Shown piece after piece: positions 1 through 64,000 of a DNA stretch of 64,000 nucleotides. The translations under genes were made by a program, and so were the position numbers. The notes beneath the pieces were generated by a model, which had not been told where the DNA came from, made no database searches, and worked only from the letters and a program-made list of their open reading frames with translations. The DNA comes from Membranipora membranacea. Its lineage: Eukaryota; Bryozoa; Gymnolaemata; Cheilostomatida; Membraniporidae. Every line of letters starts with the position of its first letter. The first letter of the stretch is position 1. The DNA is taken from assembly GCA_914767715.1 (NCBI GenBank), contig OU612074.1, positions 15,610,062 through 15,674,061 of the forward strand, read 5' to 3'.

Positions 1-400
1 GTTGACATAGGTCACATTGCAGGTATGTGTTTTACTGCTGTATATATTCATTTGATACAGGCTTGTACCAATATCTACTTTCCAATTAGTCAATGAAGAG
101 GATTTGTACCTTGAATGTATTTATCAATACTGGTTTTCACAGCAGGAAATACTCGTTTTTTTTTGCTTTCCTTCTTGTTTACACAGGTCATATTATTGTT
201 GGTATTCACTTATTGTATTTTTATGTAACAATTTTATATATGTTTGTACATATATCTCACCTTCTAATTAGTCATTGACTGGATTTTTACCTTGATAAAG
301 AATGTATTATATCAATACAGGTTTTCGATGCATTTGATAAGCACATTAGTTCGTTTGCTTTCCTTCAGCCTCTGTAGAAAGAATATGCACTCTGAGAGTT
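1..400. repeat. diverged tandem repeat, about 195-bp period
   Basis: Two degenerate copies lie head to tail. Both carry a 'CTAATTAGTCA/CCAATTAGTCA' block, then a 'TTTTTACCTTGA'-like block, then 'ATCAATACAGGTTTT' and 'TTTGCTTTCCTTC'. No coding potential is visible. The 61-codon frame inside it looks like chance. Confidence 0.5.
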
Positions 401-529
401 ATGAACTTTACATAATTGGATTCGCAGGGAAATTCGGGTCTAGTTTCACTCAATTCTAGGTAACCCCAGAGAGATAATTATTATTAAATGCAATTTTTTG
501 ATCACTCATTGGCAAGAAGTTTCTGGACT

Positions 530-1740
530 CTACCTGTTTTTCGCATCTTAACAGTTTTCCACATCTTAACTGGATCCACCCTGTCCCCATATATTCCCAA
601 TTCATAATTACACTGCTACCAGTTATTTTATATTAGGGTCTTCTTATAAAAAGATAATGAAAATCACATATGAAGTTTATTTATCGCTGTTATTCTGGAA
701 AGGTTGCGCAAAACCTATTTTTATGCCACAACTGTGTTTGAGGGGTGTCTACGATCTGTCTGTAAAACGTCAATAGATGGATTTAGCAGTATGATATTTT
801 CTCAAAAACCACTCAAGATATACATGGAATTGATAAAAAAATTGCACGGACGCCACATCATTCTATGATCTTAGCCGAAAGAAGTTAAATGGTAAAAACG
901 CTCTATATACCCCCTTTTCCACGTTTCTTACTTGGATCCGCCCCCTTTTGCCCCATCTGTAAAATAGTACATATGCGCCATCAGAACGGCCATAAAAAAC
1001 TACCCCAGACAAAAGCGGTGGATGCTCATGTTTGAAGGCCGGTTTGCATTGTACGCAATTGTGTGGATGCCTTCAATGCGACAATGGCGACAATGAGTAT
1101 GACCAAATTACCGATGATGAAGACCTTGACCTTTAAACTAGTATGAATTTGCATCCTTTCTTTGTTTTGTTTTAGCAGTGATACTTATGTGCTATTTAAA
1201 ATAGCTATTAAATTCAAAATACATAATCAGATAACACGCTTAACCAGAATAAAACTTCATAAACGTTTACCTGTTTTTCACATCCCAACTGGATCCACCC
1301 CTTTCTCATATATTCTCAATTTATTATTACACTGCTACCAGATACTTTATGAAGGGGTCTTTTTATAAACAAATCATGAAAAGTGACATGAGAAGTAAAT
1401 TTATCACTGTTATTCTTGCACGCTTGCACAAAACCTATTATTATGCCGCAACTGTGTTTGAGGGGTGACTACAATTTGTCTGTAAAACGTCAACCATTGG
1501 GTTTAGCAGTATGATATTTTCCCAAAAACTACTCAAGATATGCATGATATTGATAAAAAAAATTCAATGACACTGCTTCATTCTATGAACTTTGCCAAGA
1601 GAAGCTAAATTGCAAAAAACGCCCTTTTAACCCCCTTTTTCGTGTTTCTTATTTGGATTCGCCCCTTTTTGCCCCATTTGTGAAATGGTACATATGCGTC
1701 ATCAGAACGGGCATAAAAAACTACACCAGATACAGTCTTC
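530..1740. repeat. direct duplication, about 470-bp unit
   Basis: The segment near 537-1005 recurs at about 1267-1735. Shared landmarks are 'CTGGATCCACCC', 'ATTACACTGCTACCAG', 'CAACTGTGTTTGAGGGGTG', 'CTGTAAAACGTCAA' and 'AAAAAACTAC'. The copies differ by many substitutions and small indels, so the duplication is not recent. No gene is seen. A 68-codon frame across the second copy is not conserved in the first. Confidence 0.7.
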
Positions 1741-2075
1741 GATTTTCTCTGTTCAAGACACTTACACAGATGTAATTTTTAGAGCCTTTTATGTATAGCC
1801 GCTGCTGGCCTACTAATGTTGTTAACTTGTATTTTTGTTTGCCACTCTCTGTTTCTTCTTTTCTTTTTTCATCTTATCCATGCAATTTATGATACCATGC
1901 TTTCATTATCCTACACACTATATAGTATGTAACACCCTACCACTTATATCTTTTTATTCAAGTCATTTTTTGTATCTATGTTAATGTGTGTGAGCTCAAC
2001 AAGTTATTTTTAATTTGCTTTAATTATAAACTTTTAGAAAACCTCAATAAATAAATAAATAAATAAATATTGACA
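1741..2075 (+). repeat. probable LINE 3' end with AATA tail
   Basis: A T-rich stretch ends in an (AATA)n run at about 2047-2069. A simple-repeat tail after an AT-rich 3' UTR is typical of CR1/L2-like non-LTR retrotransposons. No reverse-transcriptase residues are readable here, so the call rests on the tail and composition only. Confidence 0.35.
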
Positions 2076-3400
2076 GATTACCCTTTTAACATGACTTATA
2101 TCAATAAAATCAAACTTATCTAAAGCTATTTTTTAGACTGAAATCATTCCAAAACAAATTATCAAGTATCCCATCGCATTTCCAAATTTTAGGGTTGTCT
2201 AGCCTTTTACAAAGCTATGACAACTCCTACATAGTTTACCACGCTGTTGGCCACAAGGAAGTCATGTGACCACTGTGTATTGCATTGTGGGAATTCTAAA
2301 ACAACCAGTCCTTTGATTGATTGCCCTGAATCTGAGAACTGATACCTATTTACTGTTCATACCTGTACTATCTCAAAAAGAGATTTTGTATACCTATGTT
2401 ATTTTGGTTGAGGCGTAATCTAGCATGGATTGATAACGCCTCATTGTGAAACCAAATGTTTTCTCAAGAAAGCTATTTTATAGCAAAACGGAATGTAATG
2501 ACTTTGAGTCAGTCATTGGTGTGCTTTGGTGATACTTAATCCAATAAACAAATGTTAAATATAAACTCCACAAACAGGATTGATTGATTGATGAATTAAA
2601 AAATAAACTTTAACCTCCCTACCTCCGTAGTACATACCCATCCATGTATTCGCTTAAACCATTACTGTTTGTATGCATCTACTCAATATCTTTGCCTGTT
2701 GTTAGGGCTGTCTGTCCCACGTTCGCAGAACACTGATTTCTGAGTCTGCCACCTGCCAACCATTTGGAAATTTAACTTTTGTTCTTATTTATTGGTCTTA
2801 TTAGTACATGTGTCAGTGGCCTTTTGGGTTATCACAAGACCTGGTAGGAGTATTGTTCTCAATTAGCTCAATTATTGATGGAATTTCATAAATTCTTAGT
2901 GAAATATTTGGGTTTTGTTAGAGCAAATGAAGGATTTTGTCATTGCAAAAATTTGCCTTTAAATGCCTTGCTCATCTCAAGCTGAAAGACCCCCCCTCCC
3001 CTCTGTGATACTTGTGTGACTGGGCACCCATTTGAGTTCTAGATCGTTAGTTTGTGCCAATTGGTTTATGCTTTCAAACTTGTAAACAGCAATTATATAA
3101 CTTTCATTTGGTTTAAATAACAAGGTGAGATTATTCTGTTTGAAATATGAACATACTAAAACTAGTGCTACTCACTTATCTCTGAGATAGTCCTGCTTTT
3201 CATGAGAAACTGCAAACACAGTTACTCTGCCCTGTTGAGCAGCATCATCCTGTACCAGTATTGGTAAATCCGCTCTGACGAATCTATTACGTACATTAAC
3301 GGTGACAAATTTACCATCACAAAATCTGTATAACTTACATGATGTAAAGTGTAATACAACCTGACAGTATTATCAGATTTTGTTTGTTATTATTTTATGT
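2076..3400. other. non-coding interval, no gene seen
   Basis: No open frame of convincing composition, no tRNA-like box and no strong repeat was found. It ends in a short (TATG)n run at about 3399-3414. Confidence 0.5.
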
Positions 3401-3417
3401 GTATGTATGTATGTGTT

Positions 3418-3541
3418 GAAGACAGTTGGTGTGAAGACCTGGAATGAGGCAGCAGATATAGCGAAAGATAGGGAGAAGTGGAAAGCAACTGGGAAGCTGT
3501 TATGGGAGCCGCTATGTGTCACGAGACATTCAGCATCATAA
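3418..3541 (+). mobile_element. LINE reverse-transcriptase C-terminal fragment
   Basis: The plus frame reads VKTWNEAADIAKDREKWK, and further on 'LCVTRHSAS' and a stop. A Trp-rich 'W..A...A.DR..W' motif just before the end of ORF2 is characteristic of several non-LTR retrotransposon clades. Only about 40 codons remain, with no RT core, so this is a severely 5'-truncated, dead copy. Confidence 0.5.
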
Positions 3542-5008
3542 GTCAAAGTAAGTCATGTATGTGTTTATTTCACAACCAAAATATCATTTTCCAGTGAAAG
3601 AAATGATAAAACTAGGTTGGTTATAGAAAAAAAGTATTTCATGCATTAAAATGCCACATGAAAAACTGAAAAAAACTCTTCTTGCGCTTCTCAGTTCGAC
3701 ACTTCTCAGGATGGTATTTTGATATTACAGGTTTTATGTCCTTTTTCTTCCCCTTTTTTTTAAAAACTACTGTATTTTGGTTTTTGATCTGCATGACATA
3801 ACAATTTTCGATCGTCCATGAAAAATTACTCTCACATACTTTTACCACATGTAGCCCAATTAATCTCAATATTTTCTTTCTTTCTCAGAGGTCAACAAGT
3901 TGCCATCAACTATTTGTTATTTGTATACTTTCAAGCCAACCTCTATATATAAAAAAATGTGTTAATACGGTTTCTTAAACAACAAATTTTCCTAAATAGT
4001 TTTCTTGATTCATCATCTCACATTCTCCAGAATATGAAAAAAGTAAATTATCCTCAAGAAACCTCAAAAATAAAGTAGGAGGTTTAATGGGTTGCAGCAC
4101 ACCTGGCCACCATGTTCAGTAAGTCCATGTGACATGAGGTTAGATAAAGCATAGTATAAGAGTCGGTGTTGTCGACAGGTAAGTTTATTTACAATATGAA
4201 GTTGAGTTGTGAAACTCCTGTTACCTGAGTTTCAAGCTTGCAAAGCAGTGGGTTAAACCGGATCAATAAAACCAATAGTTCAATGATCAAAGGTTCTTAG
4301 GCTTGTATATGATGTTAGCATACTATATCTTGGCAGCATTTCACCTTCAGCGGTCTATAGGCCTGTTATTGATTGTCATTAATCACTGCTCTGACAGGTT
4401 GTAAGGCAATTTCAATATCATTAGGACACCTGGTGTATACCAAAGTCCGACATACTGCCAGATAACTGAACTATAATTTGTAATATAATTCTTGGGTAGC
4501 AGGAGCTCACCTGATTATTCCATCTGAACATCAAGCCAACAAGGTGAGTAATTATCACTCAATAAATAAATAAATGGCTTGATGGGTAGAAACAGCATGA
4601 CAATTATTTTGTTATATATTAAAGTTTAGAATTTTACAGAGGCTGCAAGAAAACTCTAGCTGTCTTTTATGGACACAACTCGAATAAAAAAGTTGTGATT
4701 GCCATTTATTGGATCTTCTTGATACACTCTAACCTGATAACATGGGAACTTTTCTCTATGATCAAAGTTGTCCTGTCGATTTGTGTAAAAAGAATCATGT
4801 TCAAATCTCTACAAAATGTTTCTCCAATATCCCTTACTTTGGTCTACGAAATTTAACGCATTTGAATGTGCATGATAATTGATACTTAAAAATGTCCAAT
4901 CAAATGGCTGACATTGCGAATGGAGTTTATTTCATATAATTTATGTTTTATATGTCAGATTAAGAGCATGATTCAGAATACTTTTTTATTGCCATAGCTG
5001 TATCTGAT
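3542..5008. other. 3' flank of P450 gene, outer part of inverted duplication
   Basis: No gene is seen. A (AATA)-type run lies at about 4560-4573. The part at about 4680-4960 is repeated in reverse orientation at about 48890-49160, so the inverted duplication extends past the P450 stop codon. A minus-strand AATAAA at about 4984-4989, some 20 nt after the stop, could be the poly(A) signal of the P450. Confidence 0.5.
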
Positions 5009-8000
5009 TCAACTATGCGGAATCAGCTTCACAAGGTAATTTTTTACTGGAGCACTCATCAGCTTCTTAATCGCTCCTTTGAGAGAAGGTCTTTCTTCTT
5101 GTCCGAGAACTACTCTGTAATTTTGTAACACAGTCACCACGAGTAGGAACATCTCAGTTTGTGCCAAGTGTTGACCAAGGCATATTCTTCTCCCTGAAAA
5201 AACATGAGAGTAAATCAGATACTGTGGATCAGTGGATCAGATCAGTGGATCAGATCAGAGTTTGTGGATGAGTTTTTTCCTAGATTATTTGCAGCTTGGG
5301 TGATAGATTGTTTAATCTTTGGCTAGTCCTCCCACACATGTGAATAGAAAAGTTGCTTCGCAAATAAAATTGTCAGTAGTACTCCTGCACTTTAATCAAA
5401 TCATCATCTTTTTAGTACGATTCAATATTGTGCATTAAGGGCGATTTGATCTAAACTTTGCATTTATCCTTTAGTCCAACAGCTATTTCTCAATCCTCAT
5501 TTATGCCTGATGACCTACGAGCCTCTAAATTTGAAAATATAATATCCGCTCACCTATTCCAAAAGGGGTCCAGTAGAATTTATCAGGCTTTTGGAACTTC
5601 CCATCTGAATCTAGAAATCTGTCGGGTTTGAAGGTTCCGCAATCAGGGTATATTTCTTCATTATGACATGTGGAGAAATTATTTGCCACCACAGTGGCAC
5701 CTGGCAATAGACAAAGTCGATATGTAATATAAATTTGAAATCGACATAATTGAAATCAGTATACATGCACATGACCTGTATCTAAAGAGACAAGGCTCTA
5801 GAAGATAGGAGTAAATACGGGCACTGATTGCAGCCTGAATCCAAATGTTCTTTTCAATATTGGATACTTCCCATCCCTCGCTAAACAGTGTGCTACGACC
5901 ATGACTGAAGTTCATGGTAGGTAAAGGTGGAGATTTTCCTGCCAGTTCATTTGATCAGATTTTTCTTTTGTGGGTTGTTGGTTAAAATCGCAAGTGTTGT
6001 CTCCATCTGAGGACTGAGCAATATCAGTGCCTTAAGGGCTTGACCGCCATATTCGGCGCCAAGTTGCTCTCAATTTGTAGGCAGGTTGGAGCACACCTGG
6101 GGCGTCATATGAGCCCAGTAGTCAGTAGACCTCTGCGGGATTCCAACCCAAGACCTTCAATGCTTGCGCAATTGAGGGCAGGCGCTCTAACCAACTGAGC
6201 TACCTCCTACCTTTTATATAGGCTATCATTGGAACCGACCAAAAATCTGTGTTTTGTTACACAATTCAGATTTGTTCCTGCTCCCAATGATAGCTTATAT
6301 GAAAGCAAAATGTGATTAGAAATTCTGTCGGAAAACTTGATTTACCTTTTGGTATGCGCACACCGCAAACAGTCACGTCTTCAAGAGCTAATTTTGGAAG
6401 ACCACTGGCACCTATTAACGGCACCCTTATCAACTCTGTTATTGCTGACGCAGTGAATGGCAATATCTCCCTGTCGGAGTAGCTCACAGGTCTTGCACCT
6501 GTGAAAGAGAAAGTATGAATGCAAGAGGAGTATTTCCCAGCTTGTTTACACAAAACTATGAGAAAATTAGGCAATGAAAGAAGTCAGCACCAGCAGTCCA
6601 TGCTTAAGTTTAGTAACATGGCTTTATTTCGACTCACACTTGCGACGAAAACAACTCAAAGTTGGTTGTGTGGTAGCTGAGGGCCCATGTGCTGTATTGT
6701 GGTGTCATAGAAATCTTGGGAGCCGTCACAAAATTTCATCAATCGGAAATAATTATTATTGTCATCTTAGCAACAGTAATAGCCATCTTCAAGAAAATCA
6801 ATAAAATCACACGTTCATAGCGTGAGAAATCTAAAACCTATATATACCTTTGAAGCCTCAGCAAAACTAGCCTGTCTTGACAAGCTTTGTTGTGGTAGTG
6901 TGCGGGGGGGGGGGAGAACAAGGCTTGTCAACTCTTGCAAACGACCTATTAAGAGGCCGATTGACCCTCTTGAAATCATTAGAAAATTCTACTAAAATGC
7001 TTGGACAAATTTGAGAATGGACATCTCATGAAGACAACTCTCCTAAGATTCGGGATTTCTGTTTTTCCTTTCCAAATCAAAAACTGTTTTCTGTCAGTTT
7101 TCAAGGGGACTTAGCCTCTCAATAGCTTTTTCGCCAAAGCTGACAAGCTTTGTTCCCCCCTACCCACAACAAAGCTTGTTGAGACAGACTACAGCAAACA
7201 TAATCTCCCCAAGGTTCTCCGCAAGAAAAATATATATTTGGCGTTTAGAAGTGCCAATTATGCTCACCTAATACCTCTCTTATCTCAGTACTCATCTTCT
7301 CCTGAGCGTCGGGATATAGGACCAGGTATAAGAAGGCCCAGTAGAGCGAGTACGCAGTGGTGTCAGTGCCGGCCAAGTAAAGTCCTGATAGATTAGACAG
7401 AAGTGCCTTATCTGTAACAATAAGAGAGCTGTTTTACATTCTACAGCTTTCAATATGTATTCTTTTACAGAAGGCTTTCATATACACTCTGACAATTTAA
7501 CGGTCTTTTTCCAAAAGATTTCTCTGCCCTTCGAATTACCTGCTCTTTCCTAATGCAGGTGTATGCCAAGTCAACTAATGACACAGCCACAACGCTTTTA
7601 TAGTCTTTATGCCATAACAATCATTTGATGAGGATGTTTTAAAAAAATGAGCCATCAATAAAAAGGGAAAAATAAATTTCAAATCAATAATTTTTGATTT
7701 CAATGGTTTAAATATCAGCAAATTTTTATGTTCCATTGACTGCTAAAAACTGCCTTCTGTAACCAAATTTATTAATCAACAAAGATTCAAATTGAATCAC
7801 CTATATAGGGTATTCAAAACATTAATTTATCATTTCAGGCACAACAGTTTGTCAACCCAATGTGTGTATTCTTGTCTTGTGCAAGTCAGTCCCATTTGAT
7901 AAACATGGAAACAAACATGAACAGCATTGAAAACTGACATCATACTTTCAATTTCATCATTAGAGATCAATTTCACATTGAATGTTTATGATATGATAAC

Positions 8001-11000
8001 TAGCCAAGGTGTAGGTTCTGAAATGATTGGCTGTCGAGTAGGAAAGAGAGCCAATGCCAGGTCCCTAAATGACCTATAGACAGTTTTCTGAGCTCTTATT
8101 TATGCCTCACTTCGGAGTTGTCCTCTCTCCAATTTGGTACTTTTAACCCACGTCGCATAGGAAAAACATGCTGAAAGAGGGTTATTTTGAAAACTGCTTA
8201 TGTTAGGATAAAAAAAACAATTTTTGATTCAAGAGTCTGCACCATTGAAAACCCTGTGAGACAGGGTATCCAAATCATTGGAGGTTTGAATGTTGATTAA
8301 TCTTAATTTTAGTGACGAAACTCGTGAAAAATTCTGCCAAATTGTCCGCAAAACAGGCAGAAAATGCTATAATTGACTATCGAAATACTTAAATTATTTC
8401 CCAAACTATGTATAGTTTTCAATGTTGCAGATTCTGAATCAAAATTAATTTTTATCCTATTATATGCGGTTTTCAAGATAACCCTCTTTTCAGCACTTTT
8501 TTACCTATGCGGCGTGGGTAAAAAGTACCAAACTGGAGTGAGGAGAACTCATAAGGGAGGCCTAAATCAGAGCTCAGAAAACTGTCTATTGTGATATAGT
8601 GAAAGTGAAACTGCATTACATTCACATTGACATCAATAGGTACTTCAAGGAAATAACTATCTGGCCTGGCATTGGCTCTAACCTTCTCTCCCACTGGCCA
8701 ATCAGAACAAACACATTGGCTTTGTAATGCCCACCTGTGAAAAGGCTCTCGGGATTTTCCTTCTGTTTGCGCTGCTCCTTTAAGAAGGAGTGGATCATAT
8801 CTTGTTTTACAGCTTCATCGTCCAAGTTCTCTCTGTGTTCCTGTATATGCTCCTCCATCACCTCAACTGAGTTGTCCACCTTGCTTTTCTCCTTCCTGTA
8901 CGCAGATGTAAACTGTAAGATAACAATGCCATGCATTGATATGATTTGCGTTGAAACATTGTTGAAACCATCCAGTTTAAATCTAAGAATTGTCAGGCCT
9001 GGTGATTCATTTGGTTTTGACTCACACAATGGGTTTTGGGTTTTAATTTCAGCGCTCATTTGAAACTGAATATAATTTGCTTACATGTTGAACTATTAGT
9101 CACTTGATTACTTACTGGTATGAAAGGTAACATTTTTGCTTTCATCTTCATACCAACAAAAGTGGCAAAATCAAAAGCCAACACATGCTTGTCATCATAT
9201 TCAAAGCGTCTTCCAAACAGGATTTCCGTTATCACGTTTGATGAGACTTTTGGTAATATGTCTTCAAGATCCATAGGCTCTCCCTCTTTAGAATTCACCA
9301 AGTTGAAGAAGTGGGATATCTCTTCATGGATAGTACCCTCAATGCCTTTCCCCCCTAAAGATACAAGATAAACATTCAAATGTTCTTCTTATTGCCTACA
9401 CATCCAATGATACAATACAAAACTGAGAAAAATATGGTCCCAAGACAAATGAAATGAATATGGTAATGGGTAAGGATAAGCCAGGGCAAATCTCTCAAGT
9501 CAAAACTGGAATCGATCACAGGACATCTTTGGTGACAGCTATTGATGAGATAGTTTGCCCTATCAAAATTTCACCATGACATGAAGTGCACATATAGGCA
9601 CATGCACATATGGTGAATGACCAAATCAGATAAGAAAATATCATGCAGAATCTAAACATCATGTTAGATACCGCTTCTAGACCTATTGGCTAAGATCAAA
9701 GTGAGGCTGCAAACGGGCGATTAGTGCCTGTTTTAGTTTTTGCCAGCTTGCTGCACACTTAAGTTCAGGAGGTCCTCTACGATGTATTCTAGTTTTCTAG
9801 GTAGTATCACACTCTCAGTACAAGGGTTCCAGGCAACTGGCGTCCCTCTTTAGGGGCAGCCCAACCTCTGTTTTGTCATAAACAGGGGTATCCTTTCTAG
9901 ACGACCTTTCAAAAACTGTGCTCACCTACGCCATGCTCTTTGAGAACTGACATGATGAACTTGCGCCTGACTTTCCACCATCCGTGAGGAGATTCATCTG
10001 AAAAAAAAACCAACAACAAACATCATCAATATCAACATGTACCGGTTTTACATCAAAACTAACAGACTGAGCCTCCCCCCCCCCATCAAAACTATGGTCT
10101 GAGACCAGACAGTAATTGTTATTGTGACTCTACCTACATGTGCAATGATGCAATTGCACCAATGCAAGAGATTAATATATGAAAAACTTGGGACTCAGTA
10201 ACATAAACCTAATACTAGTAGATGAGCCACACTTAACAACCTCCAAGTCAACCTCTATGTGAGCGGTCAAAAGGCAGCAGTGAATTCTTGGGCACTGAAG
10301 TCTAGTCTAATTACATCTGATATGGGTAGTCTCGTAAATATCAAAATGCTTACAATCAATAATCAATCCTTTCTTTGTAGTTCTTTCATTCAACAGGTCG
10401 GCATTTTTGATGAATCCCTCATGCATTGCCTCCGGACTGTTCAGTATCACCCACTTGCCTCCCAGTGGCAGGTGTAAAGTAACAACATCTCCATATACTT
10501 TACGTAGCTCTGTAACAAAATAAACGATATTAAGAGCCGAAGTGAACTTCCCTGCCGACATTCAGCCCCATGGCCTTTGCAACATGTTGCACTTCATTTT
10601 CGTCATTCAGTCCTAGCCCGTGGTGAGTTTGCAGTGTCAGCTGTTACAATAAATCTCCATGTTTGTGGATTGAAATAAGCCTCAGGTGATTGCAGTGTTG
10701 CAATCAAAAAGTTCAAATCCTGAATATACTGCACATGATCTTTAATGGATTGATGTGTATAATGAAAAGCTGTCAAGAGCTTGTTTGAGGTTTGCAAAGT
10801 CGATTAGTGTTATCTAGCATGTTCACAACAATGAATCAATTTCAGCAGGTAGTTTAATGCCAGTAAGGATATCTTTATTATCAACCTAGATAATGGAAAC
10901 GCTTTTACCAGTTATCATGGTTGGGATTTGTAAGTGACAGACGAGATAAAATTGTCATTCTGTTGTATCAGAGACCTGGGTTAGTACATGCCATTCTCTA

Positions 11001-12846
11001 AATGCAATAAATCAGTATGAAGCAGTATGATAATTTAAGTTTCCCCGCTGAATTTCCCTACTCGGTAATAACTCATTGCTGCCAAGCCTTGGAATTCTCT
11101 GCACCATGGCTTAGGCTCGATGTGTCTATCTCTTAGTTAGGACAGTAATGACAGTAAAGTTTTGTAAAGTAGGTAGCTTCTCACTCTACGGCAGCATGGT
11201 GTTCGCGACGATCTTCTCGTTAAATTCTAAAATGCATGCATCAAACCAATCATTCTATACGGTGCACCAGCGTGGTATCCATATATCTATCAATACTCCA
11301 AGGATAATTTAGAGAGGCATCAAAGCCTCTGCATGAGGCTCATTTATCCAAATGTAGAGTCATATACTGAAAGGCTGGGCTTAGCTGCTACGCTACGGCT
11401 TAATGACGTTCTATCATGTTCTATCATCTGCGTGCACTAAATGTGCCACTTCTGTAAAAGCTGATCCTGATCATAGGCTACACAGTCTCATTCCAAATCA
11501 CCAGACCTCTAACCGACATTGCGACAGACTCTCTAATACCTACATAAAGCACTCGGCACTGCTCTCAAAAGCAAGTCGTTGTTTTCTGCATATCTTAGTT
11601 AAAGGGCAACCAAGGTTTCGCAGCAATGCATTAATGGGTAGCAAATAATGTGCTGGGCAGCATCAGCTTTGTGCATTACGCGATGCAAAACTCAAAGTAG
11701 TTGCTGACTCTAAGCTGGGTAACACTTCAGTTTAGGGGAGGTTCCAAGACTTTGCTGTAATAATTATAGAGCACAGGCTAAATAATAACAGGAACAGGAA
11801 ACTGCTATGTGGTATTCTCTTTTATCTGAGTTTGAGCACCTGATGGAAGAAATGTTCCACAAGAATTCTGGCTGAATAATCATCAGAATTATATTTTGTC
11901 TTTTTCCCCATGCAGAAGGTGCAATCTGCTATTAATGAATGGCCATCAATGAGAAGTTGTTTGAAACCTTGGTTGCCCTTTAATTAATGTTTTCAATTTA
12001 TGACTGACCACATAAGATTTTTCCTTCATTATACTGTGAACTTGGTCTCATTGGTGCCTCACCGTATATTGATCAGTAATAAAGTTGATAATGAATAAAT
12101 AAATAAATTATTTTGACAGTATTTTGACAGGTATATGAACTCTTGAACAAAAAGATGTAATAACTTATTGTAAGAATGTGTCTGTCAGTGCCATGACTCC
12201 TCGAGCGGCACCAATAGAGCAGTGAGCCACCTTGGTGAGACTAGTATAGGTACATGTAACATTTGCTGATAACCAACCCCACAGATATATACTATTGATG
12301 AGGGGTACATATCTGACCCTGAACAAGTGTATGGCTATTCATATATGGTTGCTGGACTGCATTCATCATCTTTGATTGGTCCACAAGTTCAGAATCTAGA
12401 ATATAGCTGACACTTGTGAAAGTTTGTCAAGCAACTTGCCTAAGTTTTTGAAGGTTGTTACTAGGACGTCAATCAATGCATAGCGTAAAAGCTCCCTGAT
12501 TTTTAACTTCATTTAGATCCTGACACAAAGCTTTATACTGCTGGCATATCAACATAAATTGCCACACTACGTATTTTACCAACTGATCCATAAGTTCATA
12601 TCATTACCTACCGTAGATCTTTTTAAACAAGGGGTTAGCGCGTGCCATGAAGAGTAAATTGCCGATGAACGGAAGTGGCATAGGGCCTGGAGGCCAAAGG
12701 TGTCTATCCCATATATCCCAGTTGTACAATACCACAAATATTGCAGCAGTGACAGCTAACACTCCAGTCGTTGCTCCCACATCTTCACACCACTTCCCGA
12801 CTCCGGTCAGAGAGTTGGTAACATAATCTACAAAAGACAAAAACAT
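5009..12846 (-). CDS. microsomal cytochrome P450, clan 2 (CYP2-like), complete
   Basis: This is a membrane-bound haem-thiolate monooxygenase of the endoplasmic reticulum. The substrate cannot be told from sequence. Nine exons (minus strand): 12612-12846, 10354-10509, 9926-9997, 9116-9354, 8735-8912, 7268-7411, 6346-6498, 5554-5700, 5009-5193. All junctions are GT-AG and the phases agree (1,1,1,0,1,1,1,1), giving about 502 residues, normal for the family. Landmarks: N-terminal anchor at about residues 28-43; proline hinge PPGP 52-55; I-helix AGTDTT 307-312; K-helix ExxR (ELIR) 363-366; PDRF 418-421; haem loop FGIGRRICLG 439-448 with ligand Cys446. The start is the ATG at 12844-12846, because the codon just before it is GTG. 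The exon 1 donor is GTAGGT, not the nearby GTAATG, because only that joins exon 2 in frame. Exons 3-9 have an inverted paralogue at 43.8-48.1 kb. Confidence 0.93.
5983..6215 (-). mobile_element. tRNA-derived SINE, family 1, in P450 intron 7
   Basis: Reading the minus strand, the head is tRNA-like: 'GGTAGCTCAGTTGGTTAGAG' is an A-box region and 'GGTTGGAATCC' a B-box-like sequence. A body with 'GGTGTGCTCCAACCTGC' and 'TTGGCGCCGAATATGGC' follows. The paralogous intron of the second P450 copy (47032-47396) lacks it, so the insertion postdates the duplication. Other copies are at 26.2 and 44.8 kb. Confidence 0.8.
6880..7200. repeat. imperfect palindrome in P450 intron 6
   Basis: 'GACAAGCTTTGTT' near 6880 and 'AACAAAGCTTGTT' near 7165 face each other, and the sequences between are partly complementary. 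A related but diverged palindrome lies in the matching intron of the inverted P450 copy (about 46287-46632), so it predates the duplication. Confidence 0.5.
8076..8589. mobile_element. fold-back DNA element with about 175-bp TIRs
   Basis: The element starts TAGACAGTTTTCTGAGCTC and ends with its reverse complement. The arms stay complementary for roughly 175 bp, sharing 'TTTGGTACTTTT', 'GCATAGG' and 'GAGGGTTAT'. No transposase is present, so it is non-autonomous. TA dinucleotides abut both ends. It sits in P450 intron 5. The matching intron of the inverted copy (about 45395) has the flanks joined directly ('TCACAA' then 'AGGTCATT'), which is an empty site. Confidence 0.8.
11215..11595 (+). mobile_element. 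LINE reverse-transcriptase C-terminal fragment in P450 intron 1
   Basis: Plus-frame segments read 'KPIILYGAPAWYPYI', 'YSKDNLERHQSLCMRLIYP' and, after a frame change, 'KADPDHRLHSLIPNHQTS'. The order 'ILYGAP.W', '..LER.Q...R.I.P' and a His-Arg-Leu-His motif matches the post-RT region of jockey/CR1-type LINEs. It is frameshifted, truncated and dead. A TTAA-type MITE is inserted just downstream. Confidence 0.7.
11603..11979. mobile_element. TTAA-type (piggyBac-like) MITE, 377 bp
   Basis: The termini are AGGGCAACCAAGGTTT and its inverse, both flanked by TTAA (11599-11602 and 11980-11983). TTAA target duplication is diagnostic of piggyBac-type transposition. No transposase is present. A second copy of the same 377-bp length, in the other orientation, lies at 49635-50011. 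Confidence 0.85.
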
Positions 12847-12856
12847 CACAGTTATT

Positions 12857-13235
12857 AAGTGGTCTTACAATGTCTATTGAGAATCATAACAGCGGAAAAT
12901 GTATCATAAATGACAATTCAGCAAAGGCTTACACGGTTTCTGTGCTTACAGATGCACGAGGTGAATGGTAGGGGATTTCGGTTGGAATCAGGAATCGTGC
13001 ATGGAAGCAAAGACTTTTCTGTCTTCCAGCTTTCCAGTGGTCTTATAATGTCAATCAAAGGCCATAAAAATGTAAATGAAATGAAAAGGTATGATAAATG
13101 ACAATTCAGTGAAGTCTTACTCAGTGGCTGTGATTATAGATGCACAGGGTGAAGGGTAGCAGTTTTTGAGGGAATCAGGCCTGAATAATCGTGCATTGAA
13201 GCAAAGATGGACAATTCTGTATTCAAGCGTTCTGC
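12857..13235. repeat. tandem duplication just upstream of P450 exon 1
   Basis: Two copies are offset by about 187 bp. They share 'AGTGGTCTTA.AATGTC', 'ATAAATGACAATTCAG', 'GATGCAC' and 'CGTGCAT.GAAGCAAAGA'. The block starts about 10 bp upstream of the P450 ATG, so it covers the probable 5' UTR and promoter. Any regulatory effect is conjecture. Confidence 0.6.
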
Positions 13236-15470
13236 ATGGGAAGCCCAGCTGATAGCTTGAATGTACATCATGATCAAAATGACCAAAGAAAAAATTATTC
13301 CCCGGAGAATGTGCCCGCAAAGAAAGGAATTACCACCATTGTAGTCTATGTCACAATTACAGCTTGCAGTCAGAATGTTTGCTGGTAATACATAGTTTTA
13401 AGCAAGGCCCTGATCATGGACATTGTCACATCTGAGATAAGAGGAAATCATTTCTCAGTGCTGACTGTCCATTAAAGTATTTATCAAAGGTCTTTTGAAA
13501 TTTTCTCAGCGTTATTATAGCACTGAATGTCTGCTATGTCACTGATAAGAACACCATTTAGCCTGTCATAAAGACCATTATCAATTTTAATCTATGCAGA
13601 CTCTTGTTTTGCAGCTATAATCTTTGCAGATCAGACCAGCTAAATAAGGCCAACAGTCTAGTGTGTGTACAAGATCTAATGGCAGTAAACCAGTACATGC
13701 ATTAGGGATGAACAACAGAAATGGGGGGACTTAAAATATATCAACATTAGACCTTGTCACAGGTGCCTATACATTGGCTGGAAAAAATGATGACAAGTAT
13801 ATAGGACCGATTACCTGCCAATAATGCATTTAAGTTGAACATAGCTAACAATTGTTTGAACAATCATTGATATAAGATATGCGATCCTGAGATAGCAAAT
13901 AAAAACAGCGTAAGAATTTTCACAATTGGCGCTTGTGAATTGACAACTGCAGCTAACTCTGAAACCTTAGCTGGCACTGACTGGCCTGTTTTGACTAGCA
14001 AACCATACTGAGTTTACTTGTAAAGTTTAGTACACACTAGTCTAGTAGATTGCCAGACAGCAAGATGAGGCTCTAATATTCCCTACAGGTTGCACTCAGT
14101 TACTAAGGAACAAACTACGAGGCTCAGCGAGGGCTGAAAGGTCGGAATCCATGCCTCAAACCTACCCTCAAAACAACTTGTGTTATGATATGCAGACTTT
14201 GTTGAGCTAAAATGCGTCCGGTACATAGTAGCCGTCCACCACACATCTCTGTAAAAGGGCCGTTCGTGACAAATACCCATCTTGTAGTGCTAACTGACCA
14301 TCCATTTCACATTGTTCAATCAGTGTGACTGTCACCCATCTGGATGCCTATATGCAACTGTCGGATATCAGCTTGGCATCCGGTGGCTGCCAAACAGGCA
14401 TCTGGTTGGCACTTGCAGTGTCTACAACCTATCTGCCTCTATTCGGAATCCAGCGGTTGTGTGAGTGCTAACTGGATGCCCATTTGGCAACTACCGGAAG
14501 CCAGATAGGCATCAGGATGGGTTCATGGCGCAGCATCATGTGGTTTCAAAACTTCCCTGCAGCAGTTGATTGTAAACCAGCAAGCACTCCCTGCAGGCAT
14601 TGATAGCAAGCAAACAAACACCGTTACATCGCCTTTCACAGTGCAACAATTGTCTCCAACTCATGGACTTGAGACTGCAAATATAAACTAAAGGTTACAT
14701 CACTCACCCATGATCTTACAAATCCAAGCCTTCCGTCAACCTAAGTAAGCTAGTTTGCAACCAAACTGTTATCCAATAATAATAACTACAACAGGACTTA
14801 GTGTTGTATTCTGGAGTGAACTCGTACGTCAATACAGATCACTTGCTATCACAATGTTCTACTAGCTAAGCGTGAGGGCATTACACTTTTTTATCTGATC
14901 GAAGTGCAAATGATCTGCAGTCATGCATGCAGGATAAATAAACTATGAGGTCAATACTATATATTCAGAGTGTTTACAACCACAACAGGCCCAATGTAGC
15001 CTATCACACAGCAGATTGATTCATAAGACAAATATTATTCCAAATAAAATTTTCAATAATCACATAATTGATTATGGTTTGTTGACCTCATGTTTACTGC
15101 GTGAGGCCGTCTATAGTATTGGGGCCGTTAATTCCATTGGCTGTTGTCTTGTTGAATTATCTTCTAAAGTGCAGGCGATGATAATCCATTGAGCCGATCC
15201 CCATCTCAACCTTGGTATCATTTTGAGGAGAACAAAAATTAGAAAATATAAATATGAGAGAAAATTGATGGTGAGGCCTTGACAATGCCGAACGGACAAG
15301 CAAATGACAGCTATAAACTAAAAGCTAATTATATTACGATGAAGAAAGTTCTATCCTTGAAGCCTCTTGTACACTGGATATCGTTTGTGGCAGTGCCCTC
15401 ATAATTTGTGCCCCTCTTCCCATCGTTTTTTTTAATATGAAATTCCATGATTAAAATTATTGTCTTTGTC
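13236..15470. other. intergenic interval, no gene seen
   Basis: No convincing exon was found. At about 14335-14520 there is a cluster of short direct and inverted copies of 'GGATGCC/GGCATC' (for example 'GGCATCCGGTGGCTGCC'), which may be a degenerate repeat. The remainder is unremarkable AT-rich DNA. Confidence 0.5.
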
Positions 15471-16342
15471 CATTGTTTATTGTAGTTTTTCTAGTTTCAC
15501 AGATTTAATCTATTGTATACTGTCATTTTAGCGTTTTCAATTATATGATGGGTTTAATTTTTGTTTGACAGAAATTTGGCTAAATCTTTAATATAAAAAA
15601 AGCAATGGTTTTTCGACGGGGGAGTCAGTTAACACTGTTGAGATTAGAGATTGGTAAGTGTTTGGTGTGTCTGCGTATAGTTGTGTCGGCACAACTCGAT
15701 GCCTTATCGATCACCCTGTGATTTGCTCACTATTTGAAGCTGCTCTCATAGCTATTGGAGGAGAAAATTGCATTTTGCTTTAATATGATGTGAATCTCTG
15801 TCCGGGAGGGAGGGGCGGGGATGGAGTTTGGACACAGAATAGATACGATTGAAATGGATCATCTGCTGACAAATATTTCTTTCAGTGTAGGCAGTTACGT
15901 CATCATTTAAACCTATCAGATTTGTCTTATTATAGATGAGATGCTGACGGTCTCAGTCTTGAATTGACTTGACCTTGACCTTGACTTGTTGATACTGATA
16001 TCATAACTTTTGCACGGTTATTACTCTCCGTGAAAAATCAGCTGTTTTTCTGTCATTCTGAGAATCCATTATATTATGACTCACTTTAGTATTACCAACC
16101 TCCCTTCCCTGCTTTGTCCTTAGTTGGCCTTTTGCTACCAACACAAAAACAAAGTGAGTATATTGGTCACCAACACCCCCCCCCCCCCCAATAGTGCATT
16201 CCAGAGCACGAAGCAAAAACAGTTTCATCAGGTGTTTGTTCCCCTCAAAATAATCACCATAACCGCGAATTTATCTCGACTAAGCAGTTGGGGCACCAAA
16301 TAAGCAAATAAGTCTCAAATCATAACTTATGCGTCTTTGAAC

Positions 16343-16348
16343 TATAAA
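16343..16348 (+). promoter_or_regulatory. TATA box of mini-peptide gene
   Basis: TATAAA lies within 'GAACTATAAAAGTTG', 49 bp before the ATG at 16397. The same word at the same distance precedes the paralogous first exons at 28.5 kb and 40.15 kb (minus strand), where flanking bases have drifted. A 'TTTTCTTACAG' acceptor-like tract lies between it and the ATG, so a spliced leader exon is an alternative. Confidence 0.55.
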
Positions 16349-16396
16349 AGTTGTGTATTTTCTTACAGCTAAAGCAATTCTTTCTAACTTTGCGAC

Positions 16397-17238
16397 ATGT
16401 ATCTTTCTGTAAGACTAGGATCCTCAGTTCTTCTGGCTGTGCTTTATATCTTTATCAGTATGGAGTATGCTGCAGCCTACTACAATAAAGACCTGGTATG
16501 TACACCTCAGTATAGTCTTTGAATAAATAAACATTTTCAACTGTCAGAGTTTATCAAATTGAGTAAAGTTCCTTGAATTGTTTCCTTCATTTTGGCAATC
16601 TTCTCTTTCTCAGAAATATCAAGGTTTCCATGAATTAGTAACAGGTAAAATTTAAATCGGACAGGCAAGGGAAAAACCTTATAATAATGATGATAAATTG
16701 TCTGTCAGATCTCTTTTGCACCTTTTCCGAACATTCTTATTTCTACTGATGTGTAAATCAAGTTTAGATTAAAGTGTAAAGATTAAGGTATTTATTTGGA
16801 GAGATCTTAAAAGCGGTGGACATTGCTGTGTCACATCATGTTCAGATTATGTTTACAAAGGGAGATAGATATTTGAACTTTCTAGCACGGAAACAAAAGA
16901 AGACATTCCATACTATTTCTTAAAATTTTGTCAGTAGCTTTCTCGGGCAACAATTTAATCAAAAAAATGATATAGATGCAATCGGCGGTTGCAGCTTGAG
17001 TCAACATGGTCTTGTATCAATCGCGTTGATTGTGGTGCTTCCTAAACAACACAGTAAGCTTATTCTTACCCATCTTCTAGCGATGATTGGCTCAGATATG
17101 TTTGAAAATTCTCATTTGCCTTGTTTATTTGATGAACATCATTTTATAAGAGTGTATACTATTTTGTAGTGCTACATTCGATGTGATCGTTTTCAGAAAT
17201 CAGCAAATTTGAATAAATTCTGCAAATCGCTCTGTTGA
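16397..17238 (+). CDS. secreted four-cysteine mini-peptide, type A
   Basis: Two exons, 16397-16495 and 17170-17238, encode about 55 residues. Exon 1 (33 codons, phase 0, donor GTATGT) is a signal peptide with hydrophobic core 'SSVLLAVLYIFI' and a likely cut after 'AAA'. Exon 2 follows 'TTTTGTAG' and has cysteines spaced C-x3-C-x12-C-x3-C, with the last Cys immediately before TGA. The predicted mature peptide is about 28 residues, and its cysteine exon is basic (two Arg, three Lys, one Asp). AATAAA lies about 75 nt after the stop. The minus-strand copy at 39.3-40.2 kb has the same exon 2 protein sequence with only silent changes, which argues the gene is real. The CX3C...CX3C pattern fits a helical-hairpin fold. 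Function is unknown, with defence, signalling or venom-like roles all open. Confidence 0.7.
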
Positions 17239-17312
17239 CATGGTGCTGCTGGTGGAAAACAACCTGATGACTAATGAATATGACCTTGCAATACATTAGA
17301 ATATTTATGCAT

Positions 17313-17318
17313 AATAAA
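17313..17318 (+). terminator. poly(A) signal AATAAA after type A mini-peptide
   Basis: AATAAA about 75 nt past the stop codon, followed by A/T-rich sequence, is consistent with a short 3' UTR. Confidence 0.45.
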
Positions 17319-18552
17319 ATATTATTTTCAAAATATAACAATGTTTATAAATTATCTTATTTTCTCCTTTCCCCTCCACACATGTTGAGCTTTAATCATA
17401 CTATATTGGCTACTAGCTATATAGATATTTTAACTTTTTCTCAGATCAACCTTGATTTGTTCAATGTTATAATGATTGTTGCTAAGTCAATGATTTCTGT
17501 AAAATATTAGCTTGTTAGATATCAGAATGGCTCCACATCTTGGTGCAAAATGAGAAGCAGTTTATAAGGAGAGAATAGCATATTGTATTAGTATCAGATT
17601 TCCATCCTTTCATGCAGTAATTACAAGAGAAAAACAAATAATTTGTAAAAATGTGGAAATTCTATCTTTGCTGTGAATTGTAGTTGAGTTGCATCCCCAT
17701 GAGTAAAGGGAACATAACTCACAAAACAAATAAGTAGAAGCGCAATCAGAAGAATATAGGTCCTGATGCATCATGCTGGTAAATGTGCGTGAGTCTAGCC
17801 TCTTCCAAGTTTTTAAGTTTGAAACAATTTTGAAATATGACAAGCTCGATTGGTCAGCGATTCAAAGATGGTTTAGTCACAGCTTGGCATGATGTATCCT
17901 AATGTCACTAGTTACCTTCAAACAACAAGAATGAAAACCACCTGCCTATATATATATAAATAATATATATAGATATAATATTAGTTGCTAACACTGATTT
18001 CTGCACTGATGATGCCGTTGGTAGTATCAAAGTTTTTTTTATATTGAGAAATTTGAAGTGGTTCCCACAACAAACTCATCATTGCATTGGTTGCGATAAA
18101 TTGACTTCAATCACCAATATAAGGGAGATGAAATACACCACCGAAGTCCAGTGCAAAGCACAGCAATCTTATGAACAGATTCTTTATCCCATAAGTTAAA
18201 TCTTCATTCAGGGTTGTAGTTTAGAAAGTTTAATGGGGAGTCAATATCACAACAGCATTGGGTGTGGCGGCATTTTCATCTTCATCAAGTGTAGTCTAGC
18301 CGCCAAAGCATTGTCTGTGTAAAGATGATAATGAATATCCAAACAAAGTTTTTTGTTTGTGACACAGGTCGTTGTTAAAGTGCATTATGCCACTTTAATT
18401 TGCTTCCTAGGGGAGGCATTGCTTCCCCGCCACCCCTTGACTACCTGCATTTACACCACAGTCTCACCCCACTATTGCAGGCTCGAAATTCAGCTTTAAA
18501 TTACCTTCTGTAGCCTTCAAAAATTGAGTTGAGTTGATTTTAACCTGTCAAG

Positions 18553-19794
18553 ATGAATATTTTGAATGGCGTATGTTCATCAGTCCTGCTGGTAGTTCTG
18601 TGCCTTAGATGAAAAAGTGAGTACTATCTGTGTTATAAGTAGGAGCACACAATTTTGATTTTGTCCGATTGCATTTCGATGGTTGCATTTGGCCATGGTA
18701 GACTGTTTTAATCCCTGTAATAGTCTGAGGCCCCCAACCTCTTGACCCCACATGACAACATTAATAGCGTCAATAAGCAGAGGAAAATCGATAAATATTT
18801 AAAGCACGTCATCAAATAATTATAATATGCTAGAAAATAATAGGGAACAGAAGTACAAGATACCAAAGCCATTTTTGGTTTCTTATGCTACGCAATAGAA
18901 ATATTGGCGGCAAAAATCATTTATCTTTTGGTTCAATAACCAGTGAAAACACAAAAAAGTTATCAATTGCTTTGTAACTACCACATCATTGGTCGTCATG
19001 AATAGATTTTACTTTTATTTGACTGGTACAAATGAAGATACAGCTTGCAAATTCTCTCTTCAAGGTTTGTGATGGGCCCCTTTGCTCATGTCCCAGTCTG
19101 CCATGCTAGTTGCATTTGGAATAGGTTTATGAAAAAGTTTAGTGCCCCGATCAATGCCTTGCAGAAGGCCCCAATTACCAAAAGGAGTCAGGAGTGGTGT
19201 GACGGTTAAGGGTATGGACTTGTGATCTTATGATCTTATGATCCAGGTTCGATTCCCGGCGCCGGCTGTCATTTCTGATTTGGCACTGGCAAGCCATCAT
19301 CCTAGCCAGGTCTGTTCGGATCAGGACCATAAATACAGGAGGTTTACTGTGTGCTTGCATGCAGTATAAAGATCCCCTCTGCCTCTTCAACGGCGGGCAA
19401 GGGTATAGGGTACTACCCCACACAAGCCACCCAAGCTTAAGGGGGCCCGTTAAATAGGGCGGTCTAATAAGACCTAGTGCATAGAAAAAAAAAAAAAAAA
19501 GTCTGTCAGTCAGTGTGCTGTGTTCATCAACCATTTTTCTTATTTGATTAATATTTATTATTTAATGAGTTTTAATTTTTGTTAATATTAATTTTTATTC
19601 TGTAGTGCTGGAGCAGATCTAACAAGATTGCACTAACTCTCAAAATAAACTGCCTAGCTCTATGCAGTCGATTGAAAGGATGGGGATTTAAGAGGGAAAT
19701 AATCCCATTTGGATCTCATAGAGAAATAACCCCGTTTGGATCTCAGAGAGAAATAACCCTGTTTGGATCTCAGAGAGAACTAACCACGAAATAA
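18553..19794 (+). pseudogene. mini-peptide unit with broken signal exon and repeat-tailed exon 2
   Basis: Exon 1 starts at 18553 with the family signal sequence (SSVLLVVLCL), but a deletion of about 36 bp relative to the paralogue at 29877 brings an in-frame TGA after 18 codons. Exon 2 (19606-19794) is open for 62 codons. It begins CWSRS, so the second Cys is Ser; the last two Cys keep the x3 spacing. After a GFKR dibasic site come tandem repeats of the pattern PFGSxREIT, encoded by a 27-bp DNA unit. AATAAA lies 38 nt past the stop. The unit is probably non-functional unless exon 2 is spliced to the upstream signal exon at 16397. Confidence 0.55.
19184..19500 (+). mobile_element. tRNA-derived SINE, family 2, with poly(A)
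   Basis: The head carries 'GGTGTGACGGTTAAGGGTA' and a B box 'GGTTCGATTCC', followed by an unrelated body and a 16-nt A tract. In the duplicated segment the same site is uninterrupted ('TACCAAAAGTCTGTCAG', about 30545). This gives an empty site and shows insertion after the segmental duplication. A short 'AAAAG' direct repeat may be the target duplication. Confidence 0.85.
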
Positions 19795-20478
19795 TGACTT
19801 ATTTACGATGCATCGATCTAGGTATAATACTAATAAAATCTCTGAGCAAGAATATTCCTAAAGCTCAAACTTATTGACCTGAAACCTTCTCACTTTAAGC
19901 CCTTCTCGTGGAAAAATTCATTGGTCCTTGGTCTTCGCTTTGTTAAATATATATTACATCAATTTTGGTCCACCTGCCTGCATCGGGAGCTGCTCCTCTT
20001 TTACTGGTCACACTGCGGCGTGACCAGTGGAAGGGAATATATTGAATGCAGCCAATTGAATTAACATGTATATATATATATTTATATGTATTATATATAT
20101 GGCTTATGATTTCCTTGCTTCCCCTAGGTGCCCAATCGATGTAGGCTTTTCATGCGTGTGAGCATTCTATTCAGTTTTTATTAAGGAAAAAAATGATTAT
20201 ATTAATGATTGTGTCAACTTGACATTGAATTGTCCATATTATCTGATATTAAGTGTTCCACTGACACATTTTAGAGACAGGACTTCTAAACTTTCAAGGG
20301 CCGTATAGCTTAGAAAACTTGATAGGGTGTCAGCTTCTCACATCGCAAGGTCTGAGTCCAAGCCCTCACACTCAGAGCATCCAAGAAAGTTTTGAATTGG
20401 GAATGGAAATCCAAACAGAGCCATTTTTTATCTAATTCTATTACAGATTTTTTACAATTACGGGCTTTAGGCCACCTT

Positions 20479-20484
20479 ATAAAG
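20479..20484 (+). promoter_or_regulatory. possible TATA element upstream of mini-peptide exon at 20639
   Basis: TATAAA lies in 'CACCTTATAAAGCTTCC', 155 bp before the ATG. The paralogues at 31.8 and 35.3 kb have 'TTATTAAGC' instead, so conservation is poor and the call is weak. Just downstream is a conserved GGGGA...GACGCCCCTTGAC block seen before most exon 1 copies. Confidence 0.25.
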
Positions 20485-20638
20485 CTTCCTAGGGGATAGA
20501 TTGCTTCCCTGACGCCCCTTGACTGTGGGCTACCATTACAATCAATTTATCTTACACTGTGGCAGATAAAGAGTTTGGCTCCTTCATACCTTCTCTAACC
20601 TTAAATTGAACTAGTTGAGTTTTTTCCAACCGGTCAAG

Positions 20639-22224
20639 ATGACTATTTTGGATGGAATATGTTCCTCAGTCCTGCTGGCAGTTCTGTTTCTTATGATCAG
20701 CACAGAGTATACGGTTGCAGACTCCTACCGTGACGAAGTGAGTACAACCTGTTCAATTATATATGATAGCTATGATTGATCATAGCGGTCAACGGTCATG
20801 CATGAATCTAGCTTCGTCTAATTCTTAAGTTTGAAACAGATTTGAAATTTGACAAGCTCGCTTGGTCAGTGATTCAAAGATGGAATAGTCACAGCTTGGC
20901 ATGGTGTATCTTAATGTGACCAGTGAACTTTGAACAACAAGAATAAGAACCCTAGGCCTATATTCATATATATAATATATATACATATTATATCAGTTGC
21001 CAAAACTGAGTTCTGCACCGATGATACTGTGGATAATATGAAAGTTATTCTATGTTAAGAAATCAGAAATGATTCTCACAACATATTCATCATTGCTTGG
21101 TTGCCATAAGTTGACCTCAATCACCCATATAAGGGATATACGTCATACTACCGAAGTCCAGTGCTAAGCACAGCAATCTTACAAACAGATGCTAATTCCC
21201 ATAAGTTTAATCATCATTCGGAGTCGTAGTTCGGAAAAATTTTAAAGGGTCAGAGTAACACCAGCATTGAGTGTTGGGTAATCTGAACGCCCGGATTCTT
21301 GCCCACCGTCAGGCGGCCCCTCCCCAGATGTTGGGGAATTATCCTTTTCATTCAGTACGGACATAGTCAAAGCTCTAGTTGACAGAGCATTGTATGTGTA
21401 TAAATAAAAATGGAAATCCGAACAAAGATTTTTTTTTCGGACACGGGTTTCTGTTATAGTGTAATTATAGTATATTATGCTTTATGGGGAGGCATTGCCT
21501 CCCTGCGGCCCCTAGACTACCTGCAATTCCACCAAATATGTTTCACCAACTATTGCAGGGACGTAATTCTGCTTCATCATACCTTCTGTGGCCTTCATAG
21601 CCTGTCAAGATGAATATTTTGAGCGGCTTATGTTCCTCAGTCCTGCTGTCAGTTCTGCTTCTTCTTATCAGCACATTATTGCATGGTTATCATGAATAGA
21701 TTTTACTTATATTTAGCTGGTCCAGATGAAGATAGACTTAGCAACTTTTCTCTACAAGTCTTGCCATGGGCCCTTTGCTCATTCCCCAGCCTACCAATAC
21801 CATGCATGTTGCGTTTCTGGTATAAAAAAGTTAAGGGCCTTCAGCAGGACGTTATTGCACCCTGAAGCACAGAGGTGCTTGGGGCTGAGATTGCTATTTT
21901 ATGACATCTGATACTCGCACTAAAAATATACCTTTACCACAGAGACCTGATTTTGGTTTTGGCTTTTACCAATGCCAGTGTCTCACCGAATTTCATGGCT
22001 TGTGTGTCAGTGTTTGGGATAAATCCATCCATCCGTGAAAGCCTTGCAGAAGACCCCAATTACCAGAAGAATGGCAATCAATGTTCTGTTTTAAACAACC
22101 ATATTTTATGTTTCAATTGGTATTTATTTTGTAGTGCTGGAGAAGATGTAACAAGAGTGCACTAACTCTCAAAATTAACTGCGTAGCTCTATGTGATGGA
22201 TTGAAAGGATGGGGATTTAAGTGA
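20639..22224 (+). CDS. secreted four-cysteine mini-peptide, type B, short form
   Basis: Proposed exons are 20639-20737 (33 codons, donor GTGAGT) and 22135-22224 (29 codons, acceptor TTTTGTAG). Exon 1 is a signal peptide with core 'SSVLLAVLFLMI'. Exon 2 begins CWRRC and shows C-x3-C-x10-C-x3-C, then ends GWGFK and TGA. The paralogue at 33406 has AGA in place of this TGA and continues into a repeat tail. Here the tail sequence is still present and open for a further 38 codons after the stop. A second, broken signal exon lies within the proposed intron (21610-21699) and must be skipped. The downstream poly(A) word reads AATACA rather than AATAAA. Exon pairing is inferred from phase and order. 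Confidence 0.5.
21610..21699 (+). pseudogene. truncated mini-peptide signal exon fused to intron sequence
   Basis: The frame opens with the family signal sequence (SGLCSSVLLSVLLLLIST), then runs straight into sequence that is intronic in the 18.55-kb unit and stops after 29 codons. A deletion removed the end of exon 1 and its donor. The near-identical copy at 32930 has the same deletion, so the break predates the segmental duplication. Confidence 0.6.
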
Positions 22225-22402
22225 GAAATAACCCCGTTTGGATTCCAGAGGGAAATAACCCCAAAAACCCCATTTGGAGCTCAGAGGGAAATAACCCCGA
22301 AAACCCCATTTGGATCTCAAAGGGAAATAACCTCAAAATAATGACTTATTTTGCATAACATCGAGTTAGCTATTACAACTAATACAATTTCTGAGTAAAA
22401 AT

Positions 22403-22433
22403 CATAGATTTAAAAACTGTTTTTAAATCTATG
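22403..22433. mobile_element. 31-bp perfect palindrome with 8-bp flanking duplication
   Basis: Fifteen-base arms (CATAGATTTAAAAAC and its complement) surround a single T. The direct repeat GTAAAAAT flanks both sides (22395-22402, 22434-22441). The paralogous site near 33665 has one GTAAAAAT and no palindrome. An 8-bp target duplication and CA...TG ends are reminiscent of hAT elements, but the insert is far too small to be a normal MITE. Confidence 0.7.
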
Positions 22434-22441
22434 GTAAAAAT

Positions 22442-24207
22442 ACTTCTTAAACTTATGTTGTTGATCTGAAACCCCATCTTGTGGAAAAATTGTCGTTCAT
22501 TGATCTTTGCTTTGTTCTACATAATATTTGTATTTAGGACTTATGATAGCATATGTTCACCGTGCTTTCCCTAAGCTGTTTTGTCGAAAGGGGAGTAAAA
22601 GAGGTAACTTATCAGGTGGATAAGTGGGCTGTTGGATAAAATGTAGACTTTTCATCCATGTGATAATTCTAAATAATGTTTGTAAAGGAAAAATGATCAT
22701 AATTAACTTTTGTCTCAACTTAAGATTGACTTGTCCCCTCATCAATTAAGGGAACAAAACTCCCCCAACAGACTGAAATATGCACAATCGGTCTTGATAA
22801 TGATGTAGATGCAGCAAAGCTTTGATTGCCGGCCTCAATGCAAATTCACTTTTCATGCTGTATTGAACTTTGACTCATGAAGTAGAAGAAAATGCATGCT
22901 GGGTAAATGTGTTCCGTAAGTTTACATGATTTCTGACAACAACTGTACACAATATTTAAGCTGAGACAAGTATTGAAATGTAATGATGACAACATTTCCT
23001 CATGTAGTGCTCCTGAGAATTAGTCAATTACCAAAAGATTATAATAACCTAGCAAAACTAACCTGTTGGTGATATTAATTCCTCCAGGTCATGCAATGAT
23101 CACCTTGCATAAGGAAATGTATTCAAAATACTGATATCTGATCTAAGTTCCTATATTGCTACTCATACTTGAATCTGACGTAGCCTGTGAACTCTGTCTT
23201 ATAGCTGGGGGCATATGTTACAGCCCTGACAAAACCACTGTTTGTCATAAATGTTCATTGGTGTTGTAATTATTAGCGACTATAACGATAAGGAGCTGGT
23301 TATTTATTTATTATTATTCAATTATTCTTCAAACTATTTAGGGTGTCCAAACATTTATAAAAGTGTAGGTGGTACATATTACGTAGTAAGTAGTAAGTAA
23401 GCTATGCATGTTATGCATGTTTTTCTGGGCCATCTTCTCACCCTATGCTTAGTTGTAACGCATTCATAGTAGAATGCATTTTGACAGTCGACACCAGTTT
23501 GTATCGAACTAAACAGTCGGCCCATCAGCGGGGCTCCTGACAAGAGTTGTGTCATAATATTCGCATCTGAATAAGTAGGATGCTTTATATGGATAATTGA
23601 TATTCTGGGTATACACATATGGCTGCCTAATGGGGCCTCTATCTTGTCCTGCGAAAGCTACAAGTATGATATGAACCGCCCCTCCAGGCCTTATGGAAGT
23701 TTGCCAATTTTGAAACTGAAAAAAAAATAATTAATGATTATGAGATGCCAGGTTTATGAAAGCTTGAAAAAGGGACCCAACAAAATGTAATGAAATATGG
23801 ACAACGCCATCTGTCGTATTATCTGATATTTAGTGTTCCACTGACACATTCAGTAACCGAAATATCTACACTTGGGGTTGTAGTTTAGAAAACATTATAG
23901 GGGGTCAGCTTCCTATAGTGTGGTGTAAGCCCTAGCGCTCAGAGCATTTCGAAGTTTAGAATTGGGAATGGAAATTCAAACAGAGCCTTATTTTATCTGC
24001 TTCTGTCACTAGTTTTTGCAAATAATAGTGTTTTTAGGCAAATTTGCTATCCTCTCTAGGGGATGAATTGCTTCCCTGACGCCCCTGGATATTCAGTCTA
24101 CCATTAGGACAAATTCATCTCGTCCCATATCAGATAAAGAGTTTAGCACCATCATACCTTCTCTAGCCTTGAATTGAACTAGTTGAGTTTTTTTCCAACC
24201 TGACAAG
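22442..24207. other. spacer between mini-peptide units
   Basis: Closely repeated at about 33665-35434. No exon was recognised. The 62- and 79-codon frames on the minus strand are not supported by splice or composition evidence. A conserved block (GGGGATGAATTGCTTCCC, then GACGCCCC) precedes the next signal exon. Confidence 0.5.
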
Positions 24208-24755
24208 ATGAATATTTTGGATGGAATATGTTCCTCAGTCCTGCTGGCAATTCTGTTTCTTATGATCAGCACTGAGTATTCTCTAGCAGACTCCGACCGT
24301 GACGAAGTGAGTACAACCTGTTCAATTATATATGATAGCTATGATTGGTCATAGCGGTCAACAGTCATATCATATCGGTCATAGTTTACAGTTAAATCCC
24401 TTTGGGTGACAACAAGAGAATGCACTAAAACCATCTATTGGTAAGTAATTTTCATACCACCAGGTAAAAGATATTGGTAACAACTTTCCTTTACAAGATT
24501 TGTGATAGGCCAACAATCTCATTTTTCATCCTACCATGCAAGTTACTTTTGGCCATACAAAGTATAGCTAATTGCCGTCATCAAAGCTTCAAGCCACAGC
24601 CATATGCCAGCCAAGGAGCTGTTTTCACCTATTTCAAACGATATGATGATTGATTTATTTTGTAGTGCTGGAGTAGATGTGATCGAATAGGAGCATTGTA
24701 CAGAGACGACTGTAAACTTATATGCGATGTGATTCCCGCAAATATCGGGAAATAA
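24208..24755 (+). CDS. secreted four-cysteine mini-peptide, compact two-exon gene
   Basis: Exons are 24208-24306 (33 codons, donor GTGAGT) and 24666-24755 (29 codons plus TAA, acceptor TTTTGTAG). The intron is only 359 bp, making this the clearest gene of the family. Exon 1 has a hydrophobic core 'SSVLLAILFLMI' with a likely signal cut near 'SLA'. Exon 2 begins CWSRC and has C-x3-C-x10-C-x3-C. Between the cysteine pairs lie alternating charged and hydrophobic residues (DRIGALYRDD), as expected for a short amphipathic helix. The tail ends NIGK with no repeat. No lesion is seen. The product is about 62 residues before processing, with a predicted mature peptide of about 35. Fold is inferred from cysteine spacing; role unknown. 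Confidence 0.7.
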
Positions 24756-25930
24756 CCATAGAAAAAAGAATTAATTTGCACTGGTGTAACTCTTAAATTA
24801 ACAAATTATCTGAACCTCTAAAGCTTATTATCGATGACTTCATGCTTATACGGGTTACGTTAGCATGTGGTCCATAATATGATTTTCTAAAATATACTGT
24901 CCTAAGGGCAGGGAGAAGTTTTCATAGCAGGCAATTTAGTGGAATAATGGATAAATGTAGGGTTCCCATCCATGTTAGAACTTTGTTTAGTATTTATAAA
25001 GTAAAAATGATCACATTAATCTTAGTGTCAACTTTACATGGAATTGTCCCCTCGTGTATGAAGGGGGGAAAACTCTTTCAACAAACTTCAATATTCATTG
25101 AATTCTTTGTGAAGTTAAATGGAGGAAAGTGAGAGGTTAAGATTGAGAAGCTTGAATTGGTTAATTCTAGAAAAAGTAGCAGTGATAGTCCAGGTTTGCA
25201 CTGATTTGGTTACAGTAATCACGATTTAAGCAAAAGACAGCATGTGACTCATGACAATAATCACACCATCATGTGGTTGCGTTAGTGGACATGATTTCTT
25301 ACCCGATATATAGAAAAACTTTAAAGCTCATCTTCGCTTATAGAAGTGTTTAGAATATCATGATAACGCAACAACGCTGTCAGAAGATGCGCTTTGAGTC
25401 AACCGCAAAGCATACTACAAAGGAGTAGTACATTAAAGCATCTTGTCATGAGAGCAAATATCACACCGAATTGGGTAAATTGGAAAGTTAAATGTATTTC
25501 ACTGAATGCTGTACAAACATTCTTAGCTTGTGGACCCTGTCATTTGGTTGGAGGCAGTTGCGACAAGCCCATACAATTAATGCATTGTAGTTATTTGCAG
25601 TATAGCGATAAGGATGAAGAGAATACGGGTCATACCTGCATTTCAGTACCAACCCTCTAACTCAATTCTTCGGTTGTAACATATTCTTAGTGGATCATGA
25701 GACACAGAATAGGCAAAAGAACTGTTGAGCAAAGTATTCAGCTCAATGGATGCATTATTTGAGAGGCAACACCAGTATCAAACTATAGAGCACTTGCCTC
25801 AACGTCAGTGGCATCAAATTTGCACCGGAATAAAGTGCGATGATGTATATTCTCTGAAATGCTGATTAATATTCTGAGAATATTCATCTGCCTGCCATAT
25901 GAGGCTATTAGAGCCCCATATCGTACTTAA
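24756..25930. other. 3' flank of mini-peptide unit, with an inverted copy at 49.2-50.5 kb
   Basis: The segment at about 25375-25700 matches 49160-49480 in reverse. The frames there resemble each other at protein level, sharing 'LVMRA', 'CHLVGG' and 'NW..WK'/'RWEHWK'. The similarity is probably of duplicated non-coding DNA, because both frames are otherwise full of indels. The segment at 24800-25100 recurs, inverted, at 50.2-50.5 kb. Confidence 0.45.
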
Positions 25931-25978
25931 AATAGACCGACCTCCTCCTAGTGCACCTTGGGAAGGCTTCCAAGCAGG

Positions 25979-26092
25979 TAATCATCACCAAGATGCAGAG
26001 CAGAGTTGATGAGAAGGTTAACCAGCAGCTGTACGCCTATCAGTCAGCTGTCAGCACCAGAGCAACTATTCTCCAGGTAACCGATGACTTGA
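25979..26092 (+). other. exon-like open segment, unidentified
   Basis: The frame starts 'VIITKMQSRVDEKVNQQ' after a CAG acceptor and ends 'TRATILQ' before GTAACC. It has higher GC and a more protein-like composition than its surroundings and could be a small captured exon or retrocopy fragment with coiled-coil character. No partner exon was found, and I do not recognise it. Confidence 0.25.
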
Positions 26093-26163
26093 CTAAGACA
26101 TTAGCTCAGGATAAATTTATGAAATATATACAGAACACATGCAGGTTTTATGTTTTTGTTATC

Positions 26164-26388
26164 TAGGAGTAGGAGGTGTCTCAGTATGTTAGAGCGCCGG
26201 ATTTCAATGTGCAAATATTGAAGGTCATGGGTTTGATTCCCACTGCAGTCCATTGACTACTGGGGAGTGTTGGACCCCCGGGTGTGCTCCGTCCTGCCCA
26301 GAAACTGAGAGCAGATTGACGCCGACATTGCGGCCTCACCCTATCTCGCCACCCATTCTCCAAAATGTGGTGAGTGATGAAAAAAATG
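26164..26388 (+). mobile_element. tRNA-derived SINE, family 1
   Basis: The head is 'GTAGGAGGTGTCTCAG...GTTAGAGCGC' with B box 'GGTTTGATTCC'. The body has 'GGTGTGCTCCGTCCTGCCC' and 'TTGACGCCGACATTGCGGC', the same body as the copies at 6.0 and 44.8 kb. Confidence 0.75.
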
Positions 26389-26539
26389 TTTACCAACATC
26401 TAAAATATTCAATCATGACTTTAAGAAAAACGTTAACCATCTAGTGAAAAGATTTTATCCCTAAGGCTGCAGTGTGTTTAATAGTTCTTTTTCTATTTTT
26501 AGCTCCGATTTAAGTGGGTTCCCCTAAGGCTAGCCTAAT

Positions 26540-27760
26540 CAGTGGAGTGCGGTAAAATTGAAGCACTTTAATCAATGTAACGACACTATACTGTATGTAC
26601 CACAGGCAATAAATGATCATATTAATTTCTGTGTCGAGTTGTACCCTCATGGATAAAGGGGACAAAACTCCTAAAATATCAGCAATCAGACACAATGGAT
26701 TCTGACACAATAAAAACAATAACTGTACAAATAATATAATAATAATATTACTGTATTTACATGTCCTGAGTAAAAACCAAAATAAGTTCTTTGCCATTCA
26801 CAAAACATTAAACTTATGTGTCTGCAGTAGTATTTGATAATTTGGAATTTTTTCAAATGGTCACTCAATAAGTATCCCACAATGCAATTATCTGCTATTC
26901 TCAGTTTAGCTCAGTTCAATGATAACATATAAGATTGACCTTGATTATCCTCATCTGATCTTTCAAGATAGAAAAGTAACTAGACCGAAGTACACAGCAT
27001 ATAATTTTTAGTGGAAGATCATAGCTTAGCCTGAGAACCAACCTGTGGAGTAGAGGCGCCAACTCATAATACATGATCATCATTTGGGCAAGATCTGAAC
27101 TAACGACTTGCACTTTTTATCAAAATTAGTTTTGTCACAGCGAGGCCCAGTACTAAATATTTATATTGGAAAGATCTCGATCTACATCAATTAACCACAT
27201 ATCGCAGTCAAAAATGGCTACAACTAAACTCGCCTTTGTGATCTGTGAGAATCCATAGATATAGTCAAACCTAGCCTCAGGTCCCTCTCCCTACTCTGTT
27301 TCCACTCTCAGTATCAATCCAAGCTATGACGGTCGGTGATGTTCCATAACTAGTCTTCAGTGGAGGCAGGCAGGTTGGTGTAGTGGTAAGGATTCGAGTT
27401 TCGCAATCTAAGAGTCACAGGTTCGAATCCCGGTCACTACCCATGCTGCTAAAGGAGATGAGCTCTCCAGACATTAGCCTAGCTTGCCAATCCTTACATT
27501 GAACAAGGGTGCGCTTATTAGAGTAGTTATTTCATTTATCGTTGATCTCATGTAAGGATAATTTCATTGGCCCGAAAGGGGCACTGACTAGCAAATAATG
27601 TGAATGTTATGATATTATTATTTTTATAGATGACATGAGCTGGCATGTGGAGATCAATCTCTATGTGATAAACAGATAGAGGTAGTGGTGAAGTTTATAG
27701 CTGTAGATCTCTCTAATCTGTGTAAATTAAGAGTGTTTGTTAACTTCTTAAAATTTTATC
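26540..27760. repeat. direct duplication, other copy at about 52620-53890
   Basis: Shared landmarks are 'CCCTCATGGAT.AAGGGG', 'AAACTCCTAAA', 'GAATTCTGACACAATAA', 'TATCCCACAATGCAATTATC', 'GATCTTTCAAGATAGAAAAG' and 'GATGACATGAGCTGGCATG'. The distal part holds a decayed copy of the minus-strand exon at 53641. It is split by a SINE and carries an in-frame stop, so it is a pseudogene fragment here. Confidence 0.7.
27362..27612 (+). mobile_element. tRNA-derived SINE, family 3
   Basis: The head is a near-complete tRNA-like sequence with 'TGGTGTAGTGGTAAGG' (A-box region) and a perfect B box 'GGTTCGAATCC'. The body ends in an AT-rich tail. It interrupts sequence that is continuous in the duplicate at 53.8 kb, so an approximate empty site exists. 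It could be mistaken for a tRNA gene, but the body and tail show it is a SINE. Confidence 0.8.
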
Positions 27761-28517
27761 AGTGTAGCAGTTATTTAACAAGGAATCCATTGTTTATTGT
27801 AGTTTTTCTAGTTTCACAGAATTGATCCGTTATATTCTGTCATTTTAGCTTTTTCAATTATATGATGGGTTTAATTTTTGTTTGACAAATGGTTTTTCGA
27901 CGGGAAAGTCAGTTAACACTGTTGAGATTAGAGATAGGTAAGTGTTTGGTGTGTCGGCGTGTATATGTGTAAAGTCAGCACAACTCGATGCCTTATCGAT
28001 CACCCTGTGATTTGCTCGCTATTTGAAGCTGCTCTCATAGCTATTGGAGGAGAAAGTTGCATTTTGCTTTAATTTAATGTGAATCTCTGTCTTTTGGGCA
28101 CATAATAGATACGATTGAAATGGATCATCTGCTGACAAATATTTCTTTCAGTTTAGGCAGTTACTTCATCATTTATGTTTTTCTGTCATTCTGAGAATCC
28201 ATTATATTATGCCACACTTTAGTATTACCAACCTCCCTGCTTTGTCCTTAGTTGGCCTTTTGCTACCAACACCAAAACAAAGTGAGTGTATTGGTCACCA
28301 ACACCCCCCCCCCCCCCCAATAGTGCAGTCCAGAGCATGAAGCAAAAACATTTTCATCAGGTTTTTGTTCCCCTCGAATTAATCACCATAACCGCGAATT
28401 CATCTCGACTAAACAGTTGGGGCACCAAATAAGTCTCAAATCATAACTTATGCGTCTTTGAACTATAAAAGTTGTGTATTTTCTTACAGCTAAAGCAGTT
28501 CTTTCTAACTTCACAAC

Positions 28518-28616
28518 ATGCATCTTTCTACAAGACTTGGATCCTCAGTTCTTCTGACTGTGCTTTATCTCTTTATCTCTATGAAGTATGCTGCAGCCTA
28601 CTACAATAAACACCTG
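28518..28616 (+). pseudogene. orphan mini-peptide signal exon, type A
   Basis: A full 33-codon signal exon (core SSVLLTVLYLFI, ending AAAYYNKHL) with intact donor GTATGT and an upstream TATAAA. The matching cysteine exon is gone. The deletion joins sequence equivalent to 16866 directly to sequence equivalent to about 17655. It could only be used by splicing to a cysteine exon further downstream, such as 30657. Confidence 0.65.
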
Positions 28617-29876
28617 GTATGTACACCTCAGTATAGTCTTTGAATAAATAAACATTTTCAACTGTCAGATTTTATCAAATTGAGTAAAATTCCTTGAATT
28701 TTTTCCTTCATTTTGGCTATCTTCTCCATGAATTAGTAACAGCTAAAATTTAAATCGGACAGGCAAGGGAAAAACCTTTTAATAATGATGATAAATTGTC
28801 TGTCGGATCTATTTTGCACCTTTTCCGAACATTCTTATTTCTACTGATGTGTAAATCAAGTTTAGATTAAAGTGTAAAGATTAAGGTATTTATTTGGAGA
28901 GATCTTAAAAACGGTGGACATTGCTGTGTCACATCATGTTCAGATTATGTTTACGAAGGGAGATTGAAATTCTATCTTTGCTGTGAATTGTAGTTGAGTT
29001 GCATCCCCATGAGTAAAGGGAACATAACTCACAAAACAAATAAGTAGTAGTAGCACAATCAGAAGAATATAGGTGCTGATGCATGATGCTGGTAAAAGTG
29101 CGTGAGTCTAGCCTCTTCCAAGTTTTTAAGTTTGAAACAATTTTGAAATATGACAAGCTCTCTTGGTCAGCGATTCAAAGATGGTTTAGTCACAGCTTGG
29201 CATGATGTATCTTAATGTCACTAGTTACCTTCAAACAACAGGAATAAAAACCCCCTGCCTATATATATATATATATAAATAATATATATAGATATTATAT
29301 TCGTTGCTAAAACTGATTTCTGCACCGATGATGCTGTTGGTAGTATCAAAGTTTTTTTATATTGAGAAATCTGAAGTGGTTCCCACAACAAACTCATCAT
29401 TGCATTGGTTGCGATAAATTGACTTCAATCATCAATATAAGGGAGATGAATTACACCACCCGACGTCCAGTGCAAAGCACAGCAATCTTATGAACTGATG
29501 CTTAATCCCATAAGTTAAATCTTCATTCAGGGTTGTAGTTTAGAAAGTTTAATGGGGGGTCAATATCACAACAGCATTGGGTGTGGCGGCATTTTCATCT
29601 TCATCAGTGTAGTCTAGCCGCCAAAGCATTGTCTGTGTAAAGATAATAATGAACATCCAAACAAAGTTTTTTGTTTGTGACACAGGTCGTTGTTATAGTG
29701 CATTATGCCACTTTAATTTGCTTACTACGGGAGGCATTGCTTCCCCCCCCCCCCACCCCTTGACTACCTGCAATTACACCACAGTTTCACCCCACTATCG
29801 CAGGCTCGAAATTCGGCTTTAAATTACCTTCTGTAGCCTTCAAAAATTGAGTTGAGTTTCATTTTAACCTGTCAAG

Positions 29877-30770
29877 ATGAATATTTTGAACGGCGTATGT
29901 TCATCAGTCCTGCTGGTAGTTTTGTGCCTTATGATCAGCACAGAGTATACTGTAGCTAACTCCTTATATGAAAATGTGATGCTATCTGTGTTATGAGTAG
30001 GAGCACACAATGTTGACTTTGTCCGATTGCATTTCGATGGTTGCATTTGGCCATAGTGGACTGTTTTAATCCCTGTAATAGTCTGAGGCCCCCAACCTCT
30101 TGACCCCACCTGACACCATTAATAGCGTCAATAAGCAGAGGAAAATCGATTAATATTTAAAGTACGTCATCAAATAATTATAATATGCTATAAAATAATA
30201 GGGAACAGAAGTACAAGATACCAAAGCCATCTTTGGTTTCTTATGCTACGCAATAGAAATATTGGCAGCAAAAAATCAGTTATGGTTGGAATCTTTTGGT
30301 TCAATAACCAGTGAAAACACAAAAAAGTTATCAATTGCTTTGTAACTACCACGTCATTGGTTGTCTTGAATAGATTTTACTTTTATTTGACTGGTACAAA
30401 TGAAGATACAGTTTGCAAATTCTCTCTTCAAGGTTTGTGATGGGCCCCTTTGCTCATGTCCCAGTCTGCTATGCTAGTTGCATTTGGAATAGGTTTATGA
30501 AAAAGTTTAGTGCCCCGATCAATGCCTTGCAGAAGGCCCCAATTACCAAAAGTCTGTCAGTCAGTGTGCTGTTTTCAACAACAATTTTTCTTATTTGATT
30601 AATATTTATTATTTAATGAATTTTAATTTTTATTAATATTAATTTTTATTCTGTAGTGCTGGAGCAGATGGAACAAGATTGCACTAATTCTCAAAATAAA
30701 CTGCGTAGCTCTATGCAGTCGATTGAAAGGATGGGGATTTAAGAGGGAAATAATCCCATTTGGATCTTAG
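29877..30770 (+). pseudogene. mini-peptide unit with weakened donor, lost cysteine and early stop
   Basis: Exon 1 (29877-29975) is open for 33 codons with a good signal core, but its donor reads GTGATG instead of GTGAGT. Exon 2 (30657-30770, 37 codons) begins CWSRW, so the second Cys is Trp. The second pair keeps its x3 spacing. The frame passes the GFKR dibasic site and stops at TAG after one repeat start (PFGS). The following repeats are therefore untranslated. Three separate lesions suggest decay, though a two-cysteine peptide is possible. Confidence 0.6.
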
Positions 30771-31054
30771 AGAGAAATAACCTCGTTTGGATCTCAGAGA
30801 GAAATAACCTCGTTTGGATCTCAGAGAGAAATAACCTCGTTTGGATCTCAGAGAGAAATAACCCCGTTTGGATCTCAGAGAGAAATAACCTCGTTTGGAT
30901 CTCAGAGAGAAATAACCTCGTTTGGATCTCAGAGAGAAATAACCCCGTTTGGATCTCAGAGAGAAATAACCTCGTTTGGATCTCAGAGAGAAATAACCTC
31001 GTTTGGATCTCAGAGAGAAATAACCCCGTTTGGATCTCAGAGAGAAATAACCAC
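30758..31054 (+). repeat. 27-bp minisatellite, 11 units, derived from peptide-tail repeat
   Basis: Eleven copies of a unit containing TTTGGATCTCAG and AGAGAAATAACC. The nine-codon unit would read PFGSQREIT or SFGSQREIT. Variant codons run TCG,TCG,TCG,CCG,TCG,TCG,CCG,TCG,TCG,CCG. The last nine therefore form an 81-bp higher-order period (TCG,TCG,CCG three times). The paralogous tail at 19.7 kb has only about three units and is coding. Here the array follows a stop codon. Confidence 0.9.
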
Positions 31055-31954
31055 GAAATATGACTTATTTAGCGATACATCGATATAGGTATAATACTAA
31101 TAAAATCTCTGAGCAAGAATATTCCTAAAGCTTAAACTTAACGACCTGTAACCTTCTCACTTTAAGACCTTCTCGTGGAAAAATTCATTGGTCCTTGGTC
31201 TTTGCTTTGTTAAATATATATTACATCAAGTTTGGTCCACCTGCCTGCATCGGGAGCCGCTCCTCCCCCACTGGTCACACAGCGGCGTGACCAGTGGAAG
31301 GGAACATATTGAATGCAGCCAATTGGATTAACATCTTTATATATATATTTATATATAGTATATATATGGCTTATGATTTCCTTGCATCCCCTAAGTGCCC
31401 CATCGAAAATGGAGTGAATGAGTAGCATATCAGTATAGTGGGTAGATGGATAAATGTAGGCATTTCATGCGTGTGAGAATTCTATTCAGTTTTTATAAAG
31501 GAAAAAAATGATTATATTAATGATTGTGTCAACTTGACATTGACTTGTCCATATTATCTGATATTAAGTGTTCCACTGACACATTTTAGAGACACGATTT
31601 CTAAACTTTCAAGGGCCGTATAGTTAAGAAAACTTGATAGGGAGTCAGCTTCTCACATCGCAAGGTCTGAGTCCAAGCCCTCACACTCAGAGCATCCAAG
31701 AAAGTTTTGAATTGGGAATGGAAATCCAAACAGAGCCATTTTTTATCTAATTCTATCACAGATTTTTTACAATTACGGGCTTTAGGCCACCTTATTAAGC
31801 TTCCTAGGGGATAGATTGCTTCCCTGACGCCCCTTGACTATGGCTTACCATTACAATGAAACTATCTTACCCTGTGGCAGATAAAGAGTTTGGCTCCTTC
31901 ATACCTTCCGTAACCTTGAATTGAACTAGTTGAGTTTTTTTTCAACCTGTCAAG

Positions 31955-33612
31955 ATGATTATTTTGGATGGAATATGTTCCTCAGTCCTGCTGGCAGTTC
32001 TGTTTCTTATGATCAGCACAGAGTATACAGTAGCAGACTCCTACTATAGTGAGGTAAGTACAAGCTGTTCAATTATTATATGATAGCTATGATTGATCAT
32101 AGCGGTCAACGGTCATGCATGAATCTAGCTTCGTCTAATTCTTAAGTTTGAAACAAATTTGAAATTTGACAAGCTCGCTTGGTCAGTGATTCAAAGATGG
32201 AATAGTCACAGCTTGGCATGGTGTATCTTAATGTGACCAGTGAACTTTGAACAACAAGAATAAGAACCCTAGGCCTATATTCATATATATAATATATATA
32301 CATATTATTATATCAGTTGCCAAAACTGAGTTCTGCACCAATGATACTGTGGATAATATCAAAGTTATTCTATGTTAAGAAATCAGAAATGTTTCTCACA
32401 ACATATTCATCATTGCTTGGTTGCCATAAGTTGACCTCAATCACCCATATAAGGGATATACGTCATACTACCGAAGTCCAGTGCTAAGCACAGCAATCTT
32501 ACAAACAGATGCTAATTCCCATAAGTTTAATCATCATTCGGAGTCGTAGTTCGGAAAAATTTTAAAGGGTCAGAGTAACACCAGCATTGAGTGTTGGGTA
32601 ATCTGAACGCCCGGATTCTTGCCCACCGTCAGGCGGCCCCTCCCCAGATGTTGGGGAATTATCCTTTTCATTCAGTACGGACATAGTCAAAGCTCTAGTT
32701 GACAGAGCATTGTATGTGTATAAATAAAAATGGAAATCCGAACAAAGATTTTTTTTTCGGACACGGGTTTCTGTTATAGTGTAATTATAGTATATTATGC
32801 TTTATGGGGAGGCATTGCCTCCCTGCGGCCCCTAGACTACCTGCAATTCCACCAAATATGTTTCACCAACTATTGCAGGGACGTAATTCTGCTTCATCAT
32901 ACCTTCTGTGGCCTTCATAGCCTGTCAAGATGAATATTTTGAGCGGCTTATGTTCCTCAGTCCTGCTGTCAGTTCTGCTTCTTCTTATCAGCACATTATT
33001 GCATGGTTATCATGAATAGATTTTACTTATATTTAGCTGGTCCAGATGAAGATAGACTTAGCAACTTTTCTCTACAAGTCTTGCCATGGGCCCTTTGCTC
33101 ATTCCCCAGCCTACCAATACCATGCATGTTGCGTTTCTGGTATAAAAAAGTTAAGGGCCTTCAGCAGGACGTTATTGCACCCTGAAGCACAGAGGTGCTT
33201 GGGGCTGAGATTGCTTTTTTATGACATCTGATACTCGCACTAAAAATATACCTTTACCACAGAGACCTGATTGTGTGTCAGTGTTTGGGATAAATCCATC
33301 CATCCGTGAAAGCCTTGCAGAAGACCCCAATTACCAGAAGAATGGCAATCAATGTTCTGTTTTAAACAACCATATTTTATGTTTCAATTGGTATTTATTT
33401 TGTAGTGCTGGAGAAAATGTAACAAGAGTGCACTTACTCTCAAAATTAACTGCGTAGCTCTATGTGATGGATTGAAAGGATGGGGATTTAAGAGAGAAAT
33501 AACCCCGTTTGAATTCCAGAGGGAAATAACCCCAAAAACCCCATTTGGATCTCAGAGGGAAATAACCCTGAAAACCCCATTTGGATCTCAAAGGGAAATA
33601 ACCTCAAAATAA
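31955..33612 (+). CDS. secreted four-cysteine mini-peptide, type B, with repeat tail
   Basis: Proposed exons are 31955-32053 (33 codons, donor GTAAGT) and 33406-33612 (68 codons plus TAA, acceptor TTTTGTAG), about 101 residues. Exon 1 is a signal peptide. Exon 2 begins CWRKC with C-x3-C-x10-C-x3-C, then a short linker ending at the dibasic site GFKR. The tail then repeats: one nine-residue unit, two twelve-residue units of pattern REITxKTPFGSQ, and a terminal REITSK. Each unit starts at an Arg that could be a processing site, so the precursor may release one cysteine-rich peptide plus several short linear peptides. This is the longest intact member. AATAAA lies 40 nt past the stop. A broken signal exon (32930-33019) lies in the intron. 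Confidence 0.55.
32930..33019 (+). pseudogene. truncated mini-peptide signal exon
   Basis: Same sequence and same fusion to intron DNA as 21610-21699. It stops after 29 codons and lacks a donor site. It must be skipped for the surrounding gene to work. Confidence 0.6.
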
Positions 33613-35434
33613 TGACTTATTTTGCGATACATCGAGTTAGCTATTACAACTAATAAAATTTCTGAGTAAAAATACTTCTAAAACTTATGTTGTTGATCTG
33701 AAACCCCATCTTGTGGAAAAATTCTCGTTCATTGATCTTTGCTTTGTTCTACATAATATTTGTATTTAGGACTTATGATAGCATATGTTCACCGTGCTTT
33801 CCCTAAGCTGTTTTGTCGAAAGGGGAGTAAAAGAGGTAACTTATCAGGTGGATAAGTGGGCTGTTGGATAAAATGTAGACTTTTCATCCATGTGATAATT
33901 CTAAATAGTGTTTGTAAAGGAAAAATGTTCATAATTAACTTTTGTCTCAACTTAAGATTGACTTGTCCCCTCATCAATTAAGGGAATAAACCTCCCCCAA
34001 CAGACTGAAATATGCACAATCGGTCTTGATAATGATGTAGATGCAGCAACGCTTTGATTGCCGGCCTCAATGCAAATTCACTTTTCATGCTGTATTGAAC
34101 TTTGACTCATGAAGTAGAAGAAAATGCATGCTGGGTAAATGTGTTCTGTAAGTTTACATGATTTCTGACAACAACTGTACACAATATTTAGGCTGAGACA
34201 AGTATTGAAATGTAATGATGACAAAATTTCCTCATGTAGTGCTCCTGAGAATTAGTCAATTACCAAAAGATTATAATAACTTAGCAAAACTGACCTGTTG
34301 GTGATATTAAGTCCTCCAGGTCATGCAATGATCACCTTGCATAAGGAAATGTATTCAAAATACTGATATCTGATCTCAGTTCCTATATTGCTACTCATAC
34401 TAGAATCTGACGTAGCCTGTGAACTCTGTCTTATAGCTGGGGGCATATGTTACAGCCCTGACAAAACCACTGTTTGTCATAAATGATCATTGGTGTTGTA
34501 ATTATTAGCGACTATAACGATAAGGAGCTGGTTATTTATTTATCATTATTCCATTATTCTTCAAACTATTTAGGGTGTCTAAACTTTTATAAAAGTGTAG
34601 GTGGTACATATTACGTAGTAAGTAGTAAGTATGTTACGTATGTATTTCTGGCCCATCTTCTCACCCTATGCTTAGTTGTAACGTATTCATAGTAGAATGC
34701 ATTTTGACAGTCGACACCAGTTTGTATCAAACTAAACAGTCGGCCCAGCAGCGGTTACCTGACAAGAGTAGTGTCATAATATTCGCTTCAGAATAAGTAG
34801 GATGCTTTATATGGATATAATTGTTATTCTGGGTATACACATATGGCTGCCTAATGGGGCCTCTATCTTGTCCTGTGAAAGCTACGAGTATGAAATGAAC
34901 CGCCCCTCCAGGCCTTATGGAAGTTTGCCAATTTTGAAACTGAACAAACAATAATTAATGATTATGAGATGCCAGGTTTATGAAAGCTTGAAAGAGGGAC
35001 CCAACAAAATGTCATGAAATATGGACAACGCCATCTGTCGTATTATCTGAGATTTAGTGTTCCACTGACACATTCAGTAACCGAAATATCTACACTTTAT
35101 GGGGTTGTAGTTTAGAAATCATTATAGGGGGTCAGCTTCCTATAGTGCGGTCTAAGCCCTCACACTCAGAGCATCCAAGAAAGTTTTGAATTGGGAATGG
35201 AAATCTAAACAGAGCCATTTTTTATCTAATTCTATCACAGATTTTTTACAATTACGGGGCTTTAGACCAACTTATTAAGCTTCCTAGGGGATAGATTGCT
35301 TCTTTGACGCCCCTTGACTATGGGCTACCATTACAATGAATTTATCTTACCCTGTAGCAGATAAAGAGTTTGGCTCCTTCATACCTTCTGTAACCTTGAA
35401 TTGAACTAGTTGAGTTTTTTTCCAACCTGACAAG

Positions 35435-36110
35435 ATGAATATTTTGGATGGAATATGTTCTTCAGTCCTGCTGGCAGTTCTGTTTCTTATGATCAGCACA
35501 GAGTATACGGTAGCAGACTCCTACCCTAGTGAGGTGACTACAAGCTGTTCAATTATTATATGATAGCGATGATTGGTCATAGCCGTCAACGGTCATATCA
35601 TATCAGTCGTGGCGAACAGTCAAATCCCTTGAATTGTGGCAATAAACAGTGAAACGTGTGGTCTATTGAGATAAATTTGGTGTCAAACTATATAAATATC
35701 GTCAACAAAATCATCAACTTTGGGTGACAAAACAAGAGAATACACAAAAACCACCAGTTGGTAGGAAACTTTCATAACGGCAAGTAATGTAAATAAATTT
35801 TACTTGAAGTTAGCTGGTCTAAATGCTTATAACTTTCTAAGTCACTTTTGGCCATAGGAATTAAAGTTAATTGCCGCCATCAAAGCTTCACAAGAGGTCT
35901 CAATAATAAAGAATATGCCAGTCAAGGTGCTGTTTTCACTTATTTTGATCGGTATGATGTTTCATAATTATTATATTATATTTTATTGAATTATATTAAA
36001 TCATATTATATTATATTCTGTATTGCTGGAGTAAATGTAACCACAGAGCTGGAGAGAACATAAATATCTGCATGAATTTATGCAGAGGTTTGGAGGTCGG
36101 AGGGAAATAG
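35435..36110 (+). pseudogene. mini-peptide unit with damaged splice sites
   Basis: Exon 1 (35435-35533) is an intact 33-codon signal exon, but its donor is GTGACT. Exon 2 (36024-36110, 28 codons plus TAG) begins CWSKC and keeps C-x3-C-x10-C-x3-C. The acceptor is TCTGTAT instead of TTTTGTAG, so the AG is lost. The coding parts are undamaged, so the lesions may be recent or another acceptor may be used. Confidence 0.55.
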
Positions 36111-36330
36111 CCACACAATTACGATTAATTTAGCAATACATCAGTGTAACTCTCATATTAATAAACTCTAAACCTCTAAAGCTTATTCTCGATGTCTTCA
36201 TGCATATACGGTTACGTTAGCATGTGGTCCATATGCTTTTCTAAACGAACTGTCCTAAGAGCAGGGAGAAATTTTCATAGCAGGCAATTTAGTGGAATAA
36301 TGGATAAATGTAGGGTTCCCATCCATGTAG

Positions 36331-36904
36331 GAATCCCAAACCCCCTAAGCAAACTTTAATATGCACATCAGTCCAGGTTTAGATACAATACCTTTACACA
36401 ATATTTTAGGGCTGTAAAAAGATTATCAGACAAAAAAACTTGGAAGCTGCAATTGTATATACAATTTGTATTATAGTTATATATGCATATTCTAGCATGG
36501 CGGATGTGTAGTATTAGCCGGTATCTTTCTGTGAAGTCTAGAACTAGACAACATACTTAACCTCAAGGCCGCAATAGCAACTTTGCAATTTCCCAAATCG
36601 TAATTTCAACAACGATGAATGTTTGAAACAAGCTATCACTGTTGTTGAAGAACAGAATAAAAATACTAGAAATGCCGCGATCATAAATGCCACAAAACTT
36701 CAGGGGTGTGGATAATAAACACCCAGGTTGTCAATTGAGTTTACGATGGATGGCCAATTGGCGATGTCATTACAAGTGCAAACTAAAATGGCTGTCCTTT
36801 CCATGCAACCTATGAGGAAGACAACCTGAGTATCGTTGACCTATTAGGTGGCAGAACTCCCCCTTCAATTATTTTCAGTGAGTACAGCCTTAGAAAATAG
36901 CGCA
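36331..36904. other. interval after segmental duplication, no gene seen
   Basis: AT-rich, with no splice-supported frame and no repeat recognised. Confidence 0.4.
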
Positions 36905-37290
36905 ACAAACATGTTATAATTGTGTTATAAACCACAAAGTAATGAAAAAGATTATATGTAAAAACAAAATCTGTCTTCACCGGGATTTGAACTCGGGCCT
37001 CCCGCGCAAAATATTATAATTGTGGTATAAACCACAAAGTAGTGAAAAAGATTATATGTAAAAAACAAAATCTGTCTTCACCGGGATTTTTAACTCGGGC
37101 CTCTCGCGCAACAAATATGTTATAATTGTGGTATTAACCACCAAGTAGTGTAAGCAAGGAGTTAAAGTCTTTAACTCCTTGGTGGCAGAGATGAAATGTA
37201 AAAAAAAATCTGTCTTCACAGGGATTTGAACTCGGGCCTCTCGCGCAACAAACATGTTATAATTGTGGTGTAAACCACCAAGTATAAAAC
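36905..37290 (-). repeat. tandem array of a tRNA-like unit, about 3.5 copies
   Basis: Units of about 105-137 bp each carry 'TTATAATTGTG.TATAAACCAC' and 'TCACCGGGATTTGAACTCGG'. The second block is, on the minus strand, a tRNA B box (GAGTTCAAATCCC) at about 36980, 37082 and 37217. The third unit contains an extra hairpin (AAGGAGTTAAAG and CTTTAACTCCTT). It resembles a tandemly amplified tRNA or SINE piece. Confidence 0.65.
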
Positions 37291-37734
37291 GTATAACAGA
37301 AGTAGATTGGTTAGTATAAAATCTCAGTCGTCTGATTGAGTTGAGACTGGTAAGTGAGACTAAGTGTCTTCAAAGTAACAGATTAGGCAGCTTGATCGAG
37401 CGATGCCTTGACTTAGAATGACCAATATCAAAAATGTTGTAGAAATGAAGGATTCTAGCAGTAAATAACACTGAATCATAATTATTGCAAAATAAGTATT
37501 TTTAACAAAGAAAGTAACATGTTGCTGTCAAAAACTGCAGCCACAAAACCAATGGAAGCTTGATTCACCTATACCAGGACATTGATGTGACAATTGATGC
37601 TGAAATCATCTTGTTTGTTTTGATAATAATTCACTATGCGCTAGAACTAAACTAAGGGATGATTATGGTTGTTTGTTGGCTAAATAAAACATGACCTAGT
37701 GATGGGTAATAAAACAAGGACAATGATATTTTCA

Positions 37735-38570
37735 ATCTTACACAACTAAAACGACTTAAAACAATCAGAACCTTCATTCCTGAAAGCCAGTTTTCCACAC
37801 TCATACATGCATTCATTACAAGCAGGCTTGATTTCTGTAACTCATTCTTCTACGCATTACCTGACAATCTAGTCTCACGTCTCCAAGTCATTCAAAATTC
37901 CTGCGCTAAATGTATCACAGGTACAAACCACTATTCGTCAGCCACTGAAGCCAGGGTTAAACTGCACTGGCTACCCATCAGGTCCCGATCAAAATTCAAG
38001 TTATCCATCATGGCTCATAAAACTGTCCGTCATCCCCATCTCATCCCTTCCTACATTTCTCAATCTTTCACAACTTCTAAGCATTCCCGAACCACTCGCT
38101 TCAAATTAGCCAACACTCTTGTGAGCAATTTTAAATGTAGGCTAAAAACAGTGGGTGGTCGATCTGTTAATTCCACTTTACCAGCTGTATGGAACTCCCT
38201 ACCATCTTACCTTCGCGATCTCCCTTCGACCTCCTCATTTAAATCATAGTTAAAAACGTATCTTTTCCGGGACGCATATACTCCATTTATGTAAGTTTTA
38301 TAGTGGATTTTTAGGCGCTGGGCAGTTGCCACTTGTAGGTTTTAATTATCTTAATTATCTCATCTTTCATCATTTTTTTCTCATCTCATTACTTATTTTC
38401 ATGATAACAAAATTTTAATCAATATTATTTATTTTACCAGCAGGCTTATTTCTTAGTATATGTTTCTATTTTAACCTTTTATCACATGTACAACGCTTAG
38501 AAATAATTGTTTTTAAACAATTTTATTAAGCGTTTCATAAATAAACTTTATTATTATTATTACTATCAAG
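37735..38570 (+). mobile_element. 5'-truncated LINE (CR1/L2-like), RT C-terminus and 3' end
   Basis: Readable plus-strand segments are 'LIHAFITSRLDFCNSFFYAL', 'LQVIQNSCAKCITG', 'VKLHWLPIRSRSKFKL' and 'TLPAVWNSLPSYLRDL'. These are classic C-terminal motifs of CR1/L2-type reverse transcriptase ORFs. Stops and a frame change interrupt it. It ends with AATAAA and an ATT-rich tail at about 38535-38573. The element is dead and marks the end of the minus-strand mini-peptide arm. Confidence 0.85.
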
Positions 38571-38599
38571 AGTATTATCTGTGCAAGACTTTTTTGTAA

Positions 38600-40770
38600 C
38601 TAATATAATATGTATATACATAGCAATGAGTTCTTATCTTCATCATTTAAAATTATCTGGTGACATTGAGTTAAACCATTCCAAGCTGTGACTATTATAT
38701 CTTTGAACCAAGCCATCTTCTCAAATTTCAATCTTGTTTAAACTTTAAATTAGGAGGAGGCTAGACTCATGCAGATTTACATGATATAATGCATTAGGGC
38801 CACGAATATGCTTCTATTAATTTGTTTGGGAGTTTTGTTCCCTTTACTCATGGGGAAACAACTAAACTATAACTCACAGCAAATATAGAACTTTAACATT
38901 TTACGAATAACTTGTTTTTCGCTGTGATAATTACTGATTGATGGATGAAACGCCGATACCTATACAATATCCTCCTCACTTCTCATAAACCTCTGGTCAT
39001 TAAGCACCTATATATGGAGCAATGCTGATCAAACAGCCTAATATTTTGCAGAAATTATTCACTGCGTAACAAATGATCATGACCGTTTGAACCATTTAGG
39101 GCTGATTAGTGAAAAAGGTGAAAATAATATCTATATAGCTAGTCGCCAATATAGTATAATTAAAGTTTAAGATGAGTGGAGCGGAAAGGAGAAAATAAGG
39201 CAATCTATAAACTTTGAGAAACAATCAAGAGACATTTTGAAAATAATATTTTTTTATGCATAAATATTTTATATGTGAATGCATCATGAGGTCATAATCA
39301 TGAGTCATTAGGTTGTTTTCCATCAGTAGCAGGATGTCAGCAGAGCGATTTGCAGAATTTATTCAAATTTGCTGATTTCTGAAAGCGATCGCATCGAATG
39401 TAGCACTACGAAATAGTATACACTCTTATAAATTGATGTTCATTGAGTATACTAGAAAAATATAAATTTTCAAATATATCTGAGCCAACCATCGCTAACA
39501 GGTGGCTAAGAATACGCCTACTCTGCTGTGTTATTTGGAACCGTCACAATCACTGCAAAGGCTTACTCAAACCGCAACTGCCGATTGCAACTATATTATT
39601 TTTTAATTAAATTGTTGCCTGAGAAACCTACTGACCAAATTTGAAAAAATAGAATGTAATGTCTTCCTTTGTTACCATGCTAGAAAATTCTAATATCTTT
39701 CTCCCTTCGTAAAAATAATCTAAACATGACGACACTGACTTAAAATTTTCTCCAAATAAATACCTTAATCTATACACTTTAATCTGAACTTAATTTACAA
39801 ATCAGTAGAAATAAGATTGTTCGGAAAGGTGAAACAGAGATCCGACAGACAATTTATCATCATTATTATAAGGTTTTTCCCTTGTCGCTCCGATTTTAAT
39901 TTTACCTGTTACCATTTCATGGAAACCTTGATATTTCTGGGAAAGAGAAGATCGCCAAAATGAAGGAAACATTTCAAGGAATTTTACTCAATTTGAGAAA
40001 ATCTGACAGTTGAAAATGTTTATTTATTCAGAGACTATACTGATTTGTACATACCAGGTCTTTATCGTAGTAGGCTGCAGCATACTTCATACAGATAAGT
40101 AGATAAAGCACAGCCAGAAGAACTGAGGATCCTAGGCTTATAGAAATTTGCATGTCGAAAAATTGGAAAGAAACGCTTTAGCTGTAAGAAAATACACTAC
40201 TTTTATAGTTCAGAGATGCAGAAGTAATGATTTTAACCTAATTTTGTGCCCAACTGCAACTATTTACGATAACGGTGATTAATTTCACGGGAACAAGCAG
40301 ATGATGAAAATGTTTTTGCTTCATGCTCTGGACTGCTCTATTGGGGGTGACAAATCTACTTACTCACTTTGGTGTTGGTGGCAAAGGGCCAACTAAGGGC
40401 AAAGCAGTTAGGATAGTAATACAAAAAAGTGTCATAATGGAAGGGATTCTGAGAATAACAGAAAAACAACTGAATTTTCAAAATAATAATAGTGATCTCA
40501 TGCGGAAGAGGTGATATCAGTTTTGACAAGTCGAGGTTGAGAGCTGAAAAAAGAAGAGAATACATTGTTTATATTAAAGTCAGCAAATCATCTTCAATGA
40601 GACAATTCCGATAGGATTAGATGTTGAATAACTGCCTACGCTAAAAGAAATAATTATAAACAGATGATAGGTTTTAATCATGTCTGTGCCCCCAAGACTC
40701 TTGCCCCTACCAACCTCCCCCACCCCCGGACGGAGAGTAACATCATATTAAAAAAACAAGCATGATTAAA
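38600..40770 (-). repeat. inverted copy of the 16.0-17.9 kb mini-peptide segment
   Basis: Reads, on the minus strand, colinear with 16.0-17.9 kb, including TATA region, both exons, intron and 3' flank. Divergence is higher than between the two tandem copies, so this inverted copy is older. Confidence 0.85.
39337..40153 (-). CDS. secreted four-cysteine mini-peptide, type A, inverted copy
   Basis: Exons (minus strand) are 40055-40153 (33 codons, donor GTATGT) and 39337-39405 (22 codons plus TGA, acceptor TTTCGTAG). The signal exon has core 'SSVLLAVLYLLI' and ends AAAYYDKDL. Exon 2 has C-x3-C-x12-C-x3-C. Against the plus-strand gene at 16397, exon 2 differs at three bases, all silent third positions, whereas exon 1 has nine changed codons, all replacements. 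The TATA word is retained upstream. This contrast is the best internal evidence that the mature peptide is translated and constrained. Confidence 0.7.
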
Positions 40771-40845
40771 CTGTCAACGGAGTTATAATATAATTCCCAC
40801 AATGCAACTTTCCAATACCTACACTAGACACTAGTACACCATTAC

Positions 40846-43427
40846 ATACACTACAAATTTTGTCCGCGACGAACAAGAAATTGTTTGTAAGAATTATCTT
40901 CCCGAATTGCTATAGAATTCCCTCCATTGACTTTTAGGATAAATAGAGCTGTACCAACAAAATATAACGCAAGTAAAAATGCTGACAATCAACACACTGT
41001 TATTGTGCTATTGTACTATGCTATTGTACTATGCTATCGTACAATATCATATCCCTTTCACCCAACTTGCCAAGGAGTCTATGTTACCTCAATGGCCATG
41101 AATTGGCTCAAATCAAACAATATTTGCGAAGTGATTACCTTGCGCTCTAACGTAGATGGAAGGAGGATATAAAAATACTGACAGTAAACAATCTGTAGCC
41201 AAAGTGCGGTCTTAGCTCAGAGTTTTGGTCAGTGCTGGTGGCCTGGCTGGTGCAGGCCCATATTTCTAGGGGAGGCAGGGAGGCCTTGCCTCCCTTAGAA
41301 AGCTGAATGGAGTGGTCCAAAAATGATATAAATGATTATTTCATGTCTGAATCAGGTCCTTTAAGATTTCCATTTTCTAATTAAATGCCTTAAAATTGCT
41401 TAGTAACAGCACCCCTCCTATTGATGCTTCTGACTAGCCTCTGAATTTTGCCTCCCCTACCATTTATTTCTTAACGGCCTTGTTCTTCATCTCATTGTTG
41501 ATAGCGGTAATTGATAGACAGAGAATTCTTGCTCACATTTCCTGCCTCAGCTGAGGTCATGAACCTGATCTGTCAGTTTCACTTCCTATAGAGTAAACAA
41601 GAGGCACGTCTGTTGATCACAATTAAAGATTCTCAATCATCAAAGGCTAAAAAATGTTGGAATATCATTTGAAATGATTCAACTGCCAATTTGAGTTAGT
41701 ATGTCAAGGGCTGATGTCATTATTTCACCTAATTCGAATGCATCCCTTAAAAAGGACAATCTGTTTGGGAAAACTATTTGCCGACCAGGTAATCACTCTG
41801 ATATGAAGCCCCAATATATAATCTTTGAGCTATACAGGCTACATCACCTCCAATATCCAAGACCTGTAGCAATAGTAGCAATTGATTACCCAGCGTCAGT
41901 TTTCTGTAAACAAGTTTTTGATATATGCAAGTTTATCAAAGAATTCGATTCGGAAATTACCGAATTAATTAGATGAGTATTTGTGAGCGCTTGAAAGTCA
42001 TTTAAGATGAATGATGGGCTTGAGATGCGTCAAAATGTATCCTACATGCGCAAAAAAGCTTACTTTCTATACGAGTATTTATGAATACTTGGAAATCATT
42101 TAAGATGAATAATGAGTTTCAGTTGCGTTAAAATTTATTTTTTGCTACTTTGTCCTACTTTATTAGCTTTATATTGTCTCACAACCTTGGCATGAGCTTT
42201 TGAGAACTTGGCACTCCTCCAAGACTGGTATATGGAGCCGGTATACAAACAATAACTCTCGCAGGCCTGTAGTTCTAGGGGAGGCAAAAGAGGCACTACC
42301 TTCCCTAAAAAGCTAATTACAATAGCCTAAAACACTATAATTGAATAATTCATGTTAACATCATCTCCTCTCGGATTTCAATATCAACCGAAATCACCTG
42401 CAAAACCTCATCATCGTCAACAGTTGTGTGCCGATGAGCTACACCACCTCCTGCCCCTAATAAAGGATTTATTAATGGGATCAAACATAGGTGTGGGTAT
42501 TCAGAACGTTTGAGAAAAGTGAAATGGAGTGGACAAGTGTTTGAAGACCATCTCATGAGTACAATATACAATCGGATATGATTTGGCCTCACCGGCGTTG
42601 GTTGTTGTTTGGAATGTTCTGATATGTTTAGGCCTTGCTTGTGATGGTGGTAGCTTAGAACTTTTTGATAAACAACTATAAAATTCTACATCAAAACCAA
42701 TATATTGGCCATCAATTTATTCTGCTTGGAGATTGTAATATTAATTGCAATTCCTCATCAACCGAAAAAACACATTTAGAGCAGAGCTTTATGTCTGCAG
42801 GGCTATTACAGCAAGTTAATGGGATTTCATACATTAGCCATTTAGAGAGAGAGAAAGCTTATTAGACCATAACTATGTGAAAATTATAATATGTTGGTCT
42901 AAAAAACATGATGGCTCTTCAAGAGAGTGGTTTTGGGTGCCACCAGCCAAGCCACCAGCATTGACCAAAATTCTGGGCTAAGACGGCACTTTGCCTACAG
43001 ATTGCTTACTAGTTGTCAGTATTTTTGCTATCCTCCTCCCATCTATGTTGGAGCGCAAGGAAATCACCACCCAAATATTGTTGGATTTGATCCCCTTCAG
43101 TCAACTGCTGCTGGGTTATGTTGGGTAATTATGTTCGCTGTGTCGATCCTGAGTAGTCCCAATGGTCATTGTCACTTTGTCAAGTTGGGTGAAAGGGAAA
43201 TGATATTGTACAATAGCATATCTACAATCTCGTTGTTAACATATGATTATGTTTTAAACAACGAAATCACATGTTAACAGAGTCTGTTGATTGTCAGCAT
43301 TTGCTTCAGTTATTTTTTGTTGGTACATCTCTATTTATCCTCAAAGTCAATGTAGGGAATTCTATAGCATTTTGGGAAGATAATTCTTACAAGCAATTCC
43401 TTGTTCGTCGCGGACAAAATTTGTTGT
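40846..43427. mobile_element. element with long terminal inverted repeats, about 2.6 kb
   Basis: The outer arms (about 40846-41255 and 42925-43427) are inverted copies. Shared words are 'AAATTTTGTCCGCGACGAAC', 'TGTTGATTGTCAGCATTTG' (in reverse), 'CACCCAACTTG' and 'GCCACCAGC'. The interior of about 1.7 kb contains a LINE endonuclease fragment, GGGAGGC-rich palindromes and a 91-codon frame (41701-41976) I cannot identify. No transposase was recognised. Its right edge coincides with the point where homology to P450 intron 2 begins. Confidence 0.65.
42662..42865 (+). mobile_element. LINE endonuclease-domain fragment
   Basis: The frame contains 'HQFILLGDCNINCNS' followed by 'LLQQVNGISYIS'. 'hILLGDhNIN' is the hallmark of the APE-type endonuclease of non-LTR retrotransposons (usually GDFNIN; Cys replaces Phe here). 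Only about 50 codons remain, inside the inverted-repeat element. Confidence 0.6.
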
Positions 43428-44794
43428 GTAGAGATTAACTTGCAGGTTATTAAGTATGCTTGCAAACTAATCTATACCAAGTCCCCAGTATTGTATTTTA
43501 TATATTATAATAACAACTTGCATCGGTTCCATGCATTATTGCACGAATGTGTAGAGTTACAATGATGATTACCGCATGATCTTATACGTACAACACAATA
43601 TTAGACAACAAATTACTAGACAATAGTATTAAGACAATAGTTTTGATCAAAAAGAGAAGCAGAAATTTATCATTGCCCTAATATATAGAGGGAGGGAGTC
43701 TGTTCATTTTGGCGTTGGTCATTGCGCGGTAAAACCAGTACATGTTCGTATTGATGTTCGTTGTGGTTTATTTTTTAGATATAACCCCTCCTGGAGCATG
43801 GAAAGTCAGGCGCAAGTTCATCATGTCAGTTCTCAAACAACATGGTGTAGGTGAGCCTGGTTATTTGGCAGTTTAGATGTGCATAGGGCAAATAAGTTTT
43901 ACCTTTTCAAACATTTCCTAACATTATCACCACGTTTGATAATTTAATTCCACAAAACTACCACCTGCAGCCGTCTTAGCACTATATTTAAAGTGAAAAT
44001 GCAGGACCCACCTCAAACAAAGGTGGCATTATTGGCTTTGAGATGTGCGAGGGACCGAAAGGTGAATTCGTTACATCAATACTTTCAGTGAAAAACTTAG
44101 GCCTAATATTATTGTTACAACTGCCCCATTCATTTCATATGGACCATCTTCGGCTTGGTTTTAAATGTGTATCCTTGATTGTGAATGCACTAACAAGAAT
44201 ATTTGCACGTGAATGTTGTATCTTTAGGTGGGAAAGGCATCGAGGGTACTATCCATGAAGAGATATCCCACTTCTTCAACTTAGTGAATTCTAAAGAGGG
44301 AGAGCCTATGGATCTTGAAGACACATTGCAAAAAGTCTCGTCAAATGTGATAACAGAAGTCCTGTTTGGAAGACGCTTTGATTATGATGACAAGCATGTC
44401 TTAGATTTTGATTTTGCCACTTATGTTGGTATGAGGTTCAAAGCGGAAATGTTACCCTTCATACCAGTAAGTATTGAAATGATGAATATATCCAAATTAT
44501 ACTCAATTTCAAATGAACGCTGGAATTAGAACTCAAAACCCATTGAGTGCATTCAAAACAGTAAAACCAAATGAATCACCAAGCCTGACAATTCTTAACT
44601 TTACACTGGGTGGTTTCAGCTGAAGTTAGGGATTGTAAAAATATCCTCAACACTCAGTGTTGATGACAACTAGAGAACTCAACATCTCATTATGATGTGT
44701 AGGTGAATATGCGTTTTGAAAAGTATTGGAACACCATTCAGAGCCACCACATTAGAAAATAAGCGCATTTATATTTGTCACGAATCATATCAGG

Positions 44795-45012
44795 AGTAGG
44801 AAGTAGCTCAGTTGGTCAGAGCGCCTGCCCTCTAATGCGCAAGTGTTGAAGAACTTTGGTTCGATTCTCTCTGCAGTCTACCGACAACCGGCCCGGATGT
44901 GCTACAACCTGTCTTTAAACTGGGAGAAACTTGGCGCTGAATACGGCAGCTGCGCCCATAAGGCACTGTTATATCTCAGTCTTCAGACAGAGACAGACTT
45001 GCGATTTTAAAC
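44795..45012 (+). mobile_element. tRNA-derived SINE, family 1, in intron of P450 paralogue
   Basis: The head is 'AGTAGCTCAGTTGGTCAGAG' with B box 'GGTTCGATTCT', followed by the same body as the 6.0-kb copy. The matching intron of the other P450 copy is only about 203 bp against about 586 bp here, so this insertion is copy-specific. Confidence 0.8.
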
Positions 45013-46286
45013 CTCATAAACCCCATGTATGCATGCCAATGTGATCTTGCAGTTTACATCGGCGTACAGGAAGGAGAAAAGTAAGGTGGACAATTCAATT
45101 GAGGTGATGGAGGAGCAAATACAAGAACACAGAGAAAGCTTGGACGATGAAGCCGTAAAACAAGATATGATCCACTCCTTCTTAAAGGAGCAACGCAAAC
45201 AGAAGGAAAATCCCAAGAGCCATTTCACAGGTGGGCATTATAAAGCCGATGTGTTTGCTCTGAACAGCCGGTGGGAGGGAATGAAAGAGCCAATACCAGG
45301 TCAGATAGTACTTTCCTGGAAGTACCTATTGATGTCAATGTGAATGTGTAAGTAATGCAGTTTCTCTTTCACTATGTCACAAAAGGTCATTCAGTCACCT
45401 GGCAATGGCTCTCTTTCCCACTCGACAGCCACTCATTTCAGAACCTACACCTTGGCTAGGCATCATATCGTAAACATTCAATGTGAAATTGATCTCTAAT
45501 GATGAAATTGAAAGTATGATGTCGGTTTTCAATGCTGTTCATGTTTGTTTCCATGTTTAAAAAATGGGACAGACTTGCATATGACAAGAATACACACATT
45601 TTTGATGACCAACTGTTCTCCCTGAAATGAAAAATAAATGCGTTTGAATACCCTATATAGGCGCTTCAATTTGAATCTTTGTTGATTAATAAATTTGAAT
45701 ACAGAAGCCAGTTTCTAGCAATTAATTGAACATAAAAAAAATGCTGATATTTAAACCATTCAAACCATAATCAAAAATTATTGATTTGAAATTTATTTTT
45801 CCCTTCTTATTGATGGCTTATTTTCATCAAATGATTATTATGCCATAAAGATTAAACAGAGCGTTGTGGCTGTTTCATTAATTGACTTGGCAAACACCTG
45901 CATTAAGAAAGAGCAGGTAATTCGAAAAGGCAGAGAAATATTTTGGAAAAAACGCGTCTACGTCAAGTTGCCTGCGCGTATATGAGAGCCTTATATCAAA
46001 GAATAGAGAATGAAAGCTATAGAATCTAAAACAACTCTCTTATTGTTACAGATGAGTTACTATTGTCTAATATATCAGGACTTTACTTGGCCGGCACTGA
46101 CACCACTGCATACTCACTGTACTGGGCTTTCCTATACCTGGTCCTCTATCCCGACGCACAGGAGAGAATGAGTACTGAGATAAGAGAGGTATTAGGTGAG
46201 AACAATCGGTACTTCTAAACGGCAAAAATATATTCTTGTTGCACAGATTATTGGGAAGATAATGTTTCGCTTTAGCCTTTCATAAC

Positions 46287-46632
46287 AAGCTTTGTTGGAG
46301 GGGGAACAAAACATGGAAATCCCGTGAAGACAACTCTTCTAAATCTTTCCCATCCAAATTGAATAATCGTTTTCTTGCTGAATTCACAGGGAAAACTTTT
46401 CCTATCGATAGCCTTTTTCATAAGAGGGGAAAATTCAATTTGGATGGGAGAAATTTGGAATTCCGTAAAATAAGAAGAGCCGTCTGCATGGGATTTCTAC
46501 TCTCCAATCCAATTTATCCCAGGATTTTAGTAAAGTTTTCTACCAATTTCAAGATGGGACAATTCGGCCTCTTGATAGCTCATTTGCAAGAGTTGAAAGC
46601 TTTGCTCCTCCCCCAATGTATATCTAGGTTTT
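46287..46632. repeat. palindromic intron segment of P450 paralogue
   Basis: 'CCATCCAAATTGAAT' (about 46350) faces 'ATTCAATTTGGATGG' (about 46434), with further complementarity outside. Counterpart of 6880-7200, but diverged. Confidence 0.55.
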
Positions 46633-48121
46633 AGAGCTCTCACACTAAGAACTGTGATTTTAATGATTTTGTTGATGGTTATGGTTCTTACTGCTGCTAC
46701 GCTACGATGACAATAATAATTTGCCTGATCGATGACAAGGTGTGATGGTTCACAACACCGCTATGATACCATGATATAGTTTGACAAACACCACATGGGC
46801 TTCCAGTTACCACACATAATAACATCGGTTGTTTTCGTCGGAAGTACTCCTCTTTCATTCATACTTTCTCTTTCACAGGTGCAAGACCTGTGAGCTACTC
46901 CGACAGGGAGATATTGCCATTCACTGCGTCGGCAATAACAGAGTTGATAAGGGCGCCGTTATTAGGTGGCGGTGGTCTCCCAAATGTAGCTCTTGAAGAC
47001 GTGACTGTTTGCGGTGTGCGCATACCAAAAGGTAAATCAAGATTTTCCAATCATATTTTGCTCTTATACAAGCGATCATTGGGAGCAGGAACAAATCTGC
47101 AACACAGATCTTGGTCGGTTCCAATGATAGCCTATATAAAAGAGAAATCTGACCAAATGCACTGGCAGAAAAATCTGCACCTTTACCTACCATAAACTTC
47201 AGTCATGGCTGTTGCACACTGGTTAGCAAGGGATGGGAAGTATTCAATTATGCCATGAACATTTGGATTCAGGCCGCAATCGCTGCTCTCATTTACTAGG
47301 GTCTTGACTTTACTGATACAGGTTGTGTGCATGTATACCGATTTCAATTATGTCGATTTCAATATTATATTACATATCAACTTTGTCTATTGCCAGGTGC
47401 CTGTGTGGTGGCAAATAATTTCTCCACATGTCATAATGAAGAAATGTACCCTGATTCCGGAACCTTCAAACCCGACAGATTTCTAGATTCAGATGGGAAG
47501 TTTAAAAAGCCTGAGAAATTCTACTGGACCCCTTTTGGAATAGGTGAGCGGATATTATATTTTCAATTTTTGAGGCTTCTAGATCATCAGGCATAAATGT
47601 GGATTGAGAAATAGCTGTTGGACTAAAGGATAAAAGCAAAGTTTAGATCAAATCGCCCTTAATGCACAATATTGAATCATACTAAAATGATGATGATTTG
47701 ATTTAAATATATTATATAATATTAATGTATATATTAAAACAATTCTATGCAGGAGTACTACAGACTAATTTATTTTCAAAGCAACTTTTCTATTCACTAT
47801 TCTTTGTGTGGGAGGACTACCACAAGATCAAAAAATCTATCACCAAAGCTGAAAAGTGATGAAAAAAGCCATCCATATCATCTGACCAAAGATAAATGTA
47901 TCTGATATAAGATTTACTGTCATATAATTTTTTCAGGGAGAAGAATATGTCTGGGTCAGCACCTAGCGCAGACAAAGATGTTTCTATTCGTGGTAACTGT
48001 ATTACAAAATTACAGAGTAATTCTCGGACAGGAAGAGAGACCTTCTCTCAAAGGAGCAGTTAAGAGACTGTTGAGTGCCCCGGTAAAAAATTACTTTGTT
48101 CAGCTGATTCCGCATAGTTAA

Positions 48122-49634
48122 ATCAGATATATAGCACTGGTACCTGGTAGTTTTGTGGAAAATATTACAAAGAGATTATTATTTGGTTGTTATATAGACA
48201 ATCCACTATGAGTTGTCGGTTACTTACTGGGTTAATGCTAGAGACTAGGCGCAAGGAATTTTAATAAAGTTTAAAAAACAGATGAGGAACTATACAGACT
48301 CAAAATCTAACATGGATTAATTTTATTCAAAAGCCATTCCTATTAGCTAATGACACTGTCTTTAAAAAGACATTATGTTTCTTTGCCAGAAAAAACTGAT
48401 TTGAATTTGTAGAATCCGCACTTGCCATTGGGGCCAAATTATTCTGTATGGCATCAGCATTTCTATTAGCTTATGCAAGGGAAAATAAGATGGATAAACA
48501 GTCAATGAGATACATATGTAGGCCTACATTGCTTAAAAATCTATTTTTCTTAAGCTTCAATCTCATCGCGCTGAGTTTTTTCTAAAGTTTTGTCAAACTC
48601 TATATAGGATATTCTTATAAGATGTTGTAATACATAATGTTAACTTTATCACATTTGCATCGTACAATAAATGCTAGTTCAATGTATCCTTCTCTCTCCA
48701 ATCTTGGCCCTGACATTTCCTGGCCAGTGAGTTATTCTAGAGTACTTAGAATATGTCATTAGACAAATTATTTGCATACACACTCCTATCAGAAAAGCGG
48801 AAAAGATATGGTATTTCTATTTGAAGTCAGGTTCATGCTCCGAATCTATGACATCAATTCATCTAAAATGAACTTCATTTACAATATCAGACATTTGGAC
48901 ATTTTGAAGTATCAATTATCATGCACACTCACATGCGTTAAACTTCGTAGACCAAAGTAAGGGATATTGGAGAAACATTTTGTAGAGATGTGAACATGAT
49001 CCTTTTTTCACAAATCGACAGGACAACTCTGATCATAGAGAGGAGTTCCCATGTTATCAGGTTACAGTGTATCAAGAAAATCCAATCATATATGACAACT
49101 TTTTTATTTGAATTGCGTTCAGTAAAGACAGCTAGAGTCTTCTTGCAGCCACTGTGAAATTCCAAACTTTAATTTATAACAAAAAGAATTGTCATGCTGT
49201 TTCTATGGTCTGCAGTTTTGTATGGGCTGTAACAGATACCCCCAACCAAATGACAGTGTCCACAATCTAGGAATGATCCTAGCATGGGTAGTTTTAAGTA
49301 CCTTTGATCAGCTATCAATGCAATACAAAAATCTTTCCAGTGTTCCCAGCGTTTGATGAGCTTTGCTCTCATGACAAGAGGCTTGAATGTACTATCCCTT
49401 TGTAGTATGATTGCTGTTGAATTTGAGCGAAACTTCTGATAGTGTTGTAATGTTATCAAAATGTTTTTATCACTACTTCAAGAGAAGATAGTGCATACAA
49501 TTTTTGTTTATATTGAGTCTGAAATCATGTACAATAAAACAAACACATGATGGTGGTTAAAGTGAAACAGCGTTAACTTGGACTATCACTGCTGTCTTTT
49601 TTAACATTTCCCAATGCGAGCTTTTCAACCTTAA
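48122..49634. other. 3' flank of P450 paralogue and outer arm of inverted duplication
   Basis: No gene is seen. About 48890-49160 mirrors 4680-4960 and marks how far the inverted duplication runs. About 49160-49480 mirrors 25375-25700, so material from a mini-peptide 3' flank abuts the P450 arm. Confidence 0.55.
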
Positions 49635-50011
49635 AGGGCAACCAAGGTTTCAAACAACTTCTCATTGATGGCCATTGATTATTAGCAGATTGCACCTTCT
49701 GCATGGGGAAAAAGACAAAATATAATTCGGATGATTATTCAGCCAGAATTCTTGTGAAACATTTCTTCCATCAGGTACTCAAACTCAGATAAAAGAGAAT
49801 ACCACATAGCAGTTTCCTGTTCCTGTTATTATTTAGCCTGTGCTCTATAATTATTACAGCAAAGTCTTGGAACCTCCCCTAAACTGAAGTGTTACCCAGC
49901 TTAGAGTGAGCAACTACTTTGAGTTTTACATCGCGTAATGCACAAAGCTGATGCTACCCAGCACACTATTTGCTACCCATTGATGCATTGCTGCGAAACC
50001 TTGGTTGCCCT
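49635..50011. mobile_element. TTAA-type (piggyBac-like) MITE, second copy
   Basis: Same termini and same 377-bp length as 11603-11979, in the opposite orientation. It is flanked by TTAA at 49631-49634 and 50012-50015. The equal length and high identity suggest recent mobility. Confidence 0.85.
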
Positions 50012-50605
50012 TTAACCCCTTTCACTTTCTTCCACTTCACTCGACAAAGTTCAAAGCAGCATGTAAAGTGAACAGTGAACCATGTTAGAATTATAAGTGG
50101 GAACTGGTGGGAACTGAGCACCCACAAAGAAATATAGTGGAACCTTAAGAACACAGCTCCCACTTAGAAGTCAATGATCTTGCTGGATCTACATCTCACC
50201 TAAAAAGGCATATTTAAGTAGCTTGTATGAGTTATGTACCCCTCACTCATGAGGGGACAATTCAATGTAAATTTCACACAAAGATTAATGTGATCATTTT
50301 TCTTTCATAAATACTAAATAGAATTCTTACATGAATGACAATCCCACAATTTATCCATTAATCCACTAAATTGCCTGCAAGGAAATTTTTCCCTGCATGT
50401 GGCACAGTAAGTTTTAGAAAAGCATGTGGACAGTGCTCTGAGTGGACTTTTTCCTTTGTTGGAATTTGAAGGGGATTTTTTCGCAATATTGATGTCAAAT
50501 TCTCGTATATGAATTTGGTGTGAGGTCATTGAAGCTATATATTCAGATAATTTATTGATTTTAGAGCTACACTGGTGTATCGCTAAATGAATAATTGTTT
50601 TGCGG

Positions 50606-51320
50606 TTATTTCCCTCCGTAAATCAAACCTCCGCATAAAAGTTTACAGTCGTATCTGAGCTCTGCCTCTCTTTTATCACATCTACACTACAAAATAAGTA
50701 AAACTCATAATATTATTCAAAGTGAAAACAGCACCTTGCCTGGATTATTCTTTATCTTTGTGGTCTCGTGTAAAGCCCAAAAGTAACTTGGGTGGTAGGG
50801 TGGGACATGAGATAAGGGGGTGCCTAACAAAACCTCATAGAGGAAAGTTCCAAATTCTGCCTTTGTTTGGACAATTTACAATACAATATAATACAATACA
50901 ATATACAATGTCCTCATATAGACTAGTAAAATATATTTGCATTACCCTGTAGCATGAAATATACCTACTTACAGATAGTTATCAATTATTCAGGATTTTT
51001 TTTCACACAAAGTTGATTAATACCTCAAGAGTACCCCTCTGATAAATAAATCCAACCATTCATGATTTTTCTGTGACAATATTTATATTGTATTACACCC
51101 AAATTATACTTAAAACTCATGTGGTACATCATATCACTGCAAATCGTCACAGTTCAAGTGATAAAAATTCTCGATATGACTGATTACTACGACCAATAAT
51201 TGAAGAGGTTTTACTCACTGCTTCCATATATGTGTCAACAGTTGCAGTATACCCTGTGCTGATCAGAAGGAACAGAACTGACAGCAGGATTGACAAACAT
51301 ATACTGTTCAATATATTCAT
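50606..51320 (-). CDS. secreted cysteine mini-peptide, variant with C-x-C
   Basis: Exons (minus strand) are 51219-51320 (34 codons, donor GTGAGT) and 50606-50686 (26 codons plus TAA, acceptor TTTTGTAG). Exon 1 is a signal peptide with core 'LSILLSVLFLLI', one codon longer than its relatives. Exon 2 starts CRC, because six bases were lost where others have CWSRC. It continues x10-C-x3-C and ends YGGK. It therefore still has four cysteines but with the first pair squeezed to C-x-C, which would not suit a simple helical hairpin. The frame and splice sites are otherwise intact. Upstream DNA (about 51330-52100) is an inverted copy of that preceding the other signal exons. Confidence 0.55.
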
Positions 51321-52125
51321 CTTGCCTCCTTAGAAAATGACTCTACTTCTTTCTTCAAGGTCGCAGCAGATAAGACGAAGCCAAATTTCATACATACTAT
51401 GGTTGGGTGAATGATATTTGGGCGGCAGGCGGCAGGTAGTCTAGAGGTGGCAGGGAGGTGACGCCTCCCCTAAGAGGCAAATTAAATTGGCATTGTGCAC
51501 TATAATATAACCCATGTCACAATCATAAAACGACTCTGTTTGGATTCCCATTTAAATATATACACGCAACGCTTTGGTGGCTAGAGCTTCTACCCAGGTC
51601 ACACTACAGGAAGATGATATCGCCCCCAACACCAAAAGCTGGTGTTAGTCTGACCCCCTATAACCTATCTGCACTACGGCCCTGGATGATAATTGATGAG
51701 AATTAGCATCTGTTCATAAGATTCTGTGCTTAGCACTGGACTTCAGTAGTATGACGTATCTCCCTTATATGGGTGATTGAGGCCAACTTATCGCAACCGA
51801 TGCAATAATGGAATTGTTGTGGTGACCATTTCTGATGTCTTAATAATGAATAACTTATTACCGACAGTATCATCGATGCAGAACTCAATTTTTGACAACA
51901 AATGTTAGATATAGTATATATATATAGATATAAAGGCAAGGGATTTTTATGGCTCAAAGTTCTCTGGTGACATTAAGTGAAACCATGCCAAGCTGTGACT
52001 ATTCAACCTTGTAATCACTGACCAAGTGAGTTTGTCAAATGGCAATAATTGTCGGAAACTTGAAAAAATGGGACAAGCCTAGATTCATGCAGATTTACCA
52101 GCATCATGAACTAGGACCTTTATCC

Positions 52126-52206
52126 TGTCTGGCTGGCTAGGCTGGCTGGCTAGGCTGGCTGGCTAGGCTGGCTGGCTAGGCTGGCTGGCTAGGCTGGCTG
52201 GCTAGG
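52126..52206 (+). repeat. 13-bp minisatellite, about 6 units
   Basis: Unit CTGGCTGGCTAGG. The array runs directly into the 'TGGCTAGGTCAC' that encodes Trp-Leu-Gly-His in the adjacent LINE fragment, so it appears to have grown from that coding sequence. Confidence 0.85.
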
Positions 52207-52470
52207 TCACCTTCTCCGCCTGGACGAAACCACACCTGCCCGCAGAGCACTAGAGCTATTCCAACAGCCCTCCAAGAAGCCACGAGGTAGACAGCGGACA
52301 ACCTGGCTAAGCACAATCTCCAAAAACCTAACAGAAAAAGCCAAATAGCCCAAAACCGGTTTGAGTGGAGGAGTGTAGTTAAAAGGGAGTGACCAGAAAT
52401 TAACGTCTATGTGCACCTGCACGATCTACAGGCGAACCAGACGACGAACTCATGAGGGAACAACTTGACA
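52196..52470 (+). mobile_element. LINE ORF2 C-terminal fragment
   Basis: The frame reads 'WLGHLLRLDETTPARRALE', then 'GRQRTTWLSTISKNL' and a TAG. 'W.GH..R......R.A..' followed by 'GR...TTW' is the usual C-terminal signature of several LINE clades. No RT core is present. Confidence 0.7.
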
Positions 52471-52619
52471 ATAATGCTCCGAAACAAATACAGTTTTAAC
52501 ATTATACAAATATCAAGGGTGTAGCGCATTAAATATAACAGCTTTTTTTCTAATTATAGTCTGATTATAGTTTGAACTAAACAGGGCATCCAATCAGACC
52601 CAATTAAACCAGCCTATTT

Positions 52620-53640
52620 GATGAATCATATAAAGGGATTATATGTAGGATTCCCATCCATTTAACCATCCTGTACTGTATTTCCACAGGAAAAATTATC
52701 ATATTATTAATTTCTGTGTCAAATTTCCACTTAGTTGTTCCCTCATGGATTAAGGGGTCAAAACTCCTAAACTAAACTTAAACAAAAATATAAATCATCA
52801 GTCTCAATGAATTCTGACACAATAAAGCAATAGCGTGTCTGAGACTTTCAAGACACATGAGAAGACAACCATGAATAAGTCTATACATACATAGGTAATT
52901 TATCTATCATTTTTTAGGTATGTTTAAGGCCAGGGGAATCTACTAATTTTGGTAAAAATTTGATACAATTAGGCAAAAGTGCTGTGTTCAGGTTTTTAAG
53001 GAAAATATTGATACCATGAAAAAAACAGAGTGTTCTAGGTTCCCCTGTCCCCATTATCTATACAACCTCCTATGACTGTAATCGCCGAACATCATAAGGG
53101 CTGGCTGTACAAAAAATTGTGCATTTAAAGTGAAATTCACAACATTGGCAGCTCCCATCATCATGTTGGGAAAGCTAGTTGTTTAGTTTTTCGGGTTAAT
53201 TGTCTGTCAATAAAATCAAGCATCACTATAATTAAATATTTTCTTGTTATGGTGTAGTCTGTTTATGAATCTCCGAAAGTTGTGGCATTATCAAAAACAT
53301 TATACCTATGTGTCCACAGTAGTATTTGATAATTTGGAAAAAGTTACCCAATGAGTATCCCACAATGCAATTATCTGTTATTCTCAGTTTAGCTCAGGTC
53401 AATGATAACATTTATATGAGATTGACCTTGATTGTCCGCATCAGATCTTTCAAGATAGAAAAGTAATTTGACTGAAATACACAACAAATTTTTTTAGTGG
53501 AAGATCTTAGCCTGAGAACCAACTTGTGGAGCAGAGGCAACTCGTAAAACATGATCATTATCAGGGCGAGATCTGAACTAACGAGTTAGGCAAACGATTT
53601 AGGAACGAAAGATCTCGATCTACATATCCACATATCGCAT
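52620..53640. repeat. direct duplication partner of 26540-27190, no gene seen
   Basis: Same order of landmarks as the 26.5-kb copy. No exon was recognised within it. Confidence 0.6.
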
Positions 53641-53931
53641 TCAAAAATCATCAGACATGGCTACAACTACAGTCTTATCTGTCTGTAACTGTGAGAATCT
53701 ATAGATATAGTCAAACCTAGCCTCAGACCCACCCCCTTCTCTGTATCCACTCTCAGTATCACTCCCAGCTATGACTGCTGATGGTGTTCTGTCGCTAGTC
53801 TCCAGTGAGTATCCATCAGAGTAGATGACATGAGCTGGCATGTGGAGATTAATTCTCACACAATAAATACCACTGAAAATTGCAGCTTTTTCCATATTTT
53901 TCAATTTATCAAAAACATAAGAATTCTGCAT
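53641..53931 (-). CDS. possible terminal exon of an unidentified gene
   Basis: A minus-strand frame of up to 96 codons ends at a TGA. The distal part has a protein-like, polar composition (SLETSDRTPSAVIAGSDTES, then 'ARFDYIYRFSQLQTDKTVVV'). The duplicated copy at 27.2-27.7 kb preserves parts of the reading frame but has a stop and a SINE insertion. If real, the true exon probably begins at an internal acceptor. No upstream exon was found. Alternatives are the C-terminus of a membrane or adaptor protein, or a chance frame in duplicated DNA. Confidence 0.35.
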   Translation of the reverse strand: MQNSYVFDKLKNMEKAAIFSGIYCVRINLHMPAHVIYSDGYSLETSDRTPSAVIAGSDTESGYREGGGSEARFDYIYRFSQLQTDKTVVVAMSDDF

Positions 53932-56756
53932 GACTTTATATAATATGTAACTTTGATCGCAATGTATTTATTAGATCTACCGAAAGTTGTCATAAGAACA
54001 ATCAGGAAGGACTGCCTAAGAAATTAAGTTTACCAACTAACAACCAACCAAAATCTTTTCTCCACTACAACAAATTACACTAAATTGCTTGATTGCAATA
54101 GATCCACACTAATGATTTGTCCAATCAATAACAAAGTTACAGCAGCTAAATCAATACTTTGTGTGTACTGAAAGTACTAATATCATTGAAGCATAGCCAA
54201 GTGCAATACTAATTTTCGTACAGGAGGTTGTTTCAGCATTGAACATAAAGTGTTCGCATATTCTCCAAAATGTATCATCTTAACAACAGAAAAGGCTGAA
54301 GAAACTGAATACCAATGGGGCTCCCTGCACACAAAGCTGTCTTCAATTTCTTCAGAGAAAATAGAGCAATCTTCAAATTTAAAACTCTCATCTTCAGACT
54401 TAATTCTTCAAAACAACTGGACCGTGGTGTTATCTACTCATTTCTGCTTAGAATGACCCATGTGCTTGAGTTTTGGTTTTGTTTTGATAGGCTGATGAGC
54501 TAAAGTTTGTTATTGTTTGGAGTTGTTTGTCCAAAACACATAATCTGTGTAACTAACTCCAAATTGTTGGACTGAATTTCAAGTCTAAAATCATTTATTG
54601 ATTTTTCATTTGAACTGACTAAATCTTTTCTTCAACTTTAAAACACTCAATCTTCAATCTTCAGTAAAATACGCGGGGAGCCCCACCAATTGTGATCAAT
54701 CAATACTTATGAGAGACCAGACTGATTGACTGAATTGATTGTTTTGCTCCATCACTAACTTTAAAAATTGTGCAAAAAATTTTACTGGTGCACACACTCC
54801 ACTTGTGAAATAGTGTTTTGATCACACTGTTACTCGCTGTTTACCAGAGTGTGCGTATCCTGATCCACACCCCAACAAAACTTCAGCATAAAATCTGTGG
54901 AGAAGGAATAGCATTGATACTTTTTGTGAAAATAATTTAGCCTTACACTATAGGTCGAGGGAAGACTCTTTCCATAAGAACAGAAAGTATATTGAAGAGT
55001 GATGAGTTAGCTGAAAGTGCTGTTATCATTGAATTCCATATCTGGAATAGCATCATTAGCTTTCTTTTGCCAAACAATGGGCTTGCAAAAATAGCCAGTC
55101 CCTTGTAGCATTCTGAAAGAGCCCAAATCATCAATGTTGAAGGTATTTTATTACTGTCTGCAGTTTTGTAAAGAAGTCGATTTCCCAGGTTTTGTAATTC
55201 ATGCTACTAGGGACAACCAACCATATCAATGCAAGGTGAGTCCCTGTGTTCAGTGTTCTAACTTCTAACTAGAATTTAATTCTGTGTGCTGCTATAAATA
55301 TTCTATTTGATGATTGAAAAGAGCATTCATGAGGTATAAAAAAAACCTTTTGCTTAAAAAATGAAGTTAAGCTTTCCACCTTCATATAGGTAAAGACCAA
55401 TTGAAATTTAAAAGAAATGAAAATGATTCTACTAATTATTGGTAGTAATATGAAGGCAATCAGTATATTTGTTGTATATTACTTAGAAAAAATAATTGTT
55501 ATTATGATGCACAAGCCATATGAACATGTGTACCCATCTTAAGTAAATATTTTGAACGGCGAAACAAGGAGTTTAACATCATAATGCTTACAAGTAAAAC
55601 TGCCAATCTTAACTCAATAGTTCTGAAATTTCTGAATATAACTAGCAATAATTAGAAGGAACTCTGCACCTCCAGACTCATCAAACTGCCATATGCATAG
55701 CAACTGTTTATAAAGCATGAGTGGACCAATATATAATCTGGCTGTATCGTAACGCAACGGGTGAGTTTGATTATGGGCAAGTGGGCCACCTAAAAATGGC
55801 AAGTGCACCAAATTTGGACCATGGACCATAGTTTGAGCACCCGTGCCCTAGCGTATGTCCTGTGCCTCAATCTAACGATAAGTGAGAGAGAGCAGAAACT
55901 CAATCACTGGTCGGTACAAAATACTGTTGACATCAAAATGACTTGTCATCCCAAATCATCACCAAATAAATGGGACTGGGCATGTCTCTTGTGATATCAA
56001 TATCTTAATATATAATCAGATTGCTGCCGTGTGTGTCAACCGTCTGATAAGAGCAACAAGTAAACCTATCACTTCTTAGTTACCAATTAAAACGGAGACA
56101 TAACACAATCACATGGGTCCACTTAGAAATGCACAATACTCGTACATGAGTAGATAACACCACAGGAGCAATATCCAACACAACATAGTTGGCTTAAATT
56201 CAAGGCTAACGATTGTTAGGAAAAGACAGCCAACCTTTGAAGTTTGTCAAATAATTATTATATTAATTATTATATTAAGTATTATTCTCTGTAAAAGTTG
56301 TTCATTTATTAACTATTCAACTATTGAACTATTCAAAGGAAATATCATTGATATGGTGAGAGTGGATCAATGGATGGCTCTTCACACATGAAAGCCTTTT
56401 CTCTGTTCACTAATTGATCTCAGAAAGACAAATAATCATACACTAGACTTAGTACATGTGATGTTGATGCTTTTGAGTTATAAAGCTATGATGTGATGTA
56501 GCTCTTTTTAGTGTCAGTAATTGTTGACTTTAGCACTTGAAAGAAATAAACGTCACAAACATTATGAGAGATTATTCGATACATGGCTTCCAACACAGGA
56601 AAGCGGATTCTTTTAACTGGCGTCAAACCATAATCAATAAACGGTTTAAACAATATAAGTTTCAAGTGGATGCATCTATTTGATACTCTGATTTGAGATA
56701 TGTTTAACATGGCACTTAAAATGGTTTGCTTCATTGAAAGGAGTATTAAAGCTGCA
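53932..56756. other. intergenic interval, no gene seen
   Basis: 'CCAATGGGGCTCCCTGC' (about 54310) and 'GCGGGGAGCCCCACCAATT' (about 54675) are inverted and may bound a decayed MITE of about 380 bp. An AT-rich palindromic run lies at about 56250-56275. The short frames here lack splice or composition support. Confidence 0.4.
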
Positions 56757-59700
56757 ATGAAATCAAAAGGGAGACCATCTGGTTACATCTTTTATACAAT
56801 CTTGGTATCTTTGCAATCCTTGATCAAGGGTAAGCACAAACAATGACAGGTTCTTAATGAATCATATATTATCTTCAACAGCCTGCTTTTTCCTACTATC
56901 ACAATGTTCAGGAATTGCTTGCAAATAAAATTATGCTTACTCATATTTGAAGGGAGTGCCAACACTATTATTGTAGTGCTCACAATATATGAGATAATTA
57001 TTCATCACTATATAGGATCGAATACGGTATCACTAGCAGTGTATGAACAAGAAGCCACAACCTCAAAGTTTATCTACGCTTCAGACCTACCCGAGTTCAC
57101 TGCATTTACAATATGTATGTGGCTCAATTCTGTAACTTCAGACCGGTATGGTGAATTTTTGATAAGTCTTGCCACTCAAAGTAAGTATCAGTTTACTCAA
57201 AAGATGTTCTTATCAAAGTTCTCAGATGTTCAAAACTTTAAGTTTCTGCGCGTAAAATAGGCTTGCCAAAAATGTTATTTTAATTCCTCACAATTTAGTA
57301 ATTTGTAGTTTGATCCAGTTCTACATTCAGAGTTGCTCATCTTTTTTATAATGTATGATGTTCTATATTAGAGGGGAAAATCTGCATGCAGAATTACCGT
57401 GTCAAACATAACCTAATTTAGTAGATATTTGTGTATTACAGCTAATTATCTAGATGATACGAACTAAGCATGATCAAAATCATTGTCCCTATAATTAAAA
57501 ATCACTGACCTTAACCTGCCAGAAAAAATTGGAAAAACATGTTATGCAAAGAAAAAAAAAGATTGTAATGAATTTGATAGAACTGTTTGATTATGCAGAT
57601 TCTATCATTGTTAGATGAAGACAATGAGCTATACATTGGGTTCTCTTATGACTCAGATGTACTCACTATGAAGATCGCAGATAGCTCAGTGTATCACCTG
57701 AATGCACTGGGCGATTCTTTGCTAGATAGATTGATGGTTGGATGGCATAGGCATTGTTGGAGTTGGGAGTCTGGGGGATCATTTAAGGTGCGTAAAAAAA
57801 TTCAATATATTATTGATTGGGTTAACAGTCAAAAGTTAATCACTCACCAGGAGTTTTTTCTGGGTTGAAGCATCACATCAGTTTATGCATATGAGAAAAA
57901 AAAAAAAACTTGAAATAAGCAAGCAAAATTCGGATGTAAGAATGAAAGACGAAAGGAAAAAAATAAAATGAAACAACTTAAACAAAAAAAATTGGAATGA
58001 AATAATTCAAAAGTAAATACAGTAAAGTTTGTAAGGCTCAGTTTCTACTCCTGTTGCATCTGTTGAAATAACTCAATATCATTGAATTTAAATGTCTGCG
58101 AAGAGGAAAGCTGTCTCTTTGCTGTGCAGTTGTATTCATAATAATATATATTGGTTGATGAAAATACTTTTCAACTTGATAAGTTGTTAGAATTCAAGAA
58201 TGTTGTATTAAAATATTATGTATTGCAGTGGCACACAACTGTTACTGATACAGTCAGATTAGAGCTGTTAGCAGAAGTCAGCACAGATAGCCACGCTATA
58301 AGAGCTGGATCATTGGCAATATTTCAGGAACAAGATGGCATCTGTGAGTTACTCATTGTGGACAAATTTTTGAACATGACTGTGGCAGCAATTCATCACC
58401 CCTTAAACTTATTGGTTGGTTGATTGATTACTAGATTAAAATTGCTTTCAGTATAATTAATGATCAAAGCAAACACTAATATGAAAATAAAAAATGAACT
58501 TGTCTAAGTGCGAAAGTTGACATGCGTCAAGAAAGAGATATACATTTCTTCGGCCTGAAAAGAGTGAATGATTCCCACGAATGATTCATGTACGATATTT
58601 TGTCAAATTGGTCTGAAGCGTATTATACTTTTAATACCTCCAATGTTACACTGAAACATCCAGAAAAAGTATTCTAGAGAGTGTTTTTTTATTTTACAGT
58701 GAGTCACTTTGATAAAGATCAAGCGATGGAAGCTAAAGTGGCAGGTTTTAATATGTGGGATTATGAGCTCACAGTTGACCAGATGAATCTCCTCACCTGT
58801 GAATCTGAAGGTAATATGGTATCCAGCGCTCAGTTACAGCTCGGTGGGGAAGCGACTTATTCCTATGAGAACTTTGAGTGTGGTGAGTGCTGGCTTATGA
58901 CCTCTACTTCAGTTCCTCAAGTTAACAACTACGCATAACAGATGTAAGGATTGGAGCTATCAAATGGATATATAATCATATATGGATTCAGCATCTCTTT
59001 CTATATCAAATGATTTATGATCTAACTCCTTGTGACCATCATGTGCTGGAATATGTCCTTGAAAAGAAGAGTTGACTCTTTTGGAAATTCGGTAATTTCA
59101 AGATGACTAAATGACAGAGCTGACGTAATATTGAAAGAGTGTTTCCCGCTGATGTTTTCTCCTTATCAAACAATCTATGTGTCATGTAACCCTTCATAAT
59201 ATTCTACTAGCACTGATAACAAGATTTCTCCAACAAGCATGTAGTATATTTCCGAGAAAACGCTCAATTTCCCCCTGGCTAGTATAGTAATTGTGATATA
59301 TAAGCTCTGCCGTTGCATCATTTTGGAGAATCATTACTAAGTAAAACAATTTTCTAACCAATGAAGTCAGCATTTCTGTCATAGGTCATCATTACCCACT
59401 GGATCATCACAAAGATGAATAAATACTCCAGAGTGGGTTAGAAAAAACCAGAAAACCATCTCCGCCCTACCAATACCGACATCAACTTTTTATATGTCCT
59501 TAGATTTAATATATTTGGTATAATTTTTTTGCAAATATCATCTTTTCATTTATTAAGTGGAGAATATACCCTGCCTCAATGAGTAAATTCTAAGTTTGAT
59601 ATTTCCATATTTAGATTTGTTGAGCAAGTTCCGTTATAAAGGAACCGGTTCTAGGAGTATGTGCAAAGTGGTCGGAGCTAAATTACGCAATCATGTGATG

Positions 59701-59898
59701 AACTCTTACATCCTCAGGACGCAGTTTCGCTGTTTGGCTAAATGCTCGGCTGATACAAACTGTTACTCCGCTAACTATAACACAAACAGTGGCCTCTGTG
59801 ATTTAAACTCCGTTGATTGGAGTGAATATACTGCAATGGATGACTTTGACTCTTTGTTGTCCTCTGAGAACCTGTACTTTAGCTCTAAAGACTGCTAA
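56757..59898 (+). CDS. secreted pentraxin-PAN/Apple domain protein
   Basis: Six exons, 56757-56829, 57016-57180, 57615-57787, 58229-58343, 58700-58882 and 59615-59898, have phases 1,1,0,1,1, all GT-AG, and give about 330 residues. Exon 1 is a candidate signal peptide (core YIFYTILVSL), but its hydrophobicity is modest. Exons 2-5 form a pentraxin jelly-roll: 'FTAFTICMWLNS', 'WHRHCWSWES' (pentraxin signature with His replaced by Arg), the calcium-site word QEQD, and 'AGFNMWDYELTVDQMN'. The two conserved disulfide cysteines are present. The last exon has six cysteines in a PAN/Apple arrangement (FRCLAKC, TNCYSANYN, GLCDLN, final KDC). For exon 3 the acceptor at 57614 is chosen because the earlier CAG gives a frameshift and stop. 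A lectin-like recognition or adhesion role is inferred from the family. Confidence 0.82.
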
Positions 59899-61421
59899 TG
59901 AGGACTTTATCATTTTGAAAAAATTTAATATATATGTATATTAGTATGATATTTTGGAGTTGTTCATCCTCTCTCCAACGAACTTGGTTATGGTCAGTAA
60001 CGCAGTAGCTTCTGACGAGTAAACATGCAGAGGCTCGTACACGCCTTTTGTGTTATTTATTAACTGCATTTCACTATATTTTATACACTACTATACCAAT
60101 AGTCTTTTACCATCAGAACAGACTAAAACTATTACCATTACTATAGCTATTCAGGGATTTATAATATCTATGGTGAGTTTCATCGCTGTCAAGTAATTAC
60201 ATCAACTTGCTGTTTGAAGCTTGCATCATTCTGATACTTTTAAACTTTTCTAATGCTACATTGAATTTTAATTATTGATATTTCATATTGTGTATTATGT
60301 ATTTAGAACATCAATATTATTATCATAGGAGCTATAATTGGTGTGCTACATTACTCAAACTATTTATGACTATCCATGTCCATCGAAACAAATTAACCTC
60401 TACACTCTATATCTTGGTGGTTGGAATGACCAATAATTGTGAGTTTTGGTATTATGGTTTTCACACATTGTCAATATTATTCTGAAATGGACCATAACAC
60501 AACATCTTCTGAGGCATCATTTTTAACAGAGTACTGAGTACTTTATCTGTCATTCATTTTAGAATTATCTGTCATCCCGTTCTACTGCAAATAATAATGA
60601 TTTCACATTATATTTTAAATTTTAAGGTATTGGGAATCTTATTGTAAAACTAACTTTGGCTTTAGTGTGCGCAGCATGGCTTACAACCTATCATTAGATA
60701 GAATTTTAAATTGTAAGCAACATTTTATGGGTATTGAATTTATTTTATAAATTAACCCTGGTTGACAGCCTTAGCACATTTCAACATCAACTTATTATGA
60801 TATATGGTTTTGGGTTATTGATACTGCACCCCCCCCCCCTTGCAGTTAAAATGACCGAGCATCAGAACGAATGAAACCAACAATGATGACAATATTGCAT
60901 GAATGTCCTATCATATATGGCACACCGTCTATGAACACTACTGGTTCCTGTGCATAACGCAACTACTATCATCACAGCTAATAATAAAAGCAAGAGGAGA
61001 CAACTACAAGTTATCACCAACTTCAATGACATCAATACAACACTAATACCATCAAAGTGAAACTGTCTGCCAAAGCTGCATCATGTATACACCATTAGCG
61101 CATCAATAAGTATACGCAGCAGCTTCAGCTTCAAGCAGTAGCATCAGGATTTTTTCCATTTTGACTGTTGTGCAGATGCAGTAGCGTTAGGATCATGATT
61201 CTGTTGAAAAGTGTTTCCACAGAAAAATCAGCAATAGTGATTCAAGTGACAATTTGTATAACTTTATCAATTTTTGTCGGTTTTTATTTTGATTGTTGCG
61301 TATTTTCGTATTAAAATCAACCACAGCAGTGCTAATAATACAGGGCAGCACATATCGGACATCTATTCAACAATCGATCGAGAGCCACTCTACAAATATA
61401 GGTAATAAGGATTATAAGGAG
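59899..61421. other. 3' flank and intergenic DNA, no gene seen
   Basis: AT-rich with a C tract at about 60829-60838. No exon, tRNA-like box or strong repeat was recognised. Confidence 0.5.
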
Positions 61422-61503
61422 ACATTCAGGTCAGATTATTAAGGACGCAGTATATATATATATATATATATATACTGCGTCCTAAATAATCTGACCTGAA
61501 TGT
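61422..61503. repeat. 82-bp near-perfect palindrome with (TA)n centre
   Basis: The arms start ACATTCAGGTCAGATTATT and run into GACGCAGTATATA, with only one mismatch against the opposite arm. The centre is a TA run. It could form a long hairpin or cruciform and may be a solo fold-back MITE. Confidence 0.85.
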
Positions 61504-62480
61504 GGTGGTCCCGAATATGTAGTCAGCAACTACACACACATACACGCCCAGAATACACTTGATGACGGCCGCCTTGGTATCATTAGAAGTTGAATCAGAG
61601 AGTTTCATCTCAGTCATTTAATTAGAATCTGAATCCGAAGTAAATGTCATCTTGAGACACGTGGTTATATTAATCATATGTGTGTAGCGAGTATTAGCTT
61701 CAGTCAATGCATAAAGTGCGGTGTTGTATTAGTTTCTGTAAGGGAGATTGATTTATATCACTCACGTAAATTGAGATATAGTCGGATCAGTGTATCGATA
61801 TAAACAAATATAAAGACCCTATTGTGGCTTAGATAAGTATAGTAAGTACCGCTAAGAATTATAAACTGTAATCCCAATGTTTCGTACATAATTCGAAATC
61901 TTGAGCCCCCTACAAGTGCACCGACACATTTATGAACCTTGAATAATATATTATCTCAATTGCTCAAGACAGAGTAGACTCGGAGCAATCCAACGACACA
62001 TCGTTGTGTACACGGCCCAATCCGTTTCTCACAATATTTACATTACAACCTAAATAACTAATTTTGATAGGCAGTAATAAAGTATATATATATTTAGTCC
62101 AGCTTTTTCATTGAGAAATACTACAAAATAGTAGAATAATTTGTAAAATTGATTTGTAATACACAATTTATAGATTGCTAATTGTTAGCCTCTAGATTTC
62201 CATAAGTGTGATGAGGGAAATCGATATCGTAAGCAATCCTGTTTGCAAATGAAGGTTATCTTATCTCAATTAATTAATTAACTTCAAAACATCTCTCTTT
62301 CTTCCCACAGCGTCCCTGCATGATTGTTAGCATTGATCAAAACAATGTTGTGACAATGGCATTCCAGGCTTGATTTGGAATTTGCAGTATGCAGTTCAGG
62401 TTTGTTGAAAGCAACACATGCGTTACTGAGCTAGTACATAAAAGCTCGTCAGGAAACGGTTCACAAGTAATATCAAGTTA
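61504..62480. other. intergenic, no gene seen
   Basis: AT-rich DNA with a short TA run at about 62083-62092. Nothing further is recognised. Confidence 0.5.
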
Positions 62481-62483
62481 TAA

Positions 62484-64000
62484 AGAGAACGTTCAAGATC
62501 AGTAGCAGCAGCTTCTGTAGGAGCAGTAGCAATAGTAGCTTCAGTAGAAGCAGTAGCAGCAGTAGCTTCCATAGAGGCAGTAACAGCAGTAAAGGCAGTA
62601 GCTGCCGTAGCAGCAGTAGAAGCAGTAGCCTCGGTAGAAGCAGTAGCAGCAATATAATCAGTAGCTTAAATGGCAGCAGTAACAGCAGTAAAGGCAGTAT
62701 CTTCCATAGAAGCAGTAGCACCAGTAGCAGTTATAGCGGCAGTATAGAATCAATAGCTGCCGTAGCAGCAGTAAAAGCAGTAGCTTCCGTAGAGGCAGTA
62801 GCAGTGGTAGCAGTGGTAGCAGTGGTAGCAGTGGTAGCAGTGGTAGCAGTGGTAGCAGTGGTAGCAGTGGTAGCAGTGGTAGCAGTGGTAGCAGTGGTAG
62901 CAGTGGTAGCAGTGGTAGCAGTGGTAGCAGTGGTAGCAGTGGTAGCAGTGGTAGCAGTGGTAGCAGTGGTAGCAGTGGTAGCAGTGGTAGCAGTGGTAGC
63001 AGTGGTAGCAGTGGTAGCAGTGGTAGCAGTGGTAGCAGTGGTAGCAGTGGTAGCAGTGGTAGCAGTGGTAGCAGTGGTAGCAGTGGTAGCAGTGGTAGCA
63101 GTGGTAGCAGTGGTAGCAGTGGTAGCAGTGGTAGCAGTGGTAGCAGTGGTAGCAGTGGTAGCAGTGGTAGCAGTGGTAGCAGTGGTAGCAGTGGTAGCAG
63201 TGGTAGCAGTGGTAGCAGTGGTAGCAGTGGTAGCAGTGGTAGCAGTGGTAGCAGTGGTAGCAGTGGTAGCAGTGGTAGCAGTGGTAGCAGTGGTAGCAGT
63301 GGTAGCAGTGGTAGCAGTGGTAGCAGTGGTAGCAGTGGTAGCAGTGGTAGCAGTGGTAGCAGTGGTAGCAGTGGTAGCAGTGGTAGCAGTGGTAGCAGTG
63401 GTAGCAGTGGTAGCAGTGGTAGCAGTGGTAGCAGTGGTAGCAGTGGTAGCAGTGGTAGCAGTGGTAGCAGTGGTAGCAGTGGTAGCAGTGGTAGCAGTGG
63501 TAGCAGTGGTAGCAGTGGTAGCAGTGGTAGCAGTGGTAGCAGTGGTAGCAGTGGTAGCAGTGGTAGCAGTGGTAGCAGTGGTAGCAGTGGTAGCAGTGGT
63601 AGCAGTGGTAGCAGTGGTAGCAGTGGTAGCAGTGGTAGCAGTGGTAGCAGTGGTAGCAGTGGTAGCAGTGGTAGCAGTGGTAGCAGTGGTAGCAGTGGTA
63701 GCAGTGGTAGCAGTGGTAGCAGTGGTAGCAGTGGTAGCAGTGGTAGCAGTGGTAGCAGTGGTAGCAGTGGTAGCAGTGGTAGCAGTGGTAGCAGTGGTAG
63801 CAGTGGTAGCAGTGGTAGCAGTGGTAGCAGTGGTAGCAGTGGTAGCAGTGGTAGCAGTGGTAGCAGTGGTAGCAGTGGTAGCAGTGGTAGCAGTGGTAGC
63901 AGTGGTAGCAGTGGTAGCAGTGGTAGCAGTGGTAGCAGTGGTAGCAGAAGCTTCAGTAGGAGCAGTAACAGCAGTGGCAGCAGTGGCAGCAGTAGCAGCA
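62484..64000 (+). repeat. 9-bp satellite (GGTAGCAGT)n with degenerate AGCAGT flanks
   Basis: About 62803-63946 is an almost uninterrupted array of roughly 127 nine-base units. It is flanked on both sides by degenerate units built on GCAGTA. One plus frame (GTA GCA GTG, Val-Ala-Val) is open from about 62742 to the window end. In the degenerate part (from about 62484) it reads Ala-Val-x triplets with Glu, Lys, Thr and Ser, but it is broken by TAA (about 62658) and TAG (about 62738). The long Leu-rich minus frame is a by-product of the same repeat. The array runs off the window. Confidence 0.9.

Follow-up and report, generated by a model that had tools for sequence, protein, structure and literature searches.

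A candidate family of two-exon secreted cysteine peptides with a helical-hairpin motif in the bryozoan Membranipora membranacea

Described helical-hairpin peptides and the bryozoan locus

Similar helical-hairpin scaffolds recur among small cysteine peptides, by convergence in the view of the authors cited here, and their activities are varied (PMC11722136, PMC7191063). The plant alpha-hairpinins (EcAMP1, BWI-2, Tk-AMP-X) are described as two-helix hairpins with two CX3C motifs and a role in defence, made from multimodular or vicilin-linked precursors; their genes are said to lack introns in wheat, barnyard grass and chickweed and to carry one intron elsewhere (Macadamia; PMC7191063). Scorpion kappa-KTx peptides of the CSalpha-alpha scaffold have CX3C-Xn-CX3C and a single mature peptide after the signal, are frequently amidated at the C-terminus, and show a propeptide in the five precursors tabled in the source (PMC11722136). 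The cone-snail framework XIV peptides vil14a and flf14a likewise combine the cysteine motif with a helical hairpin (PMC7191063, PMC4278219, PMC11722136). In typical conotoxin precursors a propeptide is described as separating the signal from the mature part, in I2 conotoxins the mature part directly follows the signal, and the review concerned knew of no full vil14a-type precursor (PMC4278219).

The locus lies in a 64,000-nucleotide stretch of Membranipora membranacea DNA (contig OU612074.1; the window), in which all positions are given. Its likeness to the plant peptides is the two CX3C motifs, together with a predicted hairpin and a proposed defence role, whereas each two-exon gene holds one cysteine module, unlike the plant precursors as described. 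The likeness to kappa-KTx covers size, motif, the single mature peptide after the signal and, beside the amidation frequent in scorpions, Gly-Lys ends in exon 2s 24666, 36024 and 50686. In contrast to the tabled kappa-KTx and typical conotoxin precursors, no propeptide is seen: six to eight residues, with no dibasic site, separate the signal end (judged by eye) from the first cysteine.

Two other animal peptides were considered and dropped. PpCrAMP of the starfish Patiria pectinifera, likewise small, cysteine-rich and from a marine invertebrate, was compared by description, and the reviews describe a predicted beta-hairpin (PMC12466427, PMC11767717). Amphioxus BjAMP1, an animal AMP whose mature form is alpha-hairpinin-like according to the title of a 2018 structure paper, has a different precursor architecture, described as 97 residues with an anionic region, a dibasic site and a 21-residue mature peptide (PMC4683396).

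Exon inventory and gene models

A sequence-only reading had placed twelve copies of a signal-peptide exon (exon 1) and nine cysteine exons (exon 2) in the window, and all 21 sites hold the exon concerned or its damaged remains. DNA-profile searches of the whole window recovered all 21 together with a relic exon 1 spanning 25755-25648 (-) (E 3.3e-7); no further copy rose above noise, all remaining matches having E of at least 0.3, and protein-level scan matches at E 0.02 or worse (e.g. 22630, 33862 and 61362) were taken as noise. Exons and splice signals are read directly from the DNA, in which GT donors and acceptors mostly agree. Stop-free CX3C-X10..12-CX3C segments number six in positions 1-62400, where 200 randomised second-order Markov sequences average 0.09 each and never exceed 1, and five of the six follow an AG acceptor (0.005 expected); the six copies are not independent, because two near-identical pairs are among them. 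Strongly hydrophobic cores were found in all six signal-type exons scored. Three models pass every rule (16397+17170, 40153+39405 on the minus strand, and 24208+24666); a fourth, 51320+50686 on the minus strand, has intact splice sites and frame but CX1C instead of CX3C. The features of these four models are as follows.

16343..16350 (+), TATAAAAG upstream of A-type gene 1, beginning 54 nt before the ATG
16397..16495 (+), A-type gene 1, exon 1: signal peptide, 33 codons; donor GTATGT
17170..17238 (+), A-type gene 1, exon 2: 22 codons, CX3C-X12-CX3C, then stop; acceptor TTTTGTAG
40055..40153 (-), A-type gene 2, exon 1: donor GTATGT
39337..39405 (-), A-type gene 2, exon 2 and stop: mature exon protein as at 17170
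24208..24306 (+), B-type gene, exon 1: donor GTGAGT
24666..24755 (+), B-type gene, exon 2: 29 codons, CX3C-X10-CX3C; Gly-Lys-stop end, a likely amidation signal
51219..51320 (-), D-type gene, exon 1: 34 codons; donor GTGAGT
50606..50686 (-), D-type gene, exon 2 and stop: CX1C-X10-CX3C (6-nt deletion); Gly-Gly-Lys end

Exon 1s 20639, 28518 and 31955 are each followed by another exon 1 with no exon 2 in between, and two further models require exon skipping (20639 to 22135 and 31955 to 33406). If splicing passes over the dead signal exons, mature exons 22135 and 33406 may be rescued.

20639..20737 (+), intact exon 1: donor GTGAGT; without its own exon 2, may skip to 22135
22135..22224 (+), C-type exon 2: four cysteines, intact acceptor, stop after GFK
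31955..32053 (+), intact exon 1: donor GTAAGT; duplicate of 20639, may skip to 33406
33406..33609 (+), C-type exon 2: minisatellite-coded C-terminal extension; 68 codons, stop excluded

The remaining copies are damaged, incomplete or relic.

18553..18606 (+), dead exon 1: hydrophobic core deletion
19606..19794 (+), damaged exon 2: second Cys to Ser; repeat-coded tail
21610..21708 (+), dead exon 1: frameshift, donor absent
25648..25755 (-), relic exon 1 with stops: absent from the earlier list
28518..28616 (+), open A-type exon 1: donor GTATGT; copy without a cysteine exon
29877..29975 (+), open exon 1: weak donor GTGATG
30657..30770 (+), damaged exon 2: second Cys to Trp, early stop
32930..33028 (+), dead exon 1: frameshifted; duplicate of 21610
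35435..35533 (+), open exon 1: weak donor GTGACT
36024..36110 (+), exon 2: four cysteines, Gly-Gly-Lys end; acceptor AT instead of AG, the copy being probably dead

The array is thus less uniform and less intact than the sequence-only reading had it, although its placement of the exons holds, the cysteine motif lies far above chance, and its two-exon secreted cysteine-peptide family and helical-hairpin resemblance find support. Exon 1 is full-length and open in nine of 12 copies, 18553 having partly lost its hydrophobic core and 21610 and 32930 being frameshifted. CX3C-Xn-CX3C with four cysteines, as in the CSalpha-alpha scaffold, is present in six of nine exon 2s (including 36024, despite its lost acceptor) and broken in 19606 (C to S), 30657 (C to W) and 50686 (CX1C). 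Acceptors end in AG in eight of nine, mostly resembling TTTTGTAG, and phase 0 junctions do not agree throughout, given the AT acceptor of 36024 and the weak donors at 35435 and 29877. Net charge runs from +4 (A-type) to -2 (B-type).

The helical-hairpin resemblance of CX3C-Xn-CX3C, pointed out in the same reading, agrees with the literature as described (PMC7191063, PMC11722136) and with an AlphaFold model that predicts, with modest confidence, two helices (2-6 and 10-25, mean pLDDT 68, pTM only 0.28). Foldseek with both models matched no PDB chain, and VIA-align with the 30-residue model gave no match. PDB sequence searches with three single exon 2s and a nine-exon profile gave best E values of 0.59 and 2.6, which are not credible, and revealed no similarity to plant alpha-hairpinins; no kappa-KTx chain was among the PDB sequence matches up to E 10, such short queries having little power. 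In Pfam, of two exon 2s tried out of nine, 24666 matched only below the cut-off and 17170 not at all. Rfam at gathering thresholds and a tRNA scan returned nothing, exon 2 33406 found no relative in viral contigs, exon 1 16397 had no match in plasmids, and exon 2 24666 hit two phage records at E 8, as expected by chance. Exact motif spellings gave 0 literature matches, which carries little weight as spellings vary. No homologue emerged from these few searches, in which peptides so short are hard to detect.

Duplication history and divergence

Much of the copy number is the product of a single tandem duplication (about 15.5-24.4 kb versus 27.8-35.6 kb; aligned pieces 81-95% identical), and copies have spread by tandem and inverted segmental duplication, in part along with CYP2-like P450 exons. 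All copies in the window lie within 16.4-51.3 kb, inside segmental duplications, and neither a dispersed pattern like that of transposable elements nor element ends were seen with them. The transposable-element alternative raised by the sequence-only reading finds no support within the window, and a transposon origin is unlikely there because the exons are confined to the cluster and travel with larger segmental duplications.

Selective constraint is visible in one pair, on the A-type mature exon. Between 16397+17170 and 40153+39405, the mature exons are identical in protein whereas the introns are 13% diverged; in neutral runs at intron divergence, an identical mature protein arose in 1 of 20,000, and an open frame with ATG and four cysteines survived in 2.0%. 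The mature exon carries 0 nonsynonymous and 3 synonymous changes versus 10 and 1 in exon 1 (Fisher p 0.011); when the two exons are pooled, the counts become 10 nonsynonymous and 4 synonymous, close to neutral. Gene conversion of the mature exon is disfavoured, because its synonymous divergence (3 changes in 13.8 sites) is not below the 13% of the intron. In other pairs, exon 2 identity between 19606 and 22135 is 90% against 73-75% in the flanks, and exon 1 is less conserved than its surroundings between 20639 and 31955 (91% versus 95-99%). Between 24208+24666 and 35435+36024 the signal is conserved and the mature exon has diverged beyond its neighbours; as 36024 is probably dead, this divergence may be relaxed.

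Possible roles of the peptides

The sequence gives good support to the prediction of a secreted cysteine-peptide family with two-exon genes. On balance, we consider it probable that these genes form a lineage-specific animal family whose small secreted effector peptides are cysteine-stabilised helical hairpins, with defence as the most likely role. If the genes are transcribed, exon 1 would supply the signal peptide together with roughly six to eight more residues, and exon 2, beyond a phase-0 intron, the CX3C-X10/12-CX3C part, 22-29 codons long except for one extended form of 68. Signal peptidase would cut near the end of the peptide encoded by exon 1, giving a peptide of 28-35 residues that lacks a long propeptide and in which first-fourth and second-third cysteine pairs would staple two helices as a hairpin; predicted masses are 3.4-4.1 kDa, and forms with a Gly-Lys end would be amidated. 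Birth-and-death evolution would account for the array, tandem and inverted duplications adding copies, mature exons diverging between types, and many copies dying. A defence, signalling or toxin role could follow, most likely that of an external or epithelial defence effector against microbes or other organisms; the charge range of +4 to -2 makes a single cationic membrane-killing mechanism ill-suited to all members.

A largely dead array, duplicated along with the P450 region and with open frames left by recent duplication, would fit the recent tandem duplication, the damage in 18553, 19606, 21610, 30657, 32930 and 36024, the exon 2 lost at 28518 and the near-neutral pooled counts of the A-type pair, but is very unlikely given an identical A-type mature protein against 13% intron divergence and four models with intact splice sites and frames, two per strand. 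The A-type conservation, along with the Gly-Lys ends, would suit an amidated neuropeptide, hormone or waterborne pheromone family, which we hold to be quite unlikely: no dibasic cleavage site precedes the cysteine segment, and hormone genes do not usually evolve by tandem birth-and-death that leaves many dead copies and shifts the charge. Weaker evidence against signalling is that, in a comparison by description only, no precursor is named with the motif in the accounts of starfish and Platynereis precursors considered. The same A-type identity tells against venom or allomone peptides, that is, secreted hairpins that target the ion channels of prey, predators or competing organisms, as does the lack of the propeptide of the tabled kappa-KTx (PMC11722136) and typical conotoxin precursors (PMC4278219). 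Such a role is unlikely, even with amidation signals, a cysteine motif common to scorpion kappa-KTx and cone-snail vil14a/flf14a (PMC7191063, PMC11722136), and the conserved signal and fast-changing mature part of 24208+24666 versus 35435+36024.

Returning to the effector family, a fuller version is put forward tentatively, as plausible while falling short of probable: an independently evolved animal helical-hairpin effector family with a propeptide-free signal exon and one mature exon, expanded in tandem and inverted form beside P450 genes, with a conserved cationic A type and divergent types of mixed charge, some amidated, and with 22135 and 33406 perhaps rescued by skipping. If expressed, it would add one more animal lineage using a minimal two-disulfide helical hairpin, and offer a compact locus for side-by-side comparison of intact, drifting and dead copies. 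Annotation easily overlooks genes whose two coding exons measure 99 bp and 66-90 bp. The TATAAAAG sequence of A-type gene 1 likewise occurs in the other two A copies, at 28464-28471 (+) and 40200-40207 (-).

Exon inventory and predicted genes

The sequence-only reading had proposed a cluster of two-exon genes for secreted mini-peptides, and all 12 of its signal-peptide exons (exon 1) and nine cysteine exons (exon 2) were found at the positions claimed. DNA profiles of both exons, run over the whole window, recovered these 21 exons and a relic exon 1 (25755-25648, minus strand), with nothing further better than E 0.3. The spacing CX3C-X10..12-CX3C occurs six times in the window, against 0.09 expected, and the exon 1s read as putative signal peptides: in the six scored, out of nine open ones, the 11-residue hydrophobic core averages 2.55-3.17 on the Kyte-Doolittle scale. 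The sequence points to something probably real and mostly ordinary: a fast-turnover cluster of predicted genes for secreted mini-peptides, of which at least one type is conserved.

Intact genes were defined by an open exon 1, a good donor, an AG acceptor, four cysteines as CX3C/CX3C and a stop. Three predicted genes satisfy all of these: the A-type genes A1 (16397+17170) and A2 (40153+39405, minus strand), and B (24208+24666). Gene D (51320+50686, minus strand) has an open frame and good splice sites, but the loss of 6 nt has reduced one CX3C to CX1C. The good signal exons 20639 and 31955 have no cysteine exon of their own; since the exon 1s next after them (21610 and 32930) carry frameshifts and have no donor, skipping these would, at a guess, give 20639 to 22135 and 31955 to 33406. 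The remaining copies (18553+19606, 29877+30657, 35435+36024 and 28518) are damaged or incomplete. Where the frame is open, minisatellites add 9- or 12-residue repeats to C-type exon 2 (22135, 33406 and the damaged 19606 and 30657).

Minisatellites (27 and 36 bp) within or directly after C-type exon 2
19684-19785
22230-22338
30735-31052
33501-33609

The junctions had been described as agreeing throughout, which holds for the start of the exon 2 reading at the first cysteine codon (9/9) and for the acceptor AG (TGTAG or CGTAG in 8/9), but the ninth acceptor is TGTAT and two donors, GTGACT and GTGATG, are weak (the other donors of the nine open exon 1s are GTATGT in three cases, GTGAGT in three and GTAAGT in one). 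In all three A copies TATAAAAG begins 54 nt 5′ of the ATG, and because the TTACAG directly 3′ of it could also be an acceptor, A-type genes may have an upstream untranslated exon. GGGGA-N9-TCCC, or a near form, lies 124-150 nt upstream of eight of nine non-A exon 1s (e.g. 20639, 24208 and 51320; the exception is 35435) and of none of the three A-type ones, and represents either a regulatory site or merely common ancestry.

Predicted peptides and known hairpins

Predicted mature forms, their start placed by eye, have 28-35 residues and side-chain charges, including amidation, of +4 and +3 (A), -2 (B), 0 (D and E, the latter with exon 2 36024) and +3 (C cores). A ends at the last cysteine, B in Gly-Lys-stop, and D and E in Gly-Gly-Lys-stop, lysine endings that we take to be usual amidation signals. 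A terminal Gly or Gly-Arg is taken as an amidation signal in the part of PMC11722136 consulted. For the helical hairpin suggested by the sequence-only reading, modelling predicted two helices at modest confidence: with six relatives included, AlphaFold placed helices at 2-6 and 10-25 for residues 1-30 of the 33406 exon (mean pLDDT 67.9, pTM 0.28), and at 2-6 and 10-26, with a low-confidence repeat tail, for the 68-residue version (pLDDT 53.6). Foldseek matched neither model to a PDB chain, which is uninformative at such short length.

According to the portions of PMC7191063 and PMC11722136 consulted, CX3C-Xn-CX3C hairpins are known in plants, scorpions and cone snails, and a nemertean and a sea anemone have related peptides of two helices; recurrence of the scaffold is ascribed to convergence (PMC11722136, same portion). 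By analogy the window peptides would work like a CSalpha-alpha peptide but are not placed in the plant, scorpion or cone-snail families, because motif and size are shared with all three whereas the precursor layouts described for them (multimodular in plants, a propeptide in scorpions and in typical cone-snail precursors) are absent here. Literature searches with exact motif spellings and broader terms gave no obvious match among the hits listed, which is weak evidence.

Selection on the copies

A1 and A2 differ at 14 of 165 coding bases and at 86 of 645 intron bases with five gap events; identity is 95.5% in exon 2 and 86.7% in the intron (Fisher p 0.048). Site numbers are tiny in all substitution and dN/dS comparisons, among them the A1/A2 mature exon (0 nonsynonymous, 3 synonymous) versus exon 1 (10 and 1; Fisher p 0.011). 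Of 20,000 neutral simulations at the intron divergence, 11.2% stayed open without an indel, 2.0% also kept the ATG and cysteines, and a single run gave an identical A-type mature protein. Against constraint, dN exceeds dS in 3/3 A-type exon 1 pairs, and the pooled A1/A2 differences (10 per 124 nonsynonymous and 4 per 41 synonymous sites) are near neutral.

Elsewhere, exon 2 of 19606 and 22135 is 90% identical and the flanks 73-75%, so that the mature exon is better conserved, yet 19606 lacks one cysteine. B-like exon 1s (20639, 24208, 31955 and 35435) have dN < dS in 6/6 pairs; against constraint, 20639 and 31955 share 91% in exon 1 versus 95-99% in the flanks. In comparisons among the B, D and E exons, dN roughly equals dS (0.47/0.45, 0.68/0.73, 0.48/0.40), and pairs with C give 0.90/0.98 and 0.55/1.11, with one pair saturated. 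The mature exons 24666 and 36024 share 54% identity, compared with 88% for exon 1, 77% for the intron and 70% downstream; because the acceptor of 36024 is lost, this divergence may be due to relaxed decay or a different origin just as well as to positive selection.

Duplication history and neighbouring features

Self-comparison revealed that about 9 kb is duplicated in tandem with a shift of 11-12 kb (15.5-24.4 versus 27.8-35.6 kb; 81-95% in the pieces that align); the stretch that holds the A-type cysteine exon is missing from the second copy. It also revealed an inverted duplication (4.6-10 and 15.8-18.0 kb versus 43.7-49.2 and 38.6-40.75 kb; 72-89%), each arm of which (4600-18000 and 38600-52100) carries an A-type peptide gene along with exons of CYP2-like P450. 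On this sequence pattern the copies in the window are read as products of segmental duplication rather than of transposition.

Neighbouring features (window 64 kb, GC 37%, no N bases)
5.0-9.4 kb, minus: CYP2-like cytochrome P450 pieces
44.2-47.2 kb, plus: CYP2-like cytochrome P450 pieces
58678-58935, plus: open frame resembling a pentraxin-type domain (under Pfam cut-off)
59587-59895, plus: open frame resembling a PAN domain (over Pfam cut-off)
62517-64000: long GTAGCAGTG minisatellite running past the window end, several frames open through repetition

The P450 pieces, one of which also has PDB matches, are the basis for treating the stretch as animal. Three open frames adjoining the pentraxin- and PAN-like ones (56847 to 58420) had no match, and neither Rfam at gathering thresholds nor a tRNA scan found anything in the window. 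Open frame 37713-38249, without a Pfam match, resembles a non-LTR retrotransposon at its 3′ end. An inverted pair of 386 bp (11598-11983 and 49631-50016, 97% identical) looks younger than the duplication around it and is perhaps a mobile element.
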